A stretch of 64,000 nucleotides of DNA. It comes from Beijerinckiaceae bacterium (GTDB lineage Bacteria > Pseudomonadota > Alphaproteobacteria > Rhizobiales > Beijerinckiaceae). Numbering within the stretch: position 1 is the stretch's first letter; the number at the start of each line of letters is the position of its first letter. Under the pieces are notes generated by a model. That model saw only the letters and a list, made by a program, of their open reading frames with translations, was not told the origin of the DNA and did no database searches. The translations under genes and the position numbers were made by a program. Positions 1 through 64,000 of the stretch are shown here, one piece after another. The DNA lies in the NCBI GenBank assembly GCA_030684835.1, contig JAUXWZ010000157.1, positions 62,001 through 126,000 of the forward strand, given 5' to 3'.

Positions 1-180
1 GCTGATGGGAACGGCGTTTTCACGTACGCGATGCCGCGCGCCGGCTGGTGGGGTTTTGCCGCGCTGATCGAGGCGGACGAGAAGATGAAATCTCCCAAGG
101 GCGAGGACGTTCCGGTGGAGTTGGGAGCCCTGATTTGGGTGAAAGCGACCGCGATGCCCTCGGCGCCGACCCGTCGATAA
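1..180 (+). CDS. DUF4198-family protein, C-terminal end (NikK-like)
   Basis: The first 59 codons in frame 1 run to a TAA at 178-180 with no start in the window, so this is the 3' end of a longer gene. The tail contains YAMPRAGWWGFAAL followed by a short acidic/basic loop and an ELGALIWVKA strand, which I associate with the C-terminus of DUF4198 proteins. That family supplies periplasmic NikK-like components of nickel/cobalt ECF importers. The gene ends 29 bases before cbiM and is probably first or second in that operon. Family assignment rests on a short piece plus context. Confidence 0.65.
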   Translation, partial: ADGNGVFTYAMPRAGWWGFAALIEADEKMKSPKGEDVPVELGALIWVKATAMPSAPTRR

Positions 181-209
181 GCAGAGCTTTAGAGAGGCTG
201 TAACAAAGA

Positions 210-824
210 GTGGCGCATATCCCTGATGGAGTTCTCTCGTGGCCGGTGCTGGCTGCTGGCGGCGTCGTTGCGGCGGCGGCGGTTGCGATTGGCGTTCGCG
301 CGCTGGACGAGCAGCGGATCCCACGGGTCGCCATCGTCGCCGCCGCGTTCTTTGCCCTCTCGCTCTTCTCCATTCCGCTCGGCCCCAGTTCCGTTCACCT
401 ACTGCTGAGCGGGTTGATGGGGCTCATTCTGGGCGTCGCCATTTTCCCCGCCGTGCTCGCTGCGCTCTTGCTGCAAGCAGTGATGTTTGGCTTTGGGGGT
501 CTCACGAGCATCGGCGTCAATACGATCAACATCGCGCTGCCCGGCGCGATTGCCGGTATGATCTTCGCCCCGCTTGTGGCGCAGGCCGACGTCTCCCGCG
601 CGGCGTTCTATGGCGGCGTGTGCGCGGCCTGCGCGGTTCTCGGCACGGGCCTGCTGGTCTCACTCTCGCTTTATGCTTCCTCGCCGGATTTTGCAGTTTC
701 AAGCCGGATCGTCATCTTCTCCTACGCACCGTTGCTGGTCGTGGAGGCGCTCGTGACCGGCTTCTGCGTCTCGTTCGTCAAGCGCGTAAAGCCTGAACTA
801 CTCGCGCGCACAAGGAGCGCATGA
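210..824 (+). CDS. cbiM: CbiM/NikM, substrate-binding membrane component of Ni/Co ECF transporter
   Basis: This 204-residue integral membrane protein is the metal-selecting S component of an energy-coupling-factor importer for Ni2+ or Co2+. It begins with the family signature HIPDG and carries the conserved SSVHLLLSGLMG segment near residue 60, with several hydrophobic helices after it. The start is a GTG at 210, giving Met-Ala-His. If Met1 is removed, His becomes residue 2, as the N-terminal metal site of NikM requires (inference). The next gene starts one base after its stop. The neighbours NikL, CbiQ and CbiO complete the transporter. Nickel or cobalt cannot be decided from sequence. Confidence 0.93.
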   Translation: MAHIPDGVLSWPVLAAGGVVAAAAVAIGVRALDEQRIPRVAIVAAAFFALSLFSIPLGPSSVHLLLSGLMGLILGVAIFPAVLAALLLQAVMFGFGGLTSIGVNTINIALPGAIAGMIFAPLVAQADVSRAAFYGGVCAACAVLGTGLLVSLSLYASSPDFAVSSRIVIFSYAPLLVVEALVTGFCVSFVKRVKPELLARTRSA

Positions 825-825
825 C

Positions 826-1404
826 ATGCGCGTCATCTTCTCGCTTGTCGCAGGTTTGCTGCTGACCCTCATCGCTTTCTCGCCTGCTGAAGCGCATCGG
901 CTCCGGGTGTTTGCGACCGTCGAAAAGGGCGAAATTTCCGGCTACGCGTATTTTGTGGGCGGCGCCCGCGCCAAGGGCGCAAGCGTCGTATTTCGCGATC
1001 GCGCAGACCGCGAATTGCACCGCATGAGCGCGGGCGGCGACGGCGCCTTCAGGTGGAGACCAGAGCCGCCGCAAACCATCAAGATCGTGGTCGACGCGGG
1101 CGAAGGCCATGTTGGAAGGCTCGTCATTGACCGTTCGCGCTTCCTGGGCAAGCGCGCTGAGACAGAGCAGGACAACGAGGCCTCGTCCTTTGCCGACGCG
1201 TCGATCTCCCCCCTTCATCGCGAGATGATTGAAACGACGGTTGACGAAGCCGTCGCGAGGCATACGCGGCCGTTGATGGAAAAATTCGAGGCGATGGAGA
1301 CGCGCACGCGCTTCAACGACATCATGGGCGGCGTGGGCATGATCATCGGAATGGCGGGCGCAGCCATGTGGGCGCTCTCGCGCCGCAAGGGAGGCGCTGC
1401 GTGA
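826..1404 (+). CDS. NikL/CbiL-like auxiliary protein of Ni/Co transporter
   Basis: The 192-residue protein has an N-terminal signal peptide ending at AEAH, a periplasmic carboxypeptidase-regulatory-like beta domain (about residues 25-105), a charged helical stretch and one C-terminal membrane anchor (GMIIGMAGAAMWAL) followed by RRK. This is the usual layout of NikL, which substitutes for CbiN in NikMKLQO systems. Its position between cbiM and cbiQ supports the assignment. The stop overlaps the GTG start of cbiQ (GTGA), so translation is probably coupled. Confidence 0.85.
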   Translation: MRVIFSLVAGLLLTLIAFSPAEAHRLRVFATVEKGEISGYAYFVGGARAKGASVVFRDRADRELHRMSAGGDGAFRWRPEPPQTIKIVVDAGEGHVGRLVIDRSRFLGKRAETEQDNEASSFADASISPLHREMIETTVDEAVARHTRPLMEKFEAMETRTRFNDIMGGVGMIIGMAGAAMWALSRRKGGAA

Positions 1405-2162
1405 GCCTGTCGTCGAGCCTTCACGTTGAGCGCGAGACAGGCCTCATCGAGGCGCTCGACCCCCGTTCGCGCCTCATCGGCGCTGCGGTTCTCGTCGCCG
1501 CGATTGTCTCGCTGCACACGTTTACCGCCCGCTTCGCCGCGCTCGGCCTCGCGATTGCGCTCGTCGTAGCCGCGCGGATCGAACCGCGCCTGATCGTTCG
1601 CAGACTGGCCCATCTCGAGGGCTTCATGATTCTGCTGCTGATCATGTTGCCGCTGACTGTTCCCGGCCAACCGCTCGCCAGCTTTGGCCCGCTGACCATC
1701 ACTGATCGTGGCGTCGAACGCGCGTTTGGCGTCGTGCTCACCGTCAACGCCGCTGCGCTCTGCGTGTTCGCGCTCATTGGTACGCTGGAACCGATCCGTC
1801 TTGGCCGCGCGATGGCGGCGCTGGGCGTGTCGGAGCGCTTCGTGCGCCTGTTCATGTTCGTCGTGCGCTATCATGGTATTTTTGGCGTCGAGATCCGTCG
1901 CCAATTCGAGTCCATGCGCGCACGCGGCTTCCGCGCCGGCGTCAGGCGTCACGCCTTTCGCAGTTATGGCAACCTCGCGGGCATGATTCTCGTGCGCTCC
2001 ATCGAGCGCGCCGAACGGGTTGACGAAGCCATGCGATGCCGCGGTTTCTCGGGCCGTTTTCCCATGCGGCGCATACGTTCTATGACGTTTGCCGATGCAC
2101 TGTTCGCGGCCTTTGCGGCGCTCATGGTCATCACGCTCGTGGGGCTGGACCGTTTCGCATGA
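1401..2162 (+). CDS. cbiQ: CbiQ, transmembrane (T) component of ECF transporter
   Basis: A 253-residue hydrophobic protein with at least five membrane segments. The conserved cytoplasmic coupling region contains the two short Ala-Arg-Gly-type motifs of ECF T proteins: SMRARGFRAG near residues 172-181 and AMRCRGFSGR near 210-219. These helices transmit ATP hydrolysis by CbiO to CbiM. I chose the GTG at 1401, which overlaps the stop of the preceding gene. An upstream in-frame start at 1368 would lie deep inside nikL. The stop overlaps the ATG of cbiO (ATGA). Confidence 0.93.
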   Translation: MSLSSSLHVERETGLIEALDPRSRLIGAAVLVAAIVSLHTFTARFAALGLAIALVVAARIEPRLIVRRLAHLEGFMILLLIMLPLTVPGQPLASFGPLTITDRGVERAFGVVLTVNAAALCVFALIGTLEPIRLGRAMAALGVSERFVRLFMFVVRYHGIFGVEIRRQFESMRARGFRAGVRRHAFRSYGNLAGMILVRSIERAERVDEAMRCRGFSGRFPMRRIRSMTFADALFAAFAALMVITLVGLDRFA

Positions 2163-2857
2163 ACGAACTCATCACCTTCGAAGATGTGACGATAGAACGT
2201 GACGGCGCGTGCGTGCTGCGCGATGTTTCCTTTTCGCTGGCTGCTGGCGAACGCCTCGCTATCGTTGGCGCCAACGGCGCTGGCAAGACGACGCTTCTGC
2301 GCGCGATGGTCGGCCTCCAGCCCATCACGAAAGGCCGGATTTTCGCCTTCGGCAGCCAACGCAAAGTCGAGTCCGATTTTACTGACGTGCGCCTGAAGGC
2401 CGCTTACATGTTTCAGGATGCTGACGACCAGCTCTTCTGCCCCACCGTGGTCGAAGACGTCGCATTCGGCCCCCTCAACATGGGTCTGACAGACGAAGCC
2501 GCGCTCGCCCGTGCGCGCCAGACGCTGACCTCCCTTGGGCTCGGCCATCTGGCGGACCGGCTCGTGCGCCGCCTCTCGGGCGGCGAAAAGCGCATGGTGT
2601 GCCTTGCTGGAGTGCTAGCCATGAACCCGGACGTGCTCCTTCTCGATGAGCCGACCAACAGTCTCGACGCCGCCCATCTGGAGAAGCTGACAGAAACACT
2701 GCAGCGAATCGACAAGGCGATGGTGATCGTCTCGCACGACCGGCCGCTGCTCGATTGCCTAGCCACCCGCGCCCTGGCGATGCGCGACGGTCAGCTGTTT
2801 CCTGCGGTGCTGCACCGCCATCCCCATGTCCACGAGCACGGACATGTTCACCTTTAG
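2159..2857 (+). CDS. cbiO: CbiO, ATPase of Ni/Co ECF transporter
   Basis: The 232-residue ABC ATPase powers metal uptake with CbiM and CbiQ at the inner face of the cytoplasmic membrane. Visible motifs are Walker A GANGAGKTT (residues 37-45), the ECF-type Q loop FQDADDQLF, the signature LSGGEKR, Walker B VLLLDEPT and the switch His in IVSHDR. The start is the ATG overlapping the cbiQ stop. The C-terminus is histidine-rich (HRHPHVHEHGHVHL), plausibly a metal-binding tail that could sense or buffer Ni/Co (inference). It closes the operon. Confidence 0.94.
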   Translation: MNELITFEDVTIERDGACVLRDVSFSLAAGERLAIVGANGAGKTTLLRAMVGLQPITKGRIFAFGSQRKVESDFTDVRLKAAYMFQDADDQLFCPTVVEDVAFGPLNMGLTDEAALARARQTLTSLGLGHLADRLVRRLSGGEKRMVCLAGVLAMNPDVLLLDEPTNSLDAAHLEKLTETLQRIDKAMVIVSHDRPLLDCLATRALAMRDGQLFPAVLHRHPHVHEHGHVHL

Positions 2858-2931
2858 CGCAAAGCTATCGGCAACTGGCCATCAAGCCTGCTAAACTCCC
2901 GAAAATAGCCGCTTCAGGACAGACTGCCGCC

Positions 2932-3246
2932 ATGTGGATCGCCTTTCTAAGCGCCCTGCTCGACCCAATCGTCGTAGGCGCAGCCCTTCTTGCAGTGATG
3001 CTCGCACGAAACGCCTGGCAATTGCGCGTGAGCGTCGCCAGCATCGCAGCGATCATGAGCCTGTCCGAACTTATTGGCGGATTGCACGAACCCTTGAGCG
3101 AAGTGCTCAGGAGTGCGGTCGGGGCAGCGGCAGGGGGACTGCTGATTGCGGAAGCCGCCCGCTTTATTGTTGCGCCCATCGTCTCAGGGTTTTTTGCCCT
3201 GACGATCTTCACGATCTGCAGCCTAAAAGGTCGGAACAGACAATGA
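2932..3246 (+). CDS. Small hypothetical membrane protein
   Basis: A 104-residue protein with three or four hydrophobic stretches: one at the N-terminus (FLSALLDPIVVGAALLAVML), one around residues 30-45, and two in the second half rich in Ala/Gly and Phe/Ile. I do not recognise a family. It starts 74 bases after cbiO on the same strand and may be co-transcribed, or may have its own promoter. The ATG at 2932 begins the hydrophobic sequence directly. The in-frame extension upstream of it would overlap cbiO and reads as non-coding. Confidence 0.6.
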   Translation: MWIAFLSALLDPIVVGAALLAVMLARNAWQLRVSVASIAAIMSLSELIGGLHEPLSEVLRSAVGAAAGGLLIAEAARFIVAPIVSGFFALTIFTICSLKGRNRQ

Positions 3247-3328
3247 GGAGCGCGGCAAGGTTCCGCAACGGTGCGCCCTTGCGCGTGTATGCAGCCTCGG
3301 GCAAAAGGGTGCAGCTGACACACAGCTT

Positions 3329-3413
3329 GCGGACGTGGCGAAACTGGTAGACGCAAGGGACTTAAAATCCCTCGGGCATGCCCGTGCGGGTTCGACCCCC
3401 GCCGTCCGCACCA
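3329..3413 (+). tRNA. tRNA-Leu (anticodon UAA), island integration target
   Basis: The sequence folds as a class II tRNA. The acceptor stem GCGGACG pairs with CGTCCGC, the D arm contains GGTAGACGC, the anticodon loop CTTAAAA sits between AGGGA and TCCCT (anticodon TAA), a variable arm CGGGCATGCCCG follows, and the T arm GCGGGTTCGACCCCCGC leads to an encoded CCA. The gene is intact although its 3' 55 bases serve as the left junction of the genomic island, so integration regenerated a functional tRNA. Confidence 0.96.
3359..3413 (+). repeat. attL: 55-bp tRNA-Leu 3' direct repeat
   Basis: The anticodon arm to CCA portion of tRNA-Leu is identical base for base to 53310-53364. Direct repeats of a tRNA 3' end flanking a block of foreign genes are the product of tyrosine-integrase insertion. 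Identity over the full 55 bases suggests that the outermost event is the most recent, or that selection and gene conversion have kept the copies alike. Confidence 0.92.
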
Positions 3414-3476
3414 TGCTGATAATCAAAGCATTTTTCTCGTTGTTGGCCCCTGCCCCCAGAATGCTAAATCCTCGCA

Positions 3477-3496
3477 GGGTATCCGCTGGGGTATCC
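3477..3496 (+). promoter_or_regulatory. Paired GGGTATCC motif, copy 1 (possible integrase arm site)
   Basis: Two direct 8-bp copies of GGGTATCC start 12 bases apart (3477 and 3489). The first lies 63 bases after the CCA end of tRNA-Leu. The same spacing from a tRNA-Leu 3' end is seen at 4006 and 35811, which suggests a protein-binding site of the integration machinery. Function is inferred from position only. Confidence 0.55.
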
Positions 3497-3565
3497 ACAA
3501 CGCACGGGCAATTTCGGTCGACCAACGCGCGCCTTAAAAGCAGCCTCCGCGCGTTGCCGGCCAAA

Positions 3566-3613
3566 GGTATCATAATCCTTGTGTCGGGGGTTCGAGTCCC
3601 TCCTCCGCTACCA
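3566..3613 (+). repeat. 3' fragment of tRNA-Met(CAU) (relic attachment site)
   Basis: These 48 bases run from the anticodon arm (CATAATCC) through a T arm (GGGGGTTCGAGTCCC) to CTCCGCTACCA, matching the 3' half of an alphaproteobacterial elongator tRNA-Met as I know it. No 5' half is present, so it cannot be a functional tRNA. Such fragments are left by elements that integrate into tRNA-Met, indicating that a second type of element once contributed DNA here. Confidence 0.6.
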
Positions 3614-3892
3614 ATAATCATGAATTATATCAATATCTTAAGCCGTCGCTGGCCTGAGTGCCGCGGCGGGAGCATTTTTACTTCCATTGTATTTGCAGCG
3701 ATTTTTGCCCGTTGGTGCGCGTTGGCGGGAGCTAGAGGTAACATGGATGCAACACAGGAGCCCCCCAACGTTCTTGTTTCGTCATGCCCGTTACTCCCAT
3801 CGCTTTTCTGGCTTGTGGGTAACGCTTGGGTATAATGTGATGAATTCTCATGCCGTCCGTGCACAGCCTTGCGAGCTTGTTCCCCATGCGCG

Positions 3893-3942
3893 GACTTAAA
3901 ATTTCTCGGGACGTGCGGGTTCGATCCCCGTCGTCTGCACCA
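3893..3942 (+). repeat. Degenerate tRNA-Leu 3' copy (internal att site 1)
   Basis: From GACTTAAAAT to the CCA this follows the tRNA-Leu 3' half, with scattered substitutions and a shortened variable arm. The T arm CGGGTTCGATCCCCG is preserved but the acceptor strand reads CGTCTGC. It has the same orientation as attL and marks the junction between the 0.5 kb relic and the catabolic unit. Confidence 0.85.
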
Positions 3943-4005
3943 ATTTGATTTTACCAGCGTTTCTCCCGGGACATAGCTCCAAAGGGTTTGCTCTATTTCT
4001 TACGA

Positions 4006-4025
4006 GGGTATCCCTCCGGGTATCT
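4006..4025 (+). promoter_or_regulatory. Paired GGGTATCC motif, copy 2 (possible integrase arm site)
   Basis: GGGTATCC at 4006 and GGGTATCT at 4018 are direct copies 12 bases apart. The pair begins 63 bases after the CCA of the tRNA-Leu fragment at 3893-3942, the same spacing as copy 1. One base of the second box has changed. Confidence 0.55.
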
Positions 4026-4223
4026 TGGGCTGCAGGAGGTTCGACGGGAAAACACAGAAGACCGTCAGGCCGTCGCCCGGTGATGCAAATGGTGCAGGCG
4101 CAGTCAACGAACGCGCCGGGACGACCGACAGCGAAGCGTCGCGCGACCTACTGGCAACCTCATCGAAGTTAGGGAGGCTCTTAAGCGGTCGCAGCATCCG
4201 GACTTACGCCGGAGATTAAAGGG

Positions 4224-5255
4224 CTATTCCGCAGCTTGCGCGCGCACGCTCCACGAACCGACCTCGCTGGGCAGGTTCAGGATTCGCACGGCGTTATCGA
4301 AGAATAACTTCTGCGAGTCCTCTGCCGAAACGTTCAGCTCCGCGATGTACGCGAGACATTCCGACGGAAGCCAGCAGGGATAGTCCGTGCCGTACATCAC
4401 GTTGTCGATGCCGTAATAATTGATGGCGAAACGCATGCCGGCGCTGTGGGGCGTGACCGTGTCGGTATACATGCGCTTCAGGTAATGGCTGGCGGGCTTT
4501 GGCAGGTTCGCGCCCTTGGTGTTCTTGTCCATTCGACCGGACTGGTACGGCAGTGCCCCGCCGGTGTGCGACATTACGAGCTTGAGGTCCGGGTGGCGCT
4601 CCAGCGTGCCGGACAACACAAGCCGCATGGCCGCAGAACTTACTTCCACCACGCGGCCCAGCGACGAATGCAGCGCGCCTCCGTAGCCGTTCAGCATATT
4701 GTTGAACACAGCGTCAGTCGGATGGAGGTAGACGGGGAGGTTGAGCTCAGCGCAGCGCGCATAGAAGCTCTGGAGCCGCTCGGCGTCGATGCGAGAATCC
4801 ACGCCGACGGATCCCGGCAGATTGACGCCGACAAGCCCGAGACGATTGACTGCGTCCTCCAGCACGTCCATCGCAACTTTCTCGTCCTGCAGCGGAATAG
4901 CCGCAGTGCCGTAAAACCGCGTCGGATAACGCGCCTGCTGCGCCGACATTTCCTCGTTCCAGAGGATCGCGAGGTCTCGTCCCTCTTCCACAGGTAGCGT
5001 CGAGAAAAACACCGAGAAGGGTCCAATCGAACCCACCACGCTGACGTCGTGACCGAGCGCATCCATATGCGCGAACTGAGCCTCGATATCGTACCATTCT
5101 GCGCCGCCGTTCAGGACGCAATCGATGTCCGGCAGAAGCCGCGAGGTGTAGCCGCCCTTATCGTTCGGCTGCGAGTAAGGGAACTCGGTTCGCTTGCACA
5201 TCGCGTTCAGCACCGAGCGGGGCCACCAGTGGAAATGGGAATCTATGATGCGCAT
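4224..5255 (-). CDS. ACMSD-like amidohydrolase (amidohydrolase_2), set 1
   Basis: The 343-residue protein has the amidohydrolase TIM-barrel signature: HFH at residues 7-9, a mid-protein LHPTD, SHTGGALPYQSGRMD near residue 230 and YGTDYPCW near 290. These supply the His/Asp metal ligands of the ACMSD/gamma-resorcylate decarboxylase subfamily, most members of which decarboxylate aromatic or muconate-type acids or hydrolyse related lactones. It is the last gene of set 1, 137 bases downstream of the Bug receptor. A paralogue with the same motifs closes set 2 (19566-20618). Substrate is not predictable. Confidence 0.85.
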   Translation of the reverse strand: MRIIDSHFHWWPRSVLNAMCKRTEFPYSQPNDKGGYTSRLLPDIDCVLNGGAEWYDIEAQFAHMDALGHDVSVVGSIGPFSVFFSTLPVEEGRDLAILWNEEMSAQQARYPTRFYGTAAIPLQDEKVAMDVLEDAVNRLGLVGVNLPGSVGVDSRIDAERLQSFYARCAELNLPVYLHPTDAVFNNMLNGYGGALHSSLGRVVEVSSAAMRLVLSGTLERHPDLKLVMSHTGGALPYQSGRMDKNTKGANLPKPASHYLKRMYTDTVTPHSAGMRFAINYYGIDNVMYGTDYPCWLPSECLAYIAELNVSAEDSQKLFFDNAVRILNLPSEVGSWSVRAQAAE

Positions 5256-5392
5256 CGCCAGACCTCGCTCCCTGCCAAGTCGCTCCTCTCGGAGCAGCCC
5301 TTGTCGTTGATCTTAGTATAAACCTCTTTTCGACCCGCTCGCTATCATCTTTGCATCGCGCTCCCACGGAGCCGCTTTGGTCACGCGCCGCC

Positions 5393-6421
5393 TCATTGCG
5401 GTTTTACCATTGCCTTTACGCTGTCGATCAGGCCCTTTGGCGCCTCATAAATATCATCAAGCAGGCCGTGGATCTCCTTACCCGCCATAGGCTCCACCTC
5501 GATGCGCAGCTTGGCCGCATCCGCCTTGAACCCTGCGTCCGCAACCATAGAATCAAAGGCTTGGCGCAGGGCGGCCAGGCGTGCCGGTGGAACCGCCGGT
5601 GGAGACAGGAAGGGACGTCCGGCCGCCGTCGGCGCGAGAATGACCTTGAGCATTGCCTTTTCATCATTACTGCGAGCCAGCGCGGTGATTGCCGGCACAC
5701 CGGGCAAGCGCGGGTTGGCTTCCAGCCCCAGAGCCACAATTGCGTTGACCTTGCCCTCGGGAATCCAGTCCGGGTGTTGCGAATTCAGGCTTGAGAACGT
5801 CTGGCACAACGCCTGCGATTCCCCGCGCTCGAAGGCGAGGACAATGGAGCTTCCATCAGGATACCCTGAGACGACGCGAAACTTCGCTCCGAACAGGTTG
5901 CGCAACATCGTCGGGTACATGAACGTTGTCGTCCCCGGCGCTGTTGTTCCGATAACGACCTCCTTGGCCAACAGATCGGTCCAAGTAGCGACGTCAGAGG
6001 CCTTCGACGTGATGCAAACGCCATCCTCGCGACTTACGCTTCCGAGCCAGTTGAATTTTCGCGGCTCGAACTTGATGGAGCCCCCGGCGAGCAGCGGCGC
6101 GGTCAGAAGCGCGTTGCTGAACGTGCCGATGACGCTGCCGTCGCGCGCCGAAACATTGAAGAGAAGATTTGCAGCGATGATGCCGCCGGCGCCCATCGTG
6201 TTGGTGACGATGACCTTCGGTGCGCCCGGCACGAAGCGCCCAAAGTGCCTTGAAACAAGACGCGCGTTAAGATCGTAGCCGCCGCCCGGCCCGGTGCCAA
6301 CGACGATCTCCATATTTCGTCCGCGATAAAAGTCCTCGATCGCATCAGCGCGCAACGGCTCTGCGGCTGTGATCGCTGTCACGCCAAGGAGCGCGAAGAT
6401 AAGAGTGCGTAAGGCCTGCAT
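5393..6421 (-). CDS. Bug-family (TTT-type) periplasmic binding protein, set 1
   Basis: A 342-residue solute receptor with a signal peptide (hydrophobic stretch ending near PLRADA) and the Bug hallmarks VGTGPGGGYDLNAR near residue 40 and a MGAGG loop near 75. Family members bind carboxylates, aromatic acids, amides or vitamins in the periplasm. No TctA or TctB membrane partner occurs in the window. It lies 29 bases below the bicupin gene, with a strong ribosome-binding site (GAGGGAGGG), and is probably in the same operon. The ligand presumably is the set 1 substrate (inference). Confidence 0.88.
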   Translation of the reverse strand: MQALRTLIFALLGVTAITAAEPLRADAIEDFYRGRNMEIVVGTGPGGGYDLNARLVSRHFGRFVPGAPKVIVTNTMGAGGIIAANLLFNVSARDGSVIGTFSNALLTAPLLAGGSIKFEPRKFNWLGSVSREDGVCITSKASDVATWTDLLAKEVVIGTTAPGTTTFMYPTMLRNLFGAKFRVVSGYPDGSSIVLAFERGESQALCQTFSSLNSQHPDWIPEGKVNAIVALGLEANPRLPGVPAITALARSNDEKAMLKVILAPTAAGRPFLSPPAVPPARLAALRQAFDSMVADAGFKADAAKLRIEVEPMAGKEIHGLLDDIYEAPKGLIDSVKAMVKPQ

Positions 6422-6450
6422 CGTCCAACCCTCCCTCGTTGCCGCCCTTC

Positions 6451-7542
6451 TTAGCGGGACATGAAAGCATCCATCTGCACTGCCACTCCGCGGCGCGTCA
6501 TTTCATCGACATAGATCTGGTGAACGCGGGGATCCTGATCCGCATACTCGATCTGGTTGCCACCACTCTTCACGTCTACATCGACGCCTCGATAGACTTT
6601 CCACATATTCTGCGTGAAGGGATAGCGCACGCTGCCATGGCCGATGGCAATGTATCGCGTCCGGTTTGCACTACTGTTGAAATGCTGATGGTACATCATG
6701 TCGGGCGGCGCGAAGACCCAGCCCTGCTTCCAGTTGATCCGCACGAAGTCGCCGTCGCCCTCATACCAGAATAGCGAATACCCTTCTCCCGAAAGGCAGA
6801 AGACATGCACGTCCGGGCCGTGCCTGTGGGCTTTCTTGTAGGTCCCAACCTTCATCTCGGAAATGTGAGCGTGCAATACGCTGTCGGCGAGAATGAGTTG
6901 GATGTGCGCTGAGTTGGCGCCCCGCGCAGCCCATTCGCGCAATTCAAGATTGTTCGCGTCGGGAACGAAATTCGTTTCCCACATGTGCTTGCCGGGACGC
7001 ACGGGTATGAAATCGCCCTCGCCCCGAAAATGGCTGACCGCACCTTCGCGTTCGGGAAACGTGAAGGGATTGTCGAAGACGAAACGCTCGCTGTGAAAAA
7101 GATTCATCACGGCCGGCAAGTTACTGCAGATTGCAACGCGCGCCGGCTCGCGCAGCGAGGCGTTGAAAAGCTGATGCCGCATGTTGATCGGCGGCGCAAA
7201 CACACTGTTCGGGCCCCATTCGAAAATGTGCTTGCCACCGCCATGGCTTTCGACCGATGTCGTTCCATGTCCTGAAATCACGATGACTGCGTCTTCACAG
7301 AAATGGCGCATCGGTTCGGTCTTCCCGCCCGGCGGAATCTCCAGAAGGAAGATGGTCATGAAATCGCCGCGCCCCTTCACGTGTGCGACGCAACCGGGAA
7401 CGCCGTAACGGGGCCAATGGCTGACCGGCAACGCATGAAGATCGAGGCCGAAATCTTCGTGGATTGGGACGCCCTCGCCCTTTGTCCATTCCAGATAAGG
7501 GTCGATCATGAACTTGCCGGGCGGCGGATCCTGGTTCAACAC
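6451..7542 (-). CDS. Bicupin, gentisate-dioxygenase-like fold, set 1
   Basis: The protein has two cupin domains. The N-terminal one (about residues 65-160) keeps a partial motif (PMRHFCEDAVIVISGHG), and the C-terminal one (about 235-320) has a full-looking HRHGPDVHVFCLSGEGYS and a later HQHFN. Metal is therefore most likely bound only in the second domain. The layout resembles gentisate 1,2-dioxygenase-like bicupins, but activity is unproven. I chose the GTG at 7542 (363 residues) because AGG lies six bases upstream and it starts just after the stop of the M24 gene. Other in-frame starts are at 7584 and 7509. Set 2 carries the two domains as separate genes. Confidence 0.8.
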   Translation of the reverse strand: MLNQDPPPGKFMIDPYLEWTKGEGVPIHEDFGLDLHALPVSHWPRYGVPGCVAHVKGRGDFMTIFLLEIPPGGKTEPMRHFCEDAVIVISGHGTTSVESHGGGKHIFEWGPNSVFAPPINMRHQLFNASLREPARVAICSNLPAVMNLFHSERFVFDNPFTFPEREGAVSHFRGEGDFIPVRPGKHMWETNFVPDANNLELREWAARGANSAHIQLILADSVLHAHISEMKVGTYKKAHRHGPDVHVFCLSGEGYSLFWYEGDGDFVRINWKQGWVFAPPDMMYHQHFNSSANRTRYIAIGHGSVRYPFTQNMWKVYRGVDVDVKSGGNQIEYADQDPRVHQIYVDEMTRRGVAVQMDAFMSR

Positions 7543-7550
7543 GTGCGACC

Positions 7551-8720
7551 TCACAAAAGAGTAATGACGTCCGGAACCGTGCAAAGGGGCTCGGCCCCGC
7601 TCGCAATGATCCGAACGGTTTCGCCAATCGCAGCGCCACCTTTCGGGCCATGCGCGATAACCCTGAGTGCGAGCGTCTGCCCTTCGCTCAGGTGCGCTGC
7701 GGCGTCGGAATTGATCGTCGATCCTTCAGCCTGATCGAGGCCGATTCCACCACCGAGCCCGTAAAGCATCGCAGTCTCCGCGAACTGGCCAAGTGCTGCA
7801 CGCGCGGCGCTTTCGAGCGCCGCAACAGATACGCCGGGACGGCACGCTGCGCGCATCGCTGCGAGTGCTTTACTGCATCGCGAATAAGCATCGACTGCGG
7901 GCGCCTGCGGCGAGCCAACGCTGAACGTTCGTGCGCTATCCGCCCAGTAACGCTGGTTTTGAACGGCGAGAAAGACAAGAACAATGTCGCCATCGCTGAT
8001 CGTGTGATCGTGGACCGGACGCAGAGGCCGGCAGCCATCGCGACTGACCGAAACAAGGATGCGTGCATCCTCCGCGCCCTTCGAGCGACAAAGCCGCTCG
8101 AGCACGGCCATGGCGGCGCGGAGGTTAGCCCCGGGACGAAGTGCTTCGCGCACACCGTCGAACGCCTGCACGACGATATCAGCCGAGCGTTGGATTGCCG
8201 CAATCTCGTGCTCATCTTTGCTCGCCCGCATCGCGTCGAGTTCAACATCACGCTCGCACCATACGATGTCCGGGCGGGCCTCCGCGATGAGCGTCCATTC
8301 GGCGTAGGGCATCGCGCCGGCGACGCCACACAATCCGATACGCGCGCCCTTTGCTGCGCGTTCGTCCAGCAGCGCGACGAGATCTTTCGAGATTTTCCCG
8401 AACGCGCGAATCTCGTCAACGTAGGTGATCGTCTTGGCGGCGGGTATGTCGCGCGTACTGATGTTGGCGAGCAGGACCGGTTCGCCGTCTCGCGGAATCA
8501 AGGCAAGTGCAGAACGCACGCGCGGCATGAAGTTTGTCGCGTAAACAACTGGCCCGTGGCGTTCGACGTCGCCCATCATTATCCACGCGTCATCGCCACT
8601 CGCTTTAATCTGCGCCTGAACCCGCTGAAGACGCGCGCGATATCCGCTCTCTGGCAGAAGGTCGCGATCCCAGTAAAGCGCGCCACGCTTCACCACGGAA
8701 TGCATGGTTCGCATGCTCAT
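7551..8720 (-). CDS. M24-fold (creatinase/Xaa-Pro peptidase-like) protein A, metal site degenerate, set 1
   Basis: This 389-residue protein has the two-domain creatinase/aminopeptidase P layout. In the C-terminal pita-bread domain most metal ligands are altered. The segment after GDIVLV reads FLAVQNQRYWADSARTF, so the first Asp is Phe while the second remains, and the His loop reads GLGGGIGLD, with Gly where His is expected. A late GETVRI keeps one Glu. A normal dinuclear metallopeptidase is unlikely. Creatinase shows that this fold can work without metal. It overlaps its M24 partner by ATGA, suggesting a heteromeric pair. The paralogue in set 2 is at 28607-29734. Confidence 0.8.
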   Translation of the reverse strand: MSMRTMHSVVKRGALYWDRDLLPESGYRARLQRVQAQIKASGDDAWIMMGDVERHGPVVYATNFMPRVRSALALIPRDGEPVLLANISTRDIPAAKTITYVDEIRAFGKISKDLVALLDERAAKGARIGLCGVAGAMPYAEWTLIAEARPDIVWCERDVELDAMRASKDEHEIAAIQRSADIVVQAFDGVREALRPGANLRAAMAVLERLCRSKGAEDARILVSVSRDGCRPLRPVHDHTISDGDIVLVFLAVQNQRYWADSARTFSVGSPQAPAVDAYSRCSKALAAMRAACRPGVSVAALESAARAALGQFAETAMLYGLGGGIGLDQAEGSTINSDAAAHLSEGQTLALRVIAHGPKGGAAIGETVRIIASGAEPLCTVPDVITLL

Positions 8721-9847
8721 GATGCCCTCCAGAACAGGCGTTGCGGCGTTGTAGTGAGAATGACCGGGCCTGCATCGCCAACGACAATCGTGTCGCCGAG
8801 CATCAAATAGCCAGTCTCCGGCACATACTGATTAGGGTGCACGACGAACGTCATGTCCCGTTCGAGAATGGGCGCCGACGAGTCGGTGAGATCCGCCGGC
8901 ATGACGCCGCCAAGCCCCAGGCCGTGCCCGCGCGTGCGCATGTACGGCGGCCGGCAATAATCGGCGTAGCCATACTTTCCGATCACATCGTTGATCGCCC
9001 GCGCAATACCGCTCGACGGCAGACCTGCGCGCGTGACTGCGAGGCCCGCATTCTCGGCTTCGATGAGCATGTCAAATTTTGTGCGCTGCAGGTCAGTCGG
9101 CTCGCCAAGGATGAATGTTCGGCAAAGCTGCGCGAAATAACCCTTGTAGCAAGGCGTGATCTCGCCAATCACCACATCGCCGGCTTCAAGCACGCGGTTG
9201 TTGACCGCGCGAACGGCGACATTGTGGGAGCCTGTGGCGATGAGCCCGAAATTGTCCTCGGAGCCAAGTGATTGCATCGCCGCTTCCACCTCGGCGGCCA
9301 AGTCGTATTCGCGCATTCCGGGTCGGGCGACTGCACAGAGATGTTCAAATCCCTTGTCTGCTATCTCCGCCGCCTTGCGAACGCGCTCGAGCTCGAAAGA
9401 CTTTCGCATTCGCGATGCGGCGCGAACGATATCGCCCCCGTCACGCGGCTCAAAACCCAGCTCCGCGAAAAACGCTTTGCCGCGCGCAAGCGTCATGACT
9501 TCCGTTCCGATCATCGCAATCGGCCCGGGAAGCGCGCGCGCTACACGCGCCATCTCTGCTACAAGCTCGTCCTCGCCAACTCCGATGATTTCGCCAAAGC
9601 AGCACGCCTCTCTCGCACGCGCTTCGTCCCAACGCGGCGTCACCACAAGCGTGGGCGCCCCGAGTGCAGGCACGAACAAAGCCGAAGGGCCAAGCGCGCG
9701 ATGATCGGTCAGCAGCATAATCGGATCAGGCCGCAGCATGTTGTGCTGTGCGCCATAATAGGCAACGAGACCCCCCAGACCCTTCTGCATCAGCGCGGAT
9801 CGTACTTCGCGAAGCCGCTCTTGAAGTTCGCTTGCCCGTGATGTCAT
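8717..9847 (-). CDS. M24-fold (creatinase-like) protein B, non-canonical site, set 1
   Basis: A 376-residue creatinase-like protein. At the first metal position it has GEITPC (Glu229 instead of Asp), at the second AQLCRTF (Gln240), and it keeps RGHGLGL (His308). The usual Glu in the VVEPG strand is His337 (VVHPNQY). The pattern differs from protein A but is the same in the set 2 copy at 29745, so it is conserved rather than decayed. The retained His suggests a hydrolase of the creatinase type acting on a C-N bond (inference). It overlaps hyuB by ATGA at its start and protein A at its stop. Confidence 0.82.
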   Translation of the reverse strand: MTSRASELQERLREVRSALMQKGLGGLVAYYGAQHNMLRPDPIMLLTDHRALGPSALFVPALGAPTLVVTPRWDEARAREACCFGEIIGVGEDELVAEMARVARALPGPIAMIGTEVMTLARGKAFFAELGFEPRDGGDIVRAASRMRKSFELERVRKAAEIADKGFEHLCAVARPGMREYDLAAEVEAAMQSLGSEDNFGLIATGSHNVAVRAVNNRVLEAGDVVIGEITPCYKGYFAQLCRTFILGEPTDLQRTKFDMLIEAENAGLAVTRAGLPSSGIARAINDVIGKYGYADYCRPPYMRTRGHGLGLGGVMPADLTDSSAPILERDMTFVVHPNQYVPETGYLMLGDTIVVGDAGPVILTTTPQRLFWRAS

Positions 9848-11616
9848 CGCGCTCCCCCTTCTGGCTGCTTTGTTTCCGCAGCCATCTGCGTGCGCAGTGA
9901 CTTCGTCTTTTCAGTATCAACCCGCATCGTGACCGGATCAATCATGACGCCGTAATCGACGCGCGCGGCATCACGATCGATAAACTCGTCGAGTACGTCA
10001 TTAAGCACACGTTCCGGGTCACGCTCCAACGGAGAACCCCACCCTCCGCCGCCCGCTGTTTCGACACGCACCGTGGCGCCCGGCGCGCACATGATTCGCA
10101 CCGGATCAAACGGCTTGAACGGCTCCTCACTCGACAACCGCATATAGTTGATGGAAGAGGTGCCTGAGCGACCGCCGTTCAGTCCCCACGGCGGGAACTT
10201 GCGACGACCCGCGTTCGAAGCGCTCCAACGGCCTTCCCCGAGATTGGTCATCTCCGTGATTTGACCAAAGCCACCACGGTGCTTGCCGGCTCCCGCCGAT
10301 CCGTTGCGCAATTCGCGACGGACAACACGCACGGGAGTCTTCAACTCCACCGCTTCGATCGGATTATTGCGCACGTCGCCCTGACACACGGAGACCGCAG
10401 CCGACTCGCCGTCTTCGTAAGGGCGCCCCCCCCAGCCCCCGCCTTCGATCGTCTGCAGGATGAACTTGCGCGCATTGCGCGGATCGACACCGAAGAACGT
10501 CATCGAGCCGCCTAGCGTGCCAAGGTGCGCGGCGGGAATACGCTCGGGAGCGGCGGGCGCGAGAGCCTTGAGGATCGTATCCACGACACTGGGAAGCATC
10601 CTGCTCCAGCTCGCCATGACGGCGGGGAACCGCGCCATCATAAAATTCCCCTCCTGAATTTCAACCTTCAACGCCCGAAAGGAACCTTCATTCACAGGCT
10701 CAAGCGGACCTGTCAGCCCCTTGTATGCGATGTAGGCGCCCGCCAAAGTGCGCCCGTTCAAGGCGCTCTTTCTCTCCTGTGAGCATCCCGTCAGGTCGAT
10801 GGTCATGTCTTCGCCGGAGATGATAACCTTGATGTTGATCGGCACATTGTCGGCGCCGGGAGAATCGGGGTCCAGAAACGAGGACGCTTCGTAAACGCCG
10901 TCCCGCAGGCGCGCTACGGCGTTGCGGCACTTTCGTTCTGCATCATCAAAGATGCGCTCGATGGCGCGGTCCAGCGTGTCGGCGCCATAGCGCTTGATGA
11001 GCTGGCCATAGCGCCGATCCGCCATCTTGCACGCAGCAACCTGCGCGCGAAGATCGCCCATCGACGCCTCCGGATATCGAATATTGTCGGTGATGATCCG
11101 CAAGACCTTGTCGTCTGGAACGCCGGCCTCATAAATTTTGATCTGGTCGAGTTGCAGACCCTCCATCCATGGATCACTGACCATCGAAGCGGCGCTGAAC
11201 CCTGTCGACAGTCCGCCAACATCCACCCAATGCGCACGAACGATCGCGAACCCCTCAAGCTTGCCTTCGGCGAAAATGGGAGAATAAACGCAGACGTTAT
11301 TGAGGTGCTGGCCTGCGACACGCTGGTGATTGGTGATGATGACATCGCCGCGTTGAAACCCATCCGCACCGTAGCGGTTCAGCCCGTCCTTGATGATCAC
11401 GCCCAGATCGGCGACGAAGTGGGAGACGCCGCCGACATTTTGCGCGATCAGCCTCCCCTCGCGATCAAGCAGCGCGCAGCAGAAATCCTGCACCTCGTAG
11501 ATCATCATGTTGTACGACGTGCGTAGCAGATCGGTCGCCATGTCGGCTGCAATCGCAGGCAGCGCGTTTCGCAGAACTTCGAGTGTAACGGGATCAAGTT
11601 TTTCCAACGTGGACAT
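9844..11616 (-). CDS. Hydantoinase B / oxoprolinase-type subunit (HyuB), set 1
   Basis: The 590-residue protein is a HyuB-family subunit, opening with LDPVTLEVLRNALPAIA and carrying the characteristic AQNVGGVSHFVADLG, NHQRVAGQHLNN and RAHWVDVGG motifs. HyuA and HyuB together form ATP-dependent amidohydrolases (N-methylhydantoinase, oxoprolinase) or carboxylases (acetophenone carboxylase type). I chose the ATG at 11616, two bases after the hyuA stop. A TTG two codons upstream would overlap that stop. The gene is translationally coupled to M24 protein B. No acetone-carboxylase gamma subunit is present nearby. Confidence 0.9.
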   Translation of the reverse strand: MSTLEKLDPVTLEVLRNALPAIAADMATDLLRTSYNMMIYEVQDFCCALLDREGRLIAQNVGGVSHFVADLGVIIKDGLNRYGADGFQRGDVIITNHQRVAGQHLNNVCVYSPIFAEGKLEGFAIVRAHWVDVGGLSTGFSAASMVSDPWMEGLQLDQIKIYEAGVPDDKVLRIITDNIRYPEASMGDLRAQVAACKMADRRYGQLIKRYGADTLDRAIERIFDDAERKCRNAVARLRDGVYEASSFLDPDSPGADNVPINIKVIISGEDMTIDLTGCSQERKSALNGRTLAGAYIAYKGLTGPLEPVNEGSFRALKVEIQEGNFMMARFPAVMASWSRMLPSVVDTILKALAPAAPERIPAAHLGTLGGSMTFFGVDPRNARKFILQTIEGGGWGGRPYEDGESAAVSVCQGDVRNNPIEAVELKTPVRVVRRELRNGSAGAGKHRGGFGQITEMTNLGEGRWSASNAGRRKFPPWGLNGGRSGTSSINYMRLSSEEPFKPFDPVRIMCAPGATVRVETAGGGGWGSPLERDPERVLNDVLDEFIDRDAARVDYGVMIDPVTMRVDTEKTKSLRTQMAAETKQPEGGAR

Positions 11617-11618
11617 GA

Positions 11619-13679
11619 TCAATGTCCCCGATTGATTTCAATGACGAGCTCACCCGACGCGGCGACGGTCAGAACGTCGCCTTCGTGCAGAATCGTCGTC
11701 GATGCATATTCGCTCACTGCCGCAGGGCCGCTTATGCGTTCGCCCGCGGGCAATTCATCGCGCTGATAGACGGGACATTGCCGCGCGGCGCCGCCCCACC
11801 CATCAAAAATCATGTCGCGAGCGCCGATGAGCCCGCTGCCTGTCGACCCAACCGACGTCGACGGCAATTGCACGCGATCACGCCGCCCCCGGCCGGTGAG
11901 ACGGCAGTTCACCACTTCCACGTCCTCGTGCACGGCCTGATGTCCGAAGCGACGTTCGTGACTGCGGTCGAAAGCCGCGCGCAGCGCCTGCATGTCGCCC
12001 TCGGCGATGGCATGCGCGGAAACCGGCGTCTGGATTGGAAATTCCTGGCCAGCGTAACGCATATCGAGGTAAATATGAATCGAAGTCTGATCAGCGCGCA
12101 TGCCTTCGGCGATAAGAAGGTCTCGCGCCGAAGCTTCCATCTCGGCAAATATTTTTTGCAGCGCGGCGAAGTCGCACTCAGCCAGCGGCTTGTAATACGT
12201 GCGCACAAAGTCGTGCCTGAGATCGGCGAGCAGCATCCCGAGCGCCGAGAAGTGACCGGGAACCCTTGGGATGATGACCTTCGGTATGTTGAGTTCGCGC
12301 GCGATCTCGGCGGCATGCAGGGGGCCCGCACCACCAAACGCCACCATCGCGAAATCACGCGGGTCATGCCCGCGGCCAATCGAGACGGACTGCACCGCAA
12401 GCGACATTTCAGCGACTGCAATCTTGATGATCCCGAGCGCCGCGTCTTCCACGGAGACGCCAAGCGGCCCGGCAATGTTTTTCTGGATCGCGGTGCGCGC
12501 AGCTTGCGTATCGAGCTGCATTTCGCCGCCGAGGAAACGATCCGATCCGAGCCGCCCAAGAATCAAATTAGCGTCCGTGACTGTCGGCGCCTCGCCGCCC
12601 AGTCCGTAACAGACAGGCCCCGGATGGCCGCCCGCGCTGCGCGGGCCGACCTTGAGTGCCCCGACTTCATCGATCCACGCAATTGATCCACCACCGGCGC
12701 CAACTTCCACGATGTCGATCACCGGATACATGACCGGCAGTCCCGACGCTTCGCCTCCGACAAAATAGCCCTGTGCAATAACGGGCTCGTTTTCCTGAAC
12801 CAGACTGACCTTCGCGGTCGTCCCACCCATGTCGAAGGCGATCAGATTGCAAACGCCCAGTTCGCGGCCGGTCTCGGAAGCGGCGATGATCCCGCCCACC
12901 GGACCCGATTCCATCGTTGCAACCGGAAGCAGCCGCGCCGTCTCTGGCGACATGGCGCCGCCGTTTGATTGCATGATGAGAAACTGTCCGCGAAACTCGG
13001 CATCGCCGAGGAGATTTTCGAAGTCCTGTAAATAGCGGCTGACCCGGGGACCAACGTACGAATTCAAAACTGTTGTCGAAATTCGTTCGTACTCACGATA
13101 CTCGCGCAGAATTCCATGGCTGAGCGAATGAAACAGATCGGGGACCAATTTCTTCAGCTGGTCACCGACGGCCACTTCATGCGCGGGGTTGGCCCAGGAA
13201 TGAATGAGGCATACAGCAGTCGCCTCTACCTGTTCCGCCTTCAATCGCTCCGCGATGGGTGCAACGCCGCCGACATCCAGCTCGACCACCACTTCGCCTT
13301 CGGCGTCCAGGCGCTCTACGATCTCGAATGTGCGGCGGCGCGGAACCAGTGGTTGCGGTCGCTTGAAAAGAAAATTGTAGGATTCCGGCCGATTGCCTCG
13401 CCCAATCTGATAGACGTCGCGCGTGCCCTGAGTGACAATCAACGCGGTCTTGGCGCCCGTCCGTTCGATGGCCGTATTGATCGCAACGGTAGAGCCGTGG
13501 ACGAAAGTGTCAACACGCGAAATAGGGAGGCCACTTTTGGCGAGCGTTTTCCGGATGCCAACCGACAGGTCATACGGCGTCGTGGAATCCTTCGCCTGGA
13601 TCACTGTACCAGTGGAAAGATCAAAAGCGACAAGGTCCGTAAACGTGCCACCTATATCGAGAGCGACCACTAACGACAC
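11619..13679 (-). CDS. Hydantoinase A / oxoprolinase-type ATPase subunit (HyuA), set 1
   Basis: A 686-residue HyuA-family protein with the ASKHA-type nucleotide site ALDIGGTFTDLVAFD at its start, HGSTVAINTAIERTGAKTA, the DMGGTTAK phosphate loop near residue 285 and GGAGPLHA near 440. It would phosphorylate or activate the substrate carbonyl for HyuB. The start is a GTG at 13679 placed behind a strong AAGGGGGGA site. The 8-codon upstream extension contains that site and is unlikely to be translated. It is the first gene of set 1, divergent from the LysR gene at 13871. Confidence 0.9.
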   Translation of the reverse strand: MSLVVALDIGGTFTDLVAFDLSTGTVIQAKDSTTPYDLSVGIRKTLAKSGLPISRVDTFVHGSTVAINTAIERTGAKTALIVTQGTRDVYQIGRGNRPESYNFLFKRPQPLVPRRRTFEIVERLDAEGEVVVELDVGGVAPIAERLKAEQVEATAVCLIHSWANPAHEVAVGDQLKKLVPDLFHSLSHGILREYREYERISTTVLNSYVGPRVSRYLQDFENLLGDAEFRGQFLIMQSNGGAMSPETARLLPVATMESGPVGGIIAASETGRELGVCNLIAFDMGGTTAKVSLVQENEPVIAQGYFVGGEASGLPVMYPVIDIVEVGAGGGSIAWIDEVGALKVGPRSAGGHPGPVCYGLGGEAPTVTDANLILGRLGSDRFLGGEMQLDTQAARTAIQKNIAGPLGVSVEDAALGIIKIAVAEMSLAVQSVSIGRGHDPRDFAMVAFGGAGPLHAAEIARELNIPKVIIPRVPGHFSALGMLLADLRHDFVRTYYKPLAECDFAALQKIFAEMEASARDLLIAEGMRADQTSIHIYLDMRYAGQEFPIQTPVSAHAIAEGDMQALRAAFDRSHERRFGHQAVHEDVEVVNCRLTGRGRRDRVQLPSTSVGSTGSGLIGARDMIFDGWGGAARQCPVYQRDELPAGERISGPAAVSEYASTTILHEGDVLTVAASGELVIEINRGH

Positions 13680-13690
13680 AAATTCCCCCC

Positions 13691-13746
13691 TTGAACCACG
13701 CACTTCGGCGCGACTGGAACCTCGCGCTTGGGCGCTTCTGGTTCAA
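13691..13746. promoter_or_regulatory. Inverted repeat in hyuA/LysR intergenic region
   Basis: TTGAACCA (13691-13698) and TGGTTCAA (13739-13746) form a perfect 8-bp inverted repeat with a 40-bp spacer. Related half-sites TGGAACC (13715) and CGGTTCA (13792) lie in the same divergent region. Placement between a LysR gene and its divergently transcribed catabolic operon suggests operator sites, though the long spacer is unlike a simple T-N11-A box. Confidence 0.45.
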
Positions 13747-13870
13747 TTTAGACGTTTCATCTGCGCTCGCCTAGCGCAGTCCGGTTCACAACACTCTTTC
13801 CTCTGGCTTCACAGGTTGGCGGACCCGCCGCCTTCACAATGGAGGAATAGAAGCTCGAAAGCGCCACGTG

Positions 13871-14818
13871 ATGCAGGATTTAAACAAGCTACAAACCTTT
13901 GTCCGGGTTGCGGCGCTCGGCAGTTTCACCCTCGCGGCGCGTGAACTGCGGGTGTCGACCTCTGCGGTGAGCAAGCAGGTTCAGCAGCTCGAAAAATCCC
14001 TTTCGGTTTCGCTTCTCAACCGGTCCACGCGCGGCGTCTCCCTCACTGAAGCCGGGGCTGAATTCCACCAGCGTTGTCTGGCGGCTCTTGGATCGATCGA
14101 TGACGCGATCAATCAGGCGCAGAGTCTCCATTCCGGCGCCAAGGGCACCCTGCGCCTTCACATCGTTTCGGGCTTTGCGCAACGTGAACTCGCCCCTGCG
14201 GTCGTCGCCTTTATGCGTGAAAACCCCGGAATTGGACTGGAGCTTGTCACGCATACGCCGGCGCTGAGTCTTGTCGAGTCCGGGGCCGACATCGTCATTT
14301 CCGGCAAGACACTTCCGGATCCGGGTACTGCGTGGCGCGAGCTGGGGCTGGTCGAATATGTCGTTTGCGCTTCGCCGCAATACCTTCAGGAAAACGGGGT
14401 TCCCGCTCGCCCGGAGCAGTTGCGCGACCATAATTGCTTGTCGCACACATTGTTCAATCCACGCGAATGGCCGTTCAAAAGTGGCGCTCGTGAAAAGCTC
14501 GTGCGTGTGCAGGGCACGTTCAAGTCAAACAATTCCGAGGTGCTGGCGCAGCTCGCGCTCGGGGGTATCGGCATCGTGCGCGTGCCGCTTTATGTGGTGC
14601 GTGACGAAATCAAAGCTGGACGGCTGAGGGTACTCTTCGACGGCACGGTCCCGTCGCGTCAGTTGATGCGCGTCTATTACCCGTCGCACGATAATTTACC
14701 GGAAAAAGCGAAGATGTTACTTCATTTTCTTGCGCAACGCTTTTCAATGGCGCCTAGCCTCACGGACGGCAAGCAACACTCTCTTTCCATAAAGTCGCGA
14801 CGCAAAACAGCAAGTTGA
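13871..14818 (+). CDS. LysR-family regulator, set 1
   Basis: The 315-residue regulator starts with the LysR winged helix-turn-helix (LQTFVRVAALGSFTLAARELRVSTSAVSKQ region, residues 7-36) followed by the ligand-binding domain. It is divergent from hyuA, so it probably controls set 1 in response to a pathway compound. Three Bug receptor genes follow it on the same strand from 14875 on. ATG at 13871 follows an in-frame GTG at 13868; either may be used. The Ser/Lys-rich last 20 residues are low complexity. Confidence 0.88.
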   Translation: MQDLNKLQTFVRVAALGSFTLAARELRVSTSAVSKQVQQLEKSLSVSLLNRSTRGVSLTEAGAEFHQRCLAALGSIDDAINQAQSLHSGAKGTLRLHIVSGFAQRELAPAVVAFMRENPGIGLELVTHTPALSLVESGADIVISGKTLPDPGTAWRELGLVEYVVCASPQYLQENGVPARPEQLRDHNCLSHTLFNPREWPFKSGAREKLVRVQGTFKSNNSEVLAQLALGGIGIVRVPLYVVRDEIKAGRLRVLFDGTVPSRQLMRVYYPSHDNLPEKAKMLLHFLAQRFSMAPSLTDGKQHSLSIKSRRKTAS

Positions 14819-14874
14819 CGTCATCGTCCCCCTGGTACTCTAATGCAGCCAAATCAAGATGAGGGGGAGGAAAA

Positions 14875-15918
14875 ATGCGTACGGGACTCATGTCTTCAGG
14901 TCTGATGACCGCCATCATTGCCGCCTCGTTGATTCCTGCGCAGGCGCAGCCTGCCGCCGAATTCTACAAGGACAAGCGCGTCGAACTTCTGATCTCGTCG
15001 ACAGCAGGCGGCGGCAATGACATTTCCGCCCGGATGATCGCGCGGCACATCAGTCCGCACATGCCCGGAGCGCCAATTTTCATCGCGAGGAACATGCCCG
15101 GCGCGGGCGGCGTGACATTGGCGAACCACCTTTTCAACGTCGCCTCGCGAGATGGCTTGAGCATCGGGATGGTGCAGAACAGCGCCCTCTTCCAGCCACT
15201 CTACGGCGACGTGAAGGCACGCTTCGAAATCAAGAAGTTCAACTGGCTTGGCAGTCCCAACAAGGACGTAGGCGTGCTGATCCTGTGGCACACGGTGCCC
15301 GTGGATTCTTTGGAGGACGCAAGAAAGAAAGGGCTCATTCTTGGCGTCTCTGGCGGCCTGAATGCCACACCCGCCTTCTATGCCCGCGTGCTAGCAAAAG
15401 TGTTCGATCTGAACATTCGCATGGTGGCCGGCTACCCCGGACAAAGCGAAGCCTTTATCGCAATGGAGCGCGGTGAGAACGAAGGCTATCCATCAGCATT
15501 CTGGTCGAGCCTGAAGGCAGTGAAACCCGGTTGGATCGCCGACAAGCAGATCAAGATGATCTTGCACTTCGGGCAGGCGCCCCACCCGGAGCTCGCAAAT
15601 GTGAATGTGCCCTTCGCAGATAACCTGTTGAAGGACTCGCCGGAGAAGCGCGACATCATGGCGGTCGCTTCTGCGCCTCTTGCGGTCGGCCGTCCGATGG
15701 TGGCGCCGCCGGAGGTGCCTGCGGATCGTATCGCGACGCTTCGGCACGCGATTGCTGCAACCGTCCGCAGTCCGGGCTATCTGGCTGAGTGCGCGAAGTT
15801 AAATCTCGAATGCACCGATCCAACTACCGGCGAAGAGCTCGAACAGATCATGCTGCGTGCGTACAACGCTCCGTCAGATATCGTGAAGCAAATCCGCGAC
15901 TTGAACAAATCCAACTAG
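14875..15918 (+). CDS. Bug-family periplasmic binding protein, copy 2
   Basis: The 347-residue receptor has a signal peptide cleaved after AQAQP, then AEFYKDK and the glycine-rich loop STAGGGNDISAR, with Asn where most Bug proteins have Tyr. NMPGAGG follows around residue 77. A strong GAGGGGGAGG site precedes the ATG. It is the first of three consecutive Bug genes downstream of the LysR regulator and may bind a substrate analogue or intermediate. No TctAB transport proteins are linked. Confidence 0.87.
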   Translation: MRTGLMSSGLMTAIIAASLIPAQAQPAAEFYKDKRVELLISSTAGGGNDISARMIARHISPHMPGAPIFIARNMPGAGGVTLANHLFNVASRDGLSIGMVQNSALFQPLYGDVKARFEIKKFNWLGSPNKDVGVLILWHTVPVDSLEDARKKGLILGVSGGLNATPAFYARVLAKVFDLNIRMVAGYPGQSEAFIAMERGENEGYPSAFWSSLKAVKPGWIADKQIKMILHFGQAPHPELANVNVPFADNLLKDSPEKRDIMAVASAPLAVGRPMVAPPEVPADRIATLRHAIAATVRSPGYLAECAKLNLECTDPTTGEELEQIMLRAYNAPSDIVKQIRDLNKSN

Positions 15919-15975
15919 TTCACCTTCGCGTTGAGATTCCATGAACACGTCTTGGTTTGGACGGGAGACCAGAAA

Positions 15976-17007
15976 ATGCGCAGCAACCTGATCGGCGCGC
16001 TCGGAGCCGCATTAATTGCAATCGGAGCGACGGACGCCCGTTCCGACGACTTCTACAGAGGTAAGAATATTCAACTTATTATTGCAACGGGTCCTGGCGC
16101 TGCTTACGATTTCTTCGGTCGGCTTGTGTCGCGCCACATCGGTCGCTTCATTCCCGGCGAGCCTGTGGTGACGCCGCAGAACATGCCTGGCGCATCTGGC
16201 TTTAGAGCAGCAAATTATCTATTCAACGTCGCTCCCAAAGACGGAACTGTTCTTGGCACCTTCAACAACGCGATCGCCTTCTACCAGGTCGTCGAGCAAC
16301 CCGGCATTCAATCCCGCGCGGAGGAGTTCTCCTGGCTGGGCGCCATCCCGCAAGACACGCCACAGGTGGCGGTGCATATTTCAGCGGGCGTCAAGACGAT
16401 AGAAGACGCCAAGAAGATCGAAGTCGCCATGGGCGCCACGGGAGCGGGTGGAAACTTCGCTGGCCACGTTGCGCTGCTCAACTCGCTTCTGGGAACCAGG
16501 TTCAAAATCGTCACCGGTTACGACAGCGGCGCGACAATCAACATGGCGATCGAACGTGGCGAGGTCAGCGGCAAGGCGAACACCACCTGGCCTGCATACA
16601 AATCACTGGCGTCTGATTGGGTGCGCGAAGGCAAAATCATCCCGCTTGTGCAGTTTGGACTGAAGAAAGATCCAGACTTGCCATCGGTGCCGCTGCTTAT
16701 GGAGCTTGCATCCAACGAAGAACAAAGACGCATTTTCGAAGTCGTTGCGAGCACGTCCGCGGTCGGACAACCCTTCGCCGCTCCGCCGCAAACGCCCGCC
16801 GACCGTCTTGAGATACTTCGAAAAGCCTTCGCAAGCACCGTAGTAGATGCCGCCTTCAGGGCCGAGGCCGCAAAAGTGTCTGACCAGACGTCCATGGAGC
16901 CTATTTCCAGCAGCGAGCTCACCGCTCTCGTTCAGCGCACAGTCGCAACGCCACCTGCCCTCGCGGCACGCCTTCGACAGGCGATGAGCGTCAAGCGCGA
17001 AAATTGA
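15976..17007 (+). CDS. Bug-family periplasmic binding protein, copy 3
   Basis: The 343-residue receptor has a signal peptide ending near DARSDD, DFYRGKN, an ATGPGAAYDFFGR loop and NMPGASG. I use the ATG at 15976 because GGGAG lies upstream and the signal peptide begins there. An in-frame ATG at 15931 would add a non-hydrophobic 15-residue extension. It follows copy 2 after 57 bases. The loop variations between the three copies suggest different ligands. Confidence 0.87.
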   Translation: MRSNLIGALGAALIAIGATDARSDDFYRGKNIQLIIATGPGAAYDFFGRLVSRHIGRFIPGEPVVTPQNMPGASGFRAANYLFNVAPKDGTVLGTFNNAIAFYQVVEQPGIQSRAEEFSWLGAIPQDTPQVAVHISAGVKTIEDAKKIEVAMGATGAGGNFAGHVALLNSLLGTRFKIVTGYDSGATINMAIERGEVSGKANTTWPAYKSLASDWVREGKIIPLVQFGLKKDPDLPSVPLLMELASNEEQRRIFEVVASTSAVGQPFAAPPQTPADRLEILRKAFASTVVDAAFRAEAAKVSDQTSMEPISSSELTALVQRTVATPPALAARLRQAMSVKREN

Positions 17008-17216
17008 AAAGGACATTGTCGTGCTGGATCTCGCGTGCCGCCGAGCGATATCGGACATCGGGCTTATAGCTTCTGAAATAGGCGAAAGCCTATTGCCTTG
17101 ATAGCCTGATATACCATTGCCCATGGGGAGCTGCGACGGCATGTTACCCACGTTTTACAGAACTGCCTGCTGCACATGGCCTAGATAAAAAGCCGACCAT
17201 CGGGAGGGACGAACCA

Positions 17217-18224
17217 ATGAAATTTCGCTCTGCATCTGCAGCAATTTTTTCGGCGTTTCTGGGCGCCACTGGCGCAACCGCCGATCCCATTGCGGACTTC
17301 TACAAGAACAAGGATATAACCCTTACCGTCGGCTTCGATGTCGGTGGTGGCTACGATCACTACGCGCGCGCTATTGCAAGGGGAATAGGCGGTCAGATTC
17401 CCGGATCGCCAAACGTCATTGTCCAGAACATGCCTGGCGCAGGCGGAATTCGTGCGGCAAATCATATCTACAACGTCGCACCCCGCGACGGAACCATACT
17501 TGGCATGATCGACCAATCGCTTCCGACACAACAATTGCTGGAGCCGGATCGCCTCAAAAGCGACGTACGCAAGTTCAACTGGATTGGTCGCATCGCATCG
17601 AATGCCGCAATTCTCTACTCGTGGCACACCGCGCCAGTGCAGAAAATACAGGACGCTTTTGAAAAAGAGCTCATCGTTTCGTCTTCAGGCCAGAGCTCAC
17701 GAATGTTGTCAGCACTGATGAAGAATCAGCTCGGGCTGAAGTTACAAATCATTACCGGCTACAAAGGCACCAGCGAAGCTCGCATCGCCATGCAACGTGA
17801 GGAAATCCACGCCCTGACACAACCATGGTCTGCACTGCGTGCAGAGAACGTTCAACTTCTCGAGGAGAAAAAACTGCGCCTGTTGCTTCAGATGGGAGAA
17901 GAACGCCACGCTGACCTCCCGGACGTGCCAACGCTAGTTGATCTTGCGCGCAACGAAGACGAGCGAAAGCTGTTGGCAATGATGGTGAGCGGCGCGCGTA
18001 TAGGACGTTCCGTTCTTTCCCCGCCCGGACAACCTGCAGAACGCGTGGCAGCGCTTCGTGCCGCTTTTCAAAAGACAGTCGTCGATCCGAAGTTCGTTGC
18101 AGACATGAAAAAGGCCGGACTCGAACTTGATCCGCTGTCTGGGGAAGAATTGCAGAAGGTGGTTGAAGGGATCGCCAGCCTGCCACCTGCTTTGGCTGAG
18201 CGGGCCCGGTCCGTAACGAAGTGA
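17217..18224 (+). CDS. Bug-family periplasmic binding protein, copy 4
   Basis: A 335-residue receptor with a short signal peptide (ending ATADP), IADFYKNKD, the glycine loop VGFDVGGGYDHYAR and NMPGAGG. A GGAGGGA site precedes the ATG. It follows copy 3 after a 209-base gap in which I see no gene and no clear hairpin. It converges on the MmgE/PrpD gene with only 14 bases between the stops, so the two operons of the catabolic unit meet tail to tail here. Confidence 0.87.
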   Translation: MKFRSASAAIFSAFLGATGATADPIADFYKNKDITLTVGFDVGGGYDHYARAIARGIGGQIPGSPNVIVQNMPGAGGIRAANHIYNVAPRDGTILGMIDQSLPTQQLLEPDRLKSDVRKFNWIGRIASNAAILYSWHTAPVQKIQDAFEKELIVSSSGQSSRMLSALMKNQLGLKLQIITGYKGTSEARIAMQREEIHALTQPWSALRAENVQLLEEKKLRLLLQMGEERHADLPDVPTLVDLARNEDERKLLAMMVSGARIGRSVLSPPGQPAERVAALRAAFQKTVVDPKFVADMKKAGLELDPLSGEELQKVVEGIASLPPALAERARSVTK

Positions 18225-18238
18225 GTTGAATTCGTTGC

Positions 18239-19549
18239 TCAGGCGCTCGGGGCAAGCGCCTGACGCATCAGCGCCACTGCTGCCTCTGGCTCATCCAGTG
18301 TGCGCATGAGTATCGAGACGGCGCGGGCTTTATCGGGTAAAGCCTGTAAACCATCCAACAACGCGGCGGCTTTCGCCGCAATCTCGTCCCGCGAAAGACG
18401 GTTGGCGGCATCACCGCGCGGCGAGACCACCTTGCGACGCAACACTTGCGCGCCGCAGCGAACTTCTATTTCCGCGGGCCATCGACGTGGGAAATCTTCC
18501 TGAAGGAGCGGGTCTGCCTTCACCTGGACCTTGCGCGCAAAGGCCAGCAGTTCTGCGTCCTGCATGACGCTTGAACGATCAAGATCGAGCAGATGGGCCG
18601 GCTTGAGGGCTGCGAGCGCCATCTGAAAACCAGCGTTGGAATAGCCGGATGATCGCCACGCCGCGAGCGGCCGCGAAATCATCCCCGCGTAGGCTTCAGG
18701 CACACGAACATCGATAGAATCGATCGCGTGCGGGTCGAGACCTTCGCTGATGAGGTCCTGCAAAGCCTGCGTTGGAGAAAGCGCCTGCCGCGCTGTCGAG
18801 AACGGCTTCATCCCGAGGCCGCTCATCGCGATCGAACGTGAAAGATCGTCCGTAAGCAGATCGGCTTGGGGGACGGCGCCGATGGCATTCTCCAACCAAG
18901 GCCCGTCAAGTAACGATGGATCGCCCTTGTAACCTTGCGCGGCCGAAGCGTAAGCGCGCAGGCCGGCTGCGAAAGCCGCGTTGAGCACGATCCAGCGGCC
19001 AGTTGGTTCGCCGGCAAAACGACCGATGCGGCCGCTCGACATCATCAGCGCCATGGAAAGCGCGTGCACAGTCCTCGCGCGATCCCGCCGATGCATCCTG
19101 CAAAGCGCCGCTGCTACAGCTAGCGGCGTAGCAAAACACGTGGGCCACAAACCTCGATAAAGGGCGCGTGGCCCTTCGATTGCGAGCCCCAAGCGAACGC
19201 TGAGTTCGACTGCGATCCGCACGGCGTCTTCAGCCTCGCGGAAATTCCCTCCATGCGTGAGCAGCGCAGCCGGCATCGCGATGGAGCTTGGCGTCACGCA
19301 GGACTCGATATGAATATCGTCAACTTCAGTGCTGCGGATGATCGCCGCAGCAAGTCCCGCCTGCTCGTCTGGCGTGGCGCCCGACCCCGCGAACGCCAGT
19401 AATTGACGCCCTTCTGGCGACCGCGCTCCGGCGACGAGGGCAACCGCAGCATCTGCGGCATGCGCTCTCAACGCATCCCGCTCGTCTGCTTCCAGAACGC
19501 TCATGTCCGAGCCGCACACGAAGTCGGCTAATTTCTCGAGCAGCGTCAC
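18239..19549 (-). CDS. MmgE/PrpD-family protein (2-methylcitrate dehydratase-like)
   Basis: The 436-residue protein has the all-helical N-terminal half of MmgE/PrpD proteins with the HGGNFREAEDAVRIAVE and GRIGRFAGEPTGR regions, then the smaller mixed domain beginning near residue 260 (GLGMKPFSTARQALSP). Relatives dehydrate 2-methylcitrate, decarboxylate cis-aconitate or isomerise related tricarboxylates. Here it is the last gene of set 2, 16 bases after the amidohydrolase, and could act on a ring-cleavage product (inference). Set 1 lacks an equivalent. Confidence 0.82.
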   Translation of the reverse strand: MTLLEKLADFVCGSDMSVLEADERDALRAHAADAAVALVAGARSPEGRQLLAFAGSGATPDEQAGLAAAIIRSTEVDDIHIESCVTPSSIAMPAALLTHGGNFREAEDAVRIAVELSVRLGLAIEGPRALYRGLWPTCFATPLAVAAALCRMHRRDRARTVHALSMALMMSSGRIGRFAGEPTGRWIVLNAAFAAGLRAYASAAQGYKGDPSLLDGPWLENAIGAVPQADLLTDDLSRSIAMSGLGMKPFSTARQALSPTQALQDLISEGLDPHAIDSIDVRVPEAYAGMISRPLAAWRSSGYSNAGFQMALAALKPAHLLDLDRSSVMQDAELLAFARKVQVKADPLLQEDFPRRWPAEIEVRCGAQVLRRKVVSPRGDAANRLSRDEIAAKAAALLDGLQALPDKARAVSILMRTLDEPEAAVALMRQALAPSA

Positions 19550-19565
19550 AATCAGAACTGCTCAA

Positions 19566-20618
19566 TCACTCGGCGGCGACGGAGCCAGTGTGCTTCTGCT
19601 CCTTCATAAGCGTCGAACCGTTCATGTGCGGAAGACCGAAGATGCGGCGAACATTACCCACGAACAGCTTCTGGCGATCCTCTTCCGACAGCTCGATCTC
19701 ATTGATGAGGCGCAGCGCCTCCGAAGGCTCCCAGCAGGGATAGTCCGAACCGTACATCACGTGATCGATTCCGTAGTACTCGATCGCGAACTTAATGCCG
19801 GCGGCGTGCGGCGACACGGTGTCGGTATACATGCGCTTGATGTATTCGCTCGCCGGGCGCGGCAGATTGGCGGCCTTCGTATTCTTGTCCATGCGGCCAG
19901 ACTGGTAGGGCAACGCGCCGCCGGTATGAGACAGCATGATCTTCAGATTCGGGCAATGCTCCATCAGGCCCGATAGAATCAGGCGCGCGGCGCCTACACT
20001 CACTTCGACCACACGCCCTAAGCTAAAATGCAAGGTGTCGTTGTAGCCTTCGAGGATGTCCGCAAAAACCGCGTCCGTAGGGTGCAGGAATAGCGGTGCA
20101 CCCAATTCTTCGGCGCGCTTGTAGAACGGCCACAGACGCTCATGGTCAATGCGCGGGTCGATGCCAACGCTGCCCGGCAGATTGCCGCCGAACAAGCCGA
20201 GCTTCTCGATTGCGTGCTCCAGAACCTCGATGGCGACTTTCGTATCCTTCAGCGGGATGGCGGCCGTGCCCCAGAAGCGGCCCGGATAACGCCGCTGCGC
20301 CGCCGCCATCTCCTCGTTCCATAACATGGCGGCCTCGCGCCCCGCCTCGGGCTCCAACTCCGAGAAATAGACGGACAGCGGACCGATCGTGCACACGACA
20401 TCAATCTCGTGTCCCAACGCATCCATATCCGCGAGCTGATTTTCCAGCGGCGCCCAGGCTGGGTGGTCGGGCCGAATCTTGACCGAATAACCCTCCCTAA
20501 TCATCCACACGTAGCCGCCGCGGCCATCGCGCTCAGCGCGGGGATAGCCCTTCGATTTACACGCCCATTCGAGCAGCGACCGGGGACGCCAGTGAAAATG
20601 CGAGTCGATGATATGCAT
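19566..20618 (-). CDS. ACMSD-like amidohydrolase, set 2
   Basis: The 350-residue paralogue of the protein at 4224-5255 has the same motifs: HFHW at the N-terminus, FLHPTD, LSHTGGALPYQSGRMD and YGSDYPCW, plus the shared MDALGHE and NLPGSVG segments. Membership of the ACMSD/resorcylate-decarboxylase group points to a decarboxylase or lactonase with a single metal. It is set 2's penultimate gene, followed closely by MmgE/PrpD and separated from the cupin gene by 142 bases. Confidence 0.85.
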   Translation of the reverse strand: MHIIDSHFHWRPRSLLEWACKSKGYPRAERDGRGGYVWMIREGYSVKIRPDHPAWAPLENQLADMDALGHEIDVVCTIGPLSVYFSELEPEAGREAAMLWNEEMAAAQRRYPGRFWGTAAIPLKDTKVAIEVLEHAIEKLGLFGGNLPGSVGIDPRIDHERLWPFYKRAEELGAPLFLHPTDAVFADILEGYNDTLHFSLGRVVEVSVGAARLILSGLMEHCPNLKIMLSHTGGALPYQSGRMDKNTKAANLPRPASEYIKRMYTDTVSPHAAGIKFAIEYYGIDHVMYGSDYPCWEPSEALRLINEIELSEEDRQKLFVGNVRRIFGLPHMNGSTLMKEQKHTGSVAAE

Positions 20619-20760
20619 TGTCGGCTCCCTGACCTCTGCGCGGAGCTTGGCTTAGCCACCGCTCTTGCTGACCTTATGATGAACTTGCGCGCAGCCCCGT
20701 CAATAGGCAACGACGCTTGGAGCAGAATAGATTTCAAACTGTCCCAACGAAGGCTTCACC

Positions 20761-21270
20761 TTATTTATACAAGGGCGAAACGTCCACCTGGGTGAATTCT
20801 GAAGCGTTGTAATCGAAGAACGGCATGTAGGAGAACGCCACCCAATGGCACTCTGTCCCGGGCTCGGAGTTAAAGTGCTGATGCTCGACGCCGCCCTTCT
20901 TGATGGGCAGCAGCAAAAGATCCCCCGCCTCCCAGTCAACCCGCTCTCCGTCGACGACAGAATAGCCTGTCCCCTCAATGACGTAGATGACCAGGCCGCC
21001 CTGATGCCGGTGCTTTCCCGAATGCGAGATGAGGCTGTGGGTGAAGACGCGCCAATCCTGCAAGCAGGTGTTCTTGTGAATTTCGGCGTTAATATAATAG
21101 AGCAGCTTGCCCTGTTTTGTGTTGAAATATTCACGATCCTCAGGCCGAACAACGACCTGCCCCGTGTTCTGGCGCTCCAGGAACTCGAGTCGGCTTCGGA
21201 TGAAAATATCGTAAGGTGTCATCGCGCCCGGGTCCCGCTCACGCGTACGGGTCCGCTCAAGGTCGGCCAT
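20761..21270 (-). CDS. Single-domain cupin with intact metal motif, set 2
   Basis: The 169-residue cupin keeps the first cupin motif HSGKHRHQGGLVIYVIEGTGY (two His two residues apart and a later Gln/Glu region) and a second motif EHQHFN. It is the counterpart of the C-terminal domain of the set 1 bicupin, which has the same HRH and HQHFN elements. Its ATG directly follows the stop of the partner cupin (TGAATG), implying coupled synthesis of a heteromer. A dioxygenase or isomerase role is possible. Confidence 0.82.
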   Translation of the reverse strand: MADLERTRTRERDPGAMTPYDIFIRSRLEFLERQNTGQVVVRPEDREYFNTKQGKLLYYINAEIHKNTCLQDWRVFTHSLISHSGKHRHQGGLVIYVIEGTGYSVVDGERVDWEAGDLLLLPIKKGGVEHQHFNSEPGTECHWVAFSYMPFFDYNASEFTQVDVSPLYK

Positions 21271-21798
21271 TCAAGACTCCTGTCGCGCGTCGCGCTTTGT
21301 AAAATCGGGGGATGCCTCGAGTTGCTCCAATCCACAACCGCGGTCCACGCTCGTGGCGGCGTAAAGGTTTGGCTCGACGACGAGAATACGCGCAGCGGTC
21401 TTTTCGTCAGAATTGAAATGCTGGACGACGATACCGTCCCGCTTAAGTGGAAGGTTCACAACATCACGCGCCTTCCATGGATATTTCACACCATCGATCG
21501 TCGTGTAACCGCTGCCTTCCACGACGAATATGATCTGTCCACCCTGAAACTTGAGCCTCCCGGAGCGGCTGCCGGGTGGAATCTCCTGTTCGTGAATGGA
21601 CAGGGTGGACAGCACGATGTCCTTGATGAAAGGATGCATGTACCAGCGCATCATGCCGTGCGAATTGAGTTCTGCCGGCAAATCCTTGCGCTTGACAACT
21701 TGAATGCCATTGGAGCGCTCAGTGCGTTGCTGATCGCGAAGCGCCATCAGCTCATCCCAAAGGTTTCGTCCTTCCAGTTCTGGCCGGGCGGATGTCAT
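21271..21798 (-). CDS. Single-domain cupin without metal ligands, set 2
   Basis: The 175-residue cupin keeps the fold (FQGGQIIFVVEGSGYTTIDG, VVQHFNSD), but the His pair of motif 1 is replaced by SGRLKFQ, so the usual metal site is absent. It corresponds to the N-terminal half of the set 1 bicupin, which is also poor in ligands, and probably acts as a structural partner of the next cupin. I use the ATG at 21798, seven bases behind GGAG, rather than an upstream TTG at 21810 that would cover that site. Confidence 0.8.
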   Translation of the reverse strand: MTSARPELEGRNLWDELMALRDQQRTERSNGIQVVKRKDLPAELNSHGMMRWYMHPFIKDIVLSTLSIHEQEIPPGSRSGRLKFQGGQIIFVVEGSGYTTIDGVKYPWKARDVVNLPLKRDGIVVQHFNSDEKTAARILVVEPNLYAATSVDRGCGLEQLEASPDFTKRDARQES

Positions 21799-21814
21799 GC
21801 GCTTCTCCAACGGT

Positions 21815-22840
21815 TCACTTGTAGTATTTCTTGGCTGTTTCGATTTGCGAAGGCGTCGCTTTGTACGCCTCCTCGACTGACGCTTGCAAGTCTTGCCATG
21901 TCGCAGTGCTGAGATCGAGTTTCATCTTCTGCGCGTCGGCGTTGAATTCCTTGTCCGCGATCATTGCCGCGAACGCCGCGCGCATCGCCTTCACACGCGC
22001 GTCATCCACTCCAGGAGGATACATCAATGATTGACCGATTTCGTCGGGACCGAAAAACATAGAAAATATCTGTCTTTGCTCATCCGTCTGGGCGAGATCG
22101 AAGATGGAGGGAACCCCTGGGAGATCCGCATTTGGGCGGCGTGTGTATTGAGCGACGATATTCACCTTCTTGTCGCGGACCCAGTCTGGCCGCGATCCCT
22201 TCACGAAGGTCCACGGGAAGATCGCCGCCTGCACCTCTCCCTGCTCAAGCGCGATGATCGCGTCGCTGGTGCCCTTGTACCCGGCGATGATCTTGAACTT
22301 GGCGCCTGCGACACCGTTCATCATCTGCGAGGTGATGTTTGCCTGACTTGCAGGGCCGGTGCTCGCGATCAGCGTCTCGCTGCTACGCAGGTCCGCGATC
22401 GTTTTGGTCGTCGCGGTATGCCACGTAAAGAGCGTTGCCGTTGGTGAAACTATGCGCCCAATCCAGTTGAACTTCCGAGCGTCATAGCGGATGGGACCGA
22501 CCTGAAGCACGTGCGCAAGCGCAATATTCGGAACGGAAATGCCGACGGTTGATCCGTCCTTCGGTGCGATCTCGTAGAGCCAGTTCGCGGAAACCATTCC
22601 ACCCGCCCCCGGCATGTTCTGCGGCACCGTGCCCGGCGAGCCGGGAAGGAAGCGCCCGATGTGACGCGCCACCAGACGACCGTAGAGATCGAATGAACCA
22701 CCCGGCGCATTCGGGATAATGACCGAGATACTGCGACCCCGAAAAAAGTCGTCGACACTTTGCGCCTGAACGCCCGAGCACATCGCAATCGTCAGTATCG
22801 ATCCCGCGATGGCTGCTGCCCGCATGTGACTGCGCTTCAT
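21815..22840 (-). CDS. Bug-family periplasmic binding protein, set 2
   Basis: A 341-residue receptor with a signal peptide (SILTIAMCSGVQAQ), VDDFFRGRS, IPNAPGGSFDLYGR and NMPGAGG. The glycine loop has Ser-Phe in place of Gly-Tyr, which may alter the ligand pocket. It lies between the AAA ATPase gene, whose stop overlaps its start codon (ATGA), and the cupin pair. Set 2 thus has both a Bug receptor and an ABC-type binding protein, perhaps for two different compounds. Confidence 0.87.
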   Translation of the reverse strand: MKRSHMRAAAIAGSILTIAMCSGVQAQSVDDFFRGRSISVIIPNAPGGSFDLYGRLVARHIGRFLPGSPGTVPQNMPGAGGMVSANWLYEIAPKDGSTVGISVPNIALAHVLQVGPIRYDARKFNWIGRIVSPTATLFTWHTATTKTIADLRSSETLIASTGPASQANITSQMMNGVAGAKFKIIAGYKGTSDAIIALEQGEVQAAIFPWTFVKGSRPDWVRDKKVNIVAQYTRRPNADLPGVPSIFDLAQTDEQRQIFSMFFGPDEIGQSLMYPPGVDDARVKAMRAAFAAMIADKEFNADAQKMKLDLSTATWQDLQASVEEAYKATPSQIETAKKYYK

Positions 22841-25044
22841 TGCTGTTCCTCCCTTGTTACTTTGTTTGCTTCTTCATTGTAGCTCGTAAACACCGCTCGA
22901 AAATCAGAAACGTCTGGATGGGCGAGCTCAGCAAAACCGCGCCGTTCGCACGCGACGAGCTTCGCGCGGTCGCATAGATCCCTGATCTCGGCGCCCGAAA
23001 AGTTTCGGATGAATTCGGCAAGATCTGAAAAAATAGAATCTACGTCCGGGTGCGGTCCAAGACCGGGCAAGTGCAGGCTTACCGCGAGGATTTCACGCCG
23101 TGCCGCTTCATCGGGCATTGGCACGAAGACTTTCTGGCCAAACCGCCCTGTACGCACAACAGATGGATCGATCAGTTCCACTCTATTGGTGGCACCTACT
23201 ATGAGTATCTGCGAACCCGACTCGAGCGCGTCAAGTTGCGCCAGCAATTGACTGACAACACGTTCCGTCGTCATCGAACCTTCGTGACTGCCGCGCACCG
23301 GTGCGATCGCCTCGAGTTGATCGAAAAATATAATCGCCGGCGCTACCTGCCGCGCTAGTCGGAATACTTCGCGAATGGCCTCCTCGGACTCACCCAGCCA
23401 CTTGGTGAAAATCTCTGGTCCATTCACAGAGATGAAATTGACGCCGCTTTCGTTCGCAAGCGCCTTCACAATCATCGTCTTGCCAACGCCCGAAGGACCG
23501 TGCAGCAGGACACCGGCCTGCGTGCTGAGGCCAGCTGCATGCAAAAACTCAGGCTGCCGGAGCGCGAGCGACATTGCATCCTGCAGACGCTTCTTCTGCG
23601 CGGACAGGCCACCGATCTGCGACCATGAAACGTCGGAAGCAGCCATGAAGGAATCGCGCAGCGACGAAGGCTTGATCCGCCCCAACGCGGCATCGAAATC
23701 CTTCTCTGTCACTCTCAGTTCCGACGCGGAGATCTGGAACGCGCTTCGATGATCGCTCAACGATACCATGTGCCGTCGCATCGCACCGAGGCCGGCCTCC
23801 CGGCACAATTCCATCAGGTCAGCGCCAAGGAATCCGTGCGTACGCCGCGCCACCTCTTCGAGATGGGTGAGCGCTACATCAGACAGCGGCATCTCTCGCG
23901 TGTGGATCGTCAGAATCTCGCGACGGCCGGCAGCGTCCGGCGCACCGATGAACAATTCACGATCAAAACGGCCGGGACGGCGGAAAGCCGTATCGACTGA
24001 ATCAACCCGATTCGTAGTGGCGAGCACGACAACGGAGTCAACTCGCTTCAATCCATCCATAAGAGACAGCAATTGCGTCACCGCGCGCGTGTCCGAATGC
24101 GAGCCTGTTTCACCACGCTTGGGCGCGATTGCGTCCAGTTCATCGATAAATATGATCGAGGGCGCGTGATGACTCGCTTCCGAAAAAATGCGCCGCAGGT
24201 TCGCCTCGGTTTCACCCGTGTAGGTTCCGATGACGTCCGGGCCGTTGAGGTAATAAAAGCGCGCATCGACTTCATTCGACACCGCCCGCGCCAGATGCGT
24301 TTTTCCTGATCCGGGTGGACCGTAAAGGATCACACCCCGTGGCGGCGTAATGCCAAGGTGCCGATAAACTTCCGGATAGCGCAATGGCAATTGAACAAGC
24401 TCACGCACCATACGAACTTGCGCAGATAGCCCGCCCACATCTTCGAACGTAACGTCGAACACGCCCTCGGGCACATGGGAATTGAACTGGTCAATCAGGA
24501 TACGTGTGTTCGGACCCACGTAACCCGCCGGGCCTTTCAGCGGCGCGACCTCATACGTCGTCCCAGCCTGCGACCCCGGAAAACGCATGTAAAGAACAGC
24601 GCCAGTCGCCACGGGCGTACGGCATTCAATTAGCAGAGACCGAAAATGCGCGGTGAGATCGTGCGCCAGTGAAACATCGGTCCCGGGGCGCAGAACGACC
24701 TGATCTATTTCTTCATTCGCCGCACTCTCGATGCGCACCTCCTCATTGAGGTGCGCCTTAAGAGATTGCCGGCCAAAACGATCAAGACAAATGACACCCC
24801 TGCCCCTAAGGGCCTGATCCAGCGCGGCGACGCGGCCAATCAAAGTGCGGCCGCGATCAGTGGTCACGAGAACAAGATCGTCTTCATGAACATGGAGCGT
24901 ATTCATCAAGTCTGGATCAAGCGCAACCCGCACCAGCGGCATGTGAATGTCGTCGCTCGCTAAATGGTCAACGACCGCATGGGCATGTCCTCCATGACCG
25001 TGCTCATGTGCGTTGTGCGACCTGGGGTCACTCACCTCATCCAT
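22837..25044 (-). CDS. CDC48/p97-like tandem AAA ATPase, set 2
   Basis: The 735-residue protein has a His-rich N-terminus (HNAHEHGHGGHAHA), a CDC48-type N domain (about 35-185) and two AAA modules. D1 has GPPGSGKT at 242-249 and DELD at 301-304. D2 has GPSGVGKT at 516-523 but DQLE at 575-578, so the catalytic Walker B Glu is Gln. D2 may bind ATP without efficient hydrolysis while D1 drives work (inference). CDC48-like unfoldases are uncommon in Proteobacteria. Here one sits inside a catabolic operon, abutting an ABC permease gene (TGAATG) and overlapping a Bug gene. Possible roles are remodelling or metal loading of an operon enzyme. Confidence 0.88.
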   Translation of the reverse strand: MDEVSDPRSHNAHEHGHGGHAHAVVDHLASDDIHMPLVRVALDPDLMNTLHVHEDDLVLVTTDRGRTLIGRVAALDQALRGRGVICLDRFGRQSLKAHLNEEVRIESAANEEIDQVVLRPGTDVSLAHDLTAHFRSLLIECRTPVATGAVLYMRFPGSQAGTTYEVAPLKGPAGYVGPNTRILIDQFNSHVPEGVFDVTFEDVGGLSAQVRMVRELVQLPLRYPEVYRHLGITPPRGVILYGPPGSGKTHLARAVSNEVDARFYYLNGPDVIGTYTGETEANLRRIFSEASHHAPSIIFIDELDAIAPKRGETGSHSDTRAVTQLLSLMDGLKRVDSVVVLATTNRVDSVDTAFRRPGRFDRELFIGAPDAAGRREILTIHTREMPLSDVALTHLEEVARRTHGFLGADLMELCREAGLGAMRRHMVSLSDHRSAFQISASELRVTEKDFDAALGRIKPSSLRDSFMAASDVSWSQIGGLSAQKKRLQDAMSLALRQPEFLHAAGLSTQAGVLLHGPSGVGKTMIVKALANESGVNFISVNGPEIFTKWLGESEEAIREVFRLARQVAPAIIFFDQLEAIAPVRGSHEGSMTTERVVSQLLAQLDALESGSQILIVGATNRVELIDPSVVRTGRFGQKVFVPMPDEAARREILAVSLHLPGLGPHPDVDSIFSDLAEFIRNFSGAEIRDLCDRAKLVACERRGFAELAHPDVSDFRAVFTSYNEEANKVTREEQQ

Positions 25045-25803
25045 TCAAAGCCACCTGCTATAACGGCGTTCTAACATGCGCATAGTCTCGTTGATCAGGA
25101 TCGCCATGAGCGACAAGGCGGCGATGAGCGCATAAAGCTTGTCGGGCTGGAAGTTTTCGCCGAACCGTCGCGTAAGGTGACCAATTCCACCAGCAGACAC
25201 ATACAACTCGGCCAGCAATACGCCGAGCAACGTCGCCGTTGATGCGAGTCTCATACCCGTGAAGAGACTTGGAGTCAGGTACGGCAGCGTGATGCGTCGA
25301 AAGATCTGCCAACGGCTCGCGCCCATCGAAATCGCGCTCGTCACAAGCAACGGCTTGATGCCCTGAACCCCCGCAATCACGCTGACGGCAATGGGAAACA
25401 TTCCATGGCTTACGCCGAACGCTACTTTCGAGGCCGGACCAGAACCGAAATAGAGCACGAACAAAGGCAGAACCGTGATCTGCGGTATCGCATAAAGTAA
25501 CAAGAGGACCGGAAGAAACGTCTGATACGTGAATCGACTCATCGACACAGTGAGACCCAGCACGAGACCGATGGCGACCGATAGCACGAAGCCAACCACC
25601 AATATCCATGCAGTGGTCTTCAACGCCTCAAGAACCTCAGCTTCTGCAAATATCTGCAAGCCCGACGTGAGAACCTTGCTCAGCGGACTGAACAGCAACT
25701 GGCTACCATGTCGCCCTGCTATCTCCCACACAAGCAGAAGAATCAGAACAACGAACGTGCGCAACACCCATGGAGCAGGCAGCTTGCGAGGAGCCGCAAT
25801 CAT
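25045..25803 (-). CDS. ABC transporter permease (SsuC/TauC type), 1
   Basis: A 252-residue inner-membrane protein with about six hydrophobic segments and the EAA-like loop (ISMGASRWQIFRRITLPYLTP) that docks on the ATPase. It belongs to the nitrate/sulfonate/taurine/aromatic-acid importer group. Its start overlaps the stop of permease 2 by four bases, and its stop abuts the AAA ATPase start. With the second permease it would form a heterodimeric channel. Confidence 0.88.
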   Translation of the reverse strand: MIAAPRKLPAPWVLRTFVVLILLLVWEIAGRHGSQLLFSPLSKVLTSGLQIFAEAEVLEALKTTAWILVVGFVLSVAIGLVLGLTVSMSRFTYQTFLPVLLLLYAIPQITVLPLFVLYFGSGPASKVAFGVSHGMFPIAVSVIAGVQGIKPLLVTSAISMGASRWQIFRRITLPYLTPSLFTGMRLASTATLLGVLLAELYVSAGGIGHLTRRFGENFQPDKLYALIAALSLMAILINETMRMLERRYSRWL

Positions 25804-26597
25804 TGGCGTCCCCTGCGGATCTCGAGAAATGACAACGCCGTGTTCATCAGGACCGCGACCATGATGACGAACACAATGTAGGCGAACATGTTACCCGTCT
25901 GCATGCCCTCTGCGTACCAGACTATCCGGTGTCCAATTCCTTCGAGCGAGGCAATTGTTTCGCCGCCGATGATTGCGAGGAAGGAGAGCATGAGACCCAG
26001 GCGCACGCCTGTGAGAATGGTCGGCGCGGCCGCCGGCAACATGATGCGCCAGAACAATTGCGACTTGGATGCGCCGGTGGAATGGGCAAGCCGGATATAC
26101 AAAGGATCGACGCGAGAGAAGCCCTGAATAGTGCTCAGGCACATCGGAAAAAATCCGAAGAGCGCGCCGTGCGCTATTTTCGATTCCGGGCCAATGCCCA
26201 GCGCCATCACCGAGACCGGATAGAAGATGATGATCGGAATAGCGTAAACGCTCGACACGATCGGCTCAAACGCGCGCGTTCCATACCGCGTGAGACTGAT
26301 AAGGAAGCCCACGGCGCCTCCGGCGATGACGGCGATCGGCCCGGCAAGCGCAAATTCAAACAATGTCACCTTCAGGTCTGGCCAGGCCTGACCTGTCACA
26401 ATGATGTTGAAGAATACACGCAGCACCTCATCAGGCTTTGGCAGGAAGAACGGGCTCACAAATTCATCGACTGTCACGAGATGCCAGATCGCAAGAAGCG
26501 CCACGAGCACGCCAATCTTGACGAGTAGGCTCAGGCGCTTCTGCGATTTGCTGAGACGCAAAGTGAGCGCCTGCCCAGCTGATGACGCGCCGCTCAT
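25800..26597 (-). CDS. ABC transporter permease (SsuC/TauC type), 2
   Basis: A 265-residue inner-membrane permease paralogous to the neighbouring one, with the EAA-like loop AHSTGASKSQLFWRIMLPAAAP and about six membrane segments after a basic N-terminal tail (LRLSKSQKR). It overlaps both the ATPase gene (26594) and permease 1 by four bases. Two distinct permeases rather than one homodimeric type is less common in SsuC-type importers. Confidence 0.88.
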   Translation of the reverse strand: MSGASSAGQALTLRLSKSQKRLSLLVKIGVLVALLAIWHLVTVDEFVSPFFLPKPDEVLRVFFNIIVTGQAWPDLKVTLFEFALAGPIAVIAGGAVGFLISLTRYGTRAFEPIVSSVYAIPIIIFYPVSVMALGIGPESKIAHGALFGFFPMCLSTIQGFSRVDPLYIRLAHSTGASKSQLFWRIMLPAAAPTILTGVRLGLMLSFLAIIGGETIASLEGIGHRIVWYAEGMQTGNMFAYIVFVIMVAVLMNTALSFLEIRRGRQ

Positions 26598-27430
26598 GCG
26601 AGCCCCTGCCGGTCTTTGCCGATTGCTGCAAGAACCTCGTCACGCAGAAGTTCGTAGAGGCGATTGCGCAGATCGTTGAACTTCGACGATGTCATGAACG
26701 TGGGGATACGCGGATGCGGTTCGTCGACATTCAAAACTGCCTTGATGCGCCCCGGCCGCGACGTGAATACAAATATCCGGTCGGAGAGGAAGACCGCTTC
26801 AGCGAGGCTGTGCGTAACCAGCACGATCGTCTTGTGTTCGTTTGCGAGCAGGCGTGACAGATCCTCAGAGAAGATCATGCGAGTCTGTTCGTCGAGCGCA
26901 GCAAAGGGTTCGTCCATCAAAAGAATGTCGGTACGAAGGCTCAAGGCGCGCGCCAGCGCGGCGCGTTGTTTCATTCCTCCCGATAATTGATGCGGATAGG
27001 AATCGCCGAAAGCATCGAGACCAACCGCGGTCAGAGAAATTCGTGCAATCTTGTCGCGGCTCGCGCGTGGCACACCCTGAAATTCCAGACTCACCTTAAT
27101 GTTGTCGAGAATTGTTGCCCAGGGCAGCAGGGCACTCTCCTGAAAGATGTAGGCGACGTCTTTGGGACGAGGCCCCTTCACAGGTGTTCCGCCGATCAGG
27201 ACGTGCCCCTGCGAAGCCGCGATCATGCCGCCGACGACGTTCAACAACGTGCTCTTCCCGCAGCCGCTGGGTCCAATCAGCGAAACCATTTCGCCGCGCG
27301 CTATGTCGATGTTGATGCCGTCGAGCGCGAGCACCTCTTCCTCGCCTGTCTTCGAAAGAAAGGCGTGCCGCACATCGTCTACCTTTATCAATGCTTCCCC
27401 TTCCAAAGTCCCCTCCAGCAAGCAGTTCAC
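26594..27430 (-). CDS. ABC transporter ATPase (SsuB/TauB type)
   Basis: The 278-residue ATPase has Walker A GPSGCGKST, Q loop FQESALLPW, signature LSGGMKQR, Walker B ILLMDEPF and switch VTHSLAEAV, the standard order of nitrate/sulfonate/taurine importers. The GTG at 27430 overlaps the stop of the binding protein. A TTG about 15 codons further in, behind GGAAGGGGAAG, is an alternative start that begins at the conserved part. It energises the two downstream permeases. Confidence 0.88.
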   Translation of the reverse strand: MNCLLEGTLEGEALIKVDDVRHAFLSKTGEEEVLALDGINIDIARGEMVSLIGPSGCGKSTLLNVVGGMIAASQGHVLIGGTPVKGPRPKDVAYIFQESALLPWATILDNIKVSLEFQGVPRASRDKIARISLTAVGLDAFGDSYPHQLSGGMKQRAALARALSLRTDILLMDEPFAALDEQTRMIFSEDLSRLLANEHKTIVLVTHSLAEAVFLSDRIFVFTSRPGRIKAVLNVDEPHPRIPTFMTSSKFNDLRNRLYELLRDEVLAAIGKDRQGLA

Positions 27431-28419
27431 CGCTTGGCGGTCGGAAGGAACTCTTCCGTGTAAAGCGTTTTGGGGTCGGGCTTGAAATCGAGAATCTTCA
27501 GTTCCTGGAAAGAATCGACAATGAGACGAAGCGCGGATTCCTTGAAGCGCATGTCCTTCGACATCATCGGCATCACCTTGCCGAACTCCTGCCGCTGAAT
27601 GTTGACCGGAATGCCCGTAACCTTCGAAGCCAGCACGATAGCTTCCTCCGGGTTCGTGCGCATGAACTCGACCGTCTCCATCCAGCCCACGAGAAAGCGC
27701 CTGATGACGTCAGGCTTGTCCTTCACGATGCGGTTGTTGGCGAAAACCACATGGGTATGGAAGTCCGGGATCATGTCGCCAAAGTGCAGCATGACCTCGC
27801 CCTCATTCTTTTCATCGAGCATATACCCGACCGAGGCGGACATGATGAACCCATCAACCTGCCCGCTCTTCAAGCCGGCGATTTGGCCCGTGATGGAGCC
27901 CAGCGGCACCATGCGAATACCATCCGGCCCCCATCCCATGCGGCGAGACAATTCGCGCGCAAGCCAATAGGTGAGCGATCCGTTGGTGGTGATGCCAACG
28001 CGAGAGCCCTTCAAATCCTCGGGCTTCTTGTACTTTGAGTCTTTCCCGGTAATGAGCCCCATGCTGAGCGGCTGATCTGCGATGACGCCCACAGTCATGA
28101 TCGGCGCCTTCCTCGCGATGAAGCCCATGGACGGACCGCTGCCGAGACCGAAGTCAATTTCATTTGCGATCATGCCCTGCTGCATGCGCGCGTCGCCGGC
28201 ATATTGCTGCACCTGAACCTTCAGGCCGTGCTTTTCCCAAATGCCTTTGGCGGCGCCAATTTCCGGCGGCGAGAAAGCCAACGCATTCGAGGCCGTCTTG
28301 CCTACGCGCACGACATCCTGCGCGTATGCGGCAGAACCCGTGGTCAATATCGCAGCAGCAAGGACCAACGCCGCGTGGATGTTCCGCCGGGTCAGCAAAC
28401 CTGGTGTGTTCATTGCCAT
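27427..28419 (-). CDS. ABC transporter substrate-binding protein (NMT1/SsuA-like)
   Basis: The 330-residue periplasmic receptor has a twin-Arg-like but probably Sec signal (TRRNIHAALVLAAAILTTGSAAYAQ) and the NMT1/THI5-like fold: NALAFSPPEIGAAKGIWEKHGL, FGLGSGPSMGF and GSRVGITTNGSLTYW. Relatives bind sulfonates, nitrate, pyrimidine precursors or aromatic carboxylates. It is the first transporter gene of set 2. A gap of 187 bases separates it from the M24 gene; I see no separate gene there, and an internal promoter is possible. Confidence 0.87.
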   Translation of the reverse strand: MAMNTPGLLTRRNIHAALVLAAAILTTGSAAYAQDVVRVGKTASNALAFSPPEIGAAKGIWEKHGLKVQVQQYAGDARMQQGMIANEIDFGLGSGPSMGFIARKAPIMTVGVIADQPLSMGLITGKDSKYKKPEDLKGSRVGITTNGSLTYWLARELSRRMGWGPDGIRMVPLGSITGQIAGLKSGQVDGFIMSASVGYMLDEKNEGEVMLHFGDMIPDFHTHVVFANNRIVKDKPDVIRRFLVGWMETVEFMRTNPEEAIVLASKVTGIPVNIQRQEFGKVMPMMSKDMRFKESALRLIVDSFQELKILDFKPDPKTLYTEEFLPTAKR

Positions 28420-28606
28420 TGCTTCCTCCCTTCTCTTTTTGTCACGCGGTCGACGACCTGCTCATCAGTCCGCCGCCGCCATGCTTTTGCGCTTTTCTTC
28501 TGGACGCTCCGAGACGAGCCTTGTCTGCTCGTTTCGACATTCATTCTGATCGCAACTTTCACTCACCTCAAGAGATCGTTTCTGTGCGAAGCGCCGAATG
28601 CATCGC

Positions 28607-29734
28607 TTACTGCCTTCCGCTCGACCGGAAGATGACCTCCGTGCCACCTTCCCGCACCAGCACGACAGCGGATGATATGCACCCCGACGCGCCATCGATG
28701 GCCCCGGAATGCAGGGCATAGACAAGTCCCGGCTCAATCACGCCGTCGGCGTCGCTGGTTATCTCGCAGCCCTCGTCCAGCGACAGCCCTACCCGTCGAC
28801 CAAAGCGCCCGCTCAACACAGGATGAAGTGGGCGCCCTTCAAGCGCGGCCTGTGCATGAGACGCCAGCGTCGAGAGCCGCTCCCCCGGTCGCATCCCTTC
28901 GATGAGCTTGTCGAGCGAAGCATCGCAAGCTACGCGAAGAGCCGGCAACGCCTCCGGCGCCACAAACGTCTCGCACCAATAGCCGAGATGCTTGACTGCA
29001 ACATAGACGAGCAGGTTGGCGGGCCGATCCTCGAACCGAGCGGCATAAGGCTGCATGGTCAAGCCACCGTCACGGCTGACGAGTGTGCGCACGTCCTGTG
29101 CTGCGGCGCTTCTGGCGCGGCGTTCACCGGCAAGCGCCGCACGTTCGACGTCCGCGCCGCCACGCCACGCTTCGATGATCGCAGCTTCAGCAAGCTTCGT
29201 TGTTTGTGCGGCTTCGCCTATCACCGCGATCTCGCGGGGTCGATGGCGACTGCGCGCTTCCGTCAGCAATTCATCTGCCGCTTCTATCTCGAAGCGGTCC
29301 TCGATGCTGCGCGAAACAGAGCCGAACAAAAGCGGCGTCATCAACTCAAGGCCAATGGCGCCCAGCTTGCCATCAGTGGGCAGGCTCGCCACCCATTCGT
29401 CAAACCAGCGCCATTCCCAGCCGGATTTGACGTCCGGCAACCATGTCATCGTGCGCATCGCCGGCATATCGCGCGAGCTCATCGACGCCAGGAGAACGGG
29501 CGCTCCCTGTGCGGGAAACAGCGCCATGGCCCAACGCATGCGCGGGATGAAATTGCTGAAATAGGCGAGCGCCGCATGTTCGCGCGCATCGCCGTAGACG
29601 AGCGCGCCAGCCCATCCGCGCTCCTTGATGGCGGACCGGATCGTGTCCATCCGGATGTCAAACTCGTCGCGCGGCAGACGCTCTTCATCCCAGAGGTAGG
29701 AGCCTAATACAATCGAGGGGTGAACCGTCAGCAT
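28607..29734 (-). CDS. M24-fold protein A, metal site degenerate, set 2
   Basis: A 375-residue counterpart of the set 1 protein at 7551. The C-terminal domain has lost the M24 ligands more completely: NLLVYVAVKHLGYWCETFV has neither Asp, the His loop reads FGRRVGLSLDEG, and the late Glu strand reads YALHSGAID. The family match rests on length, the paired partner and conserved N-terminal segments (ALAYFSNFIPRMR, LLASMSSRDMPA) shared with set 1. It is probably a non-catalytic subunit. Confidence 0.75.
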   Translation of the reverse strand: MLTVHPSIVLGSYLWDEERLPRDEFDIRMDTIRSAIKERGWAGALVYGDAREHAALAYFSNFIPRMRWAMALFPAQGAPVLLASMSSRDMPAMRTMTWLPDVKSGWEWRWFDEWVASLPTDGKLGAIGLELMTPLLFGSVSRSIEDRFEIEAADELLTEARSRHRPREIAVIGEAAQTTKLAEAAIIEAWRGGADVERAALAGERRARSAAAQDVRTLVSRDGGLTMQPYAARFEDRPANLLVYVAVKHLGYWCETFVAPEALPALRVACDASLDKLIEGMRPGERLSTLASHAQAALEGRPLHPVLSGRFGRRVGLSLDEGCEITSDADGVIEPGLVYALHSGAIDGASGCISSAVVLVREGGTEVIFRSSGRQ

Positions 29735-29744
29735 GGCATCCTCC

Positions 29745-30860
29745 TCAAACGCTCACAAAGTCGAGCTCGGCATCCGCCTCGGAAAGCGAGATGGCGCCAT
29801 TGTGCGAGATGATCACCGTCTCTCCGCACATCAAATAGCCGGTCTCCGGGATATACTGGTTAGGATGCATCACGAAGACCATTCCCTCTTCCAGTTTGAC
29901 GTCGCTATCCTCAACAACATCACCGGGACGATCCGACGTCACCCCAAGTCCATGGCCGCGCACGCGCATGTAAGGCGGGCGGCAATAATCGGCATATCCG
30001 CCCTCGCGGAACACATCATTCATGGCCTGCGTCACCTCACCCATGGTTGCGCCGGGCACGGCTGCATCCATGCCGCGCCGCATTGCTCGCTGCACAAGAG
30101 CATACTTGTCTGCGAATACCGGCTTTGCGTCTCCAAGCACGGTCGTCCGGCAGATCTGCACGAATTGTCCCTGAAAGCAGGGCGTAATCTCGCCAAGGAT
30201 GATGTCGCCTTCCTGCAAGATTCGACGGCCCGCCGCGCGCACGGCCAGATTGTGTTGAGACGCGCTCATCAGCAGGAAGTTGTCCTCGGCCCCTAGCTCC
30301 TTCATGAAAACATAAATATCGGCTGCAAGTTCAAACTCGCGAATTCCCGGACGAGCCGATGCGACAAGCCGCTCATAGCCGCGTTCGGCTATCCAGACCG
30401 CCTTCTTCACGGCGGCGAGTTCCTCCGCATTGCGAATGCGCGCAAGATGCGATGCAAGCGTGTCCGCCGCTCTCGGTTCGCTCGCGAGAAGGCTCCGCAC
30501 GGAACGATCAAGGGCACGGCTCTGCTTGGCGAGCGCGACCACGGCGAGCGATGCGCCTGCGAGCCCATGATGAGTAAGTTCTTCAGATAACGCTTGAACG
30601 AGATTCTCAGTCGCACGCGTTCGCGTCGTGAACGATATGCCGCGCGCACGCTCTTCATCCCACACTGGTTCGACGATGAGTGTCGAAGAACCATCGCGGC
30701 CGATGATGACCGCCGAGCGGCCTATGGGACGCACGCCACTGAATACATACACAGCGTTCGAATCCAGAAACGAATTCTGCCCGTCATTGAACGCGATCAG
30801 GCCATCAAGCTTCTCATCCTTGAGCCATTCGATGGCGGTAGTAATGCGGTCCTTCTTCAT
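29745..30860 (-). CDS. M24-fold (creatinase-like) protein B, set 2
   Basis: A 371-residue creatinase-like protein. The same substitutions as its set 1 paralogue are visible: ILGEITPCFQGQFVQICRT (Glu and Gln for the two Asp), the retained RGHGLGV His and FVMHPNQYIPETGY (His for Glu). The late CGETVII keeps a Glu. Conservation of this unusual site in two diverged copies argues for function. It overlaps hyuB by ATGA and lies ten bases upstream of protein A. Confidence 0.82.
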   Translation of the reverse strand: MKKDRITTAIEWLKDEKLDGLIAFNDGQNSFLDSNAVYVFSGVRPIGRSAVIIGRDGSSTLIVEPVWDEERARGISFTTRTRATENLVQALSEELTHHGLAGASLAVVALAKQSRALDRSVRSLLASEPRAADTLASHLARIRNAEELAAVKKAVWIAERGYERLVASARPGIREFELAADIYVFMKELGAEDNFLLMSASQHNLAVRAAGRRILQEGDIILGEITPCFQGQFVQICRTTVLGDAKPVFADKYALVQRAMRRGMDAAVPGATMGEVTQAMNDVFREGGYADYCRPPYMRVRGHGLGVTSDRPGDVVEDSDVKLEEGMVFVMHPNQYIPETGYLMCGETVIISHNGAISLSEADAELDFVSV

Positions 30861-32608
30861 GACCTGCTCCCTTCCGCTGCGACGCGGCGAGCAGCGCGCA
30901 CGGCGCGTGTAGCTGACAGGTCAACCGCCCGCCTATGTGGATCAAGCACAACCCCATAATCGCGCAACGCGCCCTCGACGCTGATAAAGCCGGAGTGGAC
31001 ATCATCCAGAACGCCGTGCGGATCGCGCTCCATCGGGTCTCCCCAGCCGCCGCCCGCCCCCGTGCGGATAATGACCTGCGAATCTTCGGGCACCAGCCGC
31101 ATCACCTGATCCACGGAGTCGAATTCCTCCTCGCCCGACAGTCTCAGGAAATACTCCGCGCCGCCGCCCTCTCCGCCCCCACGCAGACCCCAAGGGGGAC
31201 AAAGGCGCCGTCTCGGCCGGGACATGTTCCATCTGCCTTCGACGAGATTGCGCACTCTCACATCGATTCCAAGGCCGCCACGGAACTTGCCCGGCCCGCC
31301 GGAATCCGTTCGCAGTGAGCGCTCCTCGACAACAACCGGCGTCTTGATTTCCATGCTCTCGATGGGCGAGTTTTTCACATTGCCCTGACAGACTGAAACG
31401 GAGGCGGATTCGCCGTCACCGTGTGGCCGTCCACCCCAGCCGCCACCCTCAAGGCTCTGCAGAACGAAGTTTGAATTTGTGCGTGGATCCTTGCCGATAA
31501 AGACAATCGAACCGCCGAGGAGGCCGTGATGCGCGGCGGGAATACGGTCCGGCGCCGCCTCTGCCAGCGCCTTGAAAATCGTGTCGACCACGGTAGGCAC
31601 GATGAGGCTCCAGCCGCCCATCGGCGCGGGGAATTGCGCCATCATCACGCTGCCTTCCCGGATGATGGTGTTTAGCGCGAAGAACGAACCTTCATTCACG
31701 GGAGCTGATGGTTCAGTGAGCGCCTTGTAGGCGACGCGCGCCGCCGCAAGCGTGCGGGAGTTGATGCCACCGCGCCGCTGCGAGGCGCAACCTGACAGAT
31801 CGATGGTCATGTCCGACCCGTCCACAACAACTTTCGCATGTATGCGGATCGGATCGTTTGGCGTGACGCTGTCGTCATCGTACCAGGATTCAGCTTCGTA
31901 GACGCCGTCAGGAATGCTTTCGACGATCTTACGGCAGCGCATTTCGCTTTCGCGATAGATCGTTTCGATCGACTGTTCGACAACATTGACGCCATAGCGG
32001 TCGTAAAGTGCGATCAGACGGCGCACGCCAAGACGGCACGCCGCGATTTGGGCACGCAAATCGCCCATTGAGGATTCCGGATACCGGATGTTGTCGCGGA
32101 TAACTGCGTACAATGTCTTGTTGAGGTTGCCGGCTTCGTAGATCCGCAATTGATCCAGTTGCAGACCTTCGAACCACGGATCGCTCACAAGCGGGCTCGC
32201 GCCAAGCCCGGTGCTGGCCCCGCCAACATCGATCCAGTGCGCGCGCGTCATCGCGAAGCCGACGAGCTTGCCGCGATGGAGAATAGGCATGTAGATCACG
32301 ATATTGTTGAGGTGCTGGCCCGCCACCCTTTGATGATTGGTGATGAACACATCCTCATGCGCGAATCCGTCAACACCCTCGCGCGCAACGACATCCTCGA
32401 TGATAACGCCAAGGTCGGCGACAAAGTGCGAAACACCGCCAACATTCTGGGAGATCAACCGACCCTGCGTGTCGGTCAGCGCTGTGCAGAAGTCGCACAC
32501 CTCGTAGATCATCATGTTGTAGGAGGTGCGCTGCAAATCGGCGGCCATTTCGTTGGCGATTGCCGGCAGCGTATTGCGAATGACTTCAAGTGTTACAGGA
32601 TCGATCAT
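30857..32608 (-). CDS. Hydantoinase B / oxoprolinase-type subunit (HyuB), set 2
   Basis: The 583-residue HyuB opens with IDPVTLEVIRNTLPAIANEM and has SQNVGGVSHFVADLG, NHQRVAGQHLNN and RAHWIDVGG, as in set 1. The ATG at 32608 follows TGAGGCGGCG and lies seven bases after the hyuA stop. A longer in-frame extension to 32767 runs antiparallel through hyuA and is not credible. With HyuA it forms the ATP-dependent amidase or carboxylase core of set 2. Confidence 0.9.
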   Translation of the reverse strand: MIDPVTLEVIRNTLPAIANEMAADLQRTSYNMMIYEVCDFCTALTDTQGRLISQNVGGVSHFVADLGVIIEDVVAREGVDGFAHEDVFITNHQRVAGQHLNNIVIYMPILHRGKLVGFAMTRAHWIDVGGASTGLGASPLVSDPWFEGLQLDQLRIYEAGNLNKTLYAVIRDNIRYPESSMGDLRAQIAACRLGVRRLIALYDRYGVNVVEQSIETIYRESEMRCRKIVESIPDGVYEAESWYDDDSVTPNDPIRIHAKVVVDGSDMTIDLSGCASQRRGGINSRTLAAARVAYKALTEPSAPVNEGSFFALNTIIREGSVMMAQFPAPMGGWSLIVPTVVDTIFKALAEAAPDRIPAAHHGLLGGSIVFIGKDPRTNSNFVLQSLEGGGWGGRPHGDGESASVSVCQGNVKNSPIESMEIKTPVVVEERSLRTDSGGPGKFRGGLGIDVRVRNLVEGRWNMSRPRRRLCPPWGLRGGGEGGGAEYFLRLSGEEEFDSVDQVMRLVPEDSQVIIRTGAGGGWGDPMERDPHGVLDDVHSGFISVEGALRDYGVVLDPHRRAVDLSATRAVRAARRVAAEGSRS

Positions 32609-32615
32609 CGCCGCC

Positions 32616-34637
32616 TCATGCTCCAAGCTGAATGACGAGTTCGCCCGTCGCGGCGACTTCGCACCGGTCGTCCGGAAACACCACCGTCGTCGACCCATAT
32701 TCCTGAATGAGCGCGGGCCCCTGCACGACGGCGCCTGCGGGAAGCGAAGCGCGCTCGTGAACGACACAAGCGACGGGACCTCCAGCGTACATGATCACTT
32801 CGCTTGTGCGCACAGGCGCGCTGGCGCCGCCAGCCGCCGGCATTGCAGGCTTGGCGCGCGGCGCGCGTGCGACGAGCCTGACGTTGATCATCTCAACAGG
32901 CTCGTTGACGGCGTTGTGCTCGTAACGCGCCTTGTGCAATGCGTCGAACCCGGCGCGGATGCCGATGCGGTCCTGCGACGCGATTTGATCGCGCGCGACC
33001 GGAACCGAAAGGTTGAACTCCTGCCCGACGTACCGCAGGTCCAGAAAGAGATCGATCTTTGCGCCATCCTGCCGCGCCATGGAATGCAGCGCGCCCTCAA
33101 GTTCAGAAATCGCCGCGCCAAGCGCCACGAAATCGAGCGTCTCCATCCGAGCCGGAAAGGTTCGCACCGCATCGTGCCGCTCGTCCGCCATCAACATGCC
33201 AAGAGCGGAGAAATGCGACGGGAACCACGGAATGACCACCGTCGGAATGCTGAGCTCGCGTGCAATCGCAACTGCGTGCAGCGGGCCAGCGCCGCCTGAA
33301 GCAACAAGCGCGAAATCGCGCGGATCATAACCCTTCTCAACCGAGACCTGACGCACCGCCAGAGACATCTTGGCAACGGCGATATCAACGATTGCGCGTG
33401 CCGCCGCCTCGACGTCGAGACCAAGCGGCTGGGCGATACGGGCCTCAATGCCCTTGCGCGCAGCCTCCCGATCAAGCTTCATTTCGCCACCGAGGAATGT
33501 CGATGGATCAAGGCGGCCAAGCACCACATTCGCGTCGGTGATCGTCGGCTGTTCGCCGCCGAGCCCGTAGCAGATTGGACCGGGCGCGGAGCCGGCACTT
33601 CGCGGCCCAACCTTCAGCGCGCCCACTTCATCGATCCACGCGATGCTGCCGCCGCCGGTGCCAACTTCGACAACGTCCACGACCGGGATCATCACAGGAT
33701 CACCGGACTCATAACCGCCGACGTAATAACCCTCGGCCATCCCCGTCATGCCTGCGCGGACGAGGCTCGCTTTCGCCGTCGTGCCGCCCATGTCGAAGGA
33801 AATCGAATCCGCAAAGCCAAGCGCACCAGCAACTTCTGCGCACGCGATAATGCCGCCGACCGGGCCAGATTCCATCATCATGACCGGGCGACGGGCAGCG
33901 ATTTCGGGAGACATGACTCCGCCATTCGACTGCATGATAGACAACTCGCCGCGAAAGCCGTGCTCTCGCAAAGCGCCATCGAGCGAGCCTACGTATCCGC
34001 TGACCTTTGGCCCGATGTACGCGTTCACCGCGGTCGTCGAGATGCGCTCATACTCGCGATATTCGCGCATGATCTCGTGCGACGCCGTCACGTAACAGAA
34101 ATCGAATGCGGAGCGGAGGGCTGCACTGGCCCGCTCTTCATGCGAGATATTCGCGTAGGAATGTAGAAAGCAGATTGCGACGGCCTCAAAGCCTTCATCC
34201 TTCAGGCTGCGCGCGAGCTTTTCGACCTCAGTTGTATCGAGGCTGGTGCGCACCACGCCGCCGGCCAGCATGCGTTCATCGATCTCGAAAATCGCAGCGC
34301 GCGCGACGAGCGGCTTGGGGCGCGTGAAGAACAAATTGTAGGCGTCTGGCCGATTGCCGCGCCCGATGGCGTAGACATCGCGCGTCCCTTTGGTGACGAG
34401 TAGGGCAGTCTTCGCGCCCTTTCGCTCGATGAGCGTATTGATCGCCACCGTCGAGCCGTGAATGAGTTGTGCAGCGTTGTCGAGACTCAAGCCGCTTGCG
34501 TTGACGCAGTCCAAAATCCCGTCGACGAGGTTTCGAGGCGTGGTGAGGCGTTTGGCTGAGTACAATTGCGCTCTGGCCTGATCAAAGGCGACCAGGTCCG
34601 TGAACGTTCCGCCGATGTCGACCGCAACGAAAAGCAA
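32616..34637 (-). CDS. Hydantoinase A / oxoprolinase-type ATPase subunit (HyuA), set 2
   Basis: A 673-residue HyuA with AVDIGGTFTDLVAFD at its start, STVAINTLIERKGAKTA, DMGGTTAK and GGAGPLHA, parallel to the set 1 protein. I place the start at a TTG (34637) because GGGGGAA lies five bases upstream and the conserved fold begins immediately. The same arrangement is seen for set 1. The further in-frame extension to 34694 includes that ribosome site. First gene of the set 2 operon, divergent from the LysR gene at 34755. Confidence 0.87.
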   Translation of the reverse strand: MLFVAVDIGGTFTDLVAFDQARAQLYSAKRLTTPRNLVDGILDCVNASGLSLDNAAQLIHGSTVAINTLIERKGAKTALLVTKGTRDVYAIGRGNRPDAYNLFFTRPKPLVARAAIFEIDERMLAGGVVRTSLDTTEVEKLARSLKDEGFEAVAICFLHSYANISHEERASAALRSAFDFCYVTASHEIMREYREYERISTTAVNAYIGPKVSGYVGSLDGALREHGFRGELSIMQSNGGVMSPEIAARRPVMMMESGPVGGIIACAEVAGALGFADSISFDMGGTTAKASLVRAGMTGMAEGYYVGGYESGDPVMIPVVDVVEVGTGGGSIAWIDEVGALKVGPRSAGSAPGPICYGLGGEQPTITDANVVLGRLDPSTFLGGEMKLDREAARKGIEARIAQPLGLDVEAAARAIVDIAVAKMSLAVRQVSVEKGYDPRDFALVASGGAGPLHAVAIARELSIPTVVIPWFPSHFSALGMLMADERHDAVRTFPARMETLDFVALGAAISELEGALHSMARQDGAKIDLFLDLRYVGQEFNLSVPVARDQIASQDRIGIRAGFDALHKARYEHNAVNEPVEMINVRLVARAPRAKPAMPAAGGASAPVRTSEVIMYAGGPVACVVHERASLPAGAVVQGPALIQEYGSTTVVFPDDRCEVAATGELVIQLGA

Positions 34638-34714
34638 GGATTCCCCCGTTCTTTTTCCAACTCCATCTTCTGCTGAGGAGGCATTGCTTGACAATCGGCT
34701 AAGGCGCTATCAGG

Positions 34715-34736
34715 CTAATAGGATATGTGCTATTAG
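34715..34736. promoter_or_regulatory. Palindromic operator-like site in hyuA/LysR region of set 2
   Basis: CTAATAG (34715-34721) and CTATTAG (34730-34736) form a perfect 7-bp inverted repeat around an 8-base spacer, with AT-rich arms typical of a LysR recognition site. It lies 18 bases upstream of the LysR start codon and in the divergent promoter of hyuA. A TTGACA at 34688-34693 could be a -35 element on the plus strand. Confidence 0.5.
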
Positions 34737-34754
34737 TCTGGGGGGAGAGGAGCC

Positions 34755-35666
34755 ATGCTGAGTTCAAGCCTTAGACGGCTCGACATCTTCCGGACAATAG
34801 TGGACTGCGGCGGCGTCAACGCCGCGGCCAATCACCTTGGCATCGCGCAACCGTCTGTCACCGCGCATTTGCGCGCGCTGGAGACTCAGCTTGGCTCAAC
34901 GCTCTTTCTCCGCAGCCGCGGCCGCAGAAACGTCATCACCCCATCTGGCGAAGCGCTCTACAAGTATGCGTGTGAGGTTCTCTCGAAATCCGTCGAGTTG
35001 CAGAAGGCTGTCCGCGGACTCGACGCCGACGCGGAAGAGACGCTGTCCATCGCCGTGCAGCGTGCGATCGGGAGTTACCTGTTGCCACAGATGCTTGCCA
35101 CATTTTTGCGAGGACGGCGCACGGCCCGCGTGAGCGTCTATGGCGAGACGCAGGAAGCGGCGCTAAACCTGCTTCGCACAGGCGCAGCAGATGCCGCGCT
35201 CGTCTTTGATACCTCTCAGGCTGCGGATATGGATGGCCTCACCATCGGGGCCGAGCCGCTGTTGATCGCAGCAGCGCCCAGTCATCCGCTCGCCGCCCGC
35301 AAAAGCGCGAAGCTTCAGGAGCTCGAAAACTTCGATTTTATCGGCGGCTTGCGCGAGTCCCAGTTCTTCAATCTCATTGAGAAAACACTGCGCGCAGCAG
35401 GCCTCCGAAGATACCGCGTGGCGTTGCACATGCAGGATTCCGTCGCCATCAAGAACGCAGCGATTCACGGCCTCGGACTGGCTTGTTCACCCGCCTGCGT
35501 GCTGGAAGAAGAGGTGAAAGCCGGGCAATTGATAGCGATACGCACCGTGCCGCAACTGCCGCCGCTCGCCATCAAGCTGATCGTTAATCCAAAGGCGCGT
35601 TCGCAGAAGCTTCTGGAGGAATTTGTCCCTTGCATCACCGCCGCCTTTGCCAGCCGCAGGAGCTGA
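34755..35666 (+). CDS. LysR-family regulator, set 2
   Basis: The 303-residue regulator has the N-terminal helix-turn-helix (FRTIVDCGGVNAAANHLGIAQPSVTAHLRALE region) and a periplasmic-binding-protein-like effector domain. The ATG follows GGGGGGAGAGGAG. It is divergent from hyuA of set 2 and likely autoregulates through the palindrome just upstream. It is only distantly similar to the set 1 regulator by eye, so the two sets probably respond to different inducers. The stop lies 31 bases before an internal tRNA-Leu att copy. Confidence 0.88.
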   Translation: MLSSSLRRLDIFRTIVDCGGVNAAANHLGIAQPSVTAHLRALETQLGSTLFLRSRGRRNVITPSGEALYKYACEVLSKSVELQKAVRGLDADAEETLSIAVQRAIGSYLLPQMLATFLRGRRTARVSVYGETQEAALNLLRTGAADAALVFDTSQAADMDGLTIGAEPLLIAAAPSHPLAARKSAKLQELENFDFIGGLRESQFFNLIEKTLRAAGLRRYRVALHMQDSVAIKNAAIHGLGLACSPACVLEEEVKAGQLIAIRTVPQLPPLAIKLIVNPKARSQKLLEEFVPCITAAFASRRS

Positions 35667-35697
35667 AGTCCTCCGGGCACTGCAACGTCGCAGCTCC

Positions 35698-35748
35698 CTT
35701 AATCCCTCCGGGCTTCCCGTGCGGGTTCGATCCCCGCCGTCCGCACCA
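35698..35748 (+). repeat. Degenerate tRNA-Leu 3' copy (internal att site 2)
   Basis: From CTTAATCCCTC to CCGCACCA this matches the tRNA-Leu 3' half with a few indels and substitutions in the anticodon and variable arms and an intact T arm and acceptor strand. It has the same orientation as the other copies. It marks the boundary between the catabolic unit and the third unit. Confidence 0.88.
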
Positions 35749-35810
35749 AGTTGATTTCCTGCCACTTCTGGAACCACTTAAATCCGAACGAGAGATATCA
35801 GTATGCTCTG

Positions 35811-35830
35811 GGGTATCCTTCAGGGTATCC
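35811..35830 (+). promoter_or_regulatory. Paired GGGTATCC motif, copy 3 (possible integrase arm site)
   Basis: GGGTATCC at 35811 and again at 35823, direct copies 12 bases apart. The first begins 62 bases after the CCA of the internal tRNA-Leu copy at 35698-35748, matching the spacing at the two other left-hand junctions. Confidence 0.55.
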
Positions 35831-35949
35831 GGAGCGCTTTTGCTGTTACGAGCACACGCAGTGCCCGCAGCGCCCGCACTGCTCGATATCCCCATCAATT
35901 CTTCCCCAGCTCGCGGGCTATCAACCGCCAGCTTTTCACTAATGGTTGA

Positions 35950-36579
35950 TTCATCCGAAAAATTGCGTTCAACCACGGCGTCACCGTCATTTCACGGTGT
36001 CAGCGCCAGCGCCTTCGCGCCCCCAAGCGGCCGTTCACCCAGAAGCAAATCTGGGCAATTCGCTTTTTCCTCGATCGCGAGAGACGCGTTCGGGACCGTG
36101 CACTGTTGGCAATCGACAGCAAGCTTCGCGGGTGTGACTTGGTCAAGATCAGGATTCGCGATGTCGTCGCCGGAACGGAAATCAGAACCCGAGCGATCGT
36201 CGTTCAGCAGAAGACCGGACGTCCCGTCCAGTTCGAGATCACGAGCGATGTGAGAGCCAGCCTTCTCACTTGGCTCGAACGACGTAGGGGCTCGGCCGAG
36301 GACTATGCGTTTCCGAGCCGGGTCGATCACTCACGCCACATGAGTACAAGGCAGTATGCCCGCTTGGTCGACGAATGGGTGGTCGCGATCGGTCTGCGTC
36401 CAGAAGAGTACGGCACCCACTCACTGCGACGCACGAAGGCATCAATGATCTACAAGGCGACGGGAAACATCCGCGCCATCCAAATCCTGCTTGGTCACTC
36501 GAAGATCGAGAACACGGTGCGCTATCTTGGCGTCGACGTCGAGGACGCGCTGCTTCTGGCGGAGCGAACCGAAATCTGA
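35950..36579 (+). pseudogene. Tyrosine recombinase (phage integrase) relic lacking a start codon
   Basis: The open frame from 35950 to the TGA at 36577 encodes a tyrosine recombinase catalytic domain. It shows IDSKLRGCDL (first Arg), a strand-strand region, THSLRRT (His-x-x-Arg), LLGHSKIENTVRYLG (His and nucleophile Tyr) and a C-terminal VDVEDALLLAERTEI. This is a compact family of about 200 residues. The frame continues upstream to PFTQKQIWAIRFFLDRE, the usual N-terminus, but I find no ATG, GTG or TTG there; the first TTG (36106) would remove the N-terminal 50 residues. It is therefore probably inactivated by loss of its start. Confidence 0.75.
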
Positions 36580-36585
36580 CGTTGA

Positions 36586-36619
36586 GCGGCCATCTGATGC
36601 AGCGTGGATGGCCGCTTTT
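36586..36619 (+). terminator. Rho-independent terminator after integrase relic
   Basis: GCGGCCATC (36586-36594) pairs with GATGGCCGC (36607-36615) through nine G+C-rich base pairs with a 12-base loop, followed by TTTT. It begins seven bases after the integrase stop codon. Confidence 0.8.
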
Positions 36620-36881
36620 GACACACGGTTTACCGGATTGCTCCGACCATCGTGGGGTGGGTTCATGCCTGACCGCTTCTGGGCGCTGAGGTTAGGAAGC
36701 AGCCATCTAGAGAGCAGCTATACCTCGACTGCAACGCGCCCCCGTCTCAGCCATTCAAATGCGTCAATGCACATCTCGTAAGCCGCCATTCGTTCGCGCC
36801 ATGACTTACCAAGACGAGAGATTGATGACGTTACCGCTTCCCAGCATTAAGCGAGTGCACCCAGGTTGACCGCGGTGGCAG

Positions 36882-37250
36882 CTAAACCAGGGGATAAATA
36901 TTACTTAGCTGAACCCCGCTTCGGCTGTTTCCATCAAGTTCGATGACACTGAGCGGGTGCACTCGCCGTTGGAGGGGACGGTCGATCGCGGGAGCGAGAC
37001 CGATATCGTCGATCACCTCCGAAAGTGGAGGCTGGACTGTTCTCGTCTCCAGGTCGAACCGAATCGAGTTCAGGATTGCCCGGTGATGATGGTCGTAGAT
37101 GGCAACGTACTCTCGCGGATGCCAGGACTCCGAAAGGGCGGAATCCACCTCGTCGCGGAACAGCAGGCCCTGCGCGTACAAGGTGAGGGTCGGCCTGGCC
37201 GTCTGCGCGGCGACGTCCCGCGCAAGGCTCTTCAGCTTGTCGGGCAGCAT
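36882..37250 (-). CDS. Hypothetical protein, 122 residues
   Basis: The reading frame has an ATG, balanced composition and no internal frame competition. It begins LPDKLKSLARDVAAQ and contains a SWHPREYVAIYDHHH segment. I do not recognise a family. It lies in a gene-poor stretch between the integrase terminator and the large helicase, on the helicase strand but downstream of it by about 110 bases. It could be a truncated remnant of a longer gene. Confidence 0.4.
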   Translation of the reverse strand: MLPDKLKSLARDVAAQTARPTLTLYAQGLLFRDEVDSALSESWHPREYVAIYDHHHRAILNSIRFDLETRTVQPPLSEVIDDIGLAPAIDRPLQRRVHPLSVIELDGNSRSGVQLSNIYPLV

Positions 37251-37363
37251 GTAGAACCGGACGTTGCCTTAGTCGGCCACGGGTCAGAACCGGTCAACTG
37301 CCGAGGACTGTTCGCGCCACGCGCCTCAGACGAACCTTCCGTGCCGGGACCTTCTGGTCGGTA

Positions 37364-40300
37364 TCAGCTCCTCTCCAGCAACAACTGCAGCGCGGCCTTA
37401 AAGCGTTCCCTCGTCGCGGCTGCGAGCCGCCCGAGCCCAAAGTGGTCTTGCATCCTGCGCACGGCACCCTCGTCGTCGCAGCCGGGGCTGCGCAGTCTGG
37501 CCGCGAGGCTAGCTAGTTCAGGCAGCGGGATGTCCACATGCGGACGTGAGGCGGACTCGCGGTAATCCGGCAGCTTGTCAGCGGAGAGCCCTTGCGGCCA
37601 GATGATCTCGCGCTCGCCGTCGATCGTCGTAGCGAATCGCCCTTCGCCCAACGCTGAACGGATCGCGCCCCGGATCAGGTCCTTGGCGCGCTGGAAGCCG
37701 TGGGCGCGCGACACACGCGTGACGAGCACGTCGAAGTAGATCGGCCCTTCGACGGCGACCACATGATCGGCCATGGCGCGCAAGCGTGGAAGATAGTCCG
37801 CGTCGTAGAACCGTTCGGCCTCCGGCGCGAAGACAGATGCGGGATCAGCGATTTCGTAGCGAGAAACAGCAGGCGATCTGACCGCCCCCGCGGCCGGTTC
37901 GGCGGCACGGGCGTACACCTTCGCCATCGGCTCCGGGAGCTCATTGATCGCACAGGGTGGAGCTGCAGGCGCAGAAACCGGCTCCACCGGCACGCTTTCC
38001 TCGACTGCCGCCGCCTCCGCCTCATCATCCATGACCGGCTCCTCGACCACAAGCCCCGGCGACTCGACGGTGAGACTCCTCCGGTCTTCTTCGAGATCGG
38101 CGACTAGCCGCGCGTGGATCTTCTCCAGCGCTGCGGCGCCGTCCATCCACCATTCCGTGCTCCAGATGCGGCGGATGCGCCAGCCGAGACCGGTGAGCAC
38201 CATCTCGCGCAAGCGATCACGATCGCGCGCGGTGGCGGACCGATGATACGTGGCCCCGTCGCACTCGACGCCGGCCAGATAACGTCCCGGGTAATCGGGA
38301 TGCACGACGCCGAGATCGACGCGAAAACACGAGACGCCGACCTGGGGATGAACCACCCAGCCACGCGCCTCCAGTGCCCGCATAACGGCCTCCTCGAACG
38401 GCGACTCCACGTCCCTGCCCGTGGGGGCAAACGATTCGGCGATGGCGCGGACGCCACTTTGCGCGAACTCCAAGAAGTGCTTGAAGTCCACCACGCCGCG
38501 CGCCCCGGTGCGCCCGAGGTCGATCTGTTCCGGTCGCAAGGTCGCGAACACCGCCAACTCGCGCCGCGCGCGCGTGACCGCGACATTGAGGCGGCGATGA
38601 CCGCCCTCCCCGTTCAAGGATGAAATTTGCGCCGTGACGCGCCCCGTCTGGTCCGGCCCGACAGCAACAAATATGATCACGTCACGTTCGTCGCCCTGCA
38701 CGTTCTCGATGTTCTTGATGAAGATTGGTTCGGTGGTCTGCGTGCGATCGAAATGGCGTTCGAGCGAGGGATCGCTGCGCCGCGCCTGATCCAGAAGGTT
38801 CTCGATGAGTCGCTGCTGCTCGCCGTTGAACGTGACCACGCCGATCGATTCCTTCGCACTCCTGAGGCGCCGCACGACATCGGCCACGACGGCCTCCGCC
38901 TCCTTGCGGTTCACCCTGGCGCCGCCGCGCTCATAGACGCCGCCTTCCACATGGACGTAGCGAACCGCATCGTCCCTCGTGACGGGCGAGGGGAACGTGA
39001 CGAGTTCGCCGCGATAATACTTCGCGTTGGAGAAGGCGATCAGGCTCTCGTGGCGACTGCGGTAGTGCCACGACAGGCGCATGCTGGGAATGTTGGACGC
39101 GAGACATTCGTCGAGAATGCTCTGCTGGCTTTCCACCACGCCGTCATCCATGTCCGGCTCGTCCGCGGCGCGTTGGCCCACACTCGTGGGCGGCAACTGC
39201 TCGGGATCGCCGACGATGACGACCTGCGTCCCGCGCGCGATGGCGCCGATGGCGTCCCACACGGGGATCTGCGAGGCTTCGTCGAAGATGACCACGTCAA
39301 AGGGTTTCGCGTCGGGCGGCAGATATTGCGCGATGGAGAGCGGGCTCATCATCACGCACGGCGCGAGCTGTGTGAGGACGGTTGGAATGCGGCCGAAGAG
39401 CGAGCGCAGCGGCATGTGCCGCGCCTTCTTGCTTATCTCGCGCGCCAGCGTGCCCCATTCCGGATCCTTGCCGAAATTCGTCTGCGTCGGGATCGTGCCG
39501 CCGATGCGCGCACGCACGATCTGTTTCGCGAGGTCGCAGACCTTTTTGTCCGCCGCGACGAAGGCCTCAATGCACGCGTCGTGGCGCTCCGCGAGAAAAC
39601 CGCTGAGGCAGGCGTCGTCGTTGACGATCGTCTCCGCAACCCAACGGGCATAGGCGAATTCGAACACGTCGACGATCTGATGCCCAGGCACGCGCCCCTC
39701 TTCCACAGCGTCGACCAGCGGGTCGAGTCCGCAACCGCGGGCGGCGTGCGCGGCGGCCCGCCAGGTAGCCCATTGCGGAGCCTTGTTGGTGTTCCCCTTC
39801 CAGCGATCCGTACGCGCGATCAACTCCTCCAGCCGGCCGGGCTGGAACTGCAACAGCGGCTCGGACGGATCCAGGCCGATGCAACAGACGAGTTCCGCAG
39901 AGGCGGAACGCACGCTTCGCCATGCGCTCTGCAACACCTGGAACGTCTGGCGCGCCTCTCCGGCGGCGCCGAACAGGTGGCCATACTCGCTCAGGAGCAT
40001 GATGACATGCGCGCGCAGCGCCTCCGCGTTGCCGCTTCGTGCGCCAAACGCGCGCAGCGCCGCGCGCGTCTTCTCAGCCCACACCATCATCGTCTCGAAG
40101 GCGGCTTCGTCCGTGTCGACGCCGCGCCACAGGCGCTCCATGTCCGCGAAGGCCGGACGCAACGTCTCCGCTTCTCCGAGTAGAGCGGCCACGTCCTGGA
40201 GCACGACGAGATCGCGGTCGAGGTCTTCAGCAGGTCCTCTCTTGGCATAGGGCGCGAGCGTCAGCCGCACCTTGTTCTGGCGTGCGGAGCGGAACAGGAA

Positions 40301-43264
40301 GTTCGACGCGCACGCCTCCGCCCAATCGGCCTGCAGGGCGCGCAGATCGAGCCGCGTGACGCCAAGATCGTATTCGGCGCCCAGTTCGGCAATCTTCGCC
40401 CGCGTCCGCTGCAAGACGTCGGACATGGCGCGCAGCGTCCGGATGCGCTCGCTGGCGTCGTCGCCGAGAAGCAGGGCGGCGTCGGCCGCTTCAGGCTTCA
40501 TGAGCTGCGCCGCAAGCAGCGTGAACTGCGGCAGGTCGGCGAAGTCCCACGTGTCGGCCGGCACGGCAATGGCTGCGGCGAACGCTTCGGTCGCGCGTCG
40601 CAGCTCAAGCAGCGCAGGTTGGAATGTCGCGATGAGACGCAGCAGGTCCTGCACCCAGGCAGGCGTCCAGCGTGTCTGTTCGACGCCGCGCAGCGGATGG
40701 ACCGACGGATCGCCGATCGCCTTCAAGGCCGTCGTCAGCTCGCCGCACATCGCGCGCATCGCCGCGAGTTGCTGCGGCGTGTGCGCCGTGCCCGCTGGCC
40801 ATGCGAGCCCCACGTCCGCCAGCCTGTCGCGATCCGCCACCACGCGGCCGAAGGCCTCGTAGGCCGTCATGCCGTTTTCGCGCCGCCGGTGCAGCGCCGA
40901 CACGAGCGCGTTGAGCTGGTCGCGGCGCGTACGCAGCTCCGCCGTCGCGTCGCTCCAGTGCGTCTCGGTGGCGCGAGCGCGTTCGCTCCACGCCAGCTTC
41001 AGCTGCTCGAGCACGCTCGCCTTCTGCGCCTTGGTGGAATGCACCTCGAGGCAGTAAGAGCCGAGGCCAACGTCCTGCAGACGCCGGCGCACCACCTGCA
41101 GCGCCGCCGTCTTCTGCGAGACGAACAGCACCGACTTGCCGTGCGCCAGGCAGTTGGCGACCATGTTGGTGATGGACTGGCTCTTGCCGGTGCCAGGCGG
41201 GCCGAAGAGCACGAAGTCCTTGCCGTGCTGCGCCGCGACGATGGCTGCGATCTGAGAGGAATCGGCTGAGAGCGGCGTGAAGAGATCGGCAGGATCGACG
41301 GCGGCGTCGATCTCCTCCGGCGCGACGAAGGCGCCGGACGACCCGTCGTAGGTATGCGTCGGCGTGTCGATGAGATGTCGCACGACGGCGTTGCGCTTCA
41401 GGTCCGCCGTGCGGTCCACGAGGTCCTTCCACATGAGGTACTTCGTAAACGACAGCGTCGAGAGCACGACGTGCTCGGTCACCTCCCAGCCCTTGATGGC
41501 CTTGATGTGCCGCCGCACGGCCGTCCAGATGGCGGCGACATCGACGCCCTTCTCGTCGCCGGGCAGTTCGCCGTCGAACTGGGGCAATGCGAGGTCGAAA
41601 TCCTGCCGCAGCAATTGCAGCAGCGTCGGGTTGAACCGGATCTCGTCGTCGTGCAGCGCCAGCCGGAAGCCCGAACGCACGCTCTTGCGCTCCAGCCGTA
41701 CCGGCAGCAGCAGCAGCGGCGCGCGATACGGGCCCGCGCCCTCCTTCGGCGTCCACTTCAGGAAGCCTATGCAGAGGTACAAAATGTTGGCGCCGCCCTC
41801 CTCGAAGGCGAGCCGCGCTGCGCGATAGAGCTCCGTGAGGCGCGCTTCGAGCACGTCTTCGCCAACGTTGGTGTGGAGATCGCTGCGCGCCAGCGCACCG
41901 AGGATGAAGTCGCGGCGGCCGTCCTCGTTCAACCGCTGCGCGAAGAGCGCCGCATCACGTCCGTCGCCGTCGAGCACCACGGAGCGGCCATGCAGCTGGA
42001 AGCGCGCGCCGGCCGACAGCATGTCCTCCAGCAGCGCGGGATCGGGACATTCGAGCGGGATCGTGGACTTGCTGTCCTTGAAATTCAGCAGACGATTGCG
42101 CAGCGTGAGATCGAGCAGCTTGCGCTTCCACGTCTCCAGCCGGTCCAACGTCTTGTCGGGCGCGGCGGCGCGCGGCGTCAGATCGTCCTCGAAGGCGGGC
42201 GCCTCCTCCAGCGTCTGCGCGGCGACTGGCGCGGCATCCGGAGCCAGCGAGGGCCCTGAACCGCCGTCGAGCTCCAGCGGCCGGACGCGGGCGATGCGCG
42301 CGCGGTTCACATCGATCGCGAGTTCGAAGCGCGACAGCGCATCTTCCGCGATCTGTTTGCCGCCCTGCGCCACGGCCTGTTTGAATCGCGCCGGCGACTG
42401 GCCCGTCAGCAGCGTCGTCTCGACGAGGATCATATCCTGGAGCTGCACGCGCTTGCGCAACATCTGAGCATCGTCGACGATGGCCGTCGAAAAACTCTCG
42501 TCAGCCAGCCACAGACCCACGAAGGCGTGGCCCTCGGTCAGCACGAGCAACGGATTGAGACCCGCCTGCTCCAGGCACGCCGCATAGAGCAGCGTGAGAT
42601 CGAGACACGTGCCGACCTGACGCGTGAGAACGTCGCCCGGCCCGCGCAACATCTGGCCCGCGCGCTCGAACGACTTCGGCGGAAGCACATAGGCGATGGC
42701 GTGACCCGCGAGGGCGGTCCAAATCGCCTCGGCGATCTCCCACGAGCGCACCTTGCGGCCTTCGCGATACCCGTCGAGCCCCGCGTTGCGCCCTGCCTGC
42801 GCCAGCTTGTCGGACGCCTCGCGCAGGATCACGTCGACGCTGGGGTCCGTCGGCCGCACGAAGGCCGCCAGCAGCTCCGGCGCGGCGTTCATGCCGCCCC
42901 AATGGGAGGGCGGCAGGAGCGTGATCTCGAAGACGTGCTCGGCGACACGCGCGCCGTCGCACTCCACGACCACACGCGCTTCGGCCCGACGCGACACCGT
43001 GAGTCCCGACAGGAAGCCGCCGTCGAGTTTCAGATCGACCGGCCGGATGTGATGCACCGTCTGGTTGGCGATCCGCTCGACCCGCCACAGCCCCGGCGCG
43101 AGAAACGGCGGCTCGGAGGAGACGCGCACCTGAAGGTTCTGCAGATCACGCCCCAGCGTGTTCTCTATGGCCAGCTCGCGAACTATGGGTATGGCGTTTT
43201 GATAGAAGGCGACGTTGACGGCATCCGCCGTCGTGCACGTAACGGTCACCCTGGATTCCGACAT
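37364..43264 (-). CDS. DUF4011-helicase-Vsr protein, Hhe-like anti-phage candidate
   Basis: The 1966-residue protein has an N-terminal DUF4011-type region with a transglutaminase-like stretch (GTCLDLTLLYAACLEQAG near residue 220). A split superfamily 1 helicase follows, with Walker A GPPGTGKS near 690, Walker B VVIFDEASQIP near 1330 and the late motif VQGDERDVIIF. A Vsr-like/MTES_1575 endonuclease domain comes next (SPFEEAVMRALEARGW near 1620, FRVDLGVVHPDY and ECDGATYH), then a DUF3320-type tail. This architecture matches the single-gene DUF4011-helicase-Vsr defence system described from defence-island screens. The start at 43264 is preceded by AGGGGGCGG. Confidence 0.85.
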   Translation of the reverse strand: MSESRVTVTCTTADAVNVAFYQNAIPIVRELAIENTLGRDLQNLQVRVSSEPPFLAPGLWRVERIANQTVHHIRPVDLKLDGGFLSGLTVSRRAEARVVVECDGARVAEHVFEITLLPPSHWGGMNAAPELLAAFVRPTDPSVDVILREASDKLAQAGRNAGLDGYREGRKVRSWEIAEAIWTALAGHAIAYVLPPKSFERAGQMLRGPGDVLTRQVGTCLDLTLLYAACLEQAGLNPLLVLTEGHAFVGLWLADESFSTAIVDDAQMLRKRVQLQDMILVETTLLTGQSPARFKQAVAQGGKQIAEDALSRFELAIDVNRARIARVRPLELDGGSGPSLAPDAAPVAAQTLEEAPAFEDDLTPRAAAPDKTLDRLETWKRKLLDLTLRNRLLNFKDSKSTIPLECPDPALLEDMLSAGARFQLHGRSVVLDGDGRDAALFAQRLNEDGRRDFILGALARSDLHTNVGEDVLEARLTELYRAARLAFEEGGANILYLCIGFLKWTPKEGAGPYRAPLLLLPVRLERKSVRSGFRLALHDDEIRFNPTLLQLLRQDFDLALPQFDGELPGDEKGVDVAAIWTAVRRHIKAIKGWEVTEHVVLSTLSFTKYLMWKDLVDRTADLKRNAVVRHLIDTPTHTYDGSSGAFVAPEEIDAAVDPADLFTPLSADSSQIAAIVAAQHGKDFVLFGPPGTGKSQSITNMVANCLAHGKSVLFVSQKTAALQVVRRRLQDVGLGSYCLEVHSTKAQKASVLEQLKLAWSERARATETHWSDATAELRTRRDQLNALVSALHRRRENGMTAYEAFGRVVADRDRLADVGLAWPAGTAHTPQQLAAMRAMCGELTTALKAIGDPSVHPLRGVEQTRWTPAWVQDLLRLIATFQPALLELRRATEAFAAAIAVPADTWDFADLPQFTLLAAQLMKPEAADAALLLGDDASERIRTLRAMSDVLQRTRAKIAELGAEYDLGVTRLDLRALQADWAEACASNFLFRSARQNKVRLTLAPYAKRGPAEDLDRDLVVLQDVAALLGEAETLRPAFADMERLWRGVDTDEAAFETMMVWAEKTRAALRAFGARSGNAEALRAHVIMLLSEYGHLFGAAGEARQTFQVLQSAWRSVRSASAELVCCIGLDPSEPLLQFQPGRLEELIARTDRWKGNTNKAPQWATWRAAAHAARGCGLDPLVDAVEEGRVPGHQIVDVFEFAYARWVAETIVNDDACLSGFLAERHDACIEAFVAADKKVCDLAKQIVRARIGGTIPTQTNFGKDPEWGTLAREISKKARHMPLRSLFGRIPTVLTQLAPCVMMSPLSIAQYLPPDAKPFDVVIFDEASQIPVWDAIGAIARGTQVVIVGDPEQLPPTSVGQRAADEPDMDDGVVESQQSILDECLASNIPSMRLSWHYRSRHESLIAFSNAKYYRGELVTFPSPVTRDDAVRYVHVEGGVYERGGARVNRKEAEAVVADVVRRLRSAKESIGVVTFNGEQQRLIENLLDQARRSDPSLERHFDRTQTTEPIFIKNIENVQGDERDVIIFVAVGPDQTGRVTAQISSLNGEGGHRRLNVAVTRARRELAVFATLRPEQIDLGRTGARGVVDFKHFLEFAQSGVRAIAESFAPTGRDVESPFEEAVMRALEARGWVVHPQVGVSCFRVDLGVVHPDYPGRYLAGVECDGATYHRSATARDRDRLREMVLTGLGWRIRRIWSTEWWMDGAAALEKIHARLVADLEEDRRSLTVESPGLVVEEPVMDDEAEAAAVEESVPVEPVSAPAAPPCAINELPEPMAKVYARAAEPAAGAVRSPAVSRYEIADPASVFAPEAERFYDADYLPRLRAMADHVVAVEGPIYFDVLVTRVSRAHGFQRAKDLIRGAIRSALGEGRFATTIDGEREIIWPQGLSADKLPDYRESASRPHVDIPLPELASLAARLRSPGCDDEGAVRRMQDHFGLGRLAAATRERFKAALQLLLERS

Positions 43265-43449
43265 TCCGCCCCCTAGCAATCTACCATCATACACGGGCGC
43301 GGCTAGAGGACGCGTCCGCCAGCAAGCGCAGGTGTCCCCGGGGGCGGGCTGTCGCCACTGCTCCAGACCTGATTGACCATGCGCCCTCTTCTACCGAGAG
43401 CGCCCTATTCCGTCCGCCTTTTCCGGCTAGAGTATCCGTTATGATCAAG

Positions 43450-44417
43450 TGTGTTTCGGCGATCCAGGATCGGCTCGCTTTGAGCAGGACGTTTGCGAGG
43501 ATCATAAGCTTTCGCATGATCGCGGTGATGGCGACTTTGGGCGGCTTTCCGCTGGCGACGAGAGCTTGGTACTTCGCCTTCATGTTGGGATTGAAGCGTG
43601 TCGCGGCGAGTGCGGGCATGTAGAGGGCTTGCCGCAAGAGGGCACGTCCTCCACGGAGTGCCGCTTGCCGCGATGCTGCCCGCTATCGCGGGCTATGGGC
43701 GCGAGGCCTGCTAGCGACGCTACCTGTTTGTTGTCGAGCGCGCCGAGCTCGGGCATTTCGATCAGCATGGTGATCGCGATTGCTTCACCAATGCCAGGTA
43801 AGGAAGTGAGGACATCGAAAGCGAGCTTGAAGGCCCGGCTCTTGTTTCAAGCCCGCCTTCAGAGCTGCATCGATAGTGATGATCTGCCGGTCGATCTAAG
43901 CGAGCCGCTGGGCGGCGTGTCTTTTCAGGAGGGGCGATCGGCAGGCGGCATGACGGTTCTTGGCGGCTGCTCGATCCTTCACGAGACCAAGTCTGGCGAC
44001 GTGCAACTCCTTCATGCTGTCGAGGATTTCGTTTGGAATCGGTCGGGATGGCGGCTCAAGGAGTGCGCCCATCCGCGCCAACATGGCGGCATCAACCGTG
44101 TCGGTCTTGGCATTGCAGCCAATCGCTTCGGCAAATCGTCGTGCTTGCCGCGGGTTGACCTTGGCTAGCGATAGGCTGGCCGCCCACAGCTGGCGCTCGA
44201 AACCATGGTGATAGCGACCGGTTGGCTCGAACACGATGCGCACAACCATATATTCGGCCAGCCAACCCAGGAGCGCCTGGATGCCCTTGGGGTCATTGGC
44301 AAACTTACGGGCGATGCCCGCAGGGTGAAGGTACACATCGAGCGTCGCTTTGGAGATGTCGACGCCGACGTTCTGGGCTATGATAGTCTCCATCTTTTCC
44401 AGTCCTTTGCTTGTCAT
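43450..44417 (-). pseudogene. IS110-family transposase, disrupted
   Basis: The N-terminal DEDD domain is clear (GVDISKATLDVY, FEPTGRYHHG, KTDTVDAAMLARMG) in the frame from 44417 to 43896. There an AAG-type codon has become TAG. Reading on, an extra T near 43845 and a small deletion near 43660 shift the frame. The fragments ITMLIEMPELGALDNKQVASLAGLAPIARDSG and RQALYMPALAATRFNP complete the C-terminal Transposase_20 domain in two other frames. One nonsense and two frameshifts make the element dead. IS110 elements lack terminal inverted repeats, so exact ends are not visible. Confidence 0.85.
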
Positions 44418-44523
44418 GCGGGCCTGACGCCCGCGTATCCGTCCAGGTCACAGGAAAAGAGAAGGGTGATCAGACTCTAGCTCGGCCCCTGACGGCCAGC
44501 ATTTTTACGATCCATCCCTTCCC

Positions 44524-44557
44524 GCCGCCGCCGAGTTTGCGGCTCGTCGGCGGCGGC
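44524..44557. repeat. GC-rich inverted repeat
   Basis: GCCGCCGCCGA (44524-44534) and TCGGCGGCGGC (44547-44557) form an 11-bp perfect inverted repeat with a 12-base loop, between the IS110 and IS630 remnants. No T-run follows on either strand, so it is not a typical terminator. It may be an IS-associated end or hairpin. Confidence 0.4.
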
Positions 44558-44605
44558 CGATCTTCGCAGAAAGGCCGGCAACTTCATAAGACAAGCATTT
44601 TTCCA

Positions 44606-44749
44606 TCAGCTTGCATCGTATCCTGCGGCGATGAGGTTGTTACGGCATTCGACTGGCGTGAAGCGTTTGATGGTGTCTGCAATCGCCTGCCAAAGATCGG
44701 ACATGGTTCGCGCGGCGGGGGCGCGCAGCAGAGCTTTGAGCTTGGCGAA
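44606..44749 (-). pseudogene. IS630-family transposase, C-terminal fragment
   Basis: The reverse frame ending at the TGA 44606-44608 reads FAKLKALLRAPAARTMSDLW, then QAIADTIKRFTPVECRNNL and IAAGYDAS, the typical C-terminus of IS630 transposases. The similarity stops abruptly near 44749, where the upstream part has been lost. Only 47 residues remain. From here to 45055 I see no gene; this stretch presumably holds the promoter of the Rieske gene. Confidence 0.75.
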
Positions 44750-45055
44750 GATGAGACACTACCTGCTCCGTCGCATCGTTGACAGCATATCCGTCAATGA
44801 TACCCTCTGTAGATAAGCGAGCTATTGAGCGCGTTGAACAAAATCGTTTCACGGGAGGACGCGCATGGTCTGTAGCCATCTCATCACGTCGCAACGCCGC
44901 GTTCTCTGCGGCAGCCTTGATATGCATTTCGCTTGGTTATCTCGCGGAAACCCCACAGCGGCGGTATCAGTACGCTCACGGCCCCCGCTGGACGCTGGCG
45001 CAATGCCACCGTTTGAACGGTGACTCAAGCGGGCAGACCTGACGGAGCCTGATCC

Positions 45056-46309
45056 ATGCTGTCGAAAGAAAACAACGAGCTACTAACCCGTGTCAGCTCC
45101 GGAACGCCGATGGGACAGCTGATGCGCAATTACTGGATTCCGGCGGGCTTTGCGGAGAAGGTGGCGGAGCCGGACTGTCCGCCTGTTCGCGTCCGCCTGC
45201 TCGGGGAAGACCTCGTCCTCTTTCGCGATAGCGCAGGGAAGCTGGGGCTACTCGAAGAAGCCTGCCCGCACCGGCTGGCGTCCATGTTCTATGGCCGCAA
45301 CGAAGGCGGCGGATTGCGGTGCGTCTATCATGGGCTCAAGTTCGATGTCAGCGGGAGCTGCGTCGATGTTCCCTGCGTGCCGCGCTCGACCAGCCCGGAA
45401 CAACTGGCGCAAGTCAAGCGAAGCATGAAGACAAGATCATATCCGTGCATCGAACGGGCAGGTCTCGTCTGGACGTTCATGGGTGACGGCGCTCCGCCGG
45501 CCTTCCCCGAACTTGAATGGACCCTGCTGCCGGAAGCGAACCGCTACACGACGCGGCACATCCAGGATTGCAACTGGCTGCAGGCGCTGGAAGGTGGATT
45601 CGACGCGCCGCATCTCACGTTCTTGCATGGCGGAGACCACAAGGACCGCACGCGCGACGTGGTTCCTTCCTTCTACGAGGTGGCGCAGACGGATTTCGGA
45701 TTCGTCGTGGCGACCGGGCGGGAAATCGTACCGGAGGTCGTGCACTGGAACCTCAACGTCATGTTGATGCCGTTTCACAAGATCATTTCGACCGCGCCGG
45801 CGGCAGCGCACATGTGGGTGCCAATCGATGACGAAACGACAATGCTCTACAGCATCGATTTCCATCCAGACCGTCCCTTGAGCGAGACCGAACTCGAGCG
45901 CGCCTGCGATGGTGGCTGGATACATACCGAGAATGTGCCCGGAACGGATCATGCCCTCCGCCATCGCGGAAACGAATACATGATCGACAGAGCTCTCCAG
46001 GCCAGCGGCGCGTCGTTCACCGGCATCAAGGGATTCGGAACTCAGGATTGCGCGGTGCAGGAATCCATGGGCCCGATCGTCGACCGTTCGCGCGAACGCC
46101 TTCTCGTCGGCGATTCAGCGATTGTGAAACTCCGCCGCCTGCTACTTCAGGCGCTACGCGACCAGAAGGACGGTGGCCGCCCGCTCGGCCTCGATCCTGC
46201 AAGCTATCGCGTCCGCTCACTGCGCTGCGAATTGCCCCCGGACGCGAAGATGTCTGAGCTGATGCACGATCTCGTGCGTGTCGATCGCGAGCCCGCCGAG
46301 GTGGTCTAG
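45056..46309 (+). CDS. Rieske non-haem iron aromatic ring oxygenase, alpha subunit
   Basis: The 417-residue oxygenase has the Rieske [2Fe-2S] motifs CPHRLA near residue 71 and CVYHGLKFD near 91, and the mononuclear iron site EGGFDAPHLTFLHGG (Asp-x2-His-x4-His) near 180. The overall layout resembles phthalate 4,5-dioxygenase or vanillate O-demethylase alpha subunits, enzymes that hydroxylate or demethylate aromatic acids. No reductase or ferredoxin gene is adjacent, so electrons must come from elsewhere. A Bug receptor follows 37 bases later, probably in the same transcript. The pair is flanked by IS remnants, suggesting separate acquisition. Confidence 0.92.
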   Translation: MLSKENNELLTRVSSGTPMGQLMRNYWIPAGFAEKVAEPDCPPVRVRLLGEDLVLFRDSAGKLGLLEEACPHRLASMFYGRNEGGGLRCVYHGLKFDVSGSCVDVPCVPRSTSPEQLAQVKRSMKTRSYPCIERAGLVWTFMGDGAPPAFPELEWTLLPEANRYTTRHIQDCNWLQALEGGFDAPHLTFLHGGDHKDRTRDVVPSFYEVAQTDFGFVVATGREIVPEVVHWNLNVMLMPFHKIISTAPAAAHMWVPIDDETTMLYSIDFHPDRPLSETELERACDGGWIHTENVPGTDHALRHRGNEYMIDRALQASGASFTGIKGFGTQDCAVQESMGPIVDRSRERLLVGDSAIVKLRRLLLQALRDQKDGGRPLGLDPASYRVRSLRCELPPDAKMSELMHDLVRVDREPAEVV

Positions 46310-46346
46310 CGAGCCTGGATTCCCGAAAGTTCGGAGACGTTGCCAC

Positions 46347-47381
46347 ATGCGAAACGTACATGGCGCAGCACTTGCCCCGCTCCTGTTGGTAGCGGTCTTC
46401 TGCAAGCCGGGCGCATTTGCGCAGGAGGCCGGCCACGAGCTTTTCTACAAGGGAAAAACCGTCGCCATCATCACCAGCACCGGCCCTGGCGGTGGCTATG
46501 ACCTCGTGGCGCGTCTCATCGCTAGATACATGCCGAAACAGCTGAACGGCGCGCCGACGATGATCGTCCAGAACATGCCAGGCGGGGGAAACGTCGTCGC
46601 GACGAATTACATGTATGAAATAGCCCCAAAAGACGGAACTGCCATCGCCGTCGTTAACAACGCGGTGCCACTCAATCAGGTTCTGGACGGCCGAAACATC
46701 CGGTTCGACGCCAGCAAGTTCAACTGGATTGGTTCTACCGGCGGCCGCAACGAGGCCGTTTTCATCCTCACCTCCGCCGGAATTTCGTCGGTCGATGAGC
46801 TCAGGAAGAAGGAAGCGATCCTGGGCGGGACCGGCCCCGGCTCGTCGATCGTCATCTTTCCGACCGCCATGAACTCCGTGCTCGGGACGAAATTCCGGAT
46901 CGTGACGGGCTACAAGAGTTCGACGGAAGTCTTTCTCGCCATGGAGCGGGGGGAGGTCGTCGCGCGGTCGGGAACCCTACCGTCGCTGCAATCGGGCTAT
47001 CCGCACTGGCTCGCCGAAAAGAAAATTCAGTTTCTCGCTCAGGTCGGCCTGAAACGGGATGCCGAACTGCCGGACGTTCCCCTTCTAACCGAGCTTGCGC
47101 AGACCGAAGAGCAACGTCGCGTCCTGGCGCTGATTTCGTCGCCGCCCGCGCTTGGCCAACCCTACCTCGCGCCTCCCGGCGTTTCGCCCGAGCGGATCGC
47201 CATGCTACGCGCCGCGTTCGCGAGGACCATGAAGGACGCCGGATTCGTCGCCGACGCCGCAAAAGGAAGCATCGATATTGCGCCGATGACCGGCGACGAG
47301 GTCGCACGGATTGTCACGGACGTCGTCAACGCTGATCCGGGCACGATCAAACGCGCCCGCGAGGCGCTCGCCACGAAATGA
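46347..47381 (+). CDS. Bug-family periplasmic binding protein next to Rieske oxygenase
   Basis: A 344-residue receptor with a signal peptide ending at GAFAQE, HELFYKGKT, the STGPGGGYDLVAR loop and NMPGGGN. I start at the ATG at 46347, behind GGAGA, where the hydrophobic leader begins. The in-frame start at 46278 lies inside the oxygenase gene. It is the sixth Bug gene in the window and presumably binds the oxygenase substrate, an aromatic acid (inference). Confidence 0.88.
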   Translation: MRNVHGAALAPLLLVAVFCKPGAFAQEAGHELFYKGKTVAIITSTGPGGGYDLVARLIARYMPKQLNGAPTMIVQNMPGGGNVVATNYMYEIAPKDGTAIAVVNNAVPLNQVLDGRNIRFDASKFNWIGSTGGRNEAVFILTSAGISSVDELRKKEAILGGTGPGSSIVIFPTAMNSVLGTKFRIVTGYKSSTEVFLAMERGEVVARSGTLPSLQSGYPHWLAEKKIQFLAQVGLKRDAELPDVPLLTELAQTEEQRRVLALISSPPALGQPYLAPPGVSPERIAMLRAAFARTMKDAGFVADAAKGSIDIAPMTGDEVARIVTDVVNADPGTIKRAREALATK

Positions 47382-48687
47382 CGCCTTTCCCCGGACTCCA
47401 CTGAACATGTAACGCTCATGAGGGACGGCGGAGCGGTTACGCCAAGCGATGCTAGCTTGCGGTCTACCTTCCTTAAATGCTCCTCAATTCTCCGGATAGA
47501 GCGATGTGATCAAAATTTTATAAGGACGGGTTCTTGCATTACTGCACGCGTGGCTCAAGATTAAAGACTGCTGCGGCGCAGGAACGTTTCCCACTTTTGG
47601 TCAGAAAGGATAAAAGTGCCTTTCAGAGCGCAAGAACCAGTCGCCGGGGGGAATCTCAGGGCAAAATTCTCTGCGTGACCCCGAGGCCGGTTGGGGGCCT
47701 CATCCCCAGAGATCCGCCCCCTATCGGCAGATGGGCCCACGATCGCCGACGTCGGGTGCTGACGGCTAAGCTTAGCATGCGGCCGCTGCCCACGACTGAG
47801 TCTTGCGAGCCCGGAACGCGTACCCTAGGGGCGGCGGCCGTCAGCACCCGCGCACCGGAGCGGCGAAGAACCCATCGCCGTTGCTTCTCAAGTTCGCAGC
47901 CTGACGAACAATGGCACCGAAGCGATCACCTCCCCCGATATTACGGCACAGCCGGTGCACGCTTCCTGGTGTTATAATCGAGCATGATGCGACCCCACCG
48001 ATCCTCGGACATGCCGCCGTGCGTGTGCCTCGACTGCGTGTGGCGCAATGTACTCCTGACCCGATTGGTCAACGTGGCAAGATCCGTATGGCGCTGGGCC
48101 TCTTTTCGCTCCCGGCGGAGCAAACCTTACCGCAATCGGCGGTATAGGCGTCGACCAACTTCTTCTTTTGGCAACTTGAGCCTCATAGCTTGCGGTCAGT
48201 TTATCCTTCTCGAGTTCGGTGCTCATGCGCTCCGATTTCTGGGAGACGGCATCCGCCTCGCGATCGCGGGCCAACCGATGGCGCGAGGCGCGATGTTCCA
48301 GCAGTTCCGGCAAGTCGAGGGCGCCATCCAGATCATGATCAGGATGCGCCTCGAAGATCACCCCATTAGATCTCACGGAGCAGCCCGTCGGTCAGGCCGC
48401 TCGACGAGCACCGCTCCTCGACGAATTGCGCGAGAGGTAGCGCTCGCGGGGATAGCTCATCGGGCCGTTGGCATCCGGACCGTCCAGCGACCGCGTGCTT
48501 GGATCGCCAGCCGCCCAACTGACCCTCACCTTGCATTGCTCGATCAACGGCCGGGCTCGCACGAGAAACGAGGGTTTCCCCATTAGTCGGCGACCTAGGC
48601 CTAATCGGATACGCGTGCCTTCATCGTCTCACCTCTGTCCAGACGAGTCCGCTTCCATATCGCCCCGAAAGCTGATTCGGCGTCGGC
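47382..48687. other. Gene-poor stretch with decayed element DNA
   Basis: No convincing intact gene is present. Part (47661-47935) is a diverged copy of 49376-49660. The rest (about 47940-48600) contains only frames that I cannot support; one minus-strand frame at 47972-48376 has a plausible LDLPELLEHRASRHR stretch but then degenerates. The composition is that of a deleted integrative-element module. Confidence 0.6.
47661..47935. repeat. Diverged duplicate of 49376-49660
   Basis: Collinear blocks are shared with the region at and below the gene at 49501. An anchor with TCTCTG and TGACCCC starts at 47661 (versus 49376), and GGCCCACGATCGCCGACGT at 47734 corresponds to GGCCACGGTCGGCCGACGT at about 49463. 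At 47881-47935 the minus strand encodes GAIVRQAANLRSNGDG, like TVVRQAANLRTNAEA in the protein at 49501. This is a relic of a second copy of the element-maintenance region. Confidence 0.65.
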
Positions 48688-48788
48688 ATGAGCCGAAACG
48701 ATCTGACCGACTTTGAGTGGCGCGTGATCGAGCCACTGCTGCCCAACAACCCGCGAGGCGTGCCGCGCGTCGATGACCGCCGCGTGCT
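48688..48788 (+). pseudogene. IS5-family transposase, N-terminal fragment
   Basis: The frame starts MSRNDLTDFEWRVIEPLLP and continues NNPRGVPRVDDRRVLK, the N-terminus of IS5-type transposases. After about 34 codons similarity ends and the frame runs into unrelated sequence. The upstream bases CGAAAGCTGATTCGG may be part of the element's left end. Only the first tenth of a transposase is left. Confidence 0.75.
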
Positions 48789-48837
48789 GAAGGCGGCTTC
48801 GTCAGCTGCGGGAAGTTCGAAAACAACCCTCCTCCGA

Positions 48838-49212
48838 TCAGAAACTAGACCTTGATCGGATTGCTTCGCCGCACCGTCGGCACACACTCCCGGGCGGGTA
48901 CCAGCCGGCCCTGTGCTCAAGCCAGAACCGCGCGGCCTCAAAAACCTTGGGATGGTTTATGTCTGTTGCTATCCTCAACATCGTTCGAGCAACTACCGCA
49001 TTGGCCAGAAACGCACCCCTCCTTAACTCCTCGTCGAAGTGCTTTCTCAGCGTAGGAGGTGCTATCGCCATCATGCGCGCGATTTCCGATTTTCGGGCCC
49101 CGCTCGCCGCAAGCCTTAGAACAAGCTCGCTTTGAACATCGTTCTTCAAGAAGCTGGGCCGTCCGACCTTGTTGGGGTGGTGTCGGGGCTTTGGCAGCGA
49201 GAGGCGCTTCAT
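48838..49212 (-). CDS. Small helix-turn-helix protein of the integrative element
   Basis: A 124-residue basic protein. After a Lys/Arg/His-rich N-terminus (PKPRHHPNKVGRPSF) comes a helix-turn-helix-like region, LRLAASGARKSEIARMMAIAPPTLRKHFDEEL, resembling resolvase or terminase small-subunit DNA-binding domains. A C-terminal CRRC-type Cys pair (VCRRCGEA) is present. The ATG at 49212 follows AGGTGA. It is probably a regulator or DNA-packaging/replication accessory of the element. Function otherwise unknown. Confidence 0.6.
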   Translation of the reverse strand: MKRLSLPKPRHHPNKVGRPSFLKNDVQSELVLRLAASGARKSEIARMMAIAPPTLRKHFDEELRRGAFLANAVVARTMLRIATDINHPKVFEAARFWLEHRAGWYPPGSVCRRCGEAIRSRSSF

Positions 49213-49375
49213 GTGCAGTTCACCTTTCTGATTGTCCCGACTAAAGCCTCGAGTGTGTAAATCGCGTGTATGGGCAAGCGGGCGAATGTCACACGGGCTA
49301 AAAAGCAAAAATATTCACTCCAAAAGTTCGGTTTCGTCTCTGCCGCAGCAGGTTCGCGCTGCAATTATTTTCACG

Positions 49376-49500
49376 CAAAAAAATCTCTGTATGACCCCAA
49401 TGCCGGTACAGAGGCCCAGACCCGTAGAGATACGGACCCCCCGCCCCCCTGCCCGCAGACGAGGCCACGGTCGGCCGACGTTGGGCGCTAGCGGCGGCGG
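49376..49500. repeat. Conserved non-coding segment, partner of 47661 copy
   Basis: This 125-base segment lies between the gene at 49501 and the small HTH gene, and shares ordered blocks with 47661-47770. The shared non-coding sequence includes TCTCTG, TGACCCC, GCCGGT and a GCCGACGT core. Conservation outside the coding frame suggests a regulatory or replication-related site of the element (inference). Confidence 0.45.
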
Positions 49501-50124
49501 TCAGCATGTGGGCGCACCTCCGGTAGAGGTGGCGGAGCCCGGCAGGGGCGCCACGCTTCGGGCTTCCAAGGCAGGCGTGCTGACATGCTTGAGCACCGCC
49601 TCAGCGTTGGTTCGCAGGTTGGCAGCCTGGCGCACCACAGTTCGAAAGCGCACCACATCAGCACAGTGTGCATGCGCCGCTGCGATCAGATCAGCGAGAG
49701 CCGGCGCTCTCCGCCGACTCCCGATTGCGTGCGCAACAGCGACGGCGAGCGCCCGTGGTGATATGCGATTGAGCGACAGCGCAACGGATCCAACTTCGAT
49801 GTAACCGCGAGCATTACGCCCATGGGCCGGCAACACATCGACCAGCAAAGATACGAGCATGCGAGCCTGTTCATGCTCGACGGATTCAGCCAAAGTCGCC
49901 TCGACCAAACCGAGCCACCGCGAAAGTTTTTTATGATCGGGTAGCGCCTGAAGACGTGTGCGCGCCACCTCGGCGGCAAGCGCATCCCTCCGCTCGATAG
50001 GCACCAGCTTCAACACGCGCGTGAGGTGCGCCTCATCCGCACGCCGCATAATTGCGGCCAGCTCTGAAAGATCCTGAAGCAGACGACCACCGCTGGCATA
50101 TAGTTCGTGTTCAGGTGGCCGCAT
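49501..50124 (-). CDS. Hypothetical helical protein of the integrative element
   Basis: A 207-residue, Ala/Arg/Leu-rich, apparently all-helical protein with no family I can name. Notable segments are LSRWLGLVEATLAESVEHEQARMLVSLLVDVLPAHGR and VVRFRTVVRQAANLRTNAEAVLKH. I prefer the ATG at 50124, seven bases behind AGGG, which overlaps the upstream winged-helix gene by 14 bases. ATGs at 50163 and 50184 would give longer forms. A decayed second copy lies at 47881-47935, showing it belongs to a recurring module. Confidence 0.55.
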   Translation of the reverse strand: MRPPEHELYASGGRLLQDLSELAAIMRRADEAHLTRVLKLVPIERRDALAAEVARTRLQALPDHKKLSRWLGLVEATLAESVEHEQARMLVSLLVDVLPAHGRNARGYIEVGSVALSLNRISPRALAVAVAHAIGSRRRAPALADLIAAAHAHCADVVRFRTVVRQAANLRTNAEAVLKHVSTPALEARSVAPLPGSATSTGGAPTC

Positions 50125-50899
50125 TGGACGCCCTCGTCTCGCAGGTTTTTGCGAATTCCCCATTGCCTTGCTGGTTCGGCTCATAGCCGGGAGGCCACTC
50201 GCTCGGGGCTCTAAAGGCACTGACACGCTTCCCGTTGATGACACGCTCAAGGAACTGCGGCGCGATCAAACGTCTTAGGCGATGGTGCTCACGCCATTCA
50301 TCGGCTTGCGGCGTCCCATCCATTACGAGGATTTCCGGCGGCGAGTTCTTGTTTACAAATCCGCCTGCTCCGGGAGGAGAAAATGGGTGTTTATAAGGAT
50401 AGGTGGCAACACCCGTGGCGCCTTTATCCGCACGCCTGTTACACCTTTGGGAAACAGGCGTTGCACCTTCTGATGCTGCAAGGTGATACGGGCGTGAAAC
50501 CTTTATTGGCCGGGTTTTGGCGGTTAAAGGTGTTACAGCCGTGACACCTTTCGTCAGAACTTCGCCGTCCAATATCCAAGAGTACACGGTCGCTCGGCCG
50601 CTGCCGTTGCCGCGCTCGACAATCTGCAAATGGCCAAGATCTCTCAGTGCCCGGAGCTGTTTTCGAACGCCCCCCGCCGTGCAATCACACAGCTCTGCGA
50701 GCTCATCGTGGCTCACGACGGCCTGCATGGATTCGAGGCGCATCTTCTTGCCGATCGCAAATGCGACGAGGAAGGCTAGCGGTTTCGGTTTCAGCTTATC
50801 GTCAAATCGTACTTGATCGAGCCAAAGGAACTGCAGGCCAGTAAACCTGCTCTTCGCTTTACGCTGCGCATCAACGTCGTCCCTCGTCGAACTCGTCAT
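50111..50899 (-). CDS. Winged-helix DNA-binding protein (replication/regulation of element)
   Basis: The 262-residue protein has an N-terminal winged-helix region (MQAVVSHDELAELCDCTAGG, then VRKQLRALRDLGHLQIVERG) of the kind found in phage and plasmid replication or regulatory proteins. A Pro/Lys/Thr-rich linker and a short C-terminal domain rich in Arg and Trp follow. A GGGAGG site precedes the ATG. It is likely co-transcribed with the gene at 49501. Exact role unknown. Confidence 0.6.
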   Translation of the reverse strand: MTSSTRDDVDAQRKAKSRFTGLQFLWLDQVRFDDKLKPKPLAFLVAFAIGKKMRLESMQAVVSHDELAELCDCTAGGVRKQLRALRDLGHLQIVERGNGSGRATVYSWILDGEVLTKGVTAVTPLTAKTRPIKVSRPYHLAASEGATPVSQRCNRRADKGATGVATYPYKHPFSPPGAGGFVNKNSPPEILVMDGTPQADEWREHHRLRRLIAPQFLERVINGKRVSAFRAPSEWPPGYEPNQQGNGEFAKTCETRASNAAT

Positions 50900-51048
50900 G
50901 CGGAACCTCCCGCATCAGGTGCGAGCCGCAGGTTGCTTCTATGTGGACGCGGGCGCCGCATGCCCGAGCGAGCGAAAACCCCTTGCGACGCAGTGCTTCT
51001 GCGCGTAAGTTGGAAGGAACTTTCTTCGTCTAGTTGAAAGCGCCTACC

Positions 51049-51079
51049 AGCCCGCCGCGCGCCCCCGCGGTGGGCTTTT
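51049..51079 (+). terminator. Strong GC hairpin followed by T-run
   Basis: AGCCCGCCGCG (51049-51059) pairs with CGCGGTGGGCT (51066-51076) through eleven base pairs, one a G-T wobble, with a six-base loop, followed on the plus strand by TTT. The nearest genes are on the minus strand, so it may be a relic of a deleted plus-strand gene or act only as a barrier. Confidence 0.5.
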
Positions 51080-51089
51080 CCTTGTGCCC

Positions 51090-51380
51090 TCACGCGGCCT
51101 TCACGAACCGTGCTGCCAGGCTGCGGCAGTAGTCAGGGCGAGAGTACTTTACGGACTTCCAAGACATTCGAATAAAGCTGGGGCCGGTATTTCTATATCG
51201 CCGCTGCTTTATCGCATTCAGCTTCACGCGCTCGATCGCAGCGATGTCCTTGTCTTCAAAAAAGGCAGGGAGGTTATCGTCTGTGGCGAGCGCCTCGAAA
51301 AGGGCTGAACCGGAAAGCCCTTGTCGGGTCCAGTGCGCCATGCGCTCGTTGAAAGTCGTTGCTGTTTGCGTCTCGGCCAT
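51090..51380 (-). CDS. Hypothetical protein, 96 residues
   Basis: A small basic protein with an ATG preceded by GAGGCGA. The first half is acidic/amphipathic (FNERMAHWTRQGLSGSALFEALATDDN) and the second half is basic (LNAIKQRRYRNTGPSFIRMSWKSV). It lies between the element's integrase-side genes and the winged-helix gene on the same strand. I do not recognise it; it may be a small accessory protein of the integrative element. Confidence 0.5.
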   Translation of the reverse strand: MAETQTATTFNERMAHWTRQGLSGSALFEALATDDNLPAFFEDKDIAAIERVKLNAIKQRRYRNTGPSFIRMSWKSVKYSRPDYCRSLAARFVKAA

Positions 51381-51453
51381 GCGTCGCCTCGTTTGTTAGA
51401 GCGACGACCAAATTATGCATATAAGCGGATAAGGCTACAAGATTGCGGTTCCA

Positions 51454-51960
51454 CTAAGTCGAACTTTCTGGAAGCGTATCCATTTGATCTTCGGCTTCAT
51501 ATTGGCGCGCGGCTTCAAGGATGGCGCGAGTAACTGCTAGCGAGTTCGGGTCTTTTTCCCGGTATCGCTTCAGTTCTCTATTACAGGTGCGCCGCGAGCA
51601 ACCAAACTTGGACATAGCTTCGCGGATTGCTGCCTCGTGTTTTACTTTGCGGAGTTCGATGTGATCATAAAGGAAAATGCCCACCTCCCAGTGTTCAGTC
51701 GGATCATTATAACTCTGCGGCCGATGGCCCTGCGCGCGGCTTACAACAAGCTTAACTTCTCCTAGTAGCTCTTCGCGGGGTGACTCGGGATCTAGCAGCC
51801 GCGCTAGCAGCTCTCTGAATCCAGGACACAATGGTTCTTTCTGTCGGCGAAGCGTAGCAGCTATCTTTCGCAGCCCGTCGTCTCCAGAGAACCTGAGCAT
51901 TCGGATCCCGTCGAGTTGAAGCCTCGACATTAGGTCGATGTGGTTAGGATCCCAATTCAC
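51454..51960 (-). CDS. Hypothetical protein adjacent to integrase
   Basis: A 168-residue protein of unknown family with a central helical section (LCPGFRELLARLLDPESPREELLGEVKLVVSR) and a C-terminal stretch that could be a helix-turn-helix (REAMSKFGCSRRTCNRELKRYRE). A GTG start overlaps the integrase stop (GTGA), so the two were probably one operon. It may be an excision or regulatory factor, by position only. Confidence 0.5.
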   Translation of the reverse strand: MNWDPNHIDLMSRLQLDGIRMLRFSGDDGLRKIAATLRRQKEPLCPGFRELLARLLDPESPREELLGEVKLVVSRAQGHRPQSYNDPTEHWEVGIFLYDHIELRKVKHEAAIREAMSKFGCSRRTCNRELKRYREKDPNSLAVTRAILEAARQYEAEDQMDTLPESST

Positions 51961-53120
51961 TTCCTTATCCTCGCGACCACCGCTGCTGGCTTCTGAAAGA
52001 CATTAATCGCCTCTGCGGCCCGCTGCGCCCCTTGCCGGGCGAGGCTCTCCGAGCGGCTGACGTAGCGCGCCGTCATCGCTAGCGTTTTCCAGCCGAACGC
52101 CTCGCGCAACTCATGCGCCTCGGCGCCACTGATCGCAGCCCACGTCGCAGCTGTATGGCGTAGGACGTGCGGAGTAATTCGCTCCACGCCGGCCGCCTCG
52201 CAAATACCCGTGAGAGCCTCCATAAGCAGTTGGTAGTCGACAGGCTGAACGCCGCTTCGGTTGGAAAAGACGAAGCCCAGCCTATGTCCTTGCGCATCCA
52301 GAATGCGAGCCGCATCTGTAGAGAGCGCTCGAACGGCGTCGCCTGTCTTGGTGTCGGGCAGGCGCGCGACCATGCGAGGAAGGTCGACCATATCCCATGT
52401 CATCAGGGCGCGCTTCAGAGACGCGCCAGCCTGTTACAGTGAGGAAGCGGATACAATCAGCGAAGGTGCCCGTCATACGGCTCAGCGCCGCCACAAATCT
52501 CGGAAGTTCGCCTTCATCAAGCCAGCGCTCGCGCGGCGACTCTCGGTTGCGTTTGACGCCCTGCGCCGGGTTGTCCTTCCGGTATCCGAGCTCAATCGCG
52601 CGTCCCATCATCGCAGACAAGACCGCCAGCGAGCGGTTCGCATCAATCGGGTTCGCCCGCTTCCGCCGCATGAAGTCGCGGACCATCTCCGCGGTGATGT
52701 CGGCCACGCGCCGCCCCTTGAAGGTGGGGAGAAGGTTCCGGTCAATACGCCGCTGGTAATCTTTGCGCGTCGCCGGCTTTTTTCCGGAAGGTGCGTCCCC
52801 TTGAAATCCCCGACCAGATCCTCGAACAGCGGCTGCGCCCGTTTTGCCGCTCTGATCCCAGCAGGGTCATCGCCACGGCGCAGCGCGCGCACCATTCCCT
52901 CGGCTTCCTTGCGGGCTTTGTCGGCAGAGAAGGCGGGGTGCTCGCCGATCACGATTTTGCGCCGCCGACGCTGCCCTTCTTCCCCCGGCAGTTCTTGAAT
53001 GAAAAGGAACAGCTTCGATACAGACCCATCCGCCCGGCGCCGCAGCCGAAGCGCGACGCCGGGCAATCTGCTGTCCCGAAAGAGCCGCTCCGGCTTGTCG
53101 CCCAGCGCCGCGCGCCGCAT
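51957..53120 (-). pseudogene. Tyrosine integrase of the tRNA-Leu island (DUF4102 type), two frameshifts
   Basis: Three frames on the minus strand join into one P4-like integrase of about 387 residues. Frame 1 from 53120 has the DUF4102 N-terminal domain (RDSRLPGVALRLRRRADG, KIVIGEHPAFSADKARKEAE). A shift in an A-run near 52785 leads to the core-binding domain (ITAEMVRDFMRRKRA) and the first Arg (VTGWRVSEAR). An extra C near 52410 leads to the catalytic part (TPHVLRHTAATW, FGWKTLAMTARYV). The final His-box is Trp (GW). Either the gene is dead or these are sequencing errors. Confidence 0.8.
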
Positions 53121-53170
53121 TTAATCTTCGCTCGAGACCGCCATGGGACAGAAAATCCCTCGTGTCTCTG

Positions 53171-53190
53171 GGGTATCCCTCAGGGTATCC
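53171..53190 (+). promoter_or_regulatory. Paired GGGTATCC motif, copy 4, near attR
   Basis: GGGTATCC at 53171 and 53183, again 12 bases apart. It lies between the integrase start (53120) and attR (53310-53364), on the side opposite to copies 1-3. In the excised circle this would place one pair on each side of the crossover site, as expected for P and P' arm sites. Confidence 0.55.
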
Positions 53191-53309
53191 CATTGCTGTA
53201 TACTTATCGAAAAGTACCACGACGCATGTACGCGGGGAAGTCTGGAAAAGCTTTGTTGGACAGGCGTTTTAGGGCGACATGCGCGCTTAATAGCATACAA
53301 TCCAAAATA

Positions 53310-53364
53310 GACTTAAAATCCCTCGGGCATGCCCGTGCGGGTTCGACCCCCGCCGTCCGCACCA
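53310..53364 (+). repeat. attR: 55-bp tRNA-Leu 3' direct repeat
   Basis: Identical to 3359-3413. It carries the anticodon-arm to CCA half of tRNA-Leu without the 5' half and is not a functional tRNA. Core chromosomal genes follow directly. Confidence 0.92.
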
Positions 53365-53481
53365 CTTCACTCAACATTTGAAGAAGATCGTGGAAGGCGC
53401 AAATGCATACATTTGCGCGCGACTGTCGGGTGCGCGAAACTTGTGGCGTCGGCTCAATATCTCCTTGAGCCGACCGGAGTT

Positions 53482-53787
53482 TCAGGACGCGCGTTTACTG
53501 CGGGCGTAGGCAGCGATGGCGATTGATGCGATTGCGACCATCGCGGAACCGATCGAGAGTGTCGAATTATAGGGCCCCGAAACCGAATAGAAATTGGTGC
53601 CGAAGATCAGCAAGGCCACGGCGCCCACGCCAAGGGCGGTCACCATGATGTTCGAAAGCATGTCGGCCTTGCTCTTGGCGTCGCGCGTTGCGTCGGTGAC
53701 GCCCGTAGCGGTATCGCGTTCGAGCATTTTAGCCTTGTAGTCTTTGCCCAGAAGAATCTGCTTGTCGGTATCGGACAGCTCGGCCAT
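53482..53787 (-). CDS. Small two-helix membrane protein
   Basis: A 101-residue protein with a charged, probably cytoplasmic N-terminus (AELSDTDKQILLGKDYKAKM) and two hydrophobic helices (NIMVTALGVGAVALLIFGTNF and SAMVAIASIAIAAYA) separated by a short loop. The ATG at 53787 follows GGAGGGGAACG. Family unknown. It is the first gene right of the island, with its 3' end 118 bases from attR. Confidence 0.6.
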   Translation of the reverse strand: MAELSDTDKQILLGKDYKAKMLERDTATGVTDATRDAKSKADMLSNIMVTALGVGAVALLIFGTNFYSVSGPYNSTLSIGSAMVAIASIAIAAYARSKRAS

Positions 53788-53918
53788 GACGTTCCCCTCC
53801 AGCTGCTTATGCAGCCTCCTCACACTACCCTTATTCCTGAGGCAAACCTAACGATAAGAACGGCGGCACTCCGCCGTCCTGCAGGTCGGCATGGCCACCT
53901 GAAAGAGAGTCGTAGCCG

Positions 53919-54254
53919 ATGACGGATCAACGCTTTCGCCCTCTCGCCACGTTCAGCGGCCTGCGCCAGGTCCCGCTGATCGCAACTTCACACAACAGCA
54001 TCTACCCTTCCCTGACAGTGACATTTGAAGGCGTCACACTCGTTGTCGTTCGCGCGCACCGCTTTGCATGGAGCGAAATTGAGGCCATCAATGCGCGCTG
54101 GCTGTTTGGCCACATGATTACGATTGTCCCCAAGGGAGGATGGCGCACGTTTAGCGCGACATTCTACGGACGCCCGGCCGCCGCGAACGCCGTTCGCGCC
54201 CTACAGGCAGCTGGCGCGCCGCTCGCGCCTTCCGCTCTGGCATGGCTCACTTAA
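53919..54254 (+). CDS. Hypothetical protein, 111 residues
   Basis: A small beta-rich protein (LTVTFEGVTLVVVRAHRFAWSEIEAI, WLFGHMITIVPKGGWRTFSATFYG) with an Ala-rich C-terminal helix. The fold reminds of PH-like or DUF-type surface domains, but I cannot name a family. It starts after GAAAGAG and lies 54 bases before the next small gene on the same strand. Confidence 0.55.
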   Translation: MTDQRFRPLATFSGLRQVPLIATSHNSIYPSLTVTFEGVTLVVVRAHRFAWSEIEAINARWLFGHMITIVPKGGWRTFSATFYGRPAAANAVRALQAAGAPLAPSALAWLT

Positions 54255-54308
54255 AAGGCCTTGCCCGGCGCGCCCGCTTCTGCGACGAAGCGCGCTGTGG
54301 AGGGGACA

Positions 54309-54461
54309 ATGTTCGGTCTTGAAGTCTGGGAACTCATAATGATCGCAACCGGCGCCTTCTGGGGCTTCTGGTTCGTGCGGCGGCGCAACAAGAAGATCGA
54401 AGAAGAACAGAAACGTCTTCGAGAGGACGAAGCGTCGCGCAACAAACGCAAGAAACGCTGA
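54309..54461 (+). CDS. 50-residue single-pass membrane protein
   Basis: A very short gene with a strong GGAGGGG site, one N-terminal hydrophobic helix (LEVWELIMIATGAFWGFWFV) and a strongly charged tail (RRRNKKIEEEQKRLREDE and more Arg/Lys). Similar short proteins are common and of unknown function. The in-frame upstream ATG at 54261 lacks a ribosome site. Confidence 0.55.
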   Translation: MFGLEVWELIMIATGAFWGFWFVRRRNKKIEEEQKRLREDEASRNKRKKR

Positions 54462-54489
54462 GCGACGAGCAATCCCCGCCGCAAGCGTT

Positions 54490-55416
54490 TCAGCTTGCGC
54501 CACCTGCATCCGTCTTGAGCCACGCAGCGCCGCAAGCCTTTGCGAGCTCGCGCACGCGTAAAATATAGCTCTGGCGTTCCGTCACCGAGATCACGCCCCG
54601 CGCATCGAGCAGATTAAAACGGTGCGAAGCCTTGATGCACTGGTCGTAGGCCGGCAGCACCATGTCATGCCGTTCGCCGCGATCGCCCTTTTCCAGCAGC
54701 GATTTGCACTCGGCTTCCGCGTCCTTGAAATGCTGAAACAGAAGCGCCGTGTCAGCATGCTCGAAATTGTGCCGTGAATATTCTTGCTCGGCCTGCTTGA
54801 AGACATCGCCATAGGTGACTTTTTCGGCGCCGTCGCGACCGTTGAAATTCAGGTCGTAGACGTTTTCCACGCCCTGCACATACATGGCCAGGCGCTCCAG
54901 CCCGTAGGTGAGTTCGCCCGAAACGGGTGCGCACTCGAAACCTGCAACCTGCTGAAAATAGGTGAACTGGCTCACTTCCATGCCGTCGCACCAGCACTCC
55001 CAGCCAAGCCCCCAGGCGCCCAGAGTGGGGCTTTCCCAGTCGTCCTCGACGAAACGGATGTCGTGTAGCCCGGCGTCCACGCCAATCGCTGCGAGCGAAC
55101 GCAAATAGAGATCCTGCAGGTCAGGCGGCGAAGGCTTCAGGATCACCTGAAACTGATAATAATGCTGGAGCCGGTTGGGGTTCTCGCCATATCGCCCGTC
55201 CTTGGGCCGCCGTGATGGCTGAACATAAGCGGCCTTCCAAGGCTTTGGCCCCAGCGAACGAAGCGTCGTAGCGGGGTGGAAGGTGCCCGCGCCAACTTCC
55301 ATGTCGTAAGGCTGGAGGATGACGCACCCCTGCTCCGCCCAGAAGCGCTGGAGGGTCAGAATCAGCCCCTGAAAAGAACGTTTGGGGTCCATGCTGGCTT
55401 GGGCGGACAAAGTCAT
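54490..55416 (-). CDS. glyQ: Glycyl-tRNA synthetase alpha subunit
   Basis: The 308-residue alpha subunit of the bacterial (alpha/beta) glycyl-tRNA synthetase charges tRNA-Gly in the cytoplasm. It shows the typical start [76 protein letters not shown]-like sequence and a C-terminal [13 protein letters not shown] helix. ATG at 55416 gives the usual N-terminal length; 55392 and 55452 are alternatives. The beta subunit gene glyS does not follow downstream, where small plus-strand genes lie instead. Confidence 0.96.
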
Positions 55417-55618
55417 TTGGCGGCTCGGGTCAAAGTCGGAAATCGCGCGCAACCTAGTGGCTTTCCCCGCGAACGCAACCTGCGCTTCCGCGCCGCCATG
55501 ATGAATAAAGGATGAATGGCGATCTCACACGACATTCAGCCCGAGGGCGGTATAAACGCGCATGGTCTGATTGAGGCCGAGCCCGAAGCGTAGGCCTCGG
55601 GATGGAGGAGGTGTCGCC

Positions 55619-56125
55619 ATGAGGAACTTGTTCAACATCGCCCGCGTCGCTGCCGTCGCCGCATTCGCTCTTGGAGCCGGAGCGCTTCTTACCCCCGCGC
55701 CCGCAGAAGCGCAGGGCCGTCAGGGCTATTCAGCCGGCGGCGGAGCCCGCTTTAGCGGCGGCCGCGTCTCTGCTCCGCGCATGGGCGTCGCCCCGCGCAT
55801 GGGCTACAGCCAGCGTGGCGTCGCGCCCCGGGTCTCGGGTTATCGCCCGGTCGTGCGCTCAGGCGTTCGCCCGGTTGTTCGCCATGGCGTTCGTCCTGGC
55901 GTTTGGCGCCCGGGTCGGTCGTACTCTCGCGGCGGCCGCTATCCCTATTGGCCGGCTGCGGCTGGGGTGGGGCTGGGACTGGTCGGCGCAGCGGCGGTGG
56001 CCAACAGCGGATATTATTACGCAAACGGCGGCTATGGCGCGCAGCAATGCTGGCTTGAGCGCCGCACGATTCGCACAAACTACGGCCGCCGCATGATTAA
56101 CGTACGCGTCTGCCCCGTTTACTAA
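55619..56125 (+). CDS. Secreted Gly/Arg-rich protein
   Basis: The 168-residue protein has a Sec signal peptide (IARVAAVAAFALGAGALLTPAPAEAQ), a Gly/Ser/Arg-rich repeat-like middle (several VxPRMG and GVRPVVR units), a hydrophobic Gly/Ala segment (GVGLGLVGAAAVANSGYYY) and a C-terminus with two Cys (QQCWLERRT, VRVCPVY). A strong GGAGGAGG site precedes the ATG, which suggests high expression. It is related in leader and composition to the next gene at 56302. Function unknown; possibly cell-envelope associated. Confidence 0.7.
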   Translation: MRNLFNIARVAAVAAFALGAGALLTPAPAEAQGRQGYSAGGGARFSGGRVSAPRMGVAPRMGYSQRGVAPRVSGYRPVVRSGVRPVVRHGVRPGVWRPGRSYSRGGRYPYWPAAAGVGLGLVGAAAVANSGYYYANGGYGAQQCWLERRTIRTNYGRRMINVRVCPVY

Positions 56126-56144
56126 CTTATGCGAAAGCACCTAG

Positions 56145-56173
56145 CGCCGGAGCCGAAAGGCTCCGGCGTTTTT
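56145..56173 (+). terminator. Rho-independent terminator
   Basis: CGCCGGAGCC (56145-56154) and GGCTCCGGCG (56159-56168) form a perfect 10-bp stem with a GAAA tetraloop followed by TTTTT, nineteen bases after the stop of the secreted protein gene. It is a textbook terminator. Confidence 0.92.
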
Positions 56174-56301
56174 CTTTGTGCGCGCAGCAGCTTGCGCGTG
56201 AATGGCGTATGAACAAGCGCGTCACGACACATTCAGTGCGCTGCTGGCAAAGTTAGATCATGGCCAATCAGAACTGGCCCAGCAAAAAGGGATGCCACGC
56301 C

Positions 56302-56634
56302 ATGAAGATCCTCTCGAACCTCGCCCGCGCCGCCGCATTCGCTGCTTTCGCCATTGGCGCCAGCGCGTTCGTCCCCTCCACAGGCAGCGAAGCGCAGGCG
56401 CAGTCTGGATACTCGTACGGCGGCCAACGCGTTCAGCAAAATCGCGCTGCGCCCCGCGGCGCCTATCGCCAGCGCCAGGTGGCTCCCCGCCGCGCGTACA
56501 ATCGTCCGGGCGTGCGCAATTACGGACCGCGCTACCGGCCCATGTACGCCGCGCCGCGCCGCTGTGTCGTTCGCACGCGTATGGTCAATACGTATAACGG
56601 CCCACGTCTCGTGAGGCAGCGCATCTGCCGCTAA
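56302..56634 (+). CDS. Small secreted basic protein, related to 55619
   Basis: A 110-residue protein with a signal peptide (NLARAAAFAAFAIGASAFVPSTGSEAQAQ) very like that of the gene at 55619, an Arg/Gln/Tyr-rich middle (RQRQVAPRRAYNRPG) and a C-terminal CVVRTRMVNTYNGPRLVRQRIC ending, two Cys in similar spacing. It is probably a tandem duplicate with a shortened middle. AAGGGA lies upstream of the ATG at 56302. Confidence 0.68.
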   Translation: MKILSNLARAAAFAAFAIGASAFVPSTGSEAQAQSGYSYGGQRVQQNRAAPRGAYRQRQVAPRRAYNRPGVRNYGPRYRPMYAAPRRCVVRTRMVNTYNGPRLVRQRICR

Positions 56635-56656
56635 CGCAACAGCGGACCCAGGAACG

Positions 56657-56684
56657 AGGGCGCGTCGAAAGGCGCGCCCTTTTT
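56657..56684 (+). terminator. Rho-independent terminator
   Basis: AGGGCGCG (56657-56664) pairs with CGCGCCCT (56673-56680), followed by TTTT, about 20 bases after the stop of the small secreted protein gene. The other side overlaps the end of the convergent methyltransferase gene. Confidence 0.88.
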
Positions 56685-57451
56685 CATTCGCGCGCCACCA
56701 GCGCCTCGCCACGATGCACTGCATCAGCGAACGCGGTAAACCGTCCATCCGCCTCGTGAACGACAAGCGCGGGCGCAAACGTAAGCGGCGCACGGCTGCC
56801 CTTACGTCCCGTCACAATGATTCGTCCAGCGTCTTCGCCTGCCCGGGCGTGAACCGGCAGCACGCGTACTGCGCCAAGTCGGCCCTCGCAAGCCTCCAGA
56901 ATGGGCTTCAACGCTTGAGGGAGATGGATCATCGCGAATCGCCCGCCGGGCGCCAGAAGCGCAAGACACGCGCGCATCCATGCCCCCACGCCCCCCTCGC
57001 CCAGAACATGCGCTTGCGCCCGCGAGTCATGCGGCGAAGCGCGCACCGCGCCCTGCTCGTAAAAGGGTGGGTTTGTGAGGAGTGCGCTCGCGCTTCCGTT
57101 AGCAAGGCCTGCGCCCTTTCGCGATGCGGGAGACAGCAGGTCGCAGCCCAGCACGCGCACGCGGTCGCTCAGTTCATTCGCCGCCACGTTCTCCAAGGCT
57201 AACGCGACCAGCTCTGGCTGCCGCTCCACGAGGAGCACCTGCGCCCCGGGCGCCCGAATCGCAAGTGTGAGGCCAACCGCGCCCACCCCGGCGCCAGCGT
57301 CGATAAGGAGTTCGCCGGGCTCTGCAATGCAGGCGGCCAGCAGCATTGTATCTGTCCCAACGCGATGTCCGCGCGCCGGTTGGCGAAGGAGAAGGCGTCC
57401 GCCAAGCAGGCGGGCATCAGTACACCCCACGTCACTCACGCTTGAGCTCAT
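56684..57451 (-). CDS. TrmN6-like tRNA (adenine-N6) or related methyltransferase
   Basis: The 255-residue class I SAM methyltransferase has the nucleotide loop LLIDAGAGVGAVGLTLA near residue 68, VLLVERQPELVALA and the N6-methylation motif NPPFYEQG. These match YfiC/TrmN6-type enzymes that modify A37 of tRNA1(Val), though glutamine and protein methyltransferases share NPPF/Y. The ATG at 57451 overlaps the end of the DUF2007 gene by 20 bases, as often seen in Hyphomicrobiales for this pair. Confidence 0.8.
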   Translation of the reverse strand: MSSSVSDVGCTDARLLGGRLLLRQPARGHRVGTDTMLLAACIAEPGELLIDAGAGVGAVGLTLAIRAPGAQVLLVERQPELVALALENVAANELSDRVRVLGCDLLSPASRKGAGLANGSASALLTNPPFYEQGAVRASPHDSRAQAHVLGEGGVGAWMRACLALLAPGGRFAMIHLPQALKPILEACEGRLGAVRVLPVHARAGEDAGRIIVTGRKGSRAPLTFAPALVVHEADGRFTAFADAVHRGEALVARE

Positions 57452-57656
57452 GTTCCAGACCAGCGGCAGTAAGCAGCCTGCGCGCCTGATCCGCACGCCC
57501 TTCCTCAACGAGAATGCGGCGCGGCAAGAATCCGAGCGATCCCTCCATCGCGCTGGTATACCCGTCAGCTACAAAAAAGCGCATGCCGGCGCCCGCGAGC
57601 GTCGCTTCCACAAACGAAATCAGCACCAGATCGTTAGTTCGCATGATCTCGATCAT
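57432..57656 (-). CDS. DUF2007-family protein
   Basis: A 74-residue protein with the DUF2007 sequence MIEIMRTNDLVLISFVEATLAGAGMRFFVADGY and a C-terminal RRILVEEGRADQARRLL helix. These proteins are putative signal-transducing or ligand-binding domains. Start at 57656 (MIEIM) fits the family; 57677 adds seven residues, and 57644 is also possible. It overlaps the methyltransferase gene and is divergent from the prenyl synthase. Confidence 0.78.
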   Translation of the reverse strand: MIEIMRTNDLVLISFVEATLAGAGMRFFVADGYTSAMEGSLGFLPRRILVEEGRADQARRLLTAAGLEHELKRE

Positions 57657-57795
57657 CGGGCGCGGCGTAAGCTCCATTGGCAGGGTCGTTGCGTCGTTTT
57701 ATGGGGCGTGCGAAGAGGCTGTCACGCTCGCACGGTGCAAAAGCGTGCGCAAGGTGGGTCAATGCGGGCATCTGGCCCGCGAAGGAGTGGCTAAC

Positions 57796-58809
57796 GTGGG
57801 CGTTGTCGTTCCGTTTGAAGATTCATCGGCAGGACATGGGATCGACCGGCTCTCGGGCCTGGTCGCCAGCGATCTGGAACGCGTCAACAAGACCATTCTT
57901 GAGCGCACCGGCTCAGACGTGACGATGATCCCGGAAGTCGCCAATCATCTCATTTCATCGGGCGGGAAGCGCCTTCGCCCCATGCTGACGCTTGCGGCGG
58001 CTGGGCTGTGCAATTACGCGGGCGAGGGACACATCAAGCTCGCGGCCGCGGTCGAATTCATGCACACGGCGACGCTGCTGCACGATGACGTCGTGGACCA
58101 AAGCGACATGCGCCGCGGCAAACTCGCCGCGCGGATGCTGTGGGGCAACGAGGCCAGCGTGCTCGTCGGCGATTTTTTGCTCGGTCAGGCGTTCAAGATG
58201 ATGGTCGAGGTGGGCTCACTTCCGTGTCTTGACGTTTTATCCACCGCCGCCGCCGTGATCGCGGAAGGCGAGGTCATGCAGCTGTCCGCCGCCAAGGACA
58301 CGCAGACGACAGAGGACGCCTACCTGTCGGTGATTCGCGCCAAGACCGCAGCGCTTTTCGGCGCTGCGTGCGAAGTGGGCCCTCTACTGGCCGGCGGCTC
58401 GAAGGCCGAGATTGCAGCGTGCCGCAGCTATGGCATGAACCTGGGCGTCGCTTTTCAGCTTATTGATGACGCGCTGGACTACGGTGGCGCCGCCACCAAG
58501 CTCGGCAAGAACGTCGGCGACGACTTCCGCGAGGGCAAGATCACACTGCCCATCGTCTTGTCCTTCCGCCGGGGCACCGACGCCGAGCGTGATTTTTGGC
58601 GCCGCACTCTCGAAAAGGGCGAGATCAACGAGGGTGATTTGGAGACGGCGCTCGACACGATGCGAAAGCATCGCGCGCTCGAAGACACAATCGAGCGCGC
58701 CCGACATTATGGCGCAATGGCGCGCGATGCTCTGGAGCTTTTTCCCCAGTCAAACTGGAAGCGCGCGCTGTTTGACGTCGTCGACTTCTGCGTCAGTCGC
58801 ACGCATTGA
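57796..58809 (+). CDS. ispB: Polyprenyl (octa-/decaprenyl) diphosphate synthase
   Basis: The 337-residue all-helical trans-prenyltransferase makes the long side chain of ubiquinone. The first Asp-rich motif is LLHDDVVDQSDMRRG (around residue 92) and the second is QLIDDALDYGG (around 222), with GGKRLRPML and QLSAAKDTQTTEDAY typical of the IspB group. A GTG start at 57796 behind GGAG is used. Upstream in-frame sequence to 57514 is antisense to DUF2007. Chain length (8-10 isoprenes) cannot be fixed from sequence. Confidence 0.9.
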   Translation: MGVVVPFEDSSAGHGIDRLSGLVASDLERVNKTILERTGSDVTMIPEVANHLISSGGKRLRPMLTLAAAGLCNYAGEGHIKLAAAVEFMHTATLLHDDVVDQSDMRRGKLAARMLWGNEASVLVGDFLLGQAFKMMVEVGSLPCLDVLSTAAAVIAEGEVMQLSAAKDTQTTEDAYLSVIRAKTAALFGAACEVGPLLAGGSKAEIAACRSYGMNLGVAFQLIDDALDYGGAATKLGKNVGDDFREGKITLPIVLSFRRGTDAERDFWRRTLEKGEINEGDLETALDTMRKHRALEDTIERARHYGAMARDALELFPQSNWKRALFDVVDFCVSRTH

Positions 58810-58814
58810 GACGA

Positions 58815-59084
58815 CTAACAATCGGTCCGCACGATCTCATAGGTACGCGGACTGATTTCAATATCGCACTCTGGACCGCTACCCGCGCGACGCGCGTCGT
58901 CGACCTCCCAGACACCGTCGTCGAGTTCAATTTCATCCCATGAAACATAGCCGGCTGCGCGAAGAGTTTCCTCAATGCGCGCGCGCTCTTCCGGGTTCGG
59001 CGCCCGACCCGCGTAAGCGGGCGTAAAGGTCACGCCTAACAAGGCGGCGCACATAAAAACAGCCGTCGAAAGCTTGACTGACAT
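58815..59084 (-). CDS. Small secreted PepSY-like protein
   Basis: An 89-residue protein with a signal peptide (VFMCAALLGVTFTPAYAG) and a compact acidic domain beginning RIEETLRAAGYVSWDEIELDDGVWEVDDAR, which resembles a short PepSY_2-type domain, and a C-terminal Cys-containing strand. It is convergent with ispB with a five-base gap. Function unknown. Confidence 0.65.
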   Translation of the reverse strand: MSVKLSTAVFMCAALLGVTFTPAYAGRAPNPEERARIEETLRAAGYVSWDEIELDDGVWEVDDARRAGSGPECDIEISPRTYEIVRTDC

Positions 59085-59190
59085 CGTGAACTTATCCTTC
59101 TCCGAAGCGTGTAATTAGCCCCCTCGAAGAGGTAGTCCCCGCGCTCGCTCAAGCAAGCGAAGCCGCAACCATCATGCGCAGCTCACAAAA

Positions 59191-59637
59191 CTATGGCGCG
59201 CGATGCGGCGAATTGGAGAAAGATACGATCATCCAACGCCCATCTCGTTTGACGATGGTGCTTCCGTTGCGGCTCTGGATGCTCACGGCTTTTCCTTTTT
59301 CAACACGGTCGATCTGCCATACGCCCGCAAGCGCCAAAGTGTCGTCGGACACTTGCACAACGGACACGCGCCCGACCGGGGACGCCTTGGCGCCGGGCAA
59401 CCGCTCGAAGGCGGTGACGAAATATTGCTTCACCCCAGCGGGCGTCGTGATCAAATCGCGGGAAAGCGTTCCCCAAAACATCGCCTCGGGCGCAAAATTG
59501 CTCGCGACCGCGTCGGCATCGGCCGCCGTGAAATCAGCGAGAAACTTCTCGAACACAGCTTGCGCGTCTTCCTGCGGACCGGCCATTACGGAAATCGGCG
59601 CGAAGGCGAAAAACACTGACAGCAGTAGGCGATTCAT
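59191..59637 (-). CDS. Secreted SnoaL-like/NTF2-fold protein
   Basis: A 148-residue protein with a signal peptide (LLLSVFFAFAPISVMAG) and an NTF2-like domain of the SgcJ/YybH or calcium/calmodulin-kinase-association type. It has EDAQAVFEKFLADFTAADADAVASNFAPEAMFWG at the start and a final VKRDGRWMIVSFSNSP strand. The start at 59637 is chosen over 59652 because the leader begins there. It lies 15 bases downstream of the globin gene and may be in one operon with it. Confidence 0.72.
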   Translation of the reverse strand: MNRLLLSVFFAFAPISVMAGPQEDAQAVFEKFLADFTAADADAVASNFAPEAMFWGTLSRDLITTPAGVKQYFVTAFERLPGAKASPVGRVSVVQVSDDTLALAGVWQIDRVEKGKAVSIQSRNGSTIVKRDGRWMIVSFSNSPHRAP

Positions 59638-59652
59638 GAAAGCTCCAAACAA

Positions 59653-60123
59653 TCAAAAGGCGCGAATTGGCGCCTTCAGCGGCGGCAGTACGCCACGATG
59701 AAAGTCAAGCGACAGGCGCAACGATTGCGCGATGCGGTTGGCGCGGTCGATGAAGAGATCAGCTGCGGCCGGCGGACACACGTCGCGCGCGGTCTTTTCG
59801 AACAGTCCGAGCCAATGATCGAAATGGGCATGTTCAAGCCCTTCGATCTTCACATGCGCCGGCACGGGTCTGCCATCGTACCTCTTCGTCATCAGCACGA
59901 CTGATGACCAGAAACTATACATCTTCTCGAGATGCGGCTGCCAGTCAGCAATCTCGCGCGTGAAGATCGGGCCAAGCACAGAATCGGCGCGTATGCGCTG
60001 ATAAAATTCATCCACCAGCAACTTGATCATCGCCTCATCGACGCCGACCAAGACGCCGGGCGCGGGTGGGCGATGGAGAACCGTGGGCGGAACCTCGGAT
60101 TTTGGCTTACTATCTGAACTCAT
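59653..60123 (-). CDS. Group III truncated globin
   Basis: The 156-residue protein has the group III truncated-haemoglobin pattern. An N-terminal Ser/Pro-rich tail is followed by LVDEFYQRIRADSVLGPIFTREIADWQPHLEKMYSFWSSVVLMTKRYDG and LEHAHFDHWLGLFEKTA, where the His supplies the proximal haem ligand region. Roles proposed for the family include nitric oxide or oxygen handling, but none is established here. ATG at 60123 is used; 60138 is an alternative. Confidence 0.87.
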   Translation of the reverse strand: MSSDSKPKSEVPPTVLHRPPAPGVLVGVDEAMIKLLVDEFYQRIRADSVLGPIFTREIADWQPHLEKMYSFWSSVVLMTKRYDGRPVPAHVKIEGLEHAHFDHWLGLFEKTARDVCPPAAADLFIDRANRIAQSLRLSLDFHRGVLPPLKAPIRAF

Positions 60124-60286
60124 GCGCCTTTTTAGCACCGCGCGAGGCGTCTGTCGCCGTGACGTGAAGACGCGAGCTGATTTCGCCCGTCACCCAAGCG
60201 AAAAGCGAAGCCCGCGACAGGCCACAAACATTAGCGCCAGTCTGTCACAAACGGTCAACCTTTGCCGACCATGACGCGTTTGCGCT

Positions 60287-60790
60287 CTAACCCTTCACGC
60301 TTGCCTTCGCGATCGGCGGCACGAAAGAAAGCCCTGTGTCCCAGGGGAAAAAGATCCACGTGTCCTGTGATACTTCAGTGATGAACGTATCCACCAGCGG
60401 GCGGCCCAAAGGCTTCGCGTACACAGTGGCGAAATGCGCTTTCGGCAACATCTCGCGCACGAGGCGTGCGGTGGCGCCGGTGTCAACGAGATCGTCAACG
60501 ACCAGCACGCTTGCGCCGCCATCGCCATTGACGGCGATCTTCTCCGTGATGGTCTTCAACACGCGCAGCTCGCCCTGACGCTTCTCGTCGTCATAACTCT
60601 CGATGCAAACCGTCTCGATGACGCGGATGCCAAGTTCGCGCGCAACGATGGCCGCCGGCACAAGGCCACCGCGCGTTACCGTCACCATTGCGGTGAAGGG
60701 GCCCGCCGCGTTGAGCCGCCACGCCAGCGCGCGCGCGTCACGATGAAATTGATCCCACGAAACCGGGAACGCCTTCTGCCCGTCGCTCAT
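60287..60790 (-). CDS. gpt: Xanthine-guanine phosphoribosyltransferase
   Basis: The 167-residue enzyme salvages xanthine and guanine to nucleotides using PRPP. It has the PRPP-binding motif [14 protein letters not shown] (about residues 95-108), [15 protein letters not shown] and a C-terminal WIFFPWDT segment typical of the Gpt family. ATG at 60790 is preferred to a GTG one codon before. It lies 15 bases downstream of the CinA-like gene and may share its transcript. Confidence 0.92.
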
Positions 60791-60805
60791 CACAAAAACT
60801 CTCCG

Positions 60806-61561
60806 TCAGGAAGTTGCGCGTTCTGCGACAAGCTGCGCGATGAGCGCGCGCACGTCGTCTGACGCCTTGGCGAGAAGCGCCTCGTCCTTGGCGCGAAGCA
60901 CGATCTGGTTGTTGCGCCCGCCCGCCGTGCCAAATGACGGATAGGAGCCGATGGAAACGTCCGCATATTGCGCGGCGATAGCCATGAGGCCCGCTGCGTA
61001 GACGCCTTCCGGCAACGGCGCGTCGAGCGAGACAGACTGAATTTTTGCGCCCGTCTCAAGGGTCTGGGCGACATTGTCGAGCATCGCCTGCATGATGCGC
61101 GGCACCCCGGCCATCACCATGACGTTGCCGATTCTGAAGCCGGGCGCGGCGGAAATCGGATTGAGAATGAGATCGGCCCCCTTGGGAATGCGACACATAC
61201 GAAGCCGCATCTCGTTGAGGTCTGAGCGTTTCATACGCGTCAGCAGCAATTCGACCGCGCGTTCGTCCACATCAATCGAGACGCCCATCGCCTTGGCTAC
61301 GCAATCAGCGGTGATGTCATCATGGGTGGGGCCGATGCCGCCCGTGGTGAACAGGTAGGTGTAACGCGTGCTCAACGCTTGCACGCCCGCCACAATCTCC
61401 TCCTCGATGTCAGGAACCACGCGCACTTCGCGCAGCTCGATCCCGATCTTGGTGAGATATTCGGCGATGTAGCCGATGTTCTGGTCCTTCGTGCGTCCGG
61501 ACAGAATTTCATCGCCAATCACGAGAACGGCGGCTGTAATCGTTTTGGGCGCTGGCTGCAT
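60806..61561 (-). CDS. CinA/MoaB-type molybdopterin-binding domain protein
   Basis: A 251-residue protein of the competence/damage-inducible CinA N-terminal type: AAVLVIGDEILSGRTKDQN at the start, LFTTGGIGPTHDDITADCVAKAMG in the middle and APGFRIGNVMVMAGVPRIMQAML near residue 155. The domain is related to MoaB/Mog and binds molybdopterin or nucleotide pyrophosphate substrates. A CinA C-terminal amidase domain is absent. Precise role unknown. Confidence 0.85.
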   Translation of the reverse strand: MQPAPKTITAAVLVIGDEILSGRTKDQNIGYIAEYLTKIGIELREVRVVPDIEEEIVAGVQALSTRYTYLFTTGGIGPTHDDITADCVAKAMGVSIDVDERAVELLLTRMKRSDLNEMRLRMCRIPKGADLILNPISAAPGFRIGNVMVMAGVPRIMQAMLDNVAQTLETGAKIQSVSLDAPLPEGVYAAGLMAIAAQYADVSIGSYPSFGTAGGRNNQIVLRAKDEALLAKASDDVRALIAQLVAERATS

Positions 61562-61716
61562 GAATATGGACCTTGATGGATTTCCGCCCCGTTTATGAAG
61601 GCGCAGGCAGGCTTGGCAAGGGAAAATGCGCCGGAGGGCAGTTTGGCGCGTCAGTCGACGCAGCCAGCCCCCTCCCTTATGACAGCGTTACCTGAAATTT
61701 TCGAACGAACGGCCTC

Positions 61717-62424
61717 ATGCGCTTCCCGCACCCCCTTATCGAAGGCCGACTGCTGCGCCGCTACAAGCGATTCCTCGCCGACGTGCAGCTCGTCTGCGGG
61801 GAGGAAGTCACGGCCCATTGCGCAAATCCGGGCGCGATGATGGGGCTTCTCGCGCCGCAAGCCCGCGTATTCCTCTCGCAATCCGACAATCCGGCCCGCA
61901 AGCTGCGATTTTCGTGGGAGGTTGTGGAGGCCGCGTTCGGTCGAGGCTCCGAATTCGTAGGCGTCAGCACCGCCCTGCCGAATCCGTTGGTCGGCGACGC
62001 GCTGCGTGCGGGGTTTTTCCACGAGTTTGACGGCTGGCCGATCATTCGGCGCGAGGTGAAGTACGGGGCCGCCAGCCGCGTCGACTTCCTGCTTGAAGGC
62101 GAAGGCCGGCCGCCCCTGTTCGTCGAGGTGAAAAACGTCCATCTCATGCGCCAGCCGGGCCTCGCCGAGTTTCCCGATTGCGCCACCGCGCGCGGCGCCA
62201 GGCACATGCGCGAACTGGCCGACATGGTGCGCGCTGGCTGCCGCGCGTGCGTCGTGTTTGTCATCCAGATGAACGCCGATCGCTTCACGCTCGCCCGCGA
62301 TCTTGATCCGGTCTACGGGCGCGCCTTTGACGAAGCGATCGCTGCCGGGGTGGAGGCGATAGCCTTGTCCTGCAACGTCTCTGTGGAAGGCGTGGACATC
62401 GCGCAACGCGTGCCGATTGTTTAA
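61717..62424 (+). CDS. sfsA: SfsA, sugar fermentation stimulation / nuclease-family protein
   Basis: A 235-residue SfsA-family protein with LIEGRLLRRYKRFLADVQL, AHCANPGAM, a central VDFLLEGEGRPPLFVEVKNV stretch with the PD-(D/E)xK-like residues, and FPDCATARGARHMREL near residue 155. Members show weak DNA/RNA-binding or nuclease activity. It converges on the FkbM gene with a four-base overlap of the stops. Confidence 0.92.
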   Translation: MRFPHPLIEGRLLRRYKRFLADVQLVCGEEVTAHCANPGAMMGLLAPQARVFLSQSDNPARKLRFSWEVVEAAFGRGSEFVGVSTALPNPLVGDALRAGFFHEFDGWPIIRREVKYGAASRVDFLLEGEGRPPLFVEVKNVHLMRQPGLAEFPDCATARGARHMRELADMVRAGCRACVVFVIQMNADRFTLARDLDPVYGRAFDEAIAAGVEAIALSCNVSVEGVDIAQRVPIV

Positions 62425-63263
62425 TCGCGTTCGTAAACGACGTTAGCCCGCGTGCGCAGGATTTCGCGATACCCCTTGTCGAGGATCAGCCTTGGGAGAT
62501 CGACGGTCCAGCGCGCGTTGATGTGTTCCATGATCATCAGCTTGGGCCAAAGGGCTTCCGGCGATGTGCGGAAGAACGGCTCCAGGATCAGGTCTTCGGC
62601 GCCTTCGACATCAAGTTTCATCGCGTCGATGCGGCTATAGCCTTCCGCATCCACGACGCCAGTTAGAGTGCGTGCGGGCACGCGAACCCGCCTGCCGTCA
62701 GCCTCGGCGCTGACGATTCGCACAGAGCTTTCACCGCGATTGTGGGAGGGCAGAAACAGCGTGATTTCGCCGTCCTCGTCAGCTAGCGCGCAATCCATCG
62801 CCTTGACCGTCGCAAAGGGGTTCTGGCGGATATTGTAGATCAGCCGCTCAAAGATTTCGGGCTGCGGTTCGATGGCGAGGATGCGCGCAAGAGGCCCGGC
62901 GTTCGCGGCGACATACAGCGCGTAACCGCCGACATTCGACCCGATGTCGATGAATACAAATTCTGGCGTGATGCGGCTTTTCAACAGCAATCGCTCCGGC
63001 TCGTCAAAATATTGCGGCGTGAAGAGAATGCGTTTTTCGCAGACGTTATTATACGGGTAGAGGCGCATCTTGGCGCCCAGCGAAGACACGTCCACTGGCC
63101 GTCCGCCCAGCGCCTTGATGCTCAAGCCACGCAGGAAGAATGCATGACGATGGGCCAACCAGGACTGTCCGGCGGCGCGCGTCCATGCGAGAACCCGTCT
63201 CAGGAGAGCGCCAGGGGCGTGCCGCCCGAAGGGCGTAAGATCGTTGGTGGGCGTTATGGACAT
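62421..63263 (-). CDS. FkbM-family methyltransferase
   Basis: The 280-residue protein has the class I SAM loop FVFIDIGSNVGGYALYVA (around residue 100), ILAIEPQPEIFERL and a MKLDVEGAEDLIL strand diagnostic of FkbM methyltransferases, which methylate sugar or lipid hydroxyls. A basic N-terminal region precedes the domain. ATG at 63263 is chosen, behind CGAGCAG; an in-frame ATG at 63320 would add 19 residues. Substrate unknown. Confidence 0.82.
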   Translation of the reverse strand: MSITPTNDLTPFGRHAPGALLRRVLAWTRAAGQSWLAHRHAFFLRGLSIKALGGRPVDVSSLGAKMRLYPYNNVCEKRILFTPQYFDEPERLLLKSRITPEFVFIDIGSNVGGYALYVAANAGPLARILAIEPQPEIFERLIYNIRQNPFATVKAMDCALADEDGEITLFLPSHNRGESSVRIVSAEADGRRVRVPARTLTGVVDAEGYSRIDAMKLDVEGAEDLILEPFFRTSPEALWPKLMIMEHINARWTVDLPRLILDKGYREILRTRANVVYERD

Positions 63264-63451
63264 CTGCTCGTGCGTCAACTTTCCGTGGAGCGAAATGGCT
63301 GCGACGCTGGTTAAGCGCATGCGCCACGCCGGGGGCTCATATCATAGCTGCTTAGCGTCACGCTACCCGCGCCTCAGCCCCCAAGCCCACGTTATCACTT
63401 GCGTTGGGGCTCTTTTCGCCTAGATTCAACGCATTCTTTCGCGGACGCAAA

Positions 63452-64000
63452 ATGACCTTCGTAGACGCACATATCGCCCCTACGCGCAAAACTGGGCACA
63501 TCAAACTTCATGGACCTGACGCCTTTGAGGGGATGCGTAAGGCCGGACGTCTGACGGCCGAAGCCCTCGACATGTTGACGGACTTTGTGAAGCCCGGCGT
63601 CTCGACCGACAAGCTCGACCGCATGGCGTTCGACTTCGCCATGGATCACAAGGCCTACCCGGCCCCGCTTGGTTATCGCGGCTACCGCAAGTCCGTTTGC
63701 ACCTCGATCAATCACGTCGTCTGCCATGGCATCCCTGACTCGCGACCGCTGCGCGAGGGCGACATCGTCAACGTGGACGTGACGCTGCTTGTCGATGGCT
63801 GGCATGGCGATTCGAGCCGCATGTATCGTGCGGGCGAGGTCGCTCGCCGCGCTGAACGACTGATCGATGTGACGTATGAAGCCCTGATGCGCGGCATCGA
63901 CGCCGTTAAGCCTGGCGCGACGACTGGTGATATCGGGTGGGCGATCCAGGAATTTGCGGAGTCCGAGCGTTGCTCCGTCGTGCGCGATTTTTGCGGCCAC
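63452..64000 (+). CDS. map: Methionine aminopeptidase type I, N-terminal part
   Basis: The gene continues beyond the window; 183 codons are visible. It has the M24A sequence FEGMRKAGRLTAEALDMLTDFVKPGVST, TSINHVVCHGIPD, the first metal ligands in VNVDVTLLVDGWHGDSSRMY and the His-containing DFCGH at the end of the window. The full protein should be about 270 residues. It removes N-terminal Met from nascent proteins. Unlike the M24-fold proteins in the island, both Asp ligands are intact. Confidence 0.94.
   Translation, partial: MTFVDAHIAPTRKTGHIKLHGPDAFEGMRKAGRLTAEALDMLTDFVKPGVSTDKLDRMAFDFAMDHKAYPAPLGYRGYRKSVCTSINHVVCHGIPDSRPLREGDIVNVDVTLLVDGWHGDSSRMYRAGEVARRAERLIDVTYEALMRGIDAVKPGATTGDIGWAIQEFAESERCSVVRDFCGH

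Follow-up and report, generated by a model that had tools for sequence, protein, structure and literature searches.

A conserved module of HyuAB, paired M24 proteins, cupins and ACMSD-like amidohydrolases, present as two diverged sets in a tRNA-Leu island of a Beijerinckiaceae bacterium

The closest described relatives of the HyuA and HyuB proteins considered here are caprolactamase CapAB and N-methylhydantoinase, which are two-subunit enzymes of the same ATP-dependent type, share intact HyuA phosphate motifs and provide the best PDB matches. According to PMC8453981, Asp102 of the CapB metal tetrad is essential in caprolactamase. Ectoine hydrolase (EutD/DoeA) and creatinase have the same fold as the present M24 proteins over their full length, the likeness to creatinase being one of fold comparison only. 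The ring-cleaving gentisate and 5-aminosalicylate 1,2-dioxygenases are distant homologues of the cupins in both gene sets, and 2-amino-3-carboxymuconate-6-semialdehyde decarboxylase (ACMSD) shares the Amidohydro_2 family and matching motifs with the amidohydrolases. A search of the open-access literature for the combination of HyuAB with paired M24 genes found no paper, in agreement with the original prediction that no described pathway has this set.

The locus lies in a 64,000-nt stretch of Beijerinckiaceae bacterium GCA_030684835.1 (contig JAUXWZ010000157.1, positions 62,001-126,000 of the forward strand), hereafter the window, to which all coordinates refer. HyuA, HyuB, M24B and M24A, together with cupins and ACMSD-like amidohydrolases, form a conserved and co-inherited module whose predicted active-site residues are altered yet strictly kept. 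New here are the putative E-Q-H-H-G site of M24B, the split of domain conservation within the M24 pair, the Asn of HyuB and the tRNA-Leu island setting.

Two gene sets in a tRNA-Leu island

Gene classes of both sets were assigned by Pfam, and the features of the locus are as follows.

3329-3413, +, tRNA-Leu(TAA), left end of the island (ARAGORN, Rfam tRNA)
3892-3942, +, imperfect repeat of the 3' half of tRNA-Leu, adjoining set 1 on its left (local alignment)
4224-5255, -, ACMSD-like amidohydrolase, set 1 (Pfam Amidohydro_2 3e-32; PDB matches to ACMSD)
5393-6421, -, Bug/TctC periplasmic receptor, set 1 (Pfam TctC 6e-7)
6451-7584, -, double cupin, set 1 (Pfam Cupin_2; true start probably near 7509)
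7551-8720, -, M24A, set 1, predicted non-catalytic partner (Pfam M24 2e-26; model pLDDT 94.6)
8717-9847, -, M24B, set 1, the predicted catalytic partner (Pfam M24 4e-35; model pLDDT 95.9)
9844-11622, -, hyuB, set 1 (Pfam Hydantoinase_B 3e-140; metal tetrad D46-H106-N109-H131 read from alignments)
11619-13703, -, hyuA, set 1, ATPase subunit of the ATP-dependent HyuAB family (Pfam Hydantoinase_A 7e-99; motifs DIGGTFTD and DMGGT)
13868-14818, +, LysR regulator, set 1 (Pfam)
14875-15918, 15931-17007 and 17217-18224, +, three further Bug/TctC genes, set 1 (Pfam TctC; first two under the curated cut-off)
18239-19549, -, MmgE/PrpD family member that closes set 2 (Pfam)
19566-20618, -, ACMSD-like amidohydrolase, set 2 (Pfam 9e-32; motifs intact)
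20761-21270, -, single cupin b, set 2 (Pfam Cupin_2 5e-10)
21271-21810, -, single cupin a, set 2 (Pfam Cupin_2 7e-5, under cut-off; weak NCBIfam dioxygenase matches)
21815-22840, -, Bug/TctC receptor, set 2 (Pfam 4e-11)
22837-25044, -, Cdc48-like double AAA ATPase, N-terminus rich in His, set 2 (Pfam; NCBIfam CDC48 629 bits against a cut-off of 803)
25045-28419, -, NMT1/SsuA-type ABC importer, set 2 (Pfam; NCBIfam SsuA family under cut-off), comprising permeases (25045-25803, 25800-26597), ATPase (26594-27430) and SBP (27427-28419)
28607-29734, -, M24A, set 2, catalytic domain highly degenerate (Pfam M24 24.2 bits, cut-off 23)
29745-30860, -, M24B, set 2 (Pfam M24 6e-31; site E-Q-H-H-G as in set 1)
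30857 to about 32608, -, hyuB, set 2 (Pfam 3e-139; open frame from 32767, start at about 32608 by homology; tetrad D-H-N-H)
32616-34694, -, hyuA, set 2 (Pfam 2e-94; both phosphate-binding motifs intact)
34755-35666, +, LysR regulator, set 2 (Pfam)
35698-35748, +, imperfect repeat of the 3' half of tRNA-Leu, adjoining the set 2 LysR gene on its right (local alignment)
36106-36579, +, tyrosine-recombinase (Phage_integrase) fragment, 157 aa (Pfam 2e-17)
53310-53364, +, right border of the island, a perfect 55-nt repeat of the 3' half of tRNA-Leu

Both sets lie inside a tRNA-Leu island, at the far border of which the 3' end of the tRNA recurs as an exact 55-nt direct repeat; the only integrase sequence is the 157-aa fragment at 36106-36579. 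When empty sites were looked for beside glyQ, 14 congener stretches were inspected and tRNA-Leu was found in none of them.

As originally predicted, the head hyuA-hyuB-M24B-M24A is divergent from a LysR gene in both sets, and start and stop codons overlap by 4 nt at three junctions of the set 1 head and at five in set 2. A cupin module and a Bug receptor are likewise found in both, with the qualification that the cupins form one double protein in set 1 and two abutting single ones in set 2. The ACMSD-like amidohydrolase, which had been said to end both sets, ends set 1 only; the last gene of set 2 encodes MmgE/PrpD and lies 16 nt past the amidohydrolase. The cargo particular to each set was recovered by Pfam as proposed, namely three extra Bug genes in set 1 and the ABC importer, AAA ATPase and MmgE/PrpD in set 2.

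Identity between the sets is 54% for HyuA, 59% for HyuB, 38% for M24B, 32% for M24A and 59% for the amidohydrolase, and the M24B proteins of the two sets fall in separate supported clades. These values and clades bear out the earlier view of the sets as diverged paralogues and rule out a recent duplication. The single cupins of set 2 match each other (E 2e-18) and give weak matches to the double cupin of set 1 (E 0.005 and 5e-4).

Predicted active sites of the module

Alignment readings agree with the description of both M24 proteins as ligand-poor. In M24B of set 1, residues E229, Q240, H308, H337 and G351 replace D, D, H, E and E, the five M24 metal ligands, for which we take the ligand residues of 1pv9 to be the reference. 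E-Q-H-H-G stands in place of the five ligands in 78 of 78 M24B rows, with residues 334-350 of M24B having been favoured by the seeds used in the search for relatives. A classical two-metal M24 peptidase is ruled out by the missing ligands. In Neorhizobium galegae VafX2 the two proteins bear the annotations 'aminopeptidase P family' and 'M24 family metallopeptidase', names left unsupported by the loss of the metal ligands.

The models of M24B and M24A of set 1 are complete M24 folds of the pita-bread type, and ectoine hydrolase and creatinase are among their top structural matches, together with prolidases. From the former two they differ in the E-Q-H-H-G constellation of M24B and in being encoded by a near-obligate gene pair, and scores against ectoine hydrolase DoeA models are at most 67 bits, compared with a cut-off of 613. 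Within the genus, M24B keeps its catalytic domain while M24A keeps mainly its N-domain, an opposite pattern that suggests a heterodimer, and most M24A rows lack the two His found at the M24B site. After removal of M24 rows with stops, unknown letters or short matches, one comparison comprised 76 M24B and 74 M24A rows. In the wide alignment, the domain contrast of M24A is weak, with at least 80% conservation in 10 of 158 N-domain and 12 of 231 C-domain columns, and the M24A pocket may thus not be dead. A heterodimeric C-N hydrolase formed by M24B and M24A is plausible.

Both HyuA copies contain the phosphate motifs DxGGTxTD and DxGGT. The HyuB tetrad reads D-H-N-H, not Asp-His-Asp-His, in the HyuB of each set and in all 44 readable HyuB proteins of M24B loci (45 locus rows, of which L101, without residues at the site, was dropped). 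The position of CapB Asp102 (PMC8453981) is thus read as Asn, and this apparent replacement of an essential metal-ligand Asp is a new observation. The Asn is ruled out as a marker exclusive to M24-linked copies, being shared by five of 20 HyuB proteins without M24 nearby (13 of the 20 have His); another hyuB of the same genome (L002, also listed as L212) encodes D-H-D-H. Against the caprolactamase equivalogs of NCBIfam, HyuA and HyuB of set 1 score 501 and 259 bits (cut-offs 1000 and 1000), and for both, the scores with N-methylhydantoinase and caprolactamase exceed those with the acetophenone and acetone carboxylases.

The double cupin of set 1 gives a weak NCBIfam match to MabB, far below the cut-off, and in the PDB a weak match to gentisate 1,2-dioxygenase and a stronger one to auxin-binding protein. 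Unlike the gentisate and 5-aminosalicylate 1,2-dioxygenases, the present cupins score 20-30 bits with the corresponding models (cut-offs 442 and 650; 30 bits at best for the gentisate enzyme) and are encoded by two genes in set 2. The set 1 amidohydrolase carries DSHFHW, LHPTD, SHTGG and YGTDYP, which presumably hold the metal ligands, and the metal-site motifs are intact in both sets. These proteins differ from ACMSD in having no NCBIfam model match and an unassigned amidohydrolase as best PDB match. Motifs mark the amidohydrolases of both sets as ACMSD-like, as do PDB matches for that of set 1, with action on the ACMS substrate putative.

Recurrence in other genomes

Among 80 named M24B loci (the best 80 of 91 relatives), M24A directly follows M24B in 77. 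Both hyuA and hyuB are present in 42, whereas a 21-kb stretch drawn at random from the genome studied would carry a hyuB in roughly 4% of cases, an estimate based on its nine hyuB matches; full hyuAB is missing from the examined stretch in the other 38, and M24 may therefore act without adjacent HyuAB. MmgE/PrpD and a Bug or ABC receptor accompany the module in part of the loci; the neighbour census scanned 182 of 238 same-strand neighbours (80 and 102). On a megaplasmid of N. galegae (three of the 14 plasmid records are from this species; two were examined), hyuA-hyuB-M24B-M24A-MmgE-ABC importer-amidohydrolase lie on one strand, divergent from LysR; in strain HAMBI 540 the operon occupies about 5.2-17.9 kb of locus L135. 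Judged by record titles, the module extends across several phyla of bacteria and many environmental genomes, besides the megaplasmid of a cultured rhizobium. The four-gene head is thus kept together outside this strain, the opposite of what the original prediction had named as its refutation, and the recurrence rules out a strain-specific oddity. Among 385 genomes of the class, with at most five candidates scored per genome, the M24B profile at E 1e-60 matched only the genome studied, indicating a patchy system.

Within the genus, set 1 M24B occurs in eight of 51 genomes, all eight of which also have set 2 M24B and cupin; this holds in G050, where the two M24B genes lie far apart. Cupin b of set 2 is present in 8/8 carriers and the set 2 amidohydrolase in 7/8, several on other contigs, and single cupin b is 92-93% identical in G016, G032 and (partial) G044. 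Related double cupins (46-56%) and amidohydrolases (60-67%) occur in 50 and 29 of the 51 genomes, so that only close orthologues track the carriers. Among nine set 2 genomes, the M24 pair does not adjoin hyuAB in two (G010 and G045). Carriers are scattered on the rpoB tree (36 of 51 genomes; carrier G045 without usable rpoB, G034 on a very long branch), and the sign test had six pairs only, in some of which shared islands account for the joint gain. Co-occurrence of the sets and the scatter of carriers support one pathway spread by transfer, and the shared multi-enzyme pathway of the original prediction draws support from the gene order conserved outside the strain and the joint presence of the sets across contigs.

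A candidate pathway and its alternatives

The module is likely a conserved catabolic one for organic, possibly nitrogen-containing, acids, with N-heteroaromatic acids a guess at the substrate. Our main reading, with a probability of roughly 0.55, is that both sets together make up a single mobile catabolic unit with ATP-driven steps, an M24 heterodimer and a final decarboxylation. We infer the substrate and reaction order as follows. Bug and ABC receptors would import an organic acid, probably an aromatic or cyclic one that contains nitrogen; the gentisate-dioxygenase-like cupin would open or oxygenate the ring; and HyuAB would carry out ATP-dependent activation and hydrolysis of a cyclic amide. 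M24B and M24A, as an obligate heterodimer in which M24B would give the catalytic pita-bread pocket (E-Q-H-H-G, lacking a classical two-metal centre) and M24A its N-domain across the interface to that pocket, may cleave a C-N bond in the manner of creatinase and ectoine hydrolase. MmgE/PrpD would then rearrange or dehydrate the product and the ACMSD-like enzyme decarboxylate it, and two diverged copies may serve two successive or parallel intermediates of one substrate that need the same chemistry. The putative order in the original prediction ran from HyuAB through M24 cleavage and the cupin step to decarboxylation. The fullest form of this proposal is tentative: an obligate heterodimer with a composite E-Q-H-H-G site of a new type, a metal-variant HyuAB and an undescribed ATP-driven pathway performing the same chemistry twice on one substrate, spread via tRNA-Leu islands and rhizobial megaplasmids.

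The sets could instead be two independent catabolic operons, each for a compound of its own, whose only ties are an ancient HyuAB-M24BA enzyme type and joint carriage on the same islands. Deep divergence and separate LysR regulators and receptors fit this somewhat unlikely alternative, as do G030, which has set 2 M24B without that of set 1, G034, with a set-1-like hyuB (73%, contig cut) and double cupin (65%) and neither M24B at the thresholds used, and a third, related operon (ABC importer-hyuA-hyuB-M24B, usually with M24A) in 10 of 12 further loci fetched from the genus. It is opposed by set 1 M24B never occurring in the genus without that of set 2, even where the two lie far apart, and by the set 2 cupin and amidohydrolase that track the same genomes.

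Separate M24A and M24B homodimers, with separate activities and paired by operon convenience only, are unlikely: the complete folds of both models, the 12 well-conserved C-domain columns of M24A and E. coli prolidase, a homodimer (PMC4213023), favour them, whereas near-obligate adjacency, the opposite domain conservation and the His missing from most M24A rows point to the heterodimer. Distinctly improbable is a carboxylase role for HyuAB, in which M24BA would hydrolyse a C-C bond in what HyuAB had carboxylated. The homology of both subunits to acetophenone and acetone carboxylases favours it, as do the ACMSD-like and UbiD proteins nearby, which act on carboxyl groups, but the higher scores of the set 1 subunits with N-methylhydantoinase and caprolactamase argue otherwise.

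The paired M24 proteins, if the heterodimer is true, would be a clear example of catalytic and covering domains divided between two diverged subunits. Through its altered active sites in two enzyme families, the module points to an unassigned step by which natural or man-made organic acids are degraded.

Two gene sets at a tRNA-Leu gene

The window is part of a draft-genome contig; congeners that carry names are labelled Rhizobiales, Hyphomicrobiales, Beijerinckiaceae or Roseiarcaceae. The two gene sets of the original prediction (set 1, 4224-13703; set 2, 18239-34694; both on the minus strand) are found where they had been placed, with their gene classes borne out by Pfam, and the genes of the shared head (hyuA-hyuB-M24B-M24A) mostly overlap by short stretches. 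Both sets had been said to end in an ACMSD-like amidohydrolase gene, which holds for set 1 only, the last gene of set 2 being MmgE/PrpD. The cupin part consists of one double-cupin gene in set 1 and of two abutting single-cupin genes (2a and 2b) in set 2. Identity between the sets is 54% for HyuA, 59% for HyuB, 38% for M24B, 32% for M24A, and 59% for the amidohydrolase, and in an M24B tree of 81 sequences the two sets belong to widely separated, supported clades, set 1 to one with 11 members and set 2 to one with 9. Because of this low identity (32-59%) and the distant, supported clades, the sets are, on sequence grounds, old paralogues, in agreement with the earlier view that they had diverged. 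The catabolic operon of set 2 also includes a gene for a Cdc48-like AAA ATPase with a His-rich N-terminus (22837-25044), which has counterparts of 61-84% identity in three congeners (G016, G032, and G044).

The surrounding region contains the following features:

3329-3413, tRNA-Leu gene, left end of the island
stopping at 3613, weaker tRNA-like 3' end
3892-3942, imperfect copy of the tRNA-Leu 3' half
35698-35748, imperfect copy of the tRNA-Leu 3' half
starting at 36106, integrase fragment, right of the copy at 35698-35748
37364-43294, DUF4011/helicase/nuclease protein of 1976 aa, strongly matching two PADLOC models for defence systems, PDC-S37 at 1202 bits and Hhe at 615 bits
53310-53364, exact 55-nt repeat of the tRNA-Leu 3' half

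Both sets are located between the two imperfect copies, and the integrase fragment is followed by a defence-like gene and then a Rieske oxygenase gene. With this arrangement, the segment 3329-53364 looks like a genomic island built up by one insertion after another at the same tRNA. No empty tRNA-Leu site was found, the 14 congener stretches around glyQ being without any tRNA-Leu.

Distribution within and outside the genus

Among the 51 genomes of the genus survey (own included), M24B of set 1 is present in eight, and M24B of set 2 in those eight and in G030. The eight also carry cupin 2b at 76% identity or more (partial in G044), the double cupin at 65% or more (as does G034) and, in seven cases, the set 2 amidohydrolase at 80% or more; more distant relatives are common in the genus, with double cupins (46-56%) in 50/51 genomes and amidohydrolases (60-67%) in 29/51. 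G034, where neither M24B was found, has a set-1-like hyuB (73%) on a cut contig. The set 1 head is whole, or broken by contig ends only, in all eight genomes, and that of set 2 is intact in seven of nine, the other two (G010 and G045) having the M24 pair without adjacent hyuAB. The seven carriers in a 36-genome rpoB tree require seven changes, a scatter matching that of shuffled labels. M24B of set 1 changes jointly with M24B of set 2 and with cupin 2b in six independent pairs (median p 0.031, the lowest value that six pairs allow); for the two M24B genes p ranges from 0.031 to 0.063, a few pairings giving five pairs and one tie. The simple overlap probability, which ignores kinship, is 1e-8. 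In one genome (G050) the sets lie on separate contigs, of 63 kb and 91 kb, with over 20 kb between each set and the contig end, so their joint presence there is not explained by close linkage. Ten of 12 further genus loci (L152-L159, L162, and L163, the last almost a duplicate of L154) hold a third operon of related type, ABC importer-hyuA-hyuB-M24B; eight of the ten have an M24A match, and four have an ACMSD-like amidohydrolase match at 71-73%.

A scan with an M24B alignment over 84,980 species (the tool's count), each represented by a single genome, gave 91 relatives, of which the best 80 were used. These loci are labelled Alpha-, Beta-, Gamma-, and Deltaproteobacteria, Binatia, Tectomicrobia, Eremiobacterota, Chloroflexota, Bacillota, and others, labels that may err since all except four loci are metagenome-assembled; several share one genome and are non-independent, and many contigs are cut. 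Within these best 80 of 91, M24A directly follows M24B in 77 and is somewhere in the locus in 79, hyuA and hyuB are both present in 42, and there are matches to MmgE in 26, to the amidohydrolase in 22 (at least 55% identity in 14) and to cupins in 17. All of these counts rest on sequence similarity, and several of the matches are weak. Some loci come from isolates, for example Microvirga alba BT350, Caulobacter sp. S45, and Paenibacillus validus. The shared-pathway idea had been staked in part on the head being kept together outside this strain, and it is so kept, for example, in Microvirga alba BT350 (hyuA-hyuB-M24B-M24A-MmgE and an amidohydrolase) and on the megaplasmid of Neorhizobium galegae HAMBI 540, where hyuA-hyuB-M24B-M24A-MmgE-SBP-ATPase-permease-permease-amidohydrolase (64%) run on a single strand with a divergent LysR gene. 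In N. galegae VafX2, about 2 kb separate the same run from a gene for a tyrosine recombinase that adjoins a tRNA-Leu; its hyuB, M24B, and M24A (locus L134, 13267-17613) are annotated in pieces, through either decay or sequencing error, and have long matches in HAMBI 540. An M24 pair is also found in an environmental MAG (L123) whose label, Bordetella parapertussis, looks doubtful.

The M24 pair and the HyuB site

The metal ligands D, D, H, E, and E of prolidase 1pv9 align with E229, Q240, H308, H337, and G351 of M24B, which are invariant in 78/78 rows, the invariance of H337 being partly an effect of choice since the search seeds span residues 334-350. All five are kept in the 12/12 loci of a genus protein search (two of them also seed-found). 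M24A aligns with M24B over its full length (E 1e-43), and the commonest residues of its 76 rows at the places of E229, Q240, H308, and H337 are Tyr (38), Glu (43), Gly (38), and Arg (36; His 12). With the N/C domain borders set by hand at 138 (M24B) and 158 (M24A), invariant columns across 17 genus pairs number 7/138 (N) and 72/238 (C) in M24B, and 20/158 (N) and 8/231 (C) in M24A. For M24B, wide alignments give an information content per column of 1.44 (N) and 2.42 (C), and for M24A one of 1.71 (N) and 1.36 (C); columns of at least 80% number 5 (N) and 58 (C) in M24B but 10 (N) and 12 (C) in M24A, so the domain contrast of M24A is weaker there.

Models of both set 1 proteins are confident, with EutD/DoeA, creatinase, and prolidases as the nearest structures. 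In creatinase, active-site residues are supplied by the N-domain of the partner. Escherichia coli prolidase is a head-to-tail dimer with both domains in contact and an active-site opening partly formed by an N-terminal loop (PMC4213023). Given the conservation pattern of the pair and these dimer architectures, M24B and M24A would form a heterodimer, with the pocket contributed by M24B and the N-domain by M24A.

Both phosphate motifs are present in HyuA. The CapB ligands Asp41, His99, Asp102, and His124 are essential and are described as family-conserved (PMC8453981); HyuB of both sets differs in having Asn in place of the third ligand, Asp102. Asn occupies this site in 44/44 readable HyuB of M24B loci and in 29/29 genus HyuB of the set clades with loci returned; five more HyuB encoded by the own genome are D-H-D-H. 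M24 genes lie within the 1.5-kb flank in 24 of the 29; of the remaining five, contig ends truncate two, and the other three lack M24 in the flank, the pair being about 3 kb off, upstream of hyuA, in two of these three. Near 20 hand-chosen HyuB from other genus clades, no M24 genes were seen within about 4 kb, as far as contigs reach, and the third site is His in 13, Asn in 5, and Asp in 2 (Fisher p 2e-9, kinship ignored). A further genus HyuB clade (L193-L200, L202-L206, and L210) is D-H-H-H, with the motif SHLNH placing His for the metal-ligand Asp, and no M24 was seen nearby.

Neighbouring genes and a possible substrate class

The 182 scanned same-strand neighbours of M24B loci include 16 TctC receptors, nine NMT1, seven UbiD decarboxylases, five molybdenum hydroxylases, four of the nitroreductase family, and many singletons; BLAST clusters containing UbiD (four members singly checked) extend over 10 loci and those containing molybdenum hydroxylase (three checked) over 8. 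These neighbour classes fit a putative catabolism of aromatic or N-heterocyclic acids. The nitroreductase-family gene is found near the M24 pair in four differently labelled genomes (L062, L064, L065, and L087), and the nearest model for that of L065 is BluB, with a score under its cut-off. Within the tRNA-Leu island, at 45056-47381, the gene for a Rieske oxygenase with a LigXa-like C-terminal domain overlaps the Bug/TctC receptor gene that comes next, and the two may be part of the pathway.

In the open-access literature, preprints being outside the scope, no paper was found on this gene combination or on related M24 enzymes or pairs. As judged from sequence comparison, the catabolic module is real and conserved; it is apparently undescribed so far, its M24 enzyme is unusual in being paired, its HyuB site is a variant one, and its pathway chemistry is offered as a hypothesis.
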